Positions 1 to 64,000 of a DNA stretch of 64,000 nucleotides are shown piece by piece (position 1 is the stretch's first letter; every line of letters starts with the position of its first letter). This DNA is from Acanthococcus lagerstroemiae. Its lineage: Eukaryota; Arthropoda; Insecta; Hemiptera; Eriococcidae. The stretch spans positions 54,520,122-54,584,121 of the forward strand of contig CM063108.1 in assembly GCA_031841125.1 (NCBI GenBank). Reading direction: 5' to 3'. The translations under genes and the position numbers were made by a program. The notes beneath the pieces were generated by a model. The model was given only the letters and a program-made list of their open reading frames with translations. It was not told the DNA's origin and made no database searches.

Positions 1-1204
1 TTAAACATCGTTGTTTTCTCCTTCGTGCTCCAGTAAACCGTAATCAGCGGAACAGCCCGTCGATACCCACCATCCTTTCACGATAGCACCCTTGGCTGCA
101 AAACAGCGCATAATTAAAAGGGGTATCGTGTACAAGTTCTCAAAAATTACGACTCTGAAAGGCATACGCCGCGTATATAGAAAAACTTGGAAGTTCGTTT
201 CAATACGCGGCGTCGGTGGAATTTGTTATTCGCGAAACACGAGTGAAATTTAATTTCCATTCGAAGAGAACGAGGGGCGACTGTGTGTTTCTTTTAATCA
301 TCGTGGCGGTGACAAAAAAGGGAGAAAAAAAAGCGCGGGAAAACCAGCGGGATCGAAAAATTGTCGCACAAGGTATACCGGCGTACAAGAGTTCGTCGTG
401 ACACGACGGCAAAGCCGGTCGTGGGAGGAGCAGAAAAGGGGTAGGCCAACTTCAAGAGCTGCGTTACATCACAGTTGCACCCTGACGAGGGTTACTCGTG
501 ACTGTGCGCCGGGGCAACGAACAGAAAACGAAATTCCGCTATTAAATTGGATCCGAAAGTTACTTATCGCGAGTTTATCCAAATTAATTTCACAAGGTTA
601 CGAGCAAAGACAACCACGCCACGGATTGTAAAATATAATTCATTTTTTTTTCGGTGACAAAAATATTGTAAGTTTTGGCTGGCAAATATTTGCGATTATC
701 AAAAATCCAAATTGGAAGGCGAAACGTACCGATGTTTTTTTCTTTTTCTTTTTTCTTTTTTTTTTTTCTTTCTTTTTTCATTAATTTAAATTTCAAATTC
801 GTCGCCTTAGCTTTTTATCTTGGACGCGAAATTTTTACGAAGACAGCGTGAACGAGAGTAAGAAAGAAAAAAACTTTCGTGAAACTTTCCATTAGCGAAA
901 AATCATTCATTCTTTCACTCTTTCAGGCACTCGAAATTAAAGTCGCAAATAATTTAACACTTCACTTCGTCCTTTATTTAAAATTCGATCTCTGCTTTTT
1001 ATGCGACCTGTCTCAGATAACGTGAGCCCTTGTTCCCGGTATTAACAGAAATAATAACTTTGTTTTCAATTATGAGAGTTCTATCGTCCATATTAACTGA
1101 AAAATTTGAAAAATGAATTAATTATCTCTGGCAAGTTCGGTAATTATCAAGTGCGGATACACTCAGGAGGCAAAACTGAAAACACTCTGTTGAATTTAAA
1201 AAAA
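1..1204. other. No gene recognised
   Basis: The first part (1-620) is moderately GC-rich and the rest is AT-rich, with a T/C homopolymer tract at 735-780. Short open frames here have no recognisable motif. Nothing else can be supported. Confidence 0.5.
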
Positions 1205-1570
1205 AAAAAAACTGATAGAGTCTTAAAGCATCTCACGGGATCCTGAAAGATTTTTAAAAGTCGTAAACACATTCTGAAGAGTATACCGAGGTTTAATCGA
1301 GTCTAGAAGAATCTTACAGAGACTTCAAAAAATTTACAAAAGTCTTAAAAGCGTATCTTGAAACGTCTGAAAGAATCATAGAAGTTTTACCAAGTCACGA
1401 TTAAGTTTAGATAAGTCCTAATTAAGTCTGGATTAACCTTGAAGAATTTCAAGGAATCCTAAAGAAGTATCAGAGAGTTTCGAAAATCGTCAACAATTAC
1501 ACAACCTTAGCGAAGATTAAAGTAGTTAAAGAAAGCCTCGAAGAGCGTATTCTTGTCTTACACAAGTCTT
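1205..1570. repeat. AGTCTT-rich degenerate array, block 1
   Basis: Imperfect short words of the type GAGTCTTAAA, AAGTCCTAA and TCTGAAAGA recur every 10-18 bp through this stretch without a fixed period. A small outlier lies at 2186-2240. Further blocks of the same character occur at 16260-17380, 29020-29900, 43555-44060 and 46920-47930. Confidence 0.6.
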
Positions 1571-3154
1571 TACGAAGTTTTTCGAATATTCTTTGTAGTC
1601 CTGGTCACTACGGCACAATCCCGCCATTTTATTGCTGTAATTAATGAACTGAAATACATTCTTAAATCCTCTTTTTTACAGCGTTGAAAGGGGAGGTGGT
1701 TCTAACCCGAAGTCGTATTCTCCGTTCCAACGCCAGTGAGTCAGTATGTCTCAAACAAGAGTTTTACGAAATTTTAACAACTCTAGGAGACTTTTCCAGG
1801 GCTATACCAGCACGTCGTTTGGAGGGTAGGAGTGTAGAAAGAAAAAATTAGGACGACGACTAAAATAAACAAAAAATTTAGTCAAGACATAAGAAGAAAA
1901 AGTTAAAGGCTCGCATTTTTTGTAATTTTGCCAACAAGCTACTAAAATTACTATTCGCCAAGTCCCGATTTTTCAAAAGGAAGGAGATGACTTCCAATCT
2001 TGAATTTTCAGCAAACATCAAAGAATCTCCACCTCTACTTCTAAGGAGTCTTACCGTCGGTATTCATAAACATTCGTTTTCGAAAAGCAATGGTTCAAGG
2101 AAACTCGGTGCTACCACCTTGAAGCTTCATAAGGAATTATTTTTTCAAAGAGGATTTTTTATTATCGTCTGTGAATGTGGCCCGGTGAGTCTAATATGAG
2201 TCTTAAAAGCTGTAAGAGGTCTACAGAGTCTTAATAACCTTTTGAATAGCCAGAATCTACATTGTGAAACCCTCACTGTTCTGAGTGAGCTGAGCTAAGG
2301 TGATGTGGAATTATATTAAAGTGAACGAACATTATGGCGTTGTCAGGTAGCTCGCCCAAATCCCTTGAAAATAGCCTCCGTTATTTTGTCAATGCCCAAA
2401 GTTCTTGTTCCACCTTTGGTACGCGCTCAGATGATACAACTATTAATCTACCAGGTTATTAGGTTCGAGATCAGCCCATCTGGTGACCTTGAGAAAACGT
2501 GATTTCAAAAATTATCTTGATCATTAGGATGCAGATTAAGTCCATATGACAGCTACACGGGTACTTGAGACCACATTTAATTTACTGATAGGCGATACTA
2601 ACAAATGTAATTAATTATTCAAGTGACCTTCTCCATCATTGCTCGGTACAAAGCACCTTTAATTAGCACGCCAGAGAAGTCACAAACCATTCTTATTCCT
2701 GTGCGGTGTATGTGGTAGCACTATTTTTGTCATTCTGCAAGGCTGGAAAGCATCTACAGTTTTTCAAGGGAAGCAACTCTACGATAGCAGTCCTTCGATG
2801 GTAAAGGTTTTTCCAATTACGGAAAGGACCATAAGAGCACGTAGTTCCTAAGAGTGCACACGACTGATTTTTCTATAAGGCTCTGTTGCAGTTGTTGATG
2901 GAATCTAAATTATACCTCGTGAATCTGTATTTATACTCATTAGTTACCTAAGTACAATACTGTACACAGCCATAAAGAAAATATTCAAGTTTCAGTGTTT
3001 TCATCATTCTAATTGTAATATTTTCAAGGTCGCATATAGTATTACATGGATGATTTTTGAACGAATTTGCATAGTTCAGGTATCAAACGAAAGACAAAAG
3101 TAAGTACAATCCGTTACATTAAACAGACTTTCCCAGATACTACCTGAAAATTTC
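1571..3154. other. No gene recognised
   Basis: Unique-looking AT-rich sequence. A short AGTCTT patch is at 2186-2240, and an open frame at 1987-2199 has no motif. No element boundary could be placed. Confidence 0.4.
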
Positions 3155-3361
3155 ATGATTTTTCCCCACGGACTACAATGGATCCTAAGAGTACGCAATG
3201 TGTTCTACAAAAAAGTTTGCTTTTACATACTGAAAAACAATGGAAATCAGGTAGACAAACGAAAACTTGTGTTACATGCGGCACATAATATGTTCAAGAA
3301 GAATGAATGCGTTGGATTGACTGAAAATGACACGGAAGAATTCGTGTGTCCAAGATGTTAG
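3155..3361 (+). pseudogene. Possible 3' fragment with degenerate PHD-finger-like end
   Basis: A 68-residue open frame ends in ECVGLTENDTEEFVCPRC followed by a stop. This resembles the second half of a PHD zinc finger (Cys, Val-Gly-Leu-Thr, then CPxC). The upstream half is degraded: an expected Cys pair reads HAAHN, though a TCVTCGT reading exists in another frame. An AATAAA follows at about 3416. It could be the last exon of an unseen gene, a retrocopy or a transposon-borne domain. The identification rests on pattern only. Confidence 0.3.
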
Positions 3362-3921
3362 AAGCGATCCATCACTTCTTGTCCCAATGTTTTGCTTATA
3401 GTGTTCGTTATTTTGAATAAAGACAATTCCAACAATGTATATGATTCACCTATTTGACGATTTTTCTTGTAAAATGACTTGATGCGCACTTTTAGGAACC
3501 CGGGTTCCCAAGAGTGCGCATTTGACTTTTTCTGGGAAAACCATTATATCTTCTTTTTTTTTTTAATTCAATAGTTTCAAATTTTGGGGACAGAAAAACA
3601 GTAAAAAATGACGATATTCGTAGTAACATTTCAGTGAATTTCATGTGAAATTGACTGAGCAATTCAATTTTTTTGATAGGTGCGCACTTCTGTGGTCTTT
3701 TCCCCTATGCTGAAACACCGTCTATCTGACTGACTGACGGATTATCTGTAGCTACGTGTCTTTGTCAGCCTGTAATTCTGTTAGTTAGTTTGACTGTCTG
3801 CGAGTCTGTCTCGAATCCTGAAGTTTGTTCCCAATTAGCCCTTGTGGAAGAGAGGAAGAATTTTAGATTTTCAGTATATGTGGCGTGTAGAAAAATGAAT
3901 ACTTGATTTTATTTTATTTTA

Positions 3922-4445
3922 TACTACTTGATCAGAAAGGCAATGTTTACGTTGGTGTTTTATGGACGACAAGAAGCACCTAAGATCATTAATGCGTCGA
4001 GTGCTAATGAAACCTGCATGTAAAGTAAACGTCCCTCAATGTAAAGCGTTTTTACATTAAAAAATTGCTGGCCAGTAACTTCAAATCGGGAAATCAAACC
4101 CGCATGCAGCGATTGTCTCTAACCACTTGGCCACGGAGCGAATTACAAAATAACGACTTAAGAACGCATTTAAATATTAACGACATATAGTACAGCTGTT
4201 ACCGTTTGTTCTTAACCGTCGTTACGTTTTTGCTGGAAACTACCTGTGTATGCTGTTTGTGCACGTGAACAAACTGAAGACAATACTGTGATACTGTATT
4301 TTGTAGTAATTAACTGAGCAAATTAAATTTTTGAATTAATTACACAGAAAAAAACACCTGTCTATAATTTAAATAAATAAACAGATTAAAAAAAAAAATA
4401 CAGACCATGTCAGCGAAAAACATTGCCGCTTCTGATCAAGTAGTA
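3922..4445. mobile_element. 524-bp inverted-terminal-repeat element containing a tRNA-like promoter
   Basis: The ends are inverted copies. The left arm begins TACTACTTGATCAGAAAGGC and the right arm, read on the minus strand, begins TACTACTTGATCAGAAGCGG, giving about 25 bp of matched termini. The flanking dinucleotide may be a TA target duplication. The interior on the minus strand has an A box TGGCCAAGTGG (4133-4123) and a B-box-like GGTTTGATTTC (4100-4090), about 22 nt apart. This is the arrangement of a tRNA-derived SINE head. No cloverleaf acceptor stem pairs, so it is not a functional tRNA. Confidence 0.55.
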
Positions 4446-4459
4446 TAAAAAGTATCCTC

Positions 4460-4569
4460 CACAACAAGAGACAAAAGTGAGTTTACATGACTCGGGAATT
4501 GCTCACTCGCTATGCTTATTCGCAAACTTTCCCTCACCATATAAACACTCACTTTTGACTCTTGGTGTG
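4460..4569. repeat. Imperfect inverted repeat / hairpin
   Basis: Arms 4460-4485 and 4542-4569 pair (CACAACAAGAGACAAAAGTG against the reverse complement of the right arm) with a few mismatches and a ~56-nt loop. It lies directly at the 3' end of the neighbouring minus-strand LINE and next to the 3922-4445 element. It may be the stub of another foldback element. Confidence 0.5.
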
Positions 4570-7250
4570 TAATATACTATTTTTTTATATATTTTTTTTA
4601 TTTACGAGCTACTAGCTGCACCAAAAGCTATACGGCTCGGCTGGCGAGGATGCTTAAATTAATGGAAAGAGGTCTGTGTTATGGAGGAATGAGATGAGTT
4701 TATCTATTGTCATTGGGTTGTTTTAGAGTACGCTTTTCATTGTTGATGAGAGTTAAGTGAAGAGCAGTGAAGTATATGCTCGATAGTGAGTTCATTTCAG
4801 GAGCATTTAGAACATTGCGGGGAGGGGGGGTGTATCGATTGAGGAGGTGTAGGTGAATGAGGCAGGTATGTCCAATTCTAAGTTGTGCTATTACTATTTC
4901 TTCGCGTCGTGATGACCGGTAGGAGGTGATCTAGGGTATCGATTTCTCTTTTATTGCACGGAGTTTGTTGTTGGGTTCTTCATACCCAGATTGGTGCCAA
5001 GAGGAAGGGATTTTTGATCGGTAGGTGATTGCAAGGTCTTCGGATGTTTTAATTGTTGGTTTTTCTACTTTAAGGCGGGATGTTGCAGTTCGAGCAGTTT
5101 TGTCGACTAAGTCAGCTTGTGCAATGCCAATATGGCCTGGGATCCAGACGAATACTACCTGTTTTCTTGATGTGTTAAGTACGTGGATTATGAGTTGTAT
5201 GCGTTGAACTAATGGATGTACAGAGAACATTGTGCTGAATGATTGGAGGGCCGATAGTGAGTCGGTGGCAATAATTGTTTTATTGGTTATATTAGGTACA
5301 TTTTGAATGCAGTAGAAAATTGCAGCAAGTTCGACGGTGTGAATAGATGCTGAATTTGGTAGTCTGTGAGCTTCAATTTTTGACCCGAGGGAATATGAAC
5401 AACCAGTGCGATTTTTCTTTTTGGTACCGTCTGTGTAGCATAATAGGTACTCAGGGTATTGTTCGAGGAGTTTACCAAAGAGGAATTTGAAAGTATGGGG
5501 GGATGTTGATCTTTTGGTATGTAAAGATAGTTCCAGATGGAAAGCTGCTGGAATGAGTTTCCACGGTGGCGGGTCTGTGTATATAAGTAGTAGGGGTGAG
5601 AGAGATAAGCGAGTGTTTGTAGTTTGTTCTATGATTGATCGAATGTTGGGGGAGTTTGATTGAGGTGGATCATTGACCACGTTTTTGGAAAGTGGTGAGT
5701 TCGGATTTTGGGATATTTTGAGCAAGTATTTGAAGTAGAGAATCATTCTGCGGTAAGGTAGGGGAGGTTCGGTCATTTCCGCACAAAGACTGATGGATGG
5801 ACTAGTGCGGAAGGCTCCTGATACTATTCGAAGGGGATTTTTTTCTATTGTGTCGAGCATTTCGAGGGTTTTTGGCCGGGCTAGTCAGTAAACTTGAGCT
5901 CCATAGTCAATCTGTGATCGGATAAGTGTTCGGTAAAGATTGATGAGTGTTTGTCGGTTGCAGCCCGAGTGAAAGTTTGCTAGATATTTTAGAATGTTCA
6001 TACTGCGAGAGCATTTAACTCTGGTGTGTTTTATATGAGTGTTCCAGTTTAGTGATTGATGGAAAAGCAATCCTAGAAATTTGATGGTGGTGGTTTGTGA
6101 GATGGTGTTTCCATGCAGTTTTTTTTTTGGGGGGGGGGGAATTGGAATCCGTGAGTCGTAGACCATTCCAGTGATTTAATGAGATTATCTTGTAGTATAT
6201 ACGGTGGGCGCAATTTGGAATGCGAGAGGCTAGGCTGATGCTGAAATCGTCTGCAAAGATGCGGTATGTGACAGGGAATGTAATGTTACATCGTAGCTCA
6301 TTCATTGCTATTAAGAATAGTATGACACTTAATACGGATCCCTGCGGGACTCCGTCTTCAATTTGACGAGGAAATGACAGTACATTTTGAACACGGACAA
6401 TAATTGATCGTTCATACAAGAAGTTTTGAAGTATTTTTAGAAGCTTACCTCGAAGGCATTTATGGAGCAGCGAGCAAATATAATATCTCCATACTCTGTC
6501 GTAGACTTTTTCTAGATTGAAAAATATTGTATAGAGTGTGGATTTGTTTTTAAACACAGCTTGTAAGTATAGTCGATCCACCTCTGCGGAAACCAAATTG
6601 CAGTGAGTCCAGGTAGTTATTTGATTCGAGGTACCAAGTAAGTCGTTTATTCAAAATTTTTTCCAATGTTTTACCTAGGACGCTGGTGAGTGCGATGGGA
6701 CGATATGATTGTGATGAAGCGGAGAAGTTGGGTTTTAGAACTGGGATAACAATTGCTGTTCTCCACTAAAGGGGATATTCATTTGATTGAAATATTTAAT
6801 TGAAGACATTGGTGAGGTGGGCGATGGCGTTATGGTGAAGGTTTTTCAGAATAGCTGCGTTTATTCGATCTAAGCCCGGAGAGGAGTTTTTAAGATTACT
6901 GTGGATTGCGTGATAGATTTCTTGAATTGAGATGGGTTGGTTATATGGCAGGTGTGGGCCTAATGTTTCGAAGTGAAGTGGTTACGCTTCATGGGTGGTT
7001 TTATGTTTTTGGAAGGCGGTATTACAATTTTTTTGGAGGGTACCTCAGCCAAGTGGTCTGCTAAGGTTTCGGCTATGTCTGCTGGATTAGTGTGTGTTGT
7101 ATCATTGGAGACTAAGGTAGGAATAAGGAAGCTCGGTTTGTTCATCACTAGCCTTTTAATTGCACTCCACATTGTGGAAGAAGAAAAGGGACTATTTATA
7201 CTAGAAAAAAAACACATCAAATTTGAGCACCCCTCATTCAAAAGTTATCA
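4570..7250 (-). mobile_element. 5'-truncated I/R1-group LINE (RT + RNase H), inactivated
   Basis: Reading on the minus strand, 7241-6960 encodes a linker before the reverse transcriptase. 6596-6015 encodes RT with GVPQGSVLS and FADDFSI. 5860-4931 encodes an RNase H domain with all four acidic positions visible (YTDGT, TVELA, ATDSLSAL, and ADLVDKTA near the end) and WIPGHIGIA. A Cys/His tail (PPRNVLNAPE..) follows, then an A/T-rich 3' end near 4570. The copy is dead: a frameshift lies at the conserved GFRR near 6590, another at a T/G homopolymer at 6121-6140, and there is an in-frame TGA near 5887. No endonuclease is left, so the copy is 5'-truncated. Clade is assigned from the presence of RNase H. 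Confidence 0.85.
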
Positions 7251-9509
7251 TACCATCAACAATAAAAACAGGAAGAAAGAACATAATGAATGAACAAGTA
7301 GCTGGAGAAAATAGAGAAACAGACACATCAATAACTATATTATGCTAGCTTTTCACTTAATTAGGCTAAATTTTGGTGGTTTTTTTTTCGGATTTTAGTG
7401 AAGCCGATAAAGGGGAGAGGGAGAGACACGAAAAGAGGTTTTTAATGAGCAGATATATTTTACCGAATCTTCCAAGTCATTTTAGGTACATTCCAGGCGG
7501 AATTCGCAACCTTATCTCACCCTCAATGAGAAAGTAAAATCGCGAAGTAGCCAAGGGCGAAATCCCTCAACAAATTAACTAATGTCGCGAATTTTAGTTC
7601 TATGAACTTTGAATGCTGGACTTCGCTTCTAATACAAACATCAAACTTGTTTTTCGAATGTAGGCTAACGGGTACATTGAATTGGGTTCAGTGACCTCAA
7701 CCAAATCGCGATTAATGCAGACTGAAAGAAGCTGGTGAAAATGCCTACTGCATAAATCAAACGTCTAAATTAGACTCCTCACGTGGGATGCCCTGACTAT
7801 GTGGCTAATCGAAGAACGATCGCCAGTTTTCTCGATCACGAGCTACTCGACGTTATTATTCCGCCTCGCAGGAATTCCATTTGAGTGGACGTTAACGAGG
7901 ATTTAAACGTGCCACGTTAGATTGATGTTCATCAAAATGAGTTTCGTATATTAAATCCGAGGAACCGGCAGAGCACAAACGATATAACCTTGTAGAATAT
8001 AAAACAGAGCAAAGGAGAGCAAAAAATGGGGAAACAACACGACCTCGTACTGTATAAGCAACGGACCGCGTAATTTTCGCGAAATAAATTATTAAAAATT
8101 CGCTATTTTTCGCCCCGAATTTATGGTCCGGCCAACGACTTCGCTATTGCGGCGTTTATGGCAATCTTTTTGGCACATTGCGCCATTTTTCACGATACAC
8201 GTTCGACGTGATTTTAACGGCTCGAGAATGCAGCGCTCGAAACGTATACGAATCGTCCTTAAGGGAATATCACACACGATTTCGCTTTTTTGTCTCCTTT
8301 TCCTCCCTCTCCATACACCGATGAGGACGCCGAAAATAAGAAATGAAGGTTGCGTGCGAAGTACGTACAATTCAAGGCACAAAACGATACAGCCCGGCAT
8401 TTCTGGCAACCGTGGAACCTTGCCCGCGTATATAGCTTCGTCGAACCAAAAAATTCTTTTAGCCTGGGATTATATAATTTCAAATATGGTAAAGGTATAC
8501 AAAAAACGAAAAAAAAACGTTACCTCATTTGCGCAAAATATAAAAAGGGAAGAGAACTAACTGGAAACAGTCGAGAAATGTGATGCGTTCGCTTTGATAC
8601 TCAGAAAGGTTCGCGCACTTTTTCCAACATCCGAGGAAATGTAAAGTGCAACTTTTTTTTTTTTAATTTATCGAATTAATTATCCACTTGTGGCCGGGGA
8701 GCACGGAGCGCACACACTGCACGGCGGAAGAGATTTGTTTGTAAGCCCCGGTCGGGGGAATTCGTTTTAATATTTACAGTTTCGGCGACGGAAGCGAGGA
8801 GGTCGTGCTGGCATCGAGGATTAAGACTGGTGGAAAAACAGCTGTACCTTTGTCAAAAGTAAGTAAGCTGATAAGGCTCGTCGCTCGGCTTTATTGTTTT
8901 TGTAAATATTTTAGCGGTTAAAATTGACTAAAGCTTCACGAGTCGCCTCTGCTCTCTTCTTTTTTTTTATCGCCCGATTTACATGCATTTTGGAGACTCG
9001 GAAATGGGTCGCGAGGGGGGGGGGATGGAAGAAACGAATCATTCGATCCGCACACCGTTCTATCAAGTTAAAATGTGAAATGAAGGCAGACGATGATGAG
9101 TTTCAGCTATATAGGCCTCCGAATACTGCTTTTATAGGCGACATTCTCGCTTCACCCGGTAACGGCGGGTTACCTTCGTACACGTTTCCGACTCCGCGAA
9201 ACGCAGCCGAGTCATAAAATTTAACTACGCCTATTCCTTTCGAATAAATATAAAAATTAACACGCCGACGTTTCACGAACATTCGTTCGCTTTTTCCATT
9301 CGCCCTGTTTTCGCTTCTCCCGAGATAAAAGCTCATAAACTCGAAACTCTTTCGGCAACATTTTAATTAAACTCGAAAAACGATGAACTCCTCGTGAATC
9401 CGCGATATCAAAGCAAGCTGTACTCGGTGGCATCGGCGAATCAAATATTAATATACACGCTCGACCAACTCAACTGCTCCTCTTCTCAGGTGCCAACAGA
9501 GTATTCATT
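7251..9509. other. No gene recognised; higher-GC unique sequence
   Basis: Composition rises toward 7500-9400, with many CpG. Open frames at 8092-8560 and 8924-9217 occur on both strands and carry no domain, so they look like by-products of stop-poor sequence. No repeat boundary was seen. Confidence 0.4.
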
Positions 9510-11362
9510 TTCAAATCGAGTCAACAACAGAAATTATTGGCGAATTAATATTCGAGACATGAGGTTCTTGCACTCAAATCGAGTTAACAACAGAAATGAT
9601 TGGCGAATTAATATTCGAGACACAAGGTTCTTGCACCGAACCACATGACCAGAGCTGGTCATCAAATATTCTTACGAGTTCAGACGATTGCCTTTTCACG
9701 ATCGAGCCTCGTTAGAACAGAGGTCAAAGCGCCACACCAATATTAGGTTCCTAGGTTTCCAGGTGTCCACGCTTCCAAAACCGATTTCAGTGCAAATGAC
9801 CATCTCTGATCTATGAATAGAAACTCTGCAGATGAATCTTCAAATCGAATCAACGACAGAAATGATTCGGGAATTGTGTAGTATTCCAGAGACGAAGTTC
9901 TTGTATCGAGCTACATACCCCGAGCTGGTCATCAGACCACCATACCAGTTCCATCAAAGCACAGGTCAAAGCGCCAAAACGAAACTATATTCTTAGTTTT
10001 CCAAGTCATCACACTTCCACGGATCAGACCGAGGTTCTCAGCAAATCCCCATATCTGATCCATAGATAACTCAGCAGATCTATACATTTTCGAATCAAAT
10101 CAACGACAAAAATGGTTGAAGAATTAGTATTCCAGACGCACAGGGTTCTTGCATCGAGCCCAGACACAGGCAAGGCTCGATTCCTTTTCGGAACTGGAGG
10201 ACGCGAGTCCGGAATTCCGAAATCGGCGACGTCAAAGGAATCGGAATTGTGGGAATCGCGGATTCCAAAAGAATCTGGAATCGTTGTTGGCCGGATTCCT
10301 TTCTCGATTCCTTTTTTATTTGACACAGTTTGCAACGATGCAGTTTCAGTCACTGATATGTGAAATCTGAACCTTTTGCTGTGAATTTGATTTTTATTGA
10401 AATTTAAAATATCCAATTTTTGCTCTCGTTCGCGCATTTTTAAATTTGAAATGAAAAACTCACGTTCAGCCTCTGCATTTTCCTGTTGAGGTTTTAACTG
10501 TGCAATTGCCAATGAATCGGAATCGATTCATCAGGACTTTTTTCGGGAATTATGACTCGTAATCGAACTTCACGTCCAAGTTTGGAATTGAAATCGGACT
10601 CCAGCTCATGTTTGTCGTTATCTGTCCATCTCTAATTGATCCACATGACCGAAGTTGGTCATCGGACCTCCTCACGAGTCCATACGGTCACCTCATCACG
10701 ATCGAGCCCCATTAGAGCACGGGTGAAAGAGCCGAACCGATATAGGTTCTCACATTTCGGATCTAGATCGAATACAGTACGAATGCCCACGTATGATCCA
10801 TAAATAGCAACTCAGCGGACACGTTTTCAAATCGTGTCAACGACAGAACTGATTCGCGAATTAGCAATTCAGACACGAGGTTCTTGCATCGAGCCACATG
10901 ACTGGAGTTTGTCATCAGACCACCTTACGAGTTCATACAGCTGTCTTATCACGATCGAGCCTCATCAGAGCACAAGTTAAAGTTCAAAAACGATATTAGG
11001 TTCTTAGGTTCTCCATGTCCCACATGCCCAGTGATCAGACCGAGTTCTGAGCGAATGCCCATGTCCGATCCATAAACAGAAACTCAGCGGACAGATTTTC
11101 AAATCGACTAAAAACATTTGCCAACTGGCATTCCAGACGGACGAGGTTCTTGCATCAAGCTACATGCCCGCAGCTGATCATCAGACCACCTCGCGAGTTC
11201 AGACAGTCACCACATCACGATCGGGCCCCCATCAGAGCGCAAGTCAAAGTGCCAAACCGATACTAGTTTTGTAGGTCCCCAAATCCCCACATATCCACGG
11301 ATCAGACCGAGTTCAACGCGAATACCCAAGTCCGAGCAATAAATAGAAACTCGGCGGACACG
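9510..11362. repeat. ~255-bp tandem satellite (about 5-6 units) with a nested hAT-like insertion
   Basis: Landmarks such as CACGATCGAGCC, GGTTCTTGCATCGAGCCACA and AACTCAGCGGACA recur at about 250-270 bp spacing (for example near 9838, 10088, 10824 and 11096). The gap 10088-10824 is too long by 482 bp, exactly the 474-bp insert at 10161-10634 plus its 8-bp duplication. A local 63-bp duplication (about 9511-9573 and 9574-9636) starts the array. Confidence 0.8.
10161..10634. mobile_element. hAT-like non-autonomous element (474 bp) inside the satellite
   Basis: The insert is bounded by ATCGAGCC (10153-10160) and ATTGATCC (10635-10642), an 8-bp duplication with two changes. Removing insert plus duplication restores the satellite unit (..CGAGCC-ACATGACC..). 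The ends CAGACACAGGC and, reverse-complemented, TAGAGATGGAC fit hAT-type termini. The interior is rich in GGAATC words and has a 162-residue minus frame without a known domain. Confidence 0.7.
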
Positions 11363-12419
11363 CAATACATGCGAGCTCGAAATTCACGCGAAAATTGAAA
11401 ATAAAAAAGACTTACGTGTATCACCAGACGCGGCTTCGCGGTGCCCGCAACGAAAAAAATATTTTTGCTTTGCGAGAGTTCAGTAAAAGCAGATCGGCGA
11501 TAGAGAAAGTCTGAATGGCGCGTACAACAATTCGCGGTTAAACGAAAACTGATGCTGAATGCTGAATGCTTCGGCGATGATAAAAACCACCCTGCAGTAA
11601 CGCGCCACACCGCACCCCTCCAGAGCGCGGGATTTCCACACAGCATCTCCGACGCCTGCGTTTTATCGGCCACTTTTTTTCGGCAACTTCTTCTTCTTGC
11701 CGCGACGCGACTCGACTCTACTCGCCAATCTATCGTCGACACCGACAAATCCTAAATCGTAAACAAACAGCCAAGATTTAAAATTCGGATGTTGTACTTT
11801 TTTTTTTTGTGCCCCCGTCCGGGGACCGAGAATAATATTTGATTAAAGGTGGGCTCGAAACGGCAATCATTTTATTATTTACAGTCATCGTAATTAACAA
11901 GCTCGACTTCTGTAAACGTTATTTTTAATCAACCAATTCGCGCAGCTGTGTAATTAAAAATTGATGACGAAAAAAGGCGACTAACGGTAACAAAAAAAGT
12001 AAATACAGAAAGCTATGTGGAACTGACGATAAATATAAATGGACGATACAACGAAATCTGTCCCAATTTTAAACGGCTATAGGTCTACGCGCTCGAAATT
12101 CAACAGCGAATGAAATAGTCGAAATGAGCACGAGAATGTACACACATCGCTTATTGTAATTGATAATTACAAGTATTTTGACGGTTACAAAAGGTAATCG
12201 AATAGGATATTGAATATTATTTCGTACCTGTTCCCGATGTTTGAAATACCAGCTCGGTGCTTAACATTTTCATCGGGTGTCTATCGTGATCTCGGGCGAC
12301 TTTAACTGCAAATAAATTCGTTTCAAGTTTATGCAAATTGAAATTAGTTTTCTTTACGGCTAAAGCCACTCAAAAAGGATAGGTATTCGCTACATTTATC
12401 TTATATCTACCCTAAAAAA
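11363..12419. other. No gene; contains one copy of a dispersed segment
   Basis: Sequence 12225-12360 is related to 17961-18100: TACCTGTT.CCGATGT, then ACCAGCTC, a CATC..GTGTCT block and TTTATGCAAATT occur in the same order. The rest is unclassified. A 148-residue open frame at 11302-11748 has no motif. Confidence 0.5.
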
Positions 12420-12732
12420 ACTCAAGGACTTAACCGAACGCGAATACATGGAACAGGTAATGAGGGTAATTGCCCCTCCCAGAAAGAAAAATTGAACTTG
12501 AAGGCGCCTCAAAAATAGTAGCCTGCTATACTAAGAATGGTGTAGCCGTAATGGTCAACAAGGAGTGGTAAATCAAAAATCGAATGTAAGACAATAAATT
12601 ATAGAATAATCTCCGTGAACTTCAACTCCGCTCCATGTACAATGAATCTTATACAAGTGTATGCACTAACCTCTGCTGCCGATGAAGAAGAAATTGATGA
12701 ATGTTACGACACACTATAGCTGAAGTGTTAGC

Positions 12733-12986
12733 CAGTGGCGTAACCAATGGGAGATGGATGAATCCCCCCTCCTTCAGATGAGGATTTTTTAATATGCTAG
12801 CAGTATCGCAGTAAATGCACGAAATGAAATTTAAATTCAGATACATAATTGAAGTTGAAAAGCGTAACATACTGATACGTCAATGTGAAAACATACAGTA
12901 CATACAGCTCATATTAGGTATACCCCCCCCCCAAAAAAAAATGCTACCCCCCCACACCCCTTGGAAAAATCCTGGCTACACCACTG
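12733..12986. mobile_element. hAT MITE family A, copy 1 (254 bp)
   Basis: It starts CAGTGGCGTAACC and ends ..CTACACCACTG, giving inverted ends. It is flanked by GTGTTAGC (12725-12732) and GTGTCAGC (12987-12994), 7 of 8 bases identical. It splits the endonuclease of the RTE-like element. It is homologous in inverted orientation to the copy at 16484-16728, sharing an AT-rich core and a C-rich end. Confidence 0.88.
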
Positions 12987-13226
12987 GTGTCAGCCCTTAT
13001 ACCAAAGAATGATGTAACCATAATCCAATGCAAAGTTACAAACTGCATCGAATCAGAAATTGCAGGAAAATTCGGGCTCGATATTCGCAATGAATCTGGA
13101 GAAAAGCTGATACAGTTCTGCCTACGTTCATCTGTAGTGATAGGATAGATTACTGCCTTATCAAACTTAAATGGAGATCAAGTATTAGAAATGTCGAAAA
13201 ACAAACCAAGTGCAGACTGTGGTATA

Positions 13227-14592
13227 TGAGAAGGTACTTCCCGTGTTGACGCAGCTGTGCCAGAGAACCTCAGGATACAGCAGTGAGGCCCGAAGAGTTA
13301 TGGTCAGCGGCTGCATCCAGAGTAGATATTACAATTGCAGCTCGTTGTACTACCACCGGGTACCCGAGCTGCGCTACCAGGCGGAACTGAACTAGATAGA
13401 AGAAGCGGTATAGCGTCAGCACGGAAAGGGTGGTCGTGATCAACGCGACGCCTCTCCTGGACCTGCTTGCTGATCTCCCAAAAATCAGTGAAATACCTGG
13501 TCGGAAGCGAGTTAAGGGTCGATGATTGGCGACACTTTCCCCGCGTTTGGTCCTTCCTCCAGCGAATAGCAGAGTTAGCTCCACCAGGCGACCATCGACG
13601 AGAGGAACTGTCGATGGTGGATCAACACGGCGGTGGCGCAGTGGACACAGGCGCTGTTCCCTGACATGCGCGTTAGATTGGAACAGGAACATGAAGAAGA
13701 AGAACTAAGTAAGATGGATTTCTTCTCGGCGTAGGCTGTTTCGGGTCGTGGGTGCGTTGCATCGTACCTGCGCCACCGAAACCGCCGGGACAGCAACAGA
13801 TGCCCCTGCGGTGTTGGCCCGGCGACACCTCGGCATGTGTTCCGAGTGTGTCCAATGGCTGAAGCAAGGCCGGACATCTGGACAAGACTGAGCCGTGAGC
13901 ACCTGCAGTATATGCGAAGGGTCGTGAAGACCTTGTAGCGGCTCGAGAACCCAGAATATCTCGGAGGTAACGAAAACGAGCCCGGATGAGGCAGAAGAAC
14001 CCGGACGAGGGTGGGAGCAAACCCGAAAACGCCGGAAGAGACCATCCCCCACCGTCAACGTCACCGCTGCAGCAGCAGAAGAAGCCCTTGATTTCCGCCA
14101 ACCACGGGCAACGAACTGCGAACCCTAGTAAGACCATAGTAAGTCGGGTGTTGACTAAGTCCACCTCCTTCGTAGAGAGGCAGGGCACGAACGTGTCGCA
14201 TGCCCTAAGTTGCCGAAGACGCCGTCTATTATAAGAGAAAAGAAGACAAAACCTACTGTAAGAGCATAAGATTAAGATTATAAGGTCCGCCTCCCCTGCA
14301 CGGGGAGGTCCGATTTGGCCAGTAATGGATAAGAAAAAAATATACTCAAGTAAGCATGCAAGGCCCGCCTCCTCCATAAGAGGAGGTCCAGTTTGGCCAA
14401 ATGACAAGTGATAGTTGAATGTGAGGGGTTGTGGCACCCGGCGAGAAACCGTAGGGTAAAAGCTGGGCAAAACAGGGGACCCCATCTGAAACAGAAGTCT
14501 GTCATTTAAACGTATGATTGTAAACACATATTACTTAATACAAGGAGCCACCGACCAGGTGCAAAGTGGCCACCCCTTTGGGGGGGGGAGAT
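13227..14592 (+). mobile_element. 5'-truncated R1-like LINE inserted into the RTE element
   Basis: An 11-bp duplication ACTGTGGTATA (13216-13226 and 14593-14603) brackets this 1366-bp insert, as expected of target-primed reverse transcription. Plus-strand coding remnants include WTQALFPDMRVRLEQ followed by the terminal zinc knuckle CPCG..PATPRHVFRVCP, typical of the RNase H-to-C-terminus part of R1-type elements. The rest is 3' UTR of unusually high GC. A 284-residue minus-strand frame here is an antisense shadow. Confidence 0.8.
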
Positions 14593-15205
14593 ACTGTGGT
14601 ATAAATTACGAATTACTTGAAAAAAATGAGGCTACATCTCAAGAACACAAATGAACTTCAGCAAACACTGAATACACACCTCATTAATAAAGCTGAATGG
14701 AAGAATTTCGGAACAATCCTATTAGAGAACCCAGAGAAAACCAATCAAGACACGATCAACAGTTGGCATGGACTTCAGCAAATCTTTCAAGGAACTAAAG
14801 ATGAGGTTATTTAGAAACGAACAAGTGAGCCGAAAAAGAACTGCTGGTTCGCCGCTGAAACCACTCACCTCATAGAAAACTGCAGAACTATGAAGCAGAG
14901 AGGCCGCCAGTGCACCCTTCAATACAATCAAGTTTAAGCCCACATAAGAAGAGAAATCCGAAGGAACAAGAATCAACATATCCAAGAAATATGTGACTGA
15001 GACAAGAACCAATCACGAAAACTGTTCCAGGAAATCAAAAAGTTGACAGGGAAATTCAAGATGAAAATGTCAGCTATACTGAGGAGAAAGTGGAACAGTG
15101 CAATAATCAAATCCAGTCGACGTTCTAGAATGCTGGGAAAATTATTGTCAAAAACTTTACACAGACACCAATAAAATTCATAGAAATACATACATCAATA
15201 CCGGC

Positions 15206-16259
15206 AGAGCACGAGCCAGAGGATGTCTGGTTCGTGCTTCGCTGTAGATACAAATCTGTTAAACTCAAAGTACTTTTTTCTTATTGGGAGAGGGATAAAT
15301 CCAAGTCCTAAGGCGAGGGTAATGCATTTTTACAGATTCTGAATTACCCCTTTCAGGACTAGGATTTTTTCCTTAATCCGCCAATGGGCAGCCAAAATAT
15401 GAACGTAGTTACCTATAGAGTCACTTCGTCACTTATCCATTAGTGGAGCGTATGGCGAAGCACGCACACCAGATTGGTTCCCCAGACACCGCACTCGTGG
15501 TCTCAGAAACTATCCTTTCGAGTATCGCATCAGGGACCAGAGGGGGAGGCTTTGTCACTCATACTCGAATATCATGCCTTAGTCGGGGGGGGGAGCATTT
15601 TTCATGGTAACTTGTCTCTCTTCCATCCCCTTCTCCCAGCAAAAGAGGAAATCCACTGTCACTCCGTCCCCTTACTGACATTTTCCCATTCGAAGTTCCT
15701 CCCGCCCCGCCTCCAGGCACGGCTCTGTACCCTTATACTTACACAGATGCACAACTGGTTCCCTCGACTACAATAAGTTGCAACACGAGGAACTCAATAC
15801 ATAATTTCATCTTCCACTTTCCTTCCTTTCGCCGAAAATAAGTTTTTTTTTTTGAATTACAAGCCGAGACAAAAGGTGATTCTAACGCTCCTAGGCGTTA
15901 AGCGGGAAAAGAGCTTCGGAAAAGACGACTGAGAAGAAAAGAAAACGAAGAAACAATCAAGTAGATAGATGAAAAGAATATTGAAAATCTTCAGATCTGA
16001 CGCCGGGCTTAAAAAGTCATAAAGAAGACTTGACCCTTTTTAGATAGGTAGTCTTAATCAACCATGCAGTCTGAACTGAAGTCAATTCTGGAGAAGCGGA
16101 TTCATTCAAGAGATGAAAAAGAAAGAAAACAAACAAACAAAGCAATAGAAAACATGCGAGTGTGGAGGTGCTATCTATGTCTTTTAGCTCACAGGGTCTC
16201 ACCTTACACTACCTCTCAAAAATATTTTAATTGCTATTGCCTGAGAGAATCTCTGAGCA
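15206..16259. other. Unclassified, contains repeat copies
   Basis: A foldback (about 15304-15323 against 15343-15360, AGTCCTAAGG..GGTAAT) is present. 15449-15560 is one of three related copies of a GGCGA.GCACGCAC / GACACCGCAC / CTATCCTTTCG repeat, also found near 24035 and 54355. No gene is recognised. Confidence 0.45.
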
Positions 16260-17380
16260 TTTTAGACAAATTTCGAAGAGTCTTAGGCTCAGAAAGTCAA
16301 AAGTGGGTCTTGAAGAGTCCTAGAGAGTCTTGAATGAGTCTGGAAATCTTAAAGAACCTATATGAAAACGTTGTTGGCTGGAATTTTTACCACTGGAAAA
16401 CAATTGGACACGACAGGTAATTTTTATTATAAAACGCCGAGTTTCATCTTCTGTGTAAGCCAGTAATAAAAATAGCCTATATCCAGTGGCGTAGCGAGGA
16501 TTTTTCCATGGGAGAGGATCAACAAAATTTTGGGTGACGGGGGGGGGCACACCTAATGTTATGATGTTTTTACATTGACGTATTAGTATGTTGTGCTTTT
16601 CAACTTCAATTATGCATCTGAATTAAAATTTTATTTCGCGCATTTACCGTGATACTGCCAGCATATTAAAAAAATCTCATCTCAAGGAGGGAGATTAATC
16701 CCCCAAATCCCCCCTGGTTATGCCACTGCCTATATCGCCAAATACGTTTTTCGATTTCAAGCATTAATGAGTCTTACACGAATCTTAAAGAGTCTTAGCG
16801 AGTCAAAAACATGTACTGAAGAGGCTTACATCTGTTTGAAAGAGCCTTAAAAAACATAAACTAGTCCGAACGAGTCTTAAAAAGTCTTGAAGCGTCTTAA
16901 CCAAGTTTCAACGATTCCTTTAAAAGTCAATGTATTTAGAAAGGTCTTGAGAAATCTTTAACGTGTCTGGAAGAGCTTTACACAAATGCAGATGTCTTAA
17001 GGAACCTTAATCCAGCCTAACAGCATCTTAAACAAGTTCAATAGTGTCTTCCAGAGTTCCAAAACGTGTTAAATAAGTCTGTAAGAGTCTAATACAAGAC
17101 TGTTTTAGTGAAGCTTAAGAAGTCTGACGGATTCTCAAGTACGTACAGAGGAATCTGAAACAAATCTGAAAGAGTCTTAGCAGGTTTTAAATACGTAAAT
17201 ACGTCCAGGAGGGACTTACAAAGTTTTGAAACGTTCTGAAAGCATCTTACACATGTTCAGAAGGCCTTACCAAATCGTAAAGAGAATCAAACAGATCTGA
17301 AATAGTCTTAAACGAGTCTCAATGCATCTTCGCAAATTTAAAACAAGTTTAGAGCAGTCTGAAAGTGTATAAAGCAGCGT
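16260..17380. repeat. AGTCTT-rich degenerate array, block 2
   Basis: This is the longest of the five blocks, with words such as GAGTCTTAAAAAGTCTTGAAG, AAAGAGTCTTAG and TCTGAAAGAG at irregular 10-18 bp spacing. It is interrupted by the MITE at 16484-16728. Confidence 0.65.
16484..16728. mobile_element. hAT MITE family A, copy 2 (245 bp)
   Basis: The ends are CAGTGGCGTAGCGAGG and ..TTATGCCACTG, with a perfect 8-bp target duplication CCTATATC at 16476-16483 and 16729-16736. It is an inverted-orientation relative of 12733-12986. It has no coding capacity and must be moved by a transposase elsewhere. Confidence 0.93.
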
Positions 17381-19254
17381 TAAATTCACATGATGGGAGA
17401 AAAACTAAATTGCCTTGAAGGGCTTAACTAGGAAGGAGGAAAAAGAAATAGAAAGAAAGAAAGCGAAGAATGCAGGAAAAAGTATTTCTCGTGGGAATCG
17501 GGGGACACGGGGTGAGTAAGTGATTTTCCTCAAGAGATATTTCACTTATTCGATGCTGAGTAGGAAAAGCGTTGCGAATTCTTTAAAAGCCACGGAGTGA
17601 AACCTGAGACAAAGGGGACCGAGCAGTTAACCTCTAGAACGAATCAACGGATCTTACCTCTTCTTCCATAGAACTAATTTTTAGGTTATAAATTTTTATT
17701 TTCTTTCATTTTTTTATAGCTTTTTGGTTGCTATTTTCCATTATTACGTCATGAAAAACAAACAGCCACTATCAATCGGGAAAATTCGGATTTTAAGTTT
17801 AGAAAGAAAAGAAAAAAAGATAAAATTTTGAAAGTATGAAAGCAGCTTGTTTTCTGTCTGCTTGAATAAACAACACTGCCCCCTCTCACTTCATTATGAA
17901 GACGTTCAGCCACGTCTACTCTCAAATTTTTCCAATAGATCTTTCTATTTACATAGTTCATACCTGTTTCCGATGTGTGCAGAAACCAGCTCAGCGCTCT
18001 CCATTTCCATCAGCGTCTGCCAATATCACCGGAGACTCGCTCTGCAATTAAAGTTTATTTCAATTAAAATTTTATGCAAATTAAGAAAATGAGTTTTCAT
18101 TAGAACAATCAATTTTCGGAACACTTTGACGAAAATAACATAACAACCAGCCAAATAGAGTTCGAAAACCCGATAAGAAAATTCGCCAAGGCAAGAACGG
18201 CTCGAGTGAAACTAATTAAAAGAGAAAATAAAAATTAAAACGATTATTATGATAATTTGGACGCCTACTGAACCAACAGACGAGAACACAATCACTTTAC
18301 TTCTTTCTAAATATTCTACCAATAATTAGGGGTAGGTACGAAGAAACTTGATGTTTCCGTACATAAAAAGGATCCATACCAGGTAAATTGAATTCTTAAA
18401 TATTCTTGTAGCTATTTTTTTCTTTTCACTCGGGGACTTGGGGTTGGAACCGAATGAGACTTGGTTTAGCCTCCAATCCCTAAAAATACATAATTCCAAA
18501 CGACTCTCGACTTCAAAAACGATTTCCAAAGTCGAAGCAGGGAAACATTTATTCTCCACTGACATCCAATGGCTCCACATCAATTCTTGTTCCCTGTTCT
18601 TACAAACTCGGAGCCTGGGGATGAGGTTACACTACGTCACTATATAGGGCCCTGATTTAGAACCAGATACCAGGCATCAAAGGATAATTAGGATTCAAGA
18701 TCAGAAAGACCTCAAATCACAATAAAATTATAGGACGCACGATACCACGAAGATCATGCGATCTTAACTTGATTCATAGATAATCGGAAGGTCATGATCG
18801 AAAATTATTTATCGCAGATATGAAAAGCACAATTGACATATATATCAGAGATCAAGAATATCATAAAATTAACAAAAATTTTTTTCAGAAAGATCTTTTA
18901 ATTCATACAAAGACATTTTTGGAAAAGAAAAAAAAAAAAAGATTACACTAATAGATTAAGTATTGTTTTTATGAAATAGCAGAGTTGTAGTCAAAGAGCT
19001 ATAATGGGGACACTGTTGCCCAGGCAACCTTTGTTTAAATTTGTCCCTACAATAATTTTGTTTGCCCTCTCCTGATACAAAGTGCTAATTACGGTCCTGA
19101 AGTGTACGGATAGGACAGTCGTTTTTCAAGTACATTTATGTAGTATCGTTTCCCTGCGATAATTCTGATTTGCTTTCTGCCATATTTCTCCCAGATTTAA
19201 ACTAACTGAAGCAATAGCGCCGGCCTTTTCCGCGATGTAATCGTAGCATCTTGT
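17381..19254. other. No gene recognised
   Basis: Contains the second copy (17961-18100) of the dispersed segment also at 12225-12360. The remainder is AT-rich with no recognised repeat or coding motif. Confidence 0.45.
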
Positions 19255-19929
19255 CAGGGACGTAGTTAAGGCAAATTTTCTACTCGGGGGGATGGGCAAA
19301 AGTTATTTCAACTTATTGACTGAATCCTGCCAACTTTGTGCCAAAATTTCAATCGACAAGCAACAGAATAGGTCTTGTCAAAACTCTGAACTTCTGTTCC
19401 GATACTTTCTCGATTTTCCAAATCGGGTCGATTTTCTTCGATGCAAAAATAGCATCAATCAGAAGGAAAGAGAAAATGAAAGAAAAATTGCTGAAGTGTT
19501 TCTTAACTCGAAAACCATATCGAGTCCCAAGTTTCTTAAACTGCGATCAAAGCAATACCGAGAAGAACCAAAGAATACCGAGAAAACCCAGAAAATTCTG
19601 AAACGGCCGAAAAAATTAAAAAAAAAATCAAAACTGTTCAAATATTGACAACATGTGAACAGTTTTTTGTTTTTCACGCTAATTTTATTTAAGGTCATGA
19701 AAATCCAAGTAAAAACATAATGAATAATGAACGTATCACAGAATTTACGGCGTAATCGATAGGCAACTTGTCGAACGAGCAGATCGGGATATTCTGGTAA
19801 CAAATTCGATGCATCGAGAGTTCAAGCGAACTAGAAACTACTTTTTCAATTTTGCCAACTGACTTGTCAAACTACCAACAATTTGAGGGGCGAGCAAGCT
19901 AGCCCCTTGTCCTCCACAGCTACGTCCTG
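19255..19929. mobile_element. Probable hAT-like non-autonomous element (about 675 bp)
   Basis: The left end CAGGGACGTAGTTAAGG and the reverse-complemented right end CAGGACGTAGCTGTGG are similar. Flanks GCATCTTGT and GCAGCTGTC are only partly alike, so the target duplication is uncertain. The interior frames (about 115 residues on each strand) are Lys-rich and carry no domain. Confidence 0.45.
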
Positions 19930-21109
19930 GCAGCTGTCAGTAATTGGAAGGGCCGCCGCTCCTAGTTTAGGCACATGGAAACCAAGAAGGAGAATAAAAA
20001 TTTTTTTTTTAGAATTTGGCCGAACTTGTTTTTGAGTCCCTTGAGTTTGAGAAGGACAACAACATAAAATCAGGGTACAGCTTCTTATGTGGTTAAGGGT
20101 TGAGCCCTCGTCCTTGAATTGTTTTTTTGCAAAAATATTACGAATTATGACATTTAGAAAAAAAAAAACGTTTCGAGCAAAATTTAAACAAAAAGTTACA
20201 TTCAATTTTTTCAGAACTGCTCCAGAATTTTAGAGAATGGGGTTGAAAATGACCCTGTTTGCTGCTGTACATATTCACATAGTCCCTATGGGGAAAACGT
20301 AGAATTTCATCAATTCTTGTGATCAGAAAGGATGCAAATTGATACGTGATCTGCTTCTAGGTCCTGTACCTACCCATTGCCGGCATTTCTTTTTCTTTTC
20401 GGATAGCTCCCGCACCTCTCGATTCCACTATTTTCAACAGTGTGTTTTTCATGTATTATCAAATTTCCCGCCGTCCCCGCTCTAGGTTCGTCAGTTTTCA
20501 TGGTAGCTAAAAAACGATGTTAGAAATGGATTTGGTGGCCTCGAAAACCTGAGAAACGATACTTGCATTTAATGCCATTTTTCACCTTAGCTTCCCTGCT
20601 GGAGTTTAAGAGATACGAAAACAGAATTCAGAGATTTTGAAAATTATGTTATCGATGTTTCGATGCTTTTTTGACGCTTGTTCAAATTCAAAAAATTTAA
20701 GTCCTCACAATTTCGATAAAACGATGTTGAAAGTAGTTGAACAGGAGGGGGGAGGAAGCTATCCGCAAAATATCTCCGAGATGGGAAGGTACAGGGCTCT
20801 GGAAGCAAAGCAGCAAATGTAAGGTTGAAGAAAAAAATTCTCGGAGATTACTCGCTACCATTTTCTGCCGTTACCTTGCTGTCTAGGCAAAGATACGTAA
20901 TACTGAATTTATAAGTATATTTCAGGGAGAAAGCATTTTAGTTTGAAATATTTTTCCATATATGTGGCGGTACCTGAAAATTTTGCCAAAAATCGATTTA
21001 GAAGAGATTTGAGCCTTCCTCGCACATTTTACGGAGTATATAAGCGTATGAAATATCTGCCCCATCTTAATGATGCTCGACCTTTTTAAAATTATCAAAA
21101 AATGTATGT
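19930..21109. other. No gene recognised
   Basis: AT-rich sequence with only short frames lacking motifs. No repeat boundary was seen. Confidence 0.4.
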
Positions 21110-21753
21110 TCAAAGGTCTACTAGGCTACTTAGAGGCAAATAAGTACCTACACTACTTCCAATTTGGATTTAGGGAAAAAAATCAACATCACTAATGACA
21201 TATACGGCTCCGTACACAATACTTTCGCACATGTGGACTACAAACTACATACTTTTGGAATCTTCTGTGACCTCAGTAAGACTTTTGACAGTGTTAACCA
21301 TAATTTACCAATCCACAAATTATATCACTATGGGATACGGGGACACGTCCTTGACCCTTGACAGGTTCAGGTCTTAGTTACCTCAAAAACCGATCGTAAG
21401 TAACGAGTCTGAAAAAACTACCGACTACAAAAACCAAACAAAAAAAATCAAAAAGAACTTAAATTTTACGGGGAATAAAATATTCAACCAATTCCCAAAC
21501 AAAATAAAATTACCAAACATCAAATCATTTAAAGCAAAAATTAAAAAAGTTGCTGATAAATCAAGAATCTTACTGTATCGACGAGTCCCTACCCACATGA
21601 ATCCCCAGCTCAACTTTCAACCGACACCCCACCTCCCTCTCAATAATTTCTCGTCCCCTAAACCATTCTATTTCGTCAGGAATTTCTAGTGATTTTGCTG
21701 CCATCATCATTCATTTTTTTTAATATTTCTATTTCTATATTATCATTATTTCA
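21110..21753 (+). mobile_element. Internally deleted Jockey/CR1-type LINE fragment
   Basis: 21160-21358 encodes the start of an RT domain (LHTFGIFCDLSKTFDSVNHN, then HKLYHYGIRG). From about 21420 the sequence jumps to the LINE C-terminus (IFNQFPNKIK..NIKSFKAKIKK). The catalytic part of RT is missing, so a large internal deletion lies near 21365-21410. The AT-rich 3' region is then cut by the element at 21754-22744 and resumes after it. Confidence 0.65.
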
Positions 21754-22744
21754 CAGGATGGCCACTTTCTGGAAAACCGGGAGGAACGGGAAAAAGTCAG
21801 GGAATTGCAATATTTTTGATCAAGTTTAGGGAACTTCTTGAGAATAATAAGGATAAAAGAATAAATGTCAGCGTAAAGCGTATTGACTTCTCATCTTTAG
21901 CAAAAATCGTCTTCAATGAGTATCAAATTTATTCAAAACTGTGTGTACAATATTGGGGGTGTTTCACCCTCCCCTCCATAGTTTCGCCCCTACAAATGAG
22001 GAGCGATTTTCCAAAACGGCCTCTGTCCAGTTTTATTTTATTTTTTTCACGGGGAAGAAAAAACTTTGTGCTGTCACGGTTGATAGACGGGTTGCCTAGT
22101 AGGACACTTATAGGAATTTATCTCGTTGAAACATTGAATGTACCTAGTACAGGAGACGCGCATGACAGTCGCGAAGTGGGGGATCTCCTGGATAGAGGCC
22201 GTTTTGGAACAACATTTTTGAATTATTAGTTTTGGTATGACACAAAATTAGACATACTGTGTCTTTCAGTAGATTCTTATTCATAAAATTCTCAAGATAA
22301 TGTCGACTCCTCTATTGTGATAAAAATATGTGAACAGAGTCCGTTTTGGAACAACTTTTTCCTTCTCTTTGCGAATCTATTTTGGCTTCTTACATGCGTT
22401 AACATCGCGATATCGTGATTTTGTTCGGGCCAGAATATGTATTATTAGATTTCTCACCAGATTGCGCTACACAAACGATTTTTCAAAAAAATGGACAGAG
22501 GCCGTTTTGGAATATCGCCTCTCAAATGCAGATTATAACCGTATCTCCCAAGCACTCACATTCGCGCATATAAGCATACCCTAGCCTGGAGATTTTTCGT
22601 GGGTTTTGCTCAAGTATATCCAGTAGTAAAAGCATATAAAATGCTAATACTAGTTGAAAAAATGTCACGAAAAATTTGAAAACTTTTGGGCTGAAAAACG
22701 TGAAAAGTCAGGGAAAATTATTATAAAAAAATGTGGCAACCCTG
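21754..22744. mobile_element. hAT-like non-autonomous element (about 990 bp)
   Basis: The ends CAGGATGGCCACTTTC and, reverse-complemented, CAGGGTTGCCACATTT are hAT-type. Both subterminal regions carry AAAAGTCAGGGAA. TTATTTCA occurs before the left end and, shifted by 2 bp, after the right end, so the exact duplication is unsure. A phrase GAGGCCGTTTTGGAA recurs near 22196, 22340 and 22500, with an inverted copy near 22012. No transposase was found. Confidence 0.6.
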
Positions 22745-23813
22745 TTTTATTTCACAACTCATACGCCAGTCCTGAGCCCTACAATTTCTTCTTCTTCCTA
22801 TTATTATTATCATCATCATCATTTATACTTAGTTACTGTGACGACTACCAAATACAAATTTTCCAATAGTATGACCTTTTGTACATTGTATGACTCTTGT
22901 TCGATTTTTGTGTGAGTTTTCTGAACAGAATCTGATTTCAAGAAGGAAAAGAAATTCATAAACATGCTAACTGCAAACAAAAACGTTAAAGAAACTGAAT
23001 AATTAAATAGTAAAGAACGAATTACTGCAAAGAATGTGGTAAATAATACAAATTTTCAATTAAATCTCAATTTGGCTATATTTTGATAAGAAATATTGCG
23101 ACTGTTCAGGAAGAATTACCATATTTGTAAATAATTAGAGGCAACTGCAACCCCGTAGAGAGAAAAAGAGGGTCTGGGGGAATCTTCACGGCCACCCCTC
23201 TTCTTCCAGTTCATTTTGCTCTTTTGTTAGATGGAAAAAAATTATAGGCTACGGGATAAGAGGTTTCTTTCATGGTGTAAGGAGTGACTGCAGATTTCAT
23301 GTACAATATGACTGAAATTCAGGCCTTTTAAAAATATCGGGCCCACTTGAAAGTCCGGGCCCGGGATATTCCCCCTCTCGACTGGGTTACAACTGTATGA
23401 CTTTTGTACATATAACTTGTAGGACCACTACCTCAATTGTAGGACTTCTGTATTAACTTGTATGACCAGTAGACATTCAACGATAGTGATGCCGTTCGAC
23501 TTATTATGTAAATACATAAAAATACAAAAGTTTAGACGGTAATTAGACAATATTGCATAATAGACACAATTTTTTGTTTTTCATTCTATGAAGTGAATAC
23601 TCCTTCGAGACTCCTTGATTTTCTTTTCTTTTTCACTCATAGAATTTTATTTAAGAAACGATTTGTGCTGTTCCCACAAGCTTAAACGTTGCTGCTCCAA
23701 GCGAAAACACAAATCAAGCATTTCAACTAAGTATACACAAAAGTTGAGTCTTTTTTTTTTTTTTTTAAATCAAGGCCCACGACGCAGGGAAGAACATACG
23801 TTTCCCTTCAGTC
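22745..23813. other. LINE 3' tail remnant and unclassified AT-rich DNA
   Basis: 22745-22905 continues the LINE tail interrupted at 21754. Short words TGTATGAC / TGTAGGAC recur at 22870-23490. A T-rich run lies at 23750-23765. No gene was seen. Confidence 0.4.
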
Positions 23814-24340
23814 ATGTTTGATCCAGTTTCCTGGGTCAGTAAGCATTTTGAAGAAAACTGCAATACACCACCAAGTCCGACACGAAATTTTTGGAGGGGT
23901 ACACCAGCGAAATATTGTACTCTTCATCTTGGGGGTCAGGAAATCAGGAAATCGGATAAAATAAGAACAAACTTATTAAAGAATAAAATTCCAAACTTTA
24001 AAGAAGAATTAGATCATACAATGATGGTGAGGTGTATATATGGCGATGCACACACGTTAAATTGGCCCCGGGACACCGCACCCCCTAACCTGGGATCATT
24101 GGGTCTGAGTCAGAATAGGGGGAAAACAGTCCATATTAGAAATCAAAAATGGGGTTGGGCGGGGCACGTCGACCGAATGTCACCCGAAAGATAGACCTAT
24201 CAAGTGACCTTTTGTGTAAGGTATACATTTGTCCTAAGAGAGCCGGGAGCACTTTCGGCGTAGAATTACGCTGTAATTCAGCTCCCTTAAAAATAAAGGT
24301 TTTGATTGATTGTTGTACACTACCACGAGAAAAAAGTTTC
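23814..24340 (+). mobile_element. 3' end of a LINE with TTGATTGATTG tail
   Basis: The frame ends in IRNQKWGWAGHVDRMSPER, the conserved C-terminal motif of many non-LTR elements. It is followed by an UTR ending in AATAAAGG and a TTGATTGATTG microsatellite-like tail at about 24300-24312. Inside lies one copy (24035-24105) of the GGCGATGCACNCAC repeat also seen near 15449 and 54355, so that repeat may belong to this LINE family or be inserted in it. Confidence 0.55.
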
Positions 24341-25571
24341 AAGCCAAACAAAATAACGTGAAGTCTAAGAGTGTGTTTCTTATCCGAGTTTCCAAACGTT
24401 ACCCATGTAACACCACAAGGGGTATTCCTGGAGTGGTAAAAAATTGAATATAACCTTATTTGTGCGAAATTTTGCGAAGCCTAATTTTTGTTTGAAACAA
24501 CTTTTTCTAAATGTAATGGTTTCTTCTCAATATTCTTTGGAAAACCCCCAACTTTCGGGGGACTTGACGCCTCATCACAAAAGAAGCTAAGCCTGATTCT
24601 GAATAACTCTTTTTCTGAGACTCAGGAGACTCACAAGAACAGTTTCCGCAAAACTCCGGCTGATTATCAAGAAATTTTTTCAATTTTCCTCATTCGCGTA
24701 GACTATTCCCCGAGCTACCAGTTCAGCGAACTTGTATTCTTTTCCGAAAAACAAACCATAAAAAATGCCACTGTTTCAATATTTCGTAATCCTGATTGCC
24801 ATTCTCACAAGCTTGCACATTTCCTCTTCCTGCGTGTCTCGTTTTACACTGATGTTTATTACGCCCCGACCAGAATGTGGGTATATTAACTTTGAAACTC
24901 GGCGCGGCGTCGAAAGTTAAACACATCTGCTGGAAAAGGAAAATCATTTTGGCGCGTCAGTGAACGGAACGAGAAAAGGATAATTTAATTTAAAGAGATA
25001 CCGCTGTACATGTGAAGAGATTTATTAAGTAATAGGTTTTTCTTTGAAACGACTTTCTCTAGTAATGAAACTCGGCTGCAGCAAAAATTTTTAAGTAAAC
25101 AAAAAACATTGTGTTTTGCGCGCGAGCGTGATATGACGTCGGGTTGGAGACCCCTGGTTTTCGAGAGGTTTCAAAATCAACGTATTTTTTAGCAGTCGCA
25201 TCGAAGATTTCGTTCGGTCTACTCTGAATTTTAATTTTCTTAGGTGTGACGCATATTAAGCTACCACCGGAGGGGATACTAAGATTCCTAACGAGTAGTT
25301 TATTTTTCACCTCTCCACTTTCTATATTTCACACTTTTCCAGTGATTTGTGAACATCTGCTGCGGCTGTGGTTATTAAAATAACCAAATAAACATTCAAA
25401 TCGTCTAGCCGAAAATGCCGAAACTCGGGTGACGAAATTTCGTCCTAAATTTCAAGGTTAGGTTTTAAAATTGGCGTAACAATTTCATCCCGAAACACTG
25501 TTTCCTTCTTCTGATACGTAAAGTCTGAATTTTGTCATGTCTGGTCTGTCTGGTCTTTCAAAGCAAAAGTA
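24341..25571. other. No gene recognised
   Basis: AT-rich sequence; frames at 24488-24889 and 25059-25310 carry no motif. No repeat could be delimited. Confidence 0.35.
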
Positions 25572-25880
25572 TTGTTGAACCGACTTCAGAAACCCAGTAT
25601 AACTTGCACCATCACCAGCCATAATACATATTGTTCGTCTCACATTACCTACAACAAACGGGCACGGAAATCAAGTTCCTCTGAATTCCAGCACGGAATC
25701 ATTGGAAGCGAAGTTATCGACACAGCAGCCAAAACTCGATCCCTGGTCAACCTAGAAATTCATCTAGTGGTAGACCTCAAGAAAGTCATTCTCAAAAACC
25801 TGTCGCAAAAATGACTGCACGAGTGGTCGCTCAAACGAAATAAACTTATGCTTGCAAACGGAACATAGAAAATTGGACAT

Positions 25881-28222
25881 TAGGAGTGGATCGTCATAGA
25901 TCGGCTAAAAAAATTGGAATTTTTGACCGCGACCTAGTTAAAAAGTTGTCTTTGGTAAAAAAAAAAATTAGTTAAAAATTTTTCCTCGGGGATGTGTCTT
26001 TGAAATTATGTACTATAGGGCCGAAAATTGAATGTTACGCACCGCCTTAAAGATGCAGGTTATGCAAAATTTTTACATAACCTTAATATAATAATATTCA
26101 TCGCGAATTTTATATCAGTTCATATACAAATTTTGCCTATCTATGCAATTGAAGGCGCTAAAGCACTTACAATACTTCGTTGCTTTACAGCACCTTCAGT
26201 ATAGCAGATATGCAAAATTCACGTATAACCTCAACAGTAGTAATACTTGAGATCTACAAAATGAGTTATGTACAAATTTGGCCTATCTGCAATATTGAAG
26301 GGCGCTATAAAGTGACAATTATTGTAAGTGCTTTAGTGTCTTCAATTTCACAGATAGGCAAAATTTGAATATTACCTTTTTTGTTGCTCTTAATTAGTAG
26401 AACTAAAATAATTACATGCAAATCTAGTCTATCTCGCACATTGAAGGTGGTAGTTCATTGAATAAAAGCACTGGTACAAATCAAAACTTCAAAGGAAAAG
26501 GGATATGGGGAGAAGAAATATAACATATTATGAACATCAGTAAAATTAAACAAGTTTCATTTTAAATTAAACATAAAATGAAATACAAAAAAATAAATAA
26601 TAATAATAATAAGGCTAAATTACTCGATTTTTTTTTACTAGATTTTTTAGAATAGCATACATAAACCCATTCGCTTTCTTCGCCACAAACTGTCACTGAT
26701 GCCTCATTGACCAATCGAATCTGCCTTTCCACTGATTGGGCATGGCATAGGAGGGGAAACGGGGAAAACACACAGACAGGTTGGACGCATCCCCGAAGCA
26801 AAAATACTTCAATTCTTTTGTTTGGCCGTTGAATTTATGCAAAAATACTGGTAGTATAGGCTTTTTCCAGTACTCCATATTGCATGCTTATTCACCTGTC
26901 CTGTTATCAAGTTGGTAGTGTATGATAAGGACATGATCATAACTTTGTAATATTATGGTCGTACTAGTGAGTTTTGAGTTTCGTCTTCTATGTCCTACCT
27001 TATAATACCTAGTTTGTCTTCTCTGTTCTCTGCATAATTCGAAATTTTCGTTTTTCGATTACTCCTCATGGTTTTATCATATGATCATTGATTTCATTAA
27101 ATAACAATTCAATTTTCAACTTACACTTTCGGCAATGCAATCGTTGCCGAAAGAATTCAAACGTTCTTAAAAAATTCTGATCTTCGGCGTTTTCAACTAT
27201 CCACTGCATTCAGGCCCATTTCGTACATCAAATTCTGTTATCATACACCACCAACTTGATAACAGGACAGGCGAATAAGTATGCAATTTGAAGTACTGGA
27301 AAAGCCCTGTAGTTTGTTGAACAGTTGAGTTTATCAAATACAGCGCCAAACGTAAGTAACTTTTTAAAGGTCTAGCATAGTATGTAGCATGCATTGCATG
27401 AAATTCGTCATCTTCCGTAAGAAAGCGAGATAACGATAAGATACATTATAACTCCACCAAAGGGAGCAAGCGAATATTATACGAATTTTTGCATAGCCTG
27501 TATATCAGAGAAAGATTTTTTTCAAACATTTTTCCTGACATTGGGTCTAATTTCGTTCCACTTAGATCAAAATCGTAACCCACACCGCTTTTTTCCCCCA
27601 AGTTTTGATTTTTACCAGTACTTTTATTCAATGGTCTACCGCCTTCAATATGCGAGATGGACCAAATTTACACATAACCTCTTTAATAGTATTCATCGCG
27701 AACTTTAAATTAGTTTAGATACAAATTTTGCCTACCGTGAAATTGAAGGCGCTATAAACCAACAAAGCATTGTGAGTGCATTAGCGCCTTCATTATTGCA
27801 GATAGGCAAAATTTGTACATAACTCATTTTGTAGATCTCAAGCATTATTAATGTTTAAGTTATACGTGAATTTTGCATAGCTATCATCCTGAAGGCGCTA
27901 TGAAGCAACAAAGTATTGTAAGTGCTTTAGCGCCTTTAATCTCGCAGATAGGCAAAATTTGAATACGAACCAATTCAAAGTTCGCAGTGAATAATATTAA
28001 AAAGCTCATGTAACAATTTTGCATAACCGCATTTTCAAGGCGCTGCGTAACATTCTATTTTCACCCCTATAGTATACATAAAACATAACTGTAAGGACAA
28101 ATCCCTTCGGAAAAATTTACAAATTTAAGGAAAAAAAATTTCACTCATTTTTTACATTAAAGGCAACTTTTTACCTAGGTCGCGTTAGAAATTTCGAAAA
28201 AAAATTTTGACGATCCACCCTA
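25881..28222. mobile_element. 2342-bp hAT-like element with ~0.5-kb inverted ends
   Basis: Termini are TAGGAGTGGATCGTCA and, reverse-complemented, TAGGGTGGATCGTCA. Flanks TTGGACAT (25873-25880) and CTGGACAC (28223-28230) share 6 of 8 bases. The outer ~500 bp at each side (about 25881-26370 and 27640-28222) are inverted copies. Inside each arm the words GCAGATAGGCAAAATTTG and GGCGCTA.AGCA recur about every 130-150 bp in alternating orientation. No transposase reading frame is present. Confidence 0.75.
26862..27310. repeat. Inner inverted repeat within the hAT-like element
   Basis: About 26862-26935 and 27235-27310 are inverted copies, roughly 75 bp each and mostly identical (CCTGTCCTGTTATCAAGTTGG occurs in one arm and its complement in the other). 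This suggests a second element nested in, or the core of, the larger one. Confidence 0.6.
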
Positions 28223-28490
28223 CTGGACACCATTCATTTAAAAAGCAGGCGGACAAAATAGAACACAGCCGACAGCAAAAATCAGAGCGCTGTTGGGACA
28301 TTCAAAAATAACACACCAACATCTACAAAAAATGCCACCACCAATGCGTGAAAGCTACCCATCAAAAATTATAACCATCCACCACGTACTTACTCACAGA
28401 ATGTCAGAAATACACAGACAGGAGCGAATTTACCGATCTTCAAATCGAAAACTTACCCGACTTAGTTCAATTGATTCATATAAATTATAA

Positions 28491-29019
28491 ATAAATTACG
28501 AAAGATATAATACATTATGTAATTACTATCCAAACTTGCAGGGTATAGCCTATCACTACGGCATAAAGTCCCTAGTTTTAAAAAAAAAAAAAAAAAAAGA
28601 AAAGAAAGAAAAAAAGTCACTTCTAGGGTGAAAAAGGGTTCAATCAAAATTTCAATGTAGATTCAGAATCAGCGCAAAAATTGGCCTAAAACTACTGCAT
28701 CATTACTCCAAAGATACTTATCAAAGTGTAAAATTGGGTCCTATTAAGTATTTAAATGCCATTTAGGGTGCCTGCTCAGAATGACAATCAAAAATTAATT
28801 ACTCGTCTGTGTCCTCATCTACACATAATTTTTGTTGATATACTGGAAAAGGTATACAAATATCACAAGTGACATTCTTTTGCAATAGTAAAATTTTGCT
28901 GATTGTTTTTCCATATCTAGTGATTGTCTTATAATTTTAGAACCGTTTAAACCAATAATTCTATTAGAGTTTCCGTAAGGCTTCTGAACCTAGTTCAAGT
29001 TCATTTAATAAACGATTTC
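28491..29019. other. No gene recognised
   Basis: AT-rich, with an A-rich tract at 28580-28615 that may be the 3' tail of the LINE before it. Confidence 0.4.
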
Positions 29020-29900
29020 TTTTGGACTCTTCCTGCCGTATCCAACACATCTAGAGAAAAGACTCTTCCAGACTTGTTTACAACTATCTTTGAAGATCTT
29101 CTAGACCCATTCATTCAAGTCTATGTCAAGACTGACAGAGGTACTTTGAAAATCGTCAGGTTTGTTTAAGACTCGCCACGATTCGATCTTTTGAATTTCT
29201 TCATACCCACATGTACCACGCATATGTAAACTAAGACCTGTTTACGACAGTCATAAAGAAGTCTTAAATTGAATAATTCGGAAAAACCTCGAAAAATCTC
29301 ACAAGACTACTACTCGTCTGAATAAGTCTTCAAAGAGTTTCGGACAAGTTCAATATTTTGTTTTTATTTAACGACGCTACAACAGCCGCGGTCATACTCG
29401 TCGATGATCGAGTCTCAAAAAGGTGCAATTAAGCTTCGAATAGTCTTGAAAACTTTCACTCAATCGTGTAGTAACGAGTCTAGAAGAACTGGAACAATAG
29501 TTTTGAATACGCCTTAAAAAATCTTAAAGAAAACTAGATTATCGAGGAATCTTTAACAAGTTTGGAAAAGCCTTAAAAAATCTCGAAGTCTTCAACTCGT
29601 CTGGAAGTCTTACTCAAATCTGATACAATCGTAAACGAGTCTCATCAAATATATAAAAAATAACTAAAAGCCCCCCCCCCCAAAAAAAACAACAACAACA
29701 ACAACAACAAACAAAAAAAAACTAAGGCCGTAGTCTTATTTAGTCTTGGAATAGTTTCAAACTAGTCTAGAAGAGTGTTAAACGTGTCTCGGAACACAGT
29801 TGGAAGAGTCATGAAGAATCTAAAACATAGACACAAGATACAAGAATTCTGAAAAAGTCTTAAGGAGCCAAATTAGTCTCGTAAAGTCTCTGAAAGATTC
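29020..29900. repeat. AGTCTT-rich degenerate array, block 3
   Basis: Same irregular word set as the other blocks (GACTCTTCC, AAGTCTTAAA, GAGTCTAGAAGA). At 29671-29720 it holds a poly-C, A8 and (CAA)n microsatellite. Confidence 0.6.
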
Positions 29901-32900
29901 TTAAACAGTATTTCAATTTTTCTAAATTTTCAGTGCTCTCTTGGGGAAACCTAAATATCAATATTTTGTAATGAAATTTAGCACATGATATTTTTACACC
30001 AAAACAGAACTTTGTAGCAGGAACCATCATCGAAATTCAGAAAATAAATCGCATAATCCGTCTTAGTATGCAGCACGCAACACCACAGAACAAGCATTCC
30101 AAAAAATAAAGTGTCACCTCAGTTACCTGATCGAACTTTGTATCCTGGAAGTCAAATGTAGTTGACACAAAGGCACCAAAGTGAAATCGTCCCTGAGAAT
30201 ATTATAGCAATTCAGCAAACGGTAAAATGTATTCAAAACATGTAAAACTCCAAACAGCCACGTCAATTTTCAACTAGACTGCTCCAGTATGATTTCATAT
30301 TTATACTTATAGCGTACTTGCTACGTTACCTATAGAAATACTTGCTGCACCACTGAAGTACCTATTTTAGAAACTAAAAAAAGACTTTATTCGTTTCATC
30401 TTTCTAATCTTATGATCAAATGATCTTGCTTATGCTTAATTATTTTTCCTGAACTTCACTTGGTAAACACCTCACAGTATAGATTGGGCTGATATTTTCC
30501 AGTGAAGGCTGCAACGGTCTGATATTTCCAGAAAGTTGCACACCATCTCGCTTGCCTGTAACCTTTCGAACTACTGGCATTATCTACAACATACGCGTCG
30601 ATTTTCAAAGAGTGCCGAACTTGGCCAACTTGACAAAATCGAGTCCTTAGCAAATTTTTCGAAGTGTTTTCTTTCCTTTTCTATTTCACAAGTAATTTGT
30701 CAGTTGGAAAGCCGGGTTTTCAGTTGGAAAAATTCACATTTTCAGTTGAGTTTCTTCCTCTCTAAAAAAAGTCGCTTCGGCACGTCCCTGACCTTACCGT
30801 GAATAATAAAAATTAAAGAAAGGCTACACTATTCTACAGTATTACGCTAACGAAATCCAGAAATTCGTTGAAAAATCAGCATTTTCCGGTCATCGATAAT
30901 GCCTCTCCTAATACATTAATGCAATCACAAAACAATAATCAACACTAATCTCATGAAACTATCCATTATAAACTTCGTAACAACCAGACATGACGAGCGG
31001 GAAATGGAAGTAAAACTGCGATGCTCTTTTTCTCTATATCTTATCCGGACTTCATGGCTGATTTGAAAATTTCAAGCTCATTTTCTCGCTCTCTCAATAT
31101 TCCGTTCTATATATTTATGTAAAAGAGCGAAGCGCCACTCACCAGTGCTCTTACATGTTCTCAGAGGAGCAGCGAGTCACTCACTCCCACTCATCATCTC
31201 ATCATGTCTGGCGACAACAACCAATTCGATTAAGATACTAATTTTACAGATCGTGTCTCTATCACTTCCCCTCTAGGTACGTTCGGAATTGGCAATCTAT
31301 CAGTTTATTTTCGGAAGATGGCCAATACAAACGAGAAAAAAAAAGTCCTGGAAGTACTGCGCGTCAAAATTCGATTTAATTAAATATCAAAACTTAAAAT
31401 CGTGTAACTAGACTAATTAAACTTAACAACTAGAAAGAATCAAAATAAGTTCTAAAAATAGTATACGAAAACGGGTTACGAAATTTACGAGTAAAATAAA
31501 GGATAAAACTTAACGTTCTGAACGTTGTTATCGCGGCTACAGATGACTCTCATTCTTGGCAGACTATGGCACAAGTTTGCATAAGGACATCAGAATTCTA
31601 GCTCATCAGTATAGTTTAAGTGAGAAGAGTAGATTAATATGTATTTGGTTTTAAGGGGAATATGAAAGCAGCTTCCACCCACACATACTTGTAAGTGAAA
31701 AAAATCACCCTTATAGATAGACAAAATCAAAAGACCAATTACATCTAATTTGTGATTTTAAAATCATGATTTTGAAAATCAACTGGATTTTAGTTTTATT
31801 GATTTTGATATTTAAATTATTTTTTTCCCAAAAATTTTATGAATTTCAATCATTTTTGGAAACATAATTTTTTGATTTTTAAATCGTGACTCCTGAAAGA
31901 TATTAAAATGATTCTAAAATTAGAATTTTCGATCATTCTCGTATTGATTTTTCGTGTATCTCCGCTGTTGGTAATGAAAATTTGAAACAAATAGCACATA
32001 GAAGGCACGACTAAAAGAGTAGGCACTTTTTCTTCCTCATTCATAGCTTCCTAGATATTCGAACGTTCTTCTTTTTCACAATTATAGATATTTAGTACAT
32101 AGTAAAAAAACGCTCTCCTCCTCTTCAACTACGTTACTTTATGAATGACTACGTTTAAAAAATACGACACAATCACAGGAAACAAAAAGGTGAAATGGGT
32201 AGATAATTGTGACCACCTAAAACGAGGGTTTCAATTGAGGCGTCGCTAATACATTTGAAATGAAAGTGTAACAAGCATCCAAGACCAAGGAGTGAGAATC
32301 TCATATTTGAAAACCACAAAACCTTCACAAGAAATAACACAAATGATTTAGCACGATTACAACGCGAACCTAACAATTTTGAACCAAATACGAGGGAACA
32401 AAACCAACTTCTTCCGTTTTTAGAACAACTAATGTCGAGTATTCATCTGCCCATTCAGCAAGAAGGATAGTCGCATAATACATCAATAGCTGCAAATTTC
32501 ATGGTCTCAGACTAACCCACAACAAGCATTCACCTGTCTCATATCATGCAAGAACAATAATAAGTACCCGCAATAAAATGCCTTATAAATGTCTTCGGTT
32601 GTTAAACCATTTCGATGAAAATAAAATGAATAAATAAATTAATTAATATTAAAAAAAAAGAAAAAAAAGATCAAATCGAGTTAGAAACTTGTTAAAAAAA
32701 ATCGAAGTTTGATCTTAAAAAAATAAAACAGCAGCCTTATTCATGTAAACTCGATCACCGAATCACAAAAATTATTAGAGTAAAATGAACGGCCTATGAC
32801 TAAAATCGCTGTATAAATAAGTTAAAACGACCCTTAATTTAAAATTAGGAACAACGAATCTCAGAAAAGCTAACTATTTCTATCAAGAAAATAGTAACCT

Positions 32901-33394
32901 AGGTCATTGATGAAATACACAAATCTCCAGAGACTGAGTTCGAGGAAACCGAAAATGGAAACAGTACATTTGAACTCGCAAAATAGAAAAAAAAAAGGGG
33001 GATCTGGAGATCATATCCATTCCGAACGATTTCCTCAAACCATCTGCGAAATAAATACACGTAATTTCTACAAAACAAGAATCACCAGCCAGTTTCGTTT
33101 TAAATAATTTATCGCCGCACGATCCAAACGAAGTGTGACGAAATCAAGAGCAAGACGGATTTTTTTTTTCTGAACACTGAACTCAGCTTCCCATTCGATA
33201 TTTACAGGTTTTAGTTATTTGAAGACACATCAGAATATGATCAATAACGTTTCACCATTTTCAGTTTATACAAATTCAAAAATGTCTCGATATCGCTAAA
33301 TTTGGTAAACCAAGAACATCGAGGCAAAAACTTTTCAACTGTTGGTAGGCAAGGTCAAGCATACATTACTGGGCTACATCTACACAGGTCCGGT
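29901..33394. other. No gene recognised
   Basis: AT-rich sequence; the short frames on both strands carry no motif. 31740-32000 is especially rich in ATTTT/GATTTT words. Confidence 0.4.
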
Positions 33395-33480
33395 ATTCCA
33401 CTAACAAAGTGCGACGAGGTACGCACGCACTCCCATAATTACGAGTACAATCGTACCTCGTCGCACTTTGTTAGTGGAAT
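33395..33480. repeat. Perfect 29-bp hairpin with 28-nt loop
   Basis: 33395-33423 and 33452-33480 are exact reverse complements over all 29 bases (ATTCCACTAACAAAGTGCGA begins the left arm). Similarity stops sharply at both ends. The 86-nt foldback could be a pre-miRNA-like or hairpin-siRNA source, or the deleted remnant of a foldback transposon. Confidence 0.9.
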
Positions 33481-34069
33481 TTCAGCCCTGGTTCTGAGTT
33501 TCGGAGCCACTCGCCAGAAACCATACGCAATATGGAGGGAGAAATTTGAAGAACTCACTTATCTTACCAACAAGTGAAACATTTAAAAACCACAGCTGGA
33601 CCAATGACAAGAAATCTCAATAACTTTTGGAACCTTCAGTTTAAAAAAGTATGAAACTAATGCAGATCTCATGTTCTTGAAATAATTAATCAGAGCTTCA
33701 ACACGCAGTTATTCAATACACATTCCAAGTCAATGACATCAACTTTGCAGAATTTTCAAAACGTTTGGGTCTCATTCACAGACACTGAGCAGGGGGCACA
33801 GCAGCGATGTATCACTGGAATCTCAAAAGCGCATGATGCTACCAAAAACCTATCTTTTCAAAACAAGAAATATCTTTGTACTTCCATGAAGAAGATCTGT
33901 CGGCATCCCTGGTCCCACTCTCACCCATTCGACTCAGTCGATCAGTCCTTAAATTTATGCAATTCATTAACGATAAAATATCAAACACTAAGCCGTAATA
34001 AACGTGAACAATTTGGTATCATAAGCCGTCAAATGTGTGTTAATGTACCTACAAATGAATATCGCGTAT
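33481..34069. other. CDC6 3' flank
   Basis: Lies downstream of the CDC6 stop (minus strand) and probably includes its 3' UTR. No clear AATAAA on the minus strand was found. A plus-strand frame at 33733-34095 runs antisense into the last CDC6 exon and has no domain. Confidence 0.4.
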
Positions 34070-37000
34070 TCAATTTTCTTCGGCAGCCAAAATAGGTCCA
34101 AATACAGGCATGTTACGTAGTTCTTCAGTCATCTCGGACACACTCCAGTTCATGATAATCTATAAAAAACAACGAAAAAAGCATTAGCTGAGCCACTGTT
34201 CATGCAGCTGTAACTCAAGACCGAGTGGAACAAATTCAAAGGGCTTATTTGTTTCGTTTAGTGATGTTGTTTTATTCCAAAACAGGTTCTGATACAGGGA
34301 GGTGTCAACTTCATTATTAAGAAAAATAAAGTTCTGATAAAATTCTTCCTCAGTGATCACAAAGGATACAACAGGACAGTCACAAAATTGATTTATTTTT
34401 CATCGAATAAATTAAACCAACTGACGACCCCTGTCCTTTCGGCGGCATACACAGGTTTGGTCGAGAGTCGAAGATTTCGACTTTCTAGATCACAACTTTC
34501 AACTCAGTTAGTTTTCAGAAACGGAGGTCAGGGCAACTAATAGACGGGCAAATCGCAGATAAAAAGAAAGCAACACATAAAGACACAGGAATAGAAGACA
34601 AAGAAGACATACAGACTGGCAGATAAGAAGACTGAATAGGAAGAGCTGAAGACAAGACAACTAGAGACAATAGATATACAAAGACACATCACCCAGCAAG
34701 TTAGCCAGATGGATATAAATTGAATAATATAAAACTTACAAAGCTAAAGAGATCCCGGCTCTGGACTCCATGTCTGCCTTGCACAGGACAAAGCCATGAA
34801 GGTCAAGCAAGCTGGAATGGCACCTGGATACTCAGTTGTAGCTCGCAGTTCTTTTCAAATGAGGGATTATCTAACATTTCTTTTCTTACTGATTGGCATG
34901 CTAGTGAGACAGCTGGCTGTTTCTTTTCTTTCGGCCTGTCTCACGAACTGCCTCTCAATTACACTTTCTGACTAGCTGGATTTCACAGCAACATATCTGC
35001 CTAACTTTTTAGATTTTAGGTGAGAAACTGGAGGTCTTTTCGGGGGGGGGGGGAGAAGACGAGAGCGTGACGCGGAAGCCAGGTTTTTATATCAAACAAC
35101 AACAACAAAAACAGAAAATAAACATTAAAAAAATAATGATGCATACCTTATGATCCAAATAGACTGCCGATTTGTCTGACTTCTTTCTAATGATTGAAAA
35201 CACCCCTTCATCTTCAATGAACCGACAAAAGTGTTTAAATTGGTCCAGCGATATAATAGCAAAATTCTTATCCGAACAAACCTTCACAAAGGCGTCGTAC
35301 AGCTAAACAAAGTTTTAAATTACATTCAGCATCACCTCGGTCTAAAAAGGGAGTCCAATTATTGGACAACTGATTCGCAACACCAAATTATCGTTAGATA
35401 TTAGCACGCGATGGCTTCGCATTGTAACTAACCTCTTTTACAAACAGTGTAGTCTTATTGGGTTTTTCGTTCAGGATCCGTAATGCGCAACATATTATCA
35501 GTTTCGGATAAAATACAAAATGATCTATCGAGTCGTTTGTTTTAGTGCTTTTGTAGACCTCATTGATAGTGAAAGGATCGATTTTGCATATTCCATCTAA
35601 ACAAAACGGACATCAAAACAACTGTACTGTGAGAAATCCGATACTATAAAAAACTTAGAATAGTTTTAAAATGAATAACTAACACGCCGTACGGCGAACA
35701 GAGAGTTGCTCATTCTACATCTACGCACTCAGAAAAGATAAAATCGAATGATTTCAGAATCTAGAACTCTGTCAAACAGAGACTTGTATTCACTGTGTGA
35801 TGTGAAAACGAAAAGCCCAAATTTGAAACAAAACGTATAGTAAAATATACCATTACTCTGCGAATGATTCCAATTTCTCACCGCAATCTCAACTCACAAA
35901 CTTTACGTGAACGTTTGCCCATTAACATTCGAAAATACTATTCGAAAATACTTCACATAACTGAAGACTTATCAAGATTTGACAACACAAAATACCAACA
36001 AACCTTCTGACGGATTCTCTAACGCATGGTGAACAGCTTCAGTGGCGACGAATAAAGCCTGTCTAAGGTTTCCAAAAGACGCAGCTTTCGCGGCCAACAA
36101 CTCGACTGCCGTTTCGGAGAATACCAGTTGGTTTTGTTCAACCTAAAACACCAAACACGTAAGAGTCATTAAAGATACGCGAACCATACACTTCACAGAT
36201 TTCATCGGATGTAACAGAAAACTCACAGAATTGAGTCTCGTCGTAAAAATATCTATCATTTCACTCTTATCGTAGGCTCTGAACTCCATCAAAACTGGCA
36301 TAATGGTTCTATTGTACTTCAATAGAGGCAATTTATCAATGAAGTTCTTTCGATTTCCAATGCCGATGAAAGCAATCTGTTGTTTTTTCAATTTTAGTTT
36401 CAGTTCGAACAGCGAATAGAAAAATAAACTGTCACCTCGCGGTATTAACGTGTCAAACTCGTCTAAAATTAATAATCTAGAAACATAATAATTCAATAAG
36501 TATCCAAACAGCGATATTATAAAATAGTATTTCTTATACTAATCAATCATCTCACATACTCTGAAATTAATAATTTGAAAACATTACAATTCCATAAGTA
36601 TCCAAACAGAGATATTAATGTTTCTCATTCTAATCAATCATCTCACATACTCTACGGTCGTACTTCTTAATCACCATAACATGTTTGCAACTCATTATTT
36701 TCTCGAACATGGTAGATTCATAACCGAAGTCGACAAATACATCAGACTCAAATTCGAAAGCTTTCAGAAGCTTACGGTTTGTAAACTAAGTACACTCATC
36801 AGACTAATTCATGTGTACTTACAGCGGCTTTCGTCCAGAATCTATCGATTTAACGACTTCGTCAATGCTCACTTGCTTAGAATTTGAGCTAGATTTCTTA
36901 TTGAATCGGGTAATTATTTCTTTATAAACAGCTGTCAGATTATTCAATGACATACAGTTCATGAATACCGTCTCAAAATTAGCACGTATCTGAGTGACAA

Positions 37001-37582
37001 GAGAAGACGTATTGAATCAAGCGGTTAAAAGAAAGTTAATCAACGTGTGGTACTAAAACAACTTACATATGAATCTTCACACAATAAAGTTACAGTTGCC
37101 GTTTTGCCGTGACCCGGAGAACCGTACATGTAGACTGACATGGACTTCTGGTATTCAATGCACTCTCTCAACAATTCATTCAGCTGATCAATTTGTTTCT
37201 GTCTACCCGGCAATGATGTTGGTACATCGTGGGAAAGAACATCTAACATTTGCCTGACTTCCTCATCTGCAAATTTCCGAAGAAGTAGATACCCGCATTA
37301 ATATACCCTATTAGACGAAATCAGTTACTGAATGCGAGAATACTTACCCAAGGTGAGTGGAACAGATTTCGATGCTGGTGCTGTCGATTTCGTGTTCGAT
37401 TGTTTCCGTTTCGGTGCTGCTGATTTTGGAATAGATGGTCTCGATTTTGATGTTGCTGATTTGGTGACAGACTGTTTCAATGTTGACGTAACTGATTCGA
37501 TGTTAGCATTTTTCGCTTTTAAAACCGCTGATCTGGTATTCTTTGCAACTTTAAAAGGTAACTCTCGTTGTCGCGGCGCCAT
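34070..37582 (-). CDS. CDC6: CDC6, replication licensing AAA+ ATPase (8 exons, 466 aa)
   Basis: CDC6 binds ORC at origins in G1 and, with CDT1, loads the MCM2-7 helicase. Exons (minus strand): 37582-37348, 37266-37067, 36989-36823, 36476-36227, 36142-36004, 35596-35433, 35302-35147, 34159-34070. All introns are GT-AG and the total is 1401 nt in one frame. The protein has a Lys/Ser-rich disordered tail (about 1-80) with an RELPF sequence at residues 6-10 that fits a cyclin-docking RxLxF motif. It then has LPGR (97-100), Walker A GSPGHGKT (127-134), Walker B LILDEFD (202-208), a sensor-1 Asn in GIGN (238-241) and sensor-2 Arg in GNLRQA (308-313). A winged-helix domain fills about 330-466. No SP/TP sites are seen in the tail, which is unusual for CDC6. 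Length is at the short end of the family. ORC1 and ORC4 are the related alternatives, but both are found separately nearby. The model looks intact. Confidence 0.88.
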
Positions 37583-38644
37583 AGGAAGGATTAATCAGAG
37601 CACGTAGCAAAAATGGGTGTTCTGATCACTTATTGTGATTTTAAAACAATAGTCAGTCAATTTAAAATAAGTTTTCGAATGAAAATAAAAGCAAGAAACA
37701 CAAAACGCTAAACGCACTTCGAACACTACAAACTACGACAGAGAGAAACACAATACCAACTTCGCCATTAAGAGGGTGAGAAAGCGCGGGTTTTTACGAC
37801 GACTGGTAGCTTTGTAATCAACAGATGAACAGCTGGCGTTACAACCTTCGGTTACAACTTACAAGTTTCAACGTTTCTACTGGTTCCTCCTCTGTCAGTG
37901 TTGTATCAGAGAGCATTAAAAAAAGCTGAGTCGGAGAACGCTGATAATGAATTACACCTTCGGAAAAGGACCTTAAATTTGATTTCTATAATATCTCTTT
38001 TCTAGGGCATTATGAAATTAATTCTAGCCGTGATTCTAGCCAACTGAAGTGTCGCTAAGTTAGGGGCAAGAATGATTGTTTATCCTTTTCCTGTTATCAT
38101 TCATGTTCCGTTGCCCACAACTTATCACAATAATCAGTTTCCAAAAGCCGCTTAGCCGCTAGGCGCCAGAATTTAGCTATGGTTTAAAACTACGTTCTAT
38201 GTACTCGTTTTCTTTTTTTGTTTTCATCTGTAAAGTCGGCAAATGGCAGTGAAGATAGGATTTCATTCATTTCTTATATCCTGACCGGTTTCAGTTCCTT
38301 CAATCCTGATTTAATATTGCAGTGGTGAGTACCTAATATTTCCCAGAATTTGTGCCTCTGGTACTGCTCGAACCTCGAAGAGCATATCAGTTGATATCCT
38401 ATGCTCGCAAGGGTTTTGTAGCAGAGCATGAACGAGAGTGCATTGTGCCGAGTACCCTCATCACTTCATCGCATTTTCTCCGTCGTGTTCATTCATGTAT
38501 CGAAATCAATCGAATCTTGAACCAGGGCTGATGTGTAATTTGTAGCAGCGTATTAAATTTCTTCGTTCGCAATACATACATTTACGCAGAAAAAAAATTG
38601 ATCTGCTGTACGTTCATGTTCTTGAAAATATTCGTAGATTTACC
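37583..38644. promoter_or_regulatory. Shared divergent CDC6/ORC4 upstream region
   Basis: This 1062-bp gap separates the CDC6 start (minus) from the ORC4 start (plus), so both promoters must lie here unless there are upstream non-coding exons. It contains a GC-rich patch around 37781-37790 (AAAGCGCGGG), loosely like an E2F site but not an exact consensus. No TATA box or repeat was recognised. Co-regulation of the two licensing genes is an inference from layout. Confidence 0.5.
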
Positions 38645-40443
38645 ATGGCGAGCCTTATAATTGACTGCCAAAAGTGTATTGAAGATGCAATCATGAGTCA
38701 AAATATTGAAGCTTACGAAACTGAGAGAACCGAAGTACAGCGCAACATTCTGGAGGCCATCGACTATGGAAAATCCTCGTTCATTCTCCTCATTGAACAA
38801 CAAGGCAGTGGGATAAAAGAGGTTCGTATTCTTCTACTTTCATTTACAGTTGGCTTACAATAAAAACACATAATTGAACTTCGTTCTCTTTCCAGGTGGT
38901 AAAAGACATTTTGAAAGAAATTACTACCAAGTACACAGGTGCTTTTAAAAAAATTAAAATGAACGGCTACTTGCATGAAAATGATGAGGTGGCTCTGAAA
39001 CACATCACGAGGAAGTTGCACAGCGAAGAATCGATTGAAGGAGAGTTCTTTGGCTCTCTCGATGGTAGTTTACATTTATCATGTTCTTACGTACGCAATA
39101 CTGAGCGTTGATCTGTGCACATGTCGAATATTCTTCAATTTTAATTCTTACAGATCATGTACAACATGTAATGAAACTTCTGCAAGAAGGAGATGAAACT
39201 TCAAGACCATTAATATTCATACTCGATGAATTTCACGCATTTTGCGAAAACGCACAACTGCTGATTCACAATTTACTGGATGTAGTTAATTCAAAAAAAG
39301 TGAGTTGAATTTTAGCGGCCGACATAATTTTTTAGAGCTGGTTTTCTTTTTTGCATTCGACCATTGCCAGTTTCTAATGCGGCCATGCTTAATATTACTT
39401 TCTATTCAACATTCTTTAGTTTCTGTATTCAAGTTGCCTCTTTTTCAGACCCCCGTATGTATAATCGGCATGACAACAAACATAAGTTGTCTTCAGAAAT
39501 TACACCAACGCACTGCTTCGCGAATAGCAAGTAATATACGAATACTGGAATCGAAAATACACTCCAAAGAGCGACTGAAACTGTTTCACACCCTGCTTAC
39601 TCTGGAAAATAAAAGTAAACTCCCAAAGCCTTTCACAAACGAATGGAATAACTCTGTAAAAAAGTTATTTTCTGATCCAGAATTCATTCAAATCGTAGAA
39701 GATGCGATGAGAAATCAAAGCGAAGAGATATTCTCTCACTTCATGGTAAGTTAAGTAAACGAAATACATTTTCATCCTATCAAGTACGCGCTGAAATTCA
39801 ATACTTGGACCATGTGTACTTCCGTAGGTCCGTTGTGTTCGCAGTATTAATGAAAAACATCCAACTCTTTCTGTCGAAGAAATCAAACATGTGATTCAAG
39901 GAATGCGTAATCCCATCGATATCAGTGGACATCTAAGAAATCTAACGATTGTTGAACAATGTCTTGTAAGTACCCGTTAAGGTTTCTTCACTGTAGAACT
40001 TTATTTCACATTATACAACTGTTGAATTATTCCAGATGATCGCTATCTGTCACATTACCTGTGATGCAAAACCTATCCGGCATGACAAACCCCAGTCATT
40101 TAATTTTGAAACGGTTCATTCGAAATTCAAAAGTGTCACTGACAAATGGGGGCATCCCCGCGTCAGCCGAGAAGTAGCTGCGTATGCATTTAATAAGCTG
40201 AAGGTGAGTCTCGAATTTAAAACGTCAGTTGACGAGAAAAATAATGAAATGTAATCCTAACTGTTTGGATTCCAGCAACGGGGCTTCATCGCATTGGAAA
40301 ATGATATCGTATCTGAGACACCTGACTTCGAACCATACATATTGAGAGTACGAGAACAAATAATAAAAGACGCCATCAGGTCTGCTCCTCATGCAACCCC
40401 TGAAATGCGAGAGTGGGTTGACAATTCCTTAATGTCTCAGTAA
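38645..40443 (+). CDS. ORC4: ORC4, origin recognition complex subunit 4 (7 exons, 420 aa)
   Basis: ORC4 is an AAA+ subunit of ORC. It sits beside ORC1 and supplies the arginine finger to the ORC1 ATP site. Exons: 38645-38821, 38896-39064, 39154-39299, 39449-39745, 39828-39965, 40036-40203, 40276-40443. They total 1263 nt in one frame, with introns of about 70-150 nt. The start ACCATGG is a strong Kozak context. Family landmarks are Walker B FILDEFH (137-143), a sensor-1 strand CIIGMTT (168-174), and a double-arginine stretch QRTASR (184-189) matching the usual ORC4 finger region. Residues 300-420 form the winged-helix end, with a C-terminal W..NSL pattern typical of ORC4. Oddity: the Walker A position reads EQQGSGIK (51-58) instead of the usual GPRGSGKT, so the lysine and threonine are lost without any length change. 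Exon 1 ends at a weak donor (GTTCGT). Length is close to the usual ~435 aa. Confidence 0.87.
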
Positions 40444-40903
40444 TCCTTCCGAGAAAACTTATGAAACGTGGAGTTTTAGTGAGGTATTATATTTCTATTT
40501 TATAATATAGAATTTTCAAGTGAAGTACTATTTTTCTGTTTCCAAGTGAAGTATTATTTTTCTATTATCTTCGTGTCACTATTATGATGATAATTATCGA
40601 ACAGTTTAACAGATTGAAAGTCTGAATTCTTTATGAATAACTGAATAATCAATTAATTATATGATCTTGTTTCAAAAGTCATTCGTGTGACGTTGATCTA
40701 TATACGCCAATAATGCAATACAGATATAGATTTATAATTCCGAAGGATCGCTGAACTTATTTTTGATGATAATATAACCCTAGGTAATGAATGTGAACCT
40801 TATTGGGAGGCTTCAAAATTGAATATTGCAATGCATATAATATAGACGTAATTTCAAAGGTTTAAATAGTTCCTGAACTCATGTTTGACAACGATTTGAC
40901 CCT

Positions 40904-41045
40904 AAAGGCCGATTTCACAATGCCTGGCCAACTTTTAACGACCGGATAATATTATTTTTGAGGCATCATCTCACTGGCCATGTGACCTTGACTGGAACGC
41001 TATCCGATAGTTAAAAAGAAAACGGAATATTGTACAATCAGTCCT
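40904..41045. mobile_element. Small MITE-like inverted repeat
   Basis: The left arm 40904-40950 (AAGGCCGATTTCACAATG.. ending CGGATA) and right arm 41001-41045 are imperfect inverted copies of about 45 bp. No target duplication was settled. Confidence 0.5.
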
Positions 41046-41130
41046 AAGTAATAACCTGTAGCACGTATGGAGGGGGAAGGCTGAACATTTAATACATCAG
41101 CAAAATGCTACAGGGATATCGTTTCACAAA

Positions 41131-41328
41131 AGTAGTAAGAGCGTCACTTGATACCACTTTCTGCCCCAGGGGGAGGGGAAACTAGTCTGAAAGGACACTA
41201 GTATCGAAAAAAATATACAACACAAAAACAGATCGACCTACTAACGCATAGTATATAATACCCCATGATGGGCTCTACAACCCCCTGAGAGGGAGCAGAG
41301 ATTGGTATCAAGTGACGCTCTTACTACT
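41131..41328. mobile_element. MITE with AGTAGTAAGAGCGTCA ends (198 bp)
   Basis: The first 26 bases from 41131 match the reverse complement of the right end at 41328 exactly (AGTAGTAAGAGCGTCACTTG..). The arms go on to GC-rich stretches of about 20 bp that also pair in part. No coding capacity. The superfamily is unclear because the flanks show no obvious duplication. Confidence 0.75.
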
Positions 41329-42404
41329 CAGAAATATCACCGAACTCCGTTCTGATGACAAATTGATGCTTAAGTGGAAAATTTTGAAACCTATTGGGGG
41401 CGGGGGCTCAACATTGATTATACAAATAAGTACAACAGAGAAGTTTTGAGCTGATCGATCTGTATTCCTTATAGTTGATTATTTTTATCATGTTGTGAGC
41501 TAGCTGGTATTTATTTTCAAATTACAGGAATGAGTGTGCCTTCACAATTTTTTATTGTAAAAGTTACTCCGAGTAAAGGGATTTCGTCCGCCAGCTACAC
41601 ACGTGGTGCTTGCTAAGTTGAAGGTTAACAGTAAGATGTAAGTCCTACTCGATCGCCACAGTCGATAAGTGGTTCAGACATGCTTGGGGAAGGTTCTCGG
41701 TAAATTTGAGGTACCTTATTTCGACAGTGATGTGGTCGTCGGTGAATAGTCCGGTTTCGATAGGCGATGGTATGACAATATGCCATTAATTAAGGAAGCA
41801 GTGAATACATAAGACGCTACCTTAGGGTGATTTGTTTTTTTGGACGAATTCACATCATGTTGGTTAAGTAGGTATTCGTATCCTCAGATTCCGTATCACC
41901 TTTTGATGGGTTTGAATTCTTGCATTCTCGGATTAGGAATTTTCGTTCCCAAGTGTAATGAGGAATAACGTGGCCAATGACAGATTTCAAATTCTATTTG
42001 CATTTCTGGATAATCCTTACCCACTGTGAAGAATACTTTAATCTGACCCCATAAAAAAAAAAAAGAATTTTAAAACAAAAAATGGATTCCAGATTCATTT
42101 TAATCTCAGCAAATAATACTTAATGACAGCCACATCTGTATAATAATAATAATGAAAAATCACCACATATAAAATTATAAACTTGGTTTCAATTCGAATT
42201 TTTGTAATGAGCTTAACGAATACCGTTTAGGGCTAATAAACTCAATAATAAGCCTGAGTACCTGTTTAGGGTTGATATACATCTACATCGAGGAATAAAT
42301 AAAACTGCCAAGATTACAACAAAAAAAAATGGATAAAAATGACAGTTTGCTTAAAACGTGACGCTGATGGAAAAAATTGCAGCCGAGAATGAATGAAAGA
42401 TGTA

Positions 42405-45400
42405 TCAGTCTGCACGATTCGATTTTAACGCTAACTGTACATCAGTTAAGTCGATGTCTAAGGTTAGTTTACAGTTGTAACCCACAGGTCCGTGTGCTCT
42501 GAGAAATCCGTAACCGACAAATTTACATACTATGAGCTGGAACATTGTGTCCGGTATTTTGGAAGATCCTGTTTGAGAAAAATAATTCAAAATTTGATTA
42601 ACGATGTGCTCAAACATAAACAGATAGCAAAGAACATAAGCCGAGAAAAAAGTGGTAAAATTAATAACTGTTGAATACAGCTTGTCAAAGATACAGTTTT
42701 AAGATATCTTCCGCACAACTTCGAACTTCAAGCTGAATCAATTTTGCTGGCGGAACTAGAGCTAGGGCGGAGCGGCTATTTAAACGCTGCCTCCAGGTTC
42801 CTAATGAGACTCCTCGGAGAAAACACACTGCGGTGCCTTCAGAATTCCTAGTCGCTTGCGCTCAAATCCCTTAGAATTTAGCGTTGTAATTTTAGAGAAA
42901 ATTTCTCATTATTTTACCTCATGGGGTCGTACGAGACTGCAGTGCTGATCAAGGGGTTATTACTGTAACTCATTATGGCTTTGGTCTGAGTTGTAATTGA
43001 TGTTCAATACAGAAATGAACGCGGTGTTCAAGCGCTATGACAGATTACGGTCGACAACATTTTTAACAAGTTCTTCAGCATATCCTGTCGTTTAATGGCA
43101 CGTAGATACTAATATCTAAATTGTCATCTCTAGAGAGCTATGCCTTCTAACAGCTACGCAGTCCCTCCCTCTTCTGTCGATCCCCAACTGCGTCTTCATC
43201 CAGCTGACAAGATTAGTAACGAACTGTTTCTCTCTGTCTGTCTACAACCAAGACAAAACCACACTAGGTAGAACATACAGAGCTGTGAAAAGATCTTGGC
43301 TCCCGAATCCTAGATTCTCTCAGATAAATTTTTCCTGAAAGAAAGAACTGTCTGTCTACCAGCCCTTCATTTCCTTTTGGAACGAAAACTGATCGTCTAT
43401 TAATGGCTAGTTCACCACTATCACTCTGGCTGACTGCCTTTCAATAAATATGGATCCGGCCATGCTCTGCGATTTTTCGATTTTAAACTGGCAACCTACT
43501 GAGCGTTTTTTCGGCAATGAAGGGGGAGATGGTGAATTCATCATGTTTGAAGAAATAGAGTCTAGTCTAACGGAGTCTTAAATGGTCTTGATAAATCGGA
43601 TTCTCAATTAGCTCAAAGTTTTAGCACGTCTAAAGAGACTGAACAAATCCCATGGACTCTTAACGAGCCTGTAATAAATTCTAACGAGTTCTAATCGGTT
43701 TTATCAAATCTCAACCAAGTCCTAAAAAGTTCTCTCGAGTTCTGAATATTCTTTTTACAAACCGAAGTGATCTGAATAGAGTGCTTATGATGTACTTGTC
43801 TAAGCTTAGTCCTCGTGGGTCTTGAAAAATCTTATCGTATTTCATACGTTTTGAAGAGCTTCCATGAATCTCGACAGTTCTACGGAGTCGTGATTCAATT
43901 TTAGTATATTTAACATAGTAAACTGAGCAAAATTTAATAGCCACAATAAAATACAAACAGTACGCGGTGGACGTTCCCAAGTGCTAGCACGTTATCTCAA
44001 AGCAGTTTTAATTTATTTTAAACAAGCCTTCACAGAGTACTGAATATTTTCAGTGGTCTGAAGAACTTTAATAGTTTTTTTCAACTATTTGTCTCCCTCC
44101 ATACCCTCGTATTCTTGGCATTGACTTTTTTTTCTGATCGCAGGGAACACAGCGTCCCCGTGAACTAAAAGCACTATACTTACTCTCCAAAGTACAAATA
44201 TCATTGAACTGATTGAGCAATTCGCTATCGAGATAAAAATCTACTGTATCTTTTTCCCAAAGCTTATCTCGGATGGCTCGCATCACGTACTGTTCACATT
44301 CGGGTAGACATCTAAAAGAAACGAAACATGACAATCTTCGCATAATCAATATTCAAAATCTGAACCCGCAAAAAACGCCGAAACATTACGTAAATGCTGC
44401 AACATACCTGATAAACACGATAGTAGGTTTCAAATAAATCTTCTCGAAGGTCTTGCATACAGTCTGAATGGAGACCTCAGCGTTCTCATCTTCTTGGTCC
44501 ATAAAGCTCAGCACTTGGCGGCATAGACTTAAAGCTAAACGAGCATCTCCACCGTCTGAATTTGATTTCCTGAACGGAACCCAATTCGAAGTAAGAATTT
44601 CGAAACATACCTATCACCAACCAGTATTCATCCAACGAATATTAAATACATGCTACATTACCTAGCTATATATTCTATAGCATCAGAGCTGAACACGGTC
44701 TTTGCTCGCAATCTTCGTAATCGATCCTGGATGATTTCTTGCAGCTGTTGAAACGTGTACGCTCCGAAGACAATATTTTCGACTTTCGACTGAAACCCGA
44801 ATTCGAGAGCGTTAGTTTTTACTACGAACCAGTACGGATGAGCTATGTGCGGCAAAATAAAAAAGGAGGAAAACTCAACCATTCTATTGCTAATCTTGTC
44901 TAATAATGCATCATTGGTCTCGTTCCTTAGAATTCGTCCGAACACGTCTCTGGTGTTTGCAATGGTGACGAGTATCAGTTCCGAGTGCCTGGACCAGTCC
45001 AACATTTCATAGAGCTCGGCACTTTTCCTGGAGACTAGGAAATCGAACTAAAAACGCAAAATTCAATGTAAGCCAGCTGCTCGGATCTTTAAATTTGAGA
45101 TACAACGAACAAACTCTCGTTACTGAAAAACGTACTTCGTCGACTACGAGAATCGTACGTGTGATTTTGCGCGATGCTGGCTTGCTACAAAACCTGGACC
45201 GAAGTTTCAGCAGAGCTTTTTCAGCTGTTACCACTTCACCAGTCAACGTTTCCCAGATCTTAGAGTACGCTTTTTTAGGCGATTCTAAGCGCGCTCCATT
45301 CAACTCAACGTACTGAAATACAGAGACAGAGGTTAATCACGCGGACGTACTCGATTCGCAGTAACTAAGGGAGTATTCGAAATTTCATTTAGCTCTGGGC

Positions 45401-46185
45401 GAGAGGCCAGAAGCTGAGAATCGAACAGGGTACACGCAGATGAGTAGTAATTCACACCCGGAGCTACACAAAAGCATCGCATTCAACATGGGAATCTGTC
45501 CCCTCGTTTGAGACATAAATGGTAGAACGTTAACTCCCAGATGCTTACATCAAATTTCGGAATTTTCCCTTTATCAGCTTCAATTTGCAGCTTCTTCACA
45601 ACTCTTTCTACTGTCGTTGTCTTGCCAACTCCCGGTGGTCCGAACATATACAGAAGTCTGTAACCAATCGATTCCAGGGCATCAGTGACATTCACCAGCA
45701 TCACAGTTCAATTCGCAAGTCTAATAACGTACCTTCCATCTTTGTTCTTGATTTCGGATGACAAGAATTTATAGACGTGTGAGAATTCTTTTTCTCGACA
45801 TGGTAACGTATCGGGCACCTCGGACACCTGTAATGCAAGTCGGGCTTCGTCTCTAGGGGTTACCGGTGTACCTAGAGGACCGCTACGCCTGTGCAGCGAC
45901 GGTGTTAACGATTTCACGTTCTGAAAATTAATTTATTCGGTCTTAATAAACGAAGGAGAACTTAGACATCAAGTTCGAGGCATAGTTATAGAGGAAAGAG
46001 AGCTCATTGAAGTTCTTAATCTACCAGCTCATCACCCAATCTTCCACTAACACTCGTTTCGCTCATCCCGGCAGTTCGCATCTCAAACTATGACCATCAA
46101 TTTGCTCCCTATCAGCTTACTCGTTTTTCTTTCCATATTTATATCTACCTCTGTCCGCTTATCTGACAAGACAGCTACACCCTGC

Positions 46186-46233
<48 letters not shown>

Positions 46234-49200
46234 CATGAATTCAAAGTGTCCAGATTCCCTCGCATTGTGTCTCCCCGTAACAGAAACCGAGATGTGGAGG
46301 CTTATAAGACCTGTATCTGACCGACTGTTAGTTCCTCTAAAGTTTGGCAGAATCCACGATAACAGATCTATCGTAGCAACTTTCTAGAATTCACAGGTAA
46401 GAAACTCGAAAGCGGTTTTTTCGACTGAAGAAGGAATGACGAGGCCAGATTCTAACTTTGTTCCCAGAAATACACATCAAATCGTATTGAACGAGGAACA
46501 GTACAATAAAAATTTTTTAATCCATTTGGACGCTGAAATAAGAGAACGCGTTATCAAAAGACTAGACTCAAGAACCAAGATTATGAATGCGTGGGCCTAG
46601 GAATAAGGGCCGATAGATGGAGAGCAGAGAAAAAATTCAAAACGCTTCAAAAATAGTTGACTAATGAGTAAATCCAGTGAACTGAAACAATTCGATTGCA
46701 GCTGAGTAACTAATCGATATTAAACGAATAAAAAATGATCAGTAAAATATCTGAGAACAAAAATCATTTTCTTAAATGACCCTCTCTCCCGCGAGTGTAA
46801 AAGTTGAAATTGTACGCGATGAGAGTAAGAACTTTTGTCCAATCGAAGAATTCAGTGACAGACTGAGGTGAAGAACGACTGCCCTCTCCACTTTTGATTC
46901 CATCTGAGAATGTGAAAGAGCTAGAAAGAAGTCTCAATTAGTAGTAAGAAAGTCTAATGAATCTTGACTGAATCTGAATAAGTCCTCACAACCTGACAGA
47001 ATTCGAATAAGTCAACAGCTTCAACGCTATTTGAAAAAATCTTATCGGAGTGTTGACAAGCTTTATTGAGTTGAGTCAACTAAATAAACCTAAACGAACC
47101 TGAACTAAAGGAATCCTCAAATCCTAACGAGTTTGGATGGGTATGGGTAAAGATAGAATGAGTCTCATCGAGCACTGGGGAAGCATCAATGCATCGTAAT
47201 GAGATCTACATGAGGTTTAATGTGATTTCGTATAGTCTTGCCGGATCTTAACAAAGTCCGAATAAGTCTTAACGCACTTAGATTAAGTCAGGAATCTGAT
47301 GAGTTTTAAATTAGTCTCAGACTGAATCTCCCCGAGTCCTGACAAAATCACAAAATGTGACTGAAGTATCTGAGAGGGTCTTAACAGGGATGAGTTGTAA
47401 ATATGCCTCAATAAGTATAAGTCGACAGAAAGAATCTTATGATCGTGCATTAATTCTACAAGTCTTGATAACATTGTGATGAATCCTAATAGAACTTGAA
47501 TACAATTTTTATGGAATCTGTATTAGTCATTCTGCATAAATCTTCATGGATAACAATAACAGAATCTGGGTAAATCGTATCGGAATCTGAATTAGTTCAA
47601 AGGATCCACAGCTCCTAAGCTCCTTACAGTTTTTTTCTCCAGGAAAGATCTGAACGAATCTTAGCAGAGATAAAATGAGTTGTAAACGAGCCTGAATGAG
47701 TCTTAATAGTCAGAAAGCATCCTACTGAGTTTTATCCCAATTTTAGTGATGGTGAATGAATCTTACGAATCATAACAAGGTTACGATGAATCCTAACAGG
47801 ACCTGAATAAGGTTTTTATGGAGTCTGCATAAGTGGCAACGAATTCTAAATAAACCTTACGAATCAGCACACAATTTGGATGAGTCGTCTCAGAATCTGA
47901 ATCCATTCTAAGAAGCCCTAACGTCCTAAGCTCTTTACAGTGTCCTTCTTGTAGCTTTATGACATCGCTATCAATACTTGAGCAGCCTTAATTCCCAGCT
48001 TGAGGGCACCAAAGTAATTCAAATACTTGGAAAAGAGGAGGTCGAGAGACTACCTCTTTTTCATTTTTGCTCTCAACCCGAACCCTGGAATCCACCCTTT
48101 CGAGCATTACCTCAGAGACGTCAGGGAGCCTGGTAGGGCTGTCCTCGCCCTCTTCACTTCTTTCCTAAGGCCGAGAGAGTAAATCCAGTTTCTATAGATT
48201 TTGAACAGGCTTACCCAGGATCAGAACTGATCCCGGATCCGCCATTGCCAGGAATGTTGAAGCCCAATATTCAGCCAGTGCTGGGTGGTGAAATTAAGTT
48301 CTCCAACGCTTGCTTTTTCACTTTAAAATCAAACTTTTTACACACATATTTCATATGATTATACAAACGTAAGGCTAGATCGATATACTCACAATTCTCG
48401 GAGATCTCGGCGTCTGCGGAGTTTGTCGGAGTTTCGATACTTTCGGCATTTTTGGTGTCCGCGGCGTATCTGGGCAGAATTTTGGATCATCTTGATTTTT
48501 CTTGAATCTAGATGATCTCCTGACACTGCTCTTGGGAGTCGTCGACATTTCCGGTGTTCGCGGCGAATTCGGGCAGTAATTTGGATCAGCTTTACCTTTC
48601 TTCGATGTAGTCGATTCTCTGAAAACGTTATCTTCATCATCAGTAGATGTTATCAACGGCGTATAATTCGAGGTTCTTCTTCTTTGCGGGTATCGACGGG
48701 ATGGCTCCTGAAAAATAAAACAATCATCAAGATAATATCATCACTAGGACTGTCAAAAGTATGCTATGGATGGCATATTTTTCCTCTGTAAAACAAGTTG
48801 AGCATTTTGAAGATATCTTTACGAAACATAAGATTCTGAATAAAATAAGCCCTATTTAAAATTGCATATTTTGCATATTTCGACATAATTACATATTTCG
48901 TGTTTTGTTTTTTGTTTGTTTTTTTTTGTTTTTTTTTTTGCATATTTGGAGCATATTTTTATCCAATTTTCTAAATTTTTGCATTTTTGGAGGTACTGAA
49001 CAACCACGACCACACTATGTCGCATTTACTATTTTTTTTTTTTATTTATTTTTTTTTTCATATTACTACAACGTTGGAGAAAATGAAAGTTATCGGTTTT
49101 GGCAACATTGTTTGGTTCACTGTTGTTTGTCGCGCCAGTAGAGAAAACTCCCTGAAACAATGTTACCGTTGTAATCTGCTCATTTCTCCCTCCATAATGA

Positions 49201-52200
49201 TATCCATAGATAGAGCTATAGAGCAGCATATTTCGGAATATTTCGACTTTCCATACGAATAATGTTTGGACTAATTTAACGATTAAAAAAAAAAAAAGTA
49301 ATTAAAGTTCGTATTTGTATTTACGAATACTTTGACTAACAACCACACGATGTACACTGTAGTCCGAGGCGATAAAATTGCAAAAATGGGCACTGACGGG
49401 AGAAAGGTTGGAAGTAGCGAGTCACTGATCATTCGAGTATCCAACAATTTGAATTGTCGAAAGTGTGTTGAAAATCTGCGAGATCAGCCGATTAAAATTT
49501 TACAAAAACACTAAAGTAGGGTAAAGTTGAAAAAAAAAATCTTTTACAGTGCCATTACATTGCCATTGCCTAAATTTCAAAGTTGCCTACTGGCAAGACT
49601 AGTCATAATCAAAATTCTACCTAGAATCAACTCGTTTTTTCAATATTCGTGATTTCCATAAGTTTTTGTGATTTTTGTGCTTATACATTTAAAATTATGA
49701 AAATCGCAAATTAACAATTATCGAAAAATAATTTTATTATTTGATTTTCGGTGTATCTCTCAATGATTTAAAAATCGCTGACTTCAAATCATTTAGTTTT
49801 TGATTTGGCTCCTCTATCTAGGGCTCAAAAATTTTCTCTTGGCGTTGAAACTAACAAGTACAAAATTTTTATAAGAATATTAACTACTGATTTACCCAAG
49901 AGCTTCAAATTTTGAGGATTAGTACATAAAATGAAAAAAAATGAAGTTACCGGGTTTGAAGGAAAAACTAACGTTTCTAAAACGTATTTTTCATACTGAA
50001 TTCGGAGAATCACGAGATCACCTGATTGTGAACAAATCGTTTAAAAACATGCATCGATAACACCAAATCAGAGTCAACTCAGCTTTTTTTTCGATTCAAA
50101 TGAGATACTGTTCCAAAACCAGTCTTAAGTTCTGTTTTTGTCGTCGGAATGGGGTAATGACATCCTCAGCTCATCAATATCGCTAGTCGATTTGCAAAAA
50201 TATAATTTTCTTTCATGTTATCACAATAGCTGCTAATAAAAAAACTTATTTCACCAGAAAAAGTAGTGGGCACATTTTCTATTTTTATTTATAAATATTA
50301 TTATTATTATTATTATTATTTTTTTTTATTTTTTTTTCAAAATTGGTTAGTGGAGTCCCCAATGCATCGCCGAGTGGCTGAGTATATCTTTGTCGCATTG
50401 CAAAAACATAACTTTCTTTCATGTTATCACAATATCTGCTAATGAGAACGCACATTTCCAAAACTCCCAACAATATTCATCCATTCACTACGGGTTCAAA
50501 TTCTATAACAGAATAATTCCAGTATTCTGGAAGTTTTCTTTATTTCTCAAAATATTCAATCAGATTATTAGTGAAAGTTTGTTTCCAACTGAAATTTAGT
50601 CAAGTAATTTGCTTAGAAATAAGCTAACTGAACAGATTTGTAATTTTTATTAGATCAAATCAAACTAAACTGAGTAGGTAGCCAAATTGGCAACATTAGG
50701 ATAGAACATGCCAGAGACATCTCCATACACTGCTTCGTATATTGCGTTAATCAGGCTTGTAGCTTTGCTACTTTTCCAATATTATTTCGAAAAAGCGGAG
50801 TTTTGGGTAAAAAAATGGAATCAAAAGAAGAAAAGAATGTAGCACAAAAAGAAATACCAGAATTTATGTATGATGAATTGAAATTAACTTAAAAATGACA
50901 AGGCGGAGGGACCTGATGGCATAAGAAACGAAACAATAAAAATATTCCAAGATACCATCATATCCCCGCTTGCCACAATATTTGATGGGATGAGATCAGA
51001 AATAATTCCAGTTCAATGGCTAGTGGCAGAAATAATATTATTATACTAAAACGGGGACAAGGAAAATATGTAAGCTAGTATTGACCAATAAGTCTAATCT
51101 CCAACATTAACAAAATATTTATGGCTTGTTTAAAAAATAGAACATATTATGTACTTAATGGACGAAAATGAAGCGAAAGAAAACGCAGGATTTAGGAGGG
51201 GGTTTCCTACAATCGATAACATCTTTGTAATTAATCAAGTCAATGAGAAGACAAAAGAGTTTAATTTAAAAACCAAAATGATGTTTCTAAATTTTGATAA
51301 AGCATTTGATTCTATCGAACACGAATATTTGTGGCAAGCAATGGAGGAACAAGGCATAGCGACAAATACTATAAAAATAATGGGAAAGCTTTATAACCAA
51401 GCAAAAGCATAATATAAAGATGGATAAAAAAAAACGAGGGAATTCAAGATTGGCCGAGAGGTACATATGTCAAGAGGATCTAATATCACCGAATTTATTC
51501 AGCTGTGCTTTGGTAAAGATATTAAGACAATTAAAATGAGAAAAAAAGGTATCTGTAAACGGAGAGACATTCAATAATTTACGTTTTGCGGATGATGGGG
51601 CATTAATTGCAAAAGATGCGAATGAACTGGAAGAAATGGCACAAGAACTAACAAATGAAAATAAAAAAGCGGGGTTAATTACACTACCCAACAGCAAAAA
51701 AGCCGCAAGAACGAGAGTAGCCGATTCTAGAAGTATTTTTCACGCTGAATTCAATGCCGCTTTTTGTTTTTCTTAATTAGCTCTCCTTTTCTCGTAAATT
51801 CATTCTGAATTATTTCCCGTAATTTCCCTCTCGTGTTAGAAATATTAGTGAATGTGGCCACACTGCATGTATCACAAAACAAACTCGCCAACACAGTGAC
51901 GCGTGTGAACGTGTTTTGACGTTTTGATATCGAAACGATCTAAACAGTTTCAACTGATTCTAAGATTTTATCATTAACGATGAAGTGATGGAACAACAAT
52001 TTTGAGGAAGGCGATCTCTTCAGTGAAAAATTAACGCCTTTTCATTCCGGTATTTACAGTTTATTGTTTCTTTTACGAAATGTAAGTGAACTAGATAAAT
52101 GTGTTCCGACAATAAATTTGATGAATATGTGTTCAATGCCCAAGTATTCATGATAATCACAACGCTCGTTGTTGAATTGGAATAATACTTACGGAACACA

Positions 52201-55200
52201 GAGGGACAAAGAACAACACAGAAGTTTTCTATTCAGTACCGTCGAAGACAAAGCTTATCGGTAATATCAGTTTAATACAACATCAGTGTCGCCACATAAA
52301 ATAGAACAATTTCTCATAATACACTATTAAATTTCCCAGCAAACGTAAAAAATGATTAGCTAACTCAGCATTTTTAATATCATATTTGGATTCAGCGTGA
52401 AAAATACATTAAGAATCACCTATTTTCCTTCATGCGGTTTCCAAAAAATCTCAGTTTGTTGTGTAGTGTTATCAATGAAGCAAAGATAAACATTTTAAGG
52501 ACGGAACAAGGAAAAAATATTACAATAAATGGAAAACCAATCCAAGTAGTTCATGAAGTGGTTTATCTTGGACAAATAATCTCTTTTGAAAAACTTGGTT
52601 TAAAATAATTAACTGTTAATCGGTGGTTAAAATGCAAATCCTAAAGGGGATTTGCATTTTAATCACCGGTTAATCATCGATTATTTTTAACCAAGTTTTA
52701 TAATACTGGCCCGAAGTCGAAGGGCTCGTCAAGGGTTACTCACACTACTTAAACGTTGCCAATCTCGCGTACCTATTGCCAGATCTCGTGATTTTGATCG
52801 GTGTTTAGTGGAATGATTTGAGGATTTTCTGAAACACTATAAGTAGGGATTCCAAAAATGTGAAGTGTTACCTAAAAACGTCCCTAGTGGTGATATAGGA
52901 TTTTTTCCAAGTTCGATACCACTTGTTGTCAGGATCTACAGAATTGAGGTGGCTCCAACACATTGTCAGATTTCGAGGCTTTTATAAGTCAGCACCCTTC
53001 ATTCTGTAGATCTCCCCAGTCAGTAGTACCGCGGACTCGTCAACTCAATATTTTCCAATCACTATACAAGGGGCCTTTTACGCAACAAATTACAAATATG
53101 CTCTGAAAAGTGGTCAAATATGCATTTATAATATGCTTTTATTTTCGTCAAACATGCTAAAATATTCTCTGGAAATCCTGAGATATGCCAAAATATTCCT
53201 TACAAAAATAGAGTTCATAGACTGCTACTCAAAAGCGAGAAGCGTGATTTTGGTTGAAGTTCGAACAGTGACTCACAAGTATTATCAGTATTTTGAATCA
53301 TAAAAAAAAAAAAAAAGTAATTCTTGGATTACCGCAACATGGATACGTCCAAAAAAATTAGTTTTTTATTTTTCAATGAACTTCAAAACTTGCTGGAAAA
53401 ATACATTATTGTTATGAGCTGTTGTGGTAATCTTCAAACACGAATATTCCAGCAAATTTGCGTCCTAGCGATATGGCGATTCGATAGGATTGTTCAAACT
53501 GATCTGCTCTATCGAATGACACACTCGTACCTCAAAATACCAGACTTTAGACACATTTATGTTTTTGTCAAGTCATTCTTCGATTTGCTCGTTTTTCGCT
53601 GAATGCGAATACCCATCAGATGGTAATTTCTTATTCATCCCCGATGTAGGTCTCAAAATGAAAATTTATCATCCTTCACATTGGTAAAATTAGCTGGACT
53701 TGAAAAATCGAACAAAATATTAACAAGTTCCTTGGGTCATTGATTTATATGGCAATAAATTTTTTTTCAGGTCCTAATTTCAACCCCAAAAGTTGAAATT
53801 TCACTTTTATGGAGGCAAACATGACGACATTGGGGTATTTCGATTCATTCGGTTAGAATATCCTATGAGACTGGGCACTCAGTAGCCCGAAATCTTGAAT
53901 AAATACTTTACAATGAAAAATAATAATTATTTTCAATGAAAAACAATAATTATTCTTACTATTAAAATTCCAAGTACCTACATCGATGGAAAGCCAAATG
54001 GAACAAAAATTTACAACAACTGAATTTCTTTCCCGGCACACAGTGAGTCTGAACTGAAAAGACGACTTGAAATGGACAAACTTGACTTGAGAAGCATGAG
54101 GTTTTCGGTCACCGATTTTGACCACAGTTTCCAACATTTGACGTGAATTAGATCCCTCAAGACCAAACCTCACTCTACAATTTTCAAGATTTAGTCATCG
54201 TAAATGGATTTTTTTTTTTTTCGTACATCGTTAGACAGCCTGAGGTAAAAGGTGTACCAAGTCGTAACGAAAAATCGAAATTTCCTTCATTCGTCTCACA
54301 ATAAGTCGAAATACTATGTACTTGAAATGGGTAAAGATGGTGGTGTTGTGGGACGTATGGCGATGCACGCATGCCAAAGTGGCCCCTGAGACACCGCACC
54401 CCCGACACCGGAAACTACCCTTTCGGGCATCGCATCAGTACCGAGGGGAACGCTTTGGGGCCGGGCCCGAGCCCCCATTTCTCCTGGCCGGAACGGTGCG
54501 CGCGTCCTGCCAGGGCCACCACGGGGTTTCCTACTGACCGAGGTCCGCGCTCCCAGAGCACTCGCCTGGAAATTTCAGCTAAAGTTGGCTCGAAATAAAA
54601 AATCGAGAAAATAATTTACAGACGGTACCGAAAGGAGAGCCTCCTAAACGTTTGAAAATTATCTTCAGTTGGAAAATCAGTACCTATAGCAAGAAGATTT
54701 GGAACTTTTTGAGACATTTTTACCTGTTTTTCCAACTCAAATTAGAAATAAAAAAAACGAACTTCTTTTTGCGAGTTTTGCTGAGAAATCTCTGGCTTTC
54801 AAGTGGAAAAACGTTGCCCCTCAGTCGCTGTTTCCTTGACAATCTGTCAAGGGATCTTCTTAGTCACGCATTTATATTATCACGTTCTCATTCGGTTTTA
54901 TATTGGGATCTCAAAACCTAAATTTTACATCGAACAATTTTATTTTATTTACAACATTATTTCATTTTACGTTGTTTTTTTTTGTTTTTTTTGTTTTTTC
55001 ATCTTGTGAGAAGAATGGACTGGCATAAAAATTTTGGCTTCAAATGTCATCTTCACACGAACTGTTGAAACACTTGGTGAGTTGAAATCCAAACGACTAA
55101 AATTATGCTGCTTTAAAAATAAAAATCTCAAGGGCAATCGTGTGAATGACAAAAATCAGAATATCAAAAGCTCAAAACTGATAGGTTAAAGAAATGTAAG

Positions 55201-58200
55201 GAATTGTTTCTATAATTGCTGATCGCGAATATCGCACTCTTTCCACCTGGCTCCAGTTGCGGATAAAGGGAAGGGGATGTCCCCCCTCGAAATATCTAAA
55301 TCTGTCTATAGTGACCGAGATTCGTCTATACATATATTTTTCACAATCCCCTCTGAAATGACTTTCTGTATCCGCCCCTGCCTGGCTCCATTTGAGGTGT
55401 TAGAATCCAAGAAAATATTATAATTAGATGCCAAATTCCTCGGCATTCATAACTTCGTTTTGCTTGAAGACAGAGAAGTGCTGATAATGTACGAGTACGT
55501 TTTAGAGTGAGTGGGGCTGAAGAGAAAATTTTATTTTGCCAAAAAGTACCGAAAACAGTGTAAATTCCAAACACAGTCAAAAACGCCGAAAAATAACAGA
55601 AAATGCCATTTCAGACCAAATGGGAAGAAAAAACCAGAAATGTTCGCACAATGGTAGCGCTTTTTCCAGGAGTTTGTGTGAATGTACCAGCAAAATTTGA
55701 AAAGTCACGTCATATAGTTCTACATTCTTGGATACCTAAAATAAAGAAAAGGAACATTTATCCACCTTCCTTTCGATTTTTATTTGAATTTTCGGGAGAT
55801 TTTTGCGTTTTTGCCGAATAATGCCGAAAGTACTACTTTCAGCGCCGAATCATCAGCTTGTTAGTGCCGAGGAATCCGATTTCTAGTCATATAATAAACT
55901 TCGAACTTTGGGGGCCCAAATCGGAGTTTATCAAACATTTAATGCGTCTATGAAGATAAAGAAGGACCAAAATACCCTTATTTCGATAGTTTTTCATTAT
56001 TATTTTTTAATCAGTTTAATGCTGTCTTTTTCAAGTTGTCTTCTGCGACCTTCTTTGCGACCCAGGACAAGAAATCCTAATTTTTCAGGAGCGATTTTGT
56101 AACACCACTTCACACAAGCATATGAAGTCCGTGATGACAATTTCGTACAAAATCTAAAACTGTTATTATTCTTATCGTGAAACGTTGATGGGTTTACGAG
56201 GGACGATTCGGAGATAAGCCCCCTTCACGGCTGTCTGAAATAGTATTTCCGTAGTAATTCTCCTCAAAATTGATAATTATTTCATCATTTTTCTCAAGAA
56301 TCAAAACCGCGAAATCTACTTCCATCATTGAATTCTGGAACCAGACCTGTTCAAAACTGTGATATTTCGCGAAGATGGATCAGCATTTCCATGAAGTGCA
56401 CTATGTCGCCAAACTCGTATTTGATGTTGATTCGATTCGAAAATTGTACCACCTAAGAAAGATGGAGACACGTGGAGACGAAATTTATACGAATTACATT
56501 ATAAATATGCAATATTACGTTTAGGTTAGGAAATTCTTTTGACATTTTGAAAACTGAGATACGTACGTGAAATGTAGGTGTTTAGGACCCTGTCATTTTT
56601 TGGGATTTTAAATTTTGAGTAGACCGGGCGATTTACTGTTCAGACAGATATAAATATAAAATTCTGAAATTTTGAGCTCCGTCGAATAAAACACTACACC
56701 GTTCATCGGGTCCTACCTTTTCTTTCGGGAAAATATAAAGGATTTTTTAGTTTTCGTTCGTAGGAGTAGATACAAAGAAAACAAAAAGTCGGCGGATACG
56801 GGGGGTCGAGTCACAGTCAGGTAGGTATTGGAAGTCTGCATTCTGCATACCTTTAGTGATTTAAAGTCGCTTTCATCCCATCTAGACTTCCGCAACAATT
56901 TTCCGAGAAACTTCTCGATATCGCTTTAGGGGTCTACACTAATGTTCGTGGTGCGTGTGTTCATCAACGTAACTAAGTGGATAGCCTACACTTCATTTCT
57001 CAGATTTTTTTTTTTTTGTGTTCAGCATGATTTTTTTCTCCTGAAATCATTTATATACAATATCCAAAACAACATATTGACAACGCTGTGACATCGGACC
57101 ATTAAGTTTTCCATCTTCGTACAAAGCATGAGAATTTGACACGACAGTGGACAAAGTAGGTCAACGACGATAGGACAAACCTCACAAAACTGGAAACTGT
57201 GGTCATTTATGGGTTCTGAATCAGCACCGAACACGTGAATATCTTCAGACGTACTATGGACTTACTGCAGTCCCGAAATTCGAGAATTAGACACACGCTG
57301 GACTGTATTGAAAGTTGGCAGTATTATTTTCATGCAAATTCCTTAAATTTCGGGCGTCATCAACGAGAATTTCAAATTTCTAAGTGGAACCAAATTGAAG
57401 TGACAAAAATACATCATACTGACTGTTTCAGATTCCAAAAATTTGCAGTAAGTCTAAATGCTGACTGGTTAATAATTTACCACGGTGGAAGACTAAAAAA
57501 CCGGAGACTCATTTCTTAAATCGGCTGCACGGATTCTTAAATAAGAAGTTCAAAAAATAGTACTTCTTCACGAATCCCCGATTTTTACGACGGATATGTT
57601 ATCAATAATCTGACGAAAATAATTTCTTCTCCAACGGAACAAAGTTTAGACTAAAATCGTATCAAACTTTAAAATGACTCTCCTTCAGAATTTTGTTCAC
57701 CAACTCGTTACCCGGAATGCTAAAAATATTCAAGGAAAGAAAACAAACTGTTCTTAGAGAATTCAGGAAAATAATTCCTAATCTGTAAACAAATACCAAA
57801 TGTCAATCCTATGCAGTCATATTCTGTCATATTCTTATTTACAGACAGTAGTTGGGTCTGAATTAACAGAAACAAGATTACAACAATTCAAGACTGTATT
57901 ATTTACATGGGAGCGCGAGAGTAAGAGTGGATACAGAGAAGGGAAAGGGCCTTTCTCCGAGAGAAACTAAGCGATAACAAAATGAATGTATTGGTCTGAA
58001 AACTACCTAAATTGACAGACTGATATCGCTTATTTCTTAATGAAAATCCTGAAAACTTCTTTATCCAAGTCCATTCGGACTTAAAAGAATAGTGGCTGAC
58101 ATCTGGTGGATTTTTTTTGCAACTTGCATGTAGGTAAAACGGAGCGCTGTTACACGCACTACTATTAACACACACAGCCTGCAGAGATCCATTTTACCTA

Positions 58201-61200
58201 CATAGCACAGTAGCGATGCTAGCACGCCACCGACTCTTCAAGTCCGAATTGCAACGACCGTCTTTTGTAAAAGCCAAGAAACTTCTTACGGGTGGTACCA
58301 AAGGAGAAAATGAAAAAATGTCCAGGAATGAAATAGTGCGGATGTATAGTAGCGGGTCGAGAGAGAATAATTAGCATTTACTCTATCCGCAGGACTGGAA
58401 CTCGCTGCATAAATCATAACTTCCATGTTTTAGCCCATAAGACATGTGTTAATGCATGACTTCATGAGTTAGTTTCACCTTTCTGAACTTGAATAGGGGT
58501 AAGAAAAAAGTTCGCATCTTCAAATCCTTCCCAATATTTTCTGCTCTTCTTCAGACTGATAATCCTTCAACACTCACACTCAAGTAAAACTCGAATGTGA
58601 GTTAGTTTCATGATTTTGATAAGTTCTCGACTCAAAGGATCACTTTTCGACCTCGGATCCAGATTTTACTCTTTTTCAAGTCCAAAATTTAAATACCCTT
58701 ACTCAAATCTTACTCAAGCCTTTCTCGGATCTGAATTAGTTTTGCTTTTTTGAACTTGGGAAAGGTAGAGAAAATGGCTGCATCATCAAATCCTTCCGTA
58801 CTATTTTCCGCTCTTTCCGAGACTGATAGTCCTCAAACACTCATCTTCTTTCTAACTCAAATGAAACTCGAATCTGAGTTAGTTTCATGCTTTTGATAAG
58901 TTCTCGACTCTGAAGATCACTTTCCGACCTCAGATCCAGATTCTACTCTTTCAATTTTTCCCAAATCCAAAATTTGGATACCCCCTCCCCCCACTCAAAT
59001 TCCATTCAAGCATTCCTCGGATCTGAGTTGATTTCACTTTTCTAAACTTGGGAGGGGGTAAGGAAAAAGTTTGCATCATCAAATCTTTCCTCAGTGTTTT
59101 CTGCTCTTTTCGAGACTGGTAGTCCTCAAACACTCACCTCCTTTCGCATTCAGGTAAGACTCGAATCTGAGTTTATTACATCCTTTTGACAAGAACTTGA
59201 CTCTGAGGATCACTTTCCGGTTTCAGATCCGAATTCCACTAGTTTAATTTTTCCTCTAGTCCAAAATTTAGATACCCTTACTTAAATCTCATCCAAGCAT
59301 TTCTCGTGTCTGAGATAGTTTTACCTCTTTCGAATTGGTAGGCGGTAATGGAAATGTTTGCATCATCAAATCTTTCCTCACTATTTTCTGCTCTTCTCAG
59401 GACTGGCAGGTAATCAATCACTCTGAGGATCACTTCCCGACCGCAGATTCAGATTTCACTCTTTCAGTTTTTCTCCAAGTCCAAATTTAAAATATCTCTA
59501 CTCAAACCTCACATAAGCATTTCTCGGATCTGATTTAGTTTCATCTTCCTGAACTCTGGAGGGGTAAGGAAAGCGTTTCCATCATCAAATTCCACCTTTC
59601 TGAACTTTGGAGGGGGTAAAAGAAAAGCGTTCCCATCATCAAATTCTCCCTCACAATTTTCGGTTCTTCCCGATACTGATAGCTCTCAAACACTAACCCC
59701 TACCTCACTCAAGTAATACTCAAATCTGAGTCAGTTTCACTTCTCTAGTAAGTCCTTACAATGGGTTAAATATAGACTTCCAATTTATGATGTTTTAGGG
59801 ACCAATGTGAAAAAATCGCTAGATGCCTTCATTTACAGGAAATCCAAAGAGCTTAAATATTTTCTAGGACATACTTGACTATAGTTATAGCCTGCACTTT
59901 GATTTTAATCCTCCACTTTTCCCAATTTTCGACCCAAAGAATTTGAAAAAATTTAACATTAATATAATTATATTAATTTTATCGATTTTTCCCATTTGAT
60001 AGGCTACTACCTATAATTATCATCTTATTCCAATTATTCATTTATTAATTATCCATTCGAATAAATAATACCACCCAATAGATAATAATAAATTACCTGG
60101 ATTTAATTTTTGTACATTCATAAATTTGAATTTAGATCAATCTTACAATTCTTCGTCTTTGAAGTTCGCGGGCTAAATTTCGTACGATTTTTCACCAATC
60201 AAATATACCAATGATAAGACTCAGTCATATCATTCATAAGTCTGTAATTTACGGTATCTACGAAATATCAAACCAGGAATAATTGGAGGAGTAACTTCCC
60301 GATCACAATTTTTCCAACAATCAACCATTTAAAACGCAGAATTGCAATCACGAGTTACTTTTGTCTTCAGTTATTTATTTCGACGATGCCTAACCACAAG
60401 AAAAGAGTCGAAGCTGCCGTCTTTCTGACGGTAGAATCTTGTACCAGAAATACAGACCCTCTTTCATTGATTAAGAAGGTGATTTATTATTGATCATCTA
60501 CCTCAATCCCATAACAAGAAAGAATAACTATAAATGTTTTTGTACTTTGACTAGGTGCATGTCTATATTTTTCTTCACACGGAAATCTCACCCAACAGCA
60601 ACCTGCTATGAATTGAACATGGATGGCGACGTGAAAAGACACATCTATCGTTTAGTCAGTTGACAAGCCCCTTCAGTTAAATGTATATCTACGTACCATG
60701 CGTACTTTTCTCGTTTCCATTTCACAGAAGGAATAATCACCAGAAAGGGATAAAAACGTATTAAAACCAAAATAGTGAACAAACAACTAAGCGATTCGAA
60801 CGCTCAACATTCTGACAATCGAAATGCCAAAGTCAATTACTTTTCGCTGTTCAACAAAGGATTATCATTTATCAGTTCCTAAAGAAAGTGACCGGAAATT
60901 ACATTTTGTAAACCAGTCTCCTTCGTGCCATTTAGCGACTTGGCGTTCAGTAGACAATCGAGTTAAAGTCCATTTTACATTAAGGTTACAGTATTCGGGA
61001 TCAAAATACAAACAAAAACGACACTAAGGGCAGATATTAACATGCTAAGACCGAGGAACCGAGTGAATACAATAACATGAAGAATAAAGAGGTGCCGTAA
61101 TATAACTTGTAGATTCTGAGAAAGTCCGGACCTTTAGTAAACTCGAGCGACGCTATTCTGCGATAAAGCGATATCTGTGGCAATGATAAATAAATCAAAA

Positions 61201-64000
61201 TGTCTTAATTATGCATACTGTTACTGACAGCTACACTCAACCTTGTCACGTAATTAATAATCGTAAACGCATATGCTTTATGCTCCAGATGCTGGAGTGA
61301 TTGGCGTCTAGAGCAAGCCAGATTATAGAAAGAAGTCGAATAATTTCCAAAATTAGAACACGAATATCGAAACTGTTTTGATCTTCGGAGTTGGAAAACT
61401 GAGTTATGAAACGTGTCAAAATATAGAAGACCCCTACATTAACGAATTGCTCAACTTGGTACATCTCTTCCCTCTTAACTTACAACCGAACCATTAACAA
61501 AAAAGTTGGAATTCTAATAATACAGACAGAATATAAAAGAAATGTATGAATTGAATCTATATACCGTATTTACTATAACTTCATCACACACACCACTCTC
61601 AAGTATTCTATTTTCAGCTCTTAACTCTGTCATCCGGCCATGGTAAAGATCAGAAGGTCATTGATAATTACGGCAGCCTGAAATCATTTTTCGAATGATC
61701 TTTTGGATTTAGATGCCCCTGGTTGGATTCAATCTAGTCTCATCATCTGAATGTAAAACTATCCTCGTACCGCAAATCTATCTGAAACTAATTCAGGTCT
61801 GCAATCCATGAAATACATATGCTACACAATTCTTACGAACTTTCTAATCAAATTTTCAGTTCACCATCAGCTTCCTCACAGCTATAGTTATTAATGCATT
61901 CAAGAACCTTGAGTTACACTTGTAATTTGGAGCAGTTAAAATACTTCACACGCATTTTGAGAGAAGCAGTTTCTCGAAAGAGTTGAGAAAACTATGAGAA
62001 GCCCGAGACGGTTCAGAGATCAAAGCCATCACAAAATGTCTTTGTGAAATAGCATAATGAATAATTTCATTGTTTTTCTCACTACATTTTGCAAATTGTT
62101 CAAACTTATAAGAAAGCAGTGACTGGCATGATCTAAGACAAGAATACGAAAATTACAACAATCACGATCTTGATTGGTCTACAAAATTGTCCATACCACA
62201 AGACTAAGGCCCGTGATCATTGTACTAACATGGGGTTAATTAGGAACATAGAAACACGTAACCTTGGGGGTTTTTCCTTATTTAGGATCATTTTCTAAGT
62301 GACTTAACTCATCCCTGGGAAAAAATAAAATAAACATGCATAACTCGGTGAATATGTCTTACGTCCCAGGCCAGACCTGCAACCTTTCACCGAGTTGATT
62401 TTAACTTGAATACTCCGGTTCAGGCCCGTAGCTAACCGCTTGTGTGTGCCAGGACATTTGATATTCAACCAGAGCATGACGGCATGAGCAATAAGAGTAC
62501 CCCGATCTGCAAAATCAGCGTCAAAAGACACTCTTGACACTCTTTTTGAGTCAAAATAGTTTCGGTCCTTGACGATCACGTAGGCTCCGCCCACTTGTAT
62601 AGCAGAATTGATTGCAAAAGTGTGTCAAGAAGTCAAAAATGCGTCGGAGTGCTCTGATTGGTTGAAATATTGTCAAAATGTCAAAATACCGTGTCAAAAT
62701 TGTGTCAATCCTTGTAGATCGGGACAACACAAACATTTTTTTGCTTTCTCCACTCGCATGTGCTGCCTAGACTGTTCTGGAGTCAACTACGGGCCTGCCC
62801 CGGTTTCATTTATGCTTGAAGTTCACTTTACCTCTTCAGAATGAATTCCCCGCTCAGCCAATTTTTTTAAGGGGACTTCGTCATCCGAATCCGTCCAAGA
62901 TGGTTTTTCACATTCCTGAAAACGTAACAATGATTCATTCGTAATAATTTTCTTCCTCATTCTAGTGAACTAATTCATCTCGTCAAGAAGCCGCCTGATG
63001 GCGTTAATATAACTACTTCAATAACCCATGTAAACCGTTATTACATAAACGCATGAAGCTCATTTTACCTCTTCGGAAACAGGTCCTAAATCTGTTAATG
63101 TTATCAAGGGCACTTCGTCATTAGAAGCTGTCCGAGCCGCTTCTTCACATTCCTGAAAATAGAAAAACCATTCATTTTTTGCAATTATCTTCTCAACACA
63201 CAAAAAAACTTACTCCTGGACGACATTCAATTACCTGTTCTTCAACTAATCCTTTTTCGAGTGGTACAATAGGCTCATAATTAGATGGTAATTCCAATTC
63301 TTTGTTTCCATTTGGGGTTTCAGCAGTTTCTGTTGAGATCAATACTGGAATATTTACTTGAAATTCGTGAAGACCGAAATCCAGCTTCTTTATTTTAATG
63401 GGCGTAACAGCTTGACTACAAACAAATGAATTACTGTAAAGTTTGGAGCACTCGTGAATAATAACACGCGATGAATTAACCATACCTTCGTTCACTTTCA
63501 CAATTCGTTGATTTCGTCGGTGTTTGTCTCTTGGACTCGACGACCCATTGATCATTTGTTCTGCGGGACTTCATCGAACCGTACTCATCATCTGACTCGC
63601 AACTTCGTTTCCTCTTTCTATTTAATACCATTTTGATGTTCGACTTGTCTCCTAATTTTTCTGAGTTTTCTGCTGGGAGTTGAAACTCTGAATTTGCAGT
63701 ACAACTGTTCTGAGTAACAAGCACAGATGGAATACGAGTGACAGAGTCCGTTTTTTCCTGATCCGGATGAAAACTACCGTCAGGCCCACCAGAATGAAAA
63801 CTGGACGAAGTGGTTTCCACAGGTTCAACTGTTTCTGGGAAAATGTCACCGCTAGAACAAGGAGCCGGCTCTTTCACACGTAAAATAGTAATCAACGTAC
63901 GATCAAAACTACGTCTGATGCGTTCCGGTGCTAAGGAATAGTTTTCACAATTACAAGAATCCGATTCATCTGTCTGATTTCGATGAGACAAATTTGGATC
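42405..64000 (-). CDS. ORC1: ORC1, origin recognition complex subunit 1 (5' part outside window)
   Basis: ORC1 is the ATP-hydrolysing AAA+ subunit of ORC. Visible exons (minus): 64000-63486 (partial), 63415-63214, 63152-63069, 62915-62832, 48707-48393, 45920-45733, 45657-45549, 45312-45136, 45047-44880, 44789-44662, 44569-44408, 44311-44184, 42568-42405. Together they give 807 residues in one frame. The first five visible exons are low-complexity linker, rich in acidic, SP/TP and RR stretches. The AAA+ part starts with the ORC1 signature VPDTLPCREKEF. It continues with Walker A GPPGVGKT (exon 45657), Walker B VVDEFDF across the 45136/45047 junction, sensor-1 TIANT, and sensor-2 Arg in GGDARLAL (exon 44569). 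The winged helix ends in L.ID..DVQLAL. Donor 63235 is a frame-compatible alternative to 63214. A BAH domain, if present, lies beyond 64000. Introns of 1.6, 2.5 and 14.1 kb are repeat-filled. Confidence 0.87.
42569..44183 (-). other. ORC1 last intron with AGTCTT-rich block 4
   Basis: The 1615-bp intron lies between the two last ORC1 exons. 43555-44060 is an AGTCTT-rich degenerate array (GAGTCTTAAATGGTCTTGA and similar words). No other feature was recognised. Confidence 0.55.
44790..44879 (-). other. 90-nt stop-free ORC1 intron
   Basis: GTTGAG at 44879 and TTTCAG at 44790 bound a 90-nt stretch with a pyrimidine run. It is a multiple of three with no stop. Removing it joins NRM to SKVEN with spacing close to that expected between the ISxR region and the following strand of ORC1. 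Retaining it would add 30 residues. The weak donor makes intron status likely but unproven. Confidence 0.6.
45921..48392 (-). other. ORC1 intron with poly-A tract and AGTCTT-rich block 5
   Basis: This 2472-bp intron carries an uninterrupted A tract of about 40 at 46190-46231. From 46920 to 47930 it carries an AGTCTT-rich array whose words here often read GAATCTGAATAAGTC and AACGAGTCTGAATGAG. No gene lies inside. Confidence 0.6.
50850..52620 (+). mobile_element. RTE-like LINE fragment (RT domain), interrupted
   Basis: RT remnants in order: NDKAEGPDGIRNETIK near 50900, FRRGFPTIDNIFVINQV and FLNFDKAFDSIEHEYLW (51149-51412), LRFADDGALIAKDANELEE near 51590, and, after an insertion, NGKPIQVVHEVVYLGQIISF near 52520-52590. 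The FADD catalytic motif survives, but stops and shifts are many. It covers the RT part that the copy at 12.4-15.2 kb lacks. Confidence 0.75.
51723..52417. mobile_element. Unclassified terminal-inverted-repeat element (695 bp) inside the RTE copy
   Basis: 51723-51754 and the reverse complement of 52386-52417 match over about 32 bp (both contain GTATTTTTCACGCTGAAT, and both start GATTCT). The insert separates RT remnants FADD.. and ..YLGQ of the LINE. The true outer limits and target duplication could not be fixed, so the superfamily is open. Confidence 0.65.
52590..52699. repeat. 110-bp near-perfect palindrome (foldback)
   Basis: Arms of about 53 bp begin AAAACTTGGTTTAAAATAAT and pair almost fully with the other half around a 4-nt centre near 52643-52646 (ATCC-TAAA-GGGGAT). 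It sits right after the YLGQIISF remnant of the RTE copy, so it was inserted into that LINE. It could be a snapback MITE. Confidence 0.85.
54355..54560. repeat. Third copy of the GGCGATGCACGCA repeat, GC-rich
   Basis: Shares GATGGTG..TATGGCGATGCACRCA, GACACCGCACCC, and (with the 15449 copy) GAAACTA.CCTTTCG and ATCGCATCAG in the same order. This copy is the most GC-rich, standing out from its AT-rich surroundings. Its nature (SINE, LINE 3' part or other) is not settled. Confidence 0.6.
55254..55380. mobile_element. 127-bp hAT MITE family B with perfect 8-bp duplication
   Basis: The ends are CAGTTGCGGATAAAGGG and, reverse-complemented, CAGGGGCGGATACAGAA. CCTGGCTC occurs exactly at 55246-55253 and 55381-55388. 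It has no coding capacity. It lies in the large ORC1 intron. Confidence 0.93.
58455..59755. repeat. ~288-bp tandem satellite, about 4.5 units
   Basis: The landmark CTGAGTTAGTTTCATGCTTTTGATAAG-type phrase occurs near 58592, 58878 and 59168 (286- and 290-bp spacing). A paired half-unit phrase (GAGTTAGTTTCACTTTTCTGAAC) occurs near 58467, 58733, 59024, 59310 and 59531. Each unit is thus made of two related halves. Later units are shortened. The array lies in the ORC1 intron. Confidence 0.8.
62421..62797. mobile_element. 377-bp hAT MITE family C
   Basis: It starts CAGGCCCGTAGCTAACC and ends, reverse-complemented, CAGGCCCGTAGTTGACTCC. Flanks CTCCGGTT (62413-62420) and CCCCGGTT (62798-62805) agree at 7 of 8 bases. 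Subterminal GTGTCAA / TTGACAC words recur inside in both orientations. It lies only 34 bp downstream (in the ORC1 sense) of exon 62915-62832. Confidence 0.88.
62832..63152 (-). repeat. Tandem pair of duplicated 84-nt ORC1 exons
   Basis: Exons 63152-63069 and 62915-62832 are both exactly 84 nt, both phase 0, and both begin GAATGTGAA and end GAAGAG before GTAAA. The peptides share the pattern ECE....T.S.DEVPL..L...G..SEE over 28 residues. The intron between them is 153 bp. This is an internal exon duplication within the disordered ORC1 linker. Confidence 0.85.

Follow-up and report, generated by a model that had tools for sequence, protein, structure and literature searches.

CDC6, ORC4 and ORC1 are consecutive in the genome of Acanthococcus lagerstroemiae, a real and unusual arrangement of three diverged licensing genes

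To our knowledge, genes whose products belong to one complex are seldom adjacent in animal genomes, and we take ORC1, ORC4 and CDC6 to be unclustered in the human and Drosophila genomes. Divergent genes are regarded as a bidirectional pair when their transcription starts lie less than about 1 kb apart. In C. elegans naming, Y39A1A.12 and Y39A1A.13 are presumably names from one clone, which would imply tight linkage. These names belong to orc-1 and orc-4, respectively, and cdc-6 is C43E11.10 (PMC8863262, Table 1). As judged from the consecutive sequence names alone, the ORC1 and ORC4 orthologues of C. elegans seem to be closely linked, as they are in the locus described here, whereas cdc-6 lies outside the orc-1/orc-4 neighbourhood. 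With assumed clones of 100-400 kb and 100 Mb in total, the chance of a shared clone is 0.1-0.4% for the named pair and up to 1.2% for any of the three pairs. The word operon is not in the main text of PMC8863262, and a literature search for an orc-1/orc-4 operon in C. elegans returned nothing beyond this paper. In human, the divergent partner of ORC1 is PRPF38A, according to the available text of PMC3815023. As in our locus, one ORC gene thereby stands in a head-to-head pair, but the human partner is a splicing factor, whereas the divergent pair described here is ORC4 and CDC6, ORC1 being convergent with ORC4. The fungal Rad16-Rad7 pair, one of a set of conserved eukaryotic neighbours (PMC2871058, available text), is likewise made of side-by-side genes of one complex. 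In the main text of that paper, ORC and CDC6 are missing and the one licensing entry seen is MCM2 with mlo2, whereas our block comprises three genes and comes from an animal. A CDC6-ORC4-ORC1 cluster was not named among the literature matches listed, most subscription papers lying outside the search.

We analyzed a 64-kb stretch of the A. lagerstroemiae genome, hereafter the window (C3:54,520,122-54,584,121), located on a contig of 74,507,843 bases; the assembly totals 658,055,089 bases and has 438 contigs. A first-pass annotation of this DNA had described CDC6, ORC4 and ORC1 as immediate neighbours, with CDC6 and ORC4 head to head 1.06 kb apart and ORC4 and ORC1 tail to tail 2 kb apart. As presented in Table 1, the gene models bear out this order and these orientations, CDC6 (-), ORC4 (+) and ORC1 (-) being consecutive and all having open frames, and the coding ends lie 1,062 bp and 1,961 bp apart. 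All 21 introns within the three models are GT-AG, with one weak donor after exon 5 of ORC1 (GTTGAG). On both strands, no open frame of at least 70 aa lies wholly inside the convergent region, and the block from the stop of CDC6 through the first ORC1 exon regarded as firm spans 14,638 bp. The consecutive trio of CDC6, ORC4 and ORC1 is confirmed as a real, unusual arrangement.

Table 1. Gene models, exons and intergenic regions of the CDC6-ORC4-ORC1 locus (window positions).
Feature	Position	Strand	Remarks
CDC6	37582 (start codon) to 34070 (stop)	-	8 exons, 466 aa plus stop, 7/7 introns GT-AG
CDC6 exons	37582-37348, 37266-37067, 36989-36823, 36476-36227, 36142-36004, 35596-35433, 35302-35147, 34159-34070	-	
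Divergent intergenic region, between CDC6 and ORC4 start codons	37583..38644	.	1,062 bp
ORC4	38645 to 40443	+	7 exons, 420 aa plus stop, 6/6 introns GT-AG
ORC4 exons	38645-38821, 38896-39064, 39154-39299, 39449-39745, 39828-39965, 40036-40203, 40276-40443	+	
Convergent intergenic region, between ORC4 and ORC1 stop codons	40444..42404	.	1,961 bp
ORC1, AAA+ and winged-helix part	48707 (at least) to 42405 (stop)	-	9 exons, 512 aa plus stop, 8/8 introns GT-AG
ORC1 exons	48707-48393, 45920-45733, 45657-45549, 45312-45136, 45047-44880, 44789-44662, 44569-44408, 44311-44184, 42568-42405	-	
Possible upstream ORC1 exons (disordered region)	64000-63486 (open beyond window), 63415-63235, 63152-63069, 62915-62832	-	open, phase-compatible chain; candidate assignment

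The identity of the three proteins was assessed by comparison with solved structures, for which the queries were draft joined models that at exon edges included some residues out of frame or from introns, and by Pfam, which was run on the final models. The best PDB match of CDC6 was the Cdc6 chain of 7jgr (125.6 bits, 2.5e-35; best ORC1 chain 56.0 bits), that of ORC4 was the ORC4 chain of 7cte (102.3 bits, 2.5e-28), and that of ORC1 was the ORC1 chain of 5uj7 (178.2 bits, 2.4e-51; best CDC6 92.4 bits). All six matches of the ORC4 query at E<=0.001 among solved-structure sequences were ORC4. We take the 7jgr chains to be from Drosophila and the 7cte chains to be human. The 5uj7 structure is human, as stated in the available text of PMC7450096. 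In the final models, Cdc6_C in CDC6 (26.6 bits, cut-off 25.1) and ORC4_C in ORC4 (66.9 bits, 2.2e-18, cut-off 25.3) exceeded their cut-offs, as did AAA matches. The CDC6 product is an AAA+ protein with Walker A GSPGHGKT, Walker B DEFD and a C-terminal winged helix, and is closer to CDC6 than to ORC1; in ORC1 the ATPase motifs are intact (GPPGVGKT, VVDEFD and the sensor-2 GDAR). A protein search with ORC1, in which 7,990 candidates were scored, gave 24 relatives, the best being those of Cimex (E 2.2e-64) and Halyomorpha. The ORC4 search, which detects only relatives with exact five-residue words in common, gave a single one out of 1,863 candidates (P0001; 42% identity, 98% query coverage). For CDC6, we obtained 21 relatives among the 7,998 candidates that were scored, those sharing most words; by name or domain list all look like archaeal-type Cdc6/ORC1 except a moth ORC1 (P0015), and because nearly all are of this type the search tells little about CDC6 relatives.

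We then compared sequence identity over aligned AAA+ fragments. Window ORC1 was 44% identical to Cimex ORC1, against 61% between Cimex and Drosophila; window ORC4 was 30% identical to Drosophila and 36% to human, against 66% between Drosophila and human; and window CDC6 reached 32-33%, against 46% between fly and human. Judged by these alignments, ORC1, ORC4 and CDC6 are all unusually diverged in the window. In a 17-row tree, window ORC1 groups with the true bugs Cimex and Halyomorpha (support 96/87), a placement that is unsure because its end branch is 5.02 versus a median of 0.41. In a 15-row AAA+ tree, the ORC1 branch is 1.13 versus 0.11-0.43 for the other four ORC1s, and the CDC6 branch is 2.12 versus 0.43 and 0.62. 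Since the ORC1 branch is 5.02 in one tree and 1.13 in the other, how large the acceleration is varies with the data set. By contrast, Rpt6 of the same assembly matched its best PDB chain with 776 bits (380 residues) and was nearly identical to it by eye; a single conserved housekeeping gene is a weak comparator. According to the available text of PMC12759066, ORC6 has been lost in Sternorrhyncha and other hexapod groups, and this reported loss is a possible setting for the fast divergence of ORC and CDC6.

Strong divergence of all three proteins is also what would be seen if the block were an artefact, that is, an assembly misjoin or a set of diverged pseudogenes with functional genes elsewhere. 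The first-pass annotation had raised both concerns. However, the window and 40 kb of fetched flanks (four stretches) contain no N inside a 74.5-Mb contig, so that the stretch is contiguous as far as the assembly allows. At E<=10, all seven ORC4 matches in the assembly are the window ORC4 exons and all eight CDC6 matches are the window CDC6 exons, with no second ORC4 or CDC6. A Cimex ORC1 query gave seven matches at E<=10 and no second ORC1: five correspond to window ORC1 (E 1.6e-6, 2.6e-4, 0.13, 0.41 and 0.64), one to CDC6 exon 2 (1.17) and one to a chance-level match on contig C2 (8.96). With this query, a canonical copy at another locus should outscore the diverged window ORC1. All candidates from the first look were scored in these searches (7, 12 and 13), the first look being loose and not exhaustive, and the case for single-copy status of ORC4, CDC6 and ORC1 in the assembly is strong without being absolute. 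As no second ORC4, CDC6 or ORC1 was found, the three genes are unlikely to be a cluster of pseudogenes; in addition, the frames are open, the introns are GT-AG throughout, and the source of P0001 encodes an ORC4 that is 42% identical over 98% of the query. The artefact explanation is largely refuted, and we regard it as highly improbable.

Other licensing genes were located in the same assembly. ORC2 is on C7 (two of two matches), and the MCM domains gave 28 matches, 27 of them falling, as we group them, at eight places on C2, C4, C5, C6 and C9 and one on C11. As ORC2 and the MCM-domain places lie on other contigs, licensing genes in this assembly show no general clustering. The ORC3_N and ORC5_C profiles had no match at E<=10 across the assembly, a profile absence that does not prove gene absence here. 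ORC3 and ORC5 genes are expected in an insect, and divergence or exon splitting is a likely cause of this null result. On C11 (L001, L008), long open frames contain genes with a bacterial look, presumably FtsH-like and Lon-like, and because these frames look bacterial the assembly may include a symbiont genome.

The surroundings of the trio were also inspected. In the 34 kb left of CDC6, two of the four open frames tested are retrotransposon pieces and two have no Pfam family. Non-LTR-like retrotransposon remains with reverse transcriptase and RNase H domains are found at 4934-6650 (-), and a GC-rich stretch at 13440-14270 has segments that score fairly high for coding on the plus strand and, on the minus strand, long frames that overlap, including one of 285 aa without a Pfam match. 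A Pao-type retrotransposon fragment (Peptidase_A17, RVT_1; L018:8118-9059) lies just left of the window. To the right, the next gene encodes a poly(A) polymerase on the plus strand (PAP_NTPase 1.1e-26, PAP_RNA-bind 6.6e-18; L017:1481-4544, corresponding to about 75.5-78.5 kb in window coordinates).

The ORC1 model ends short of the N-terminus, and PF01426 (BAH) is missing from the domain lists of two bug ORC1s (P0023, P0024). An earlier reading in which ORC1 fills 49-64 kb was not borne out: against fetched ORC1 N-termini, the candidate exons at 62832-64000 reached a best E of 0.19 versus 0.007 for a reversed-sequence control, and so match no better than this control. A resemblance of these exons to the VTPIK stretch of Halyomorpha ORC1 was seen by eye only and was given no weight. 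Two of them are tandem 84-nt phase 0 exons (62832-63152; ECEEAARTASNDEVPLI... and ECEKPSWTDSDDEVPLK...), and the tandem copies are 71% identical over 152 nt with a spacing of 237 nt. The interval of 49-62.8 kb contains repeats and a reverse-transcriptase-like fragment, which lies at 51134-51409 (+), between ORC1 and the possible upstream exons, and is below the Pfam cut-off. At 58.4-59.7 kb, a repetitive stretch with a coding look was ruled out as exons, being a tandem repeat with indels between copies; it is apparently non-coding (58400-59720), with a spacing of mostly 220-293 bp.

The first-pass annotation had stated that exon positions and phases differ among the three genes and had argued against a recent tandem duplication, and both statements hold. 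In the 15-row AAA+ tree, a single change suffices for each of the ORC1, CDC6, ORC4 and archaeal groups. Relative to a mark of 95/80 for strong support, the ORC4 and archaeal groups are above (100/100 each) and the ORC1 and CDC6 groups below (85/93 and 88/93). Pairwise identity within the window is 24% for ORC1-CDC6, 18% for CDC6-ORC4 and 13% for ORC1-ORC4, versus 30-44% for each protein against its own orthologues. The introns of the AAA+ region map to alignment columns 0, 74, 168, 265 and 312 in CDC6, 64, 147 and 203 in ORC4, and 49, 86, 175, 238 and 282 in ORC1. None of these 13 coincide, the closest being 7 columns apart with a different phase and 10 columns apart with an equal phase. A recent tandem duplication is ruled out by the tree and by the lack of a common intron; the genes are ancient paralogues, since each clusters with its own orthologues in the tree and the mapped introns have no position in common. 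The duplications in the ORC/Cdc6 families are known to be ancient. As all three genes belong to the Cdc6/ORC AAA+ group, they could in principle have remained neighbours ever since their origin from one archaeal-type Orc1/Cdc6 gene. However, the duplications are older than the split of the orthologue groups, the linkage must have survived here and been lost in most other lineages, and the orientations alternate with no introns in common. Such a relic array is very hard to credit.

In ORC-Cdc6, ATPase catalysis takes place at two sites, Cdc6/Orc1 and Orc1/Orc4 (PMC7450096 and PMC5291709, available text). By homology, the clustered trio would consist of exactly the partners that form both of these sites. 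In comparison with the solved ORC-Cdc6 structures (7jgr, 5uj7 and 8s0e), these are the same AAA+ proteins, and window ORC1 and CDC6 keep the Walker A, Walker B and sensor-2 residues, but the window proteins are strongly diverged and ORC4 is without equivalents of the Walker A lysine, R69 and Y174. In ORC4, the lysine of the Walker A motif (GxxGxGK[ST]) is missing, with EQQGSGIKE versus human GPRGSGKT (the exon parts with the diverged residues are 38793-38821 and 39260-39530). The R69 equivalent is Q, and the Y174 equivalent is H, as it is in P0001. Walker B is kept, as are the equivalents of the arginine finger R209 and the tether R205 (human numbering; LHQRTASRI aligned with LEKRVKSRF). In the available text of PMC5291709, the arginine finger is ORC4-R209, the tethers are R205 and Y174, R69 belongs to the P-loop and is conserved, and sensor 2 is ORC1-R720. 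Y174 is given there as conserved from yeast to mammals, and the ORC4 Walker B change D159A as having little effect on the ATPase activity of the motor module. The same text treats Walker A mutations of yeast Orc4 as non-essential, so that ORC4 family membership stands despite the lost lysine. P0001 keeps the GK of Walker A, and its following S/T, its Walker B aspartate and both interface arginines are missing. The two ORC4s have not lost the same residues, since P0001 keeps GK but loses the arginines and window ORC4 does the opposite. The proteins would probably work as in other animals, ORC1 being the ATPase, ORC4 supplying the arginine finger and CDC6 joining the ring. In the working state that we infer, the ORC1 ATPase would be active and ORC4 would be its activator, which may itself not bind ATP.

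We next considered whether selection could have gathered the genes recently and kept them together for G1/S co-expression, through a divergent CDC6/ORC4 promoter or a common chromatin domain. The three products act in one ring, and CDC6 and ORC4 are head to head within 1,062 bp, a distance between start codons and not between transcription starts. Human divergent pairs are enriched in genes for DNA repair and the cell cycle, but the partners are mostly in different pathways, as given in the available text of PMC3815023. Within 37583..38644, there was no match to TTTSSCGC, TTSGCGC or TATCGATA, that is, no full E2F or DRE consensus, and E2F/DRE control of this divergent region was not retained as a candidate; the short core SGCGC is present at two places, and TTTSGCGC occurs across the whole window at a chance rate (4 observed versus 2.9 expected). 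In addition, the ORC1 start lies beyond 48.7 kb, remote from those of CDC6 and ORC4, and ORC2 and the eight MCM-domain places are dispersed. Overall, selection for co-expression is an unlikely explanation of the block, and such a function of the arrangement itself is a conjecture. Slightly less likely again, in our view, is a licensing supergene, in which the subunits of both working ATPase sites are kept linked and co-evolving interface variants are co-inherited, in a setting of fast-evolving proteins and of an ORC4 becoming a non-nucleotide-binding activator of ORC1.

Ordinary rearrangements in the lineage could also have juxtaposed three unrelated loci, without selection or ancestry. In a random order of an assumed 15,000 genes, the named trio would be consecutive with a chance of about 3e-8, and any three of 14 licensing genes with about 1e-5 per genome, figures that take no account of how many complexes and genomes could have yielded a noticeable block. 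The chance is tiny for the named trio, but not so over many complexes and thousands of genomes, and the lack of a regulatory signal between CDC6 and ORC4 also fits with coincidence. Against it, C. elegans too appears to have ORC1 and ORC4 linked, and intergenic distances of 1-2 kb seem small in a genome of 658 Mb, in which the frames tested in the left-hand 34 kb were retrotransposon (2/4) or without a Pfam family (2/4). We consider juxtaposition by chance plausible, at roughly one part in three of our belief.

ORC1-ORC4 linkage is not unique to the window, because orc-1 and orc-4 of C. elegans carry the names Y39A1A.12 and Y39A1A.13, and it may be old because it seems to recur there. We therefore lean, tentatively and somewhat short of an even chance, towards a partly inherited neighbourhood, which we weakly favour over pure chance; it is rated slightly above the latter because of one outside species, C. 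elegans. Under a partly inherited neighbourhood, the ORC1-ORC4 linkage would probably be old, and CDC6 would be either an old member of the block that was lost from the neighbourhood elsewhere or a later arrival by rearrangement. Against this, C. elegans is the sole outside case, known by sequence names only and with cdc-6 elsewhere, and an ancestral linkage should occur in many insects. Drosophila presumably has no ORC1-ORC4 linkage. The eukaryote genome search covered the window's own assembly only. The choice offered by the first-pass annotation, between an ancient paralog array and a secondary gathering, leaves out this mixed case of a possibly old ORC1-ORC4 linkage with CDC6 apart. An advantage of the arrangement, such as a regulatory stretch common to CDC6 and ORC4 or reduced recombination between co-evolving partners, would be conjecture.

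With its diverged ORC4, A. lagerstroemiae provides a natural case in which to ask whether animal ORC depends on ORC4 binding a nucleotide at all. With a real trio of licensing-ring genes, half hinted at in nematodes, the question of whether such genes cluster by reason or by accident becomes testable on genomes that are already annotated.
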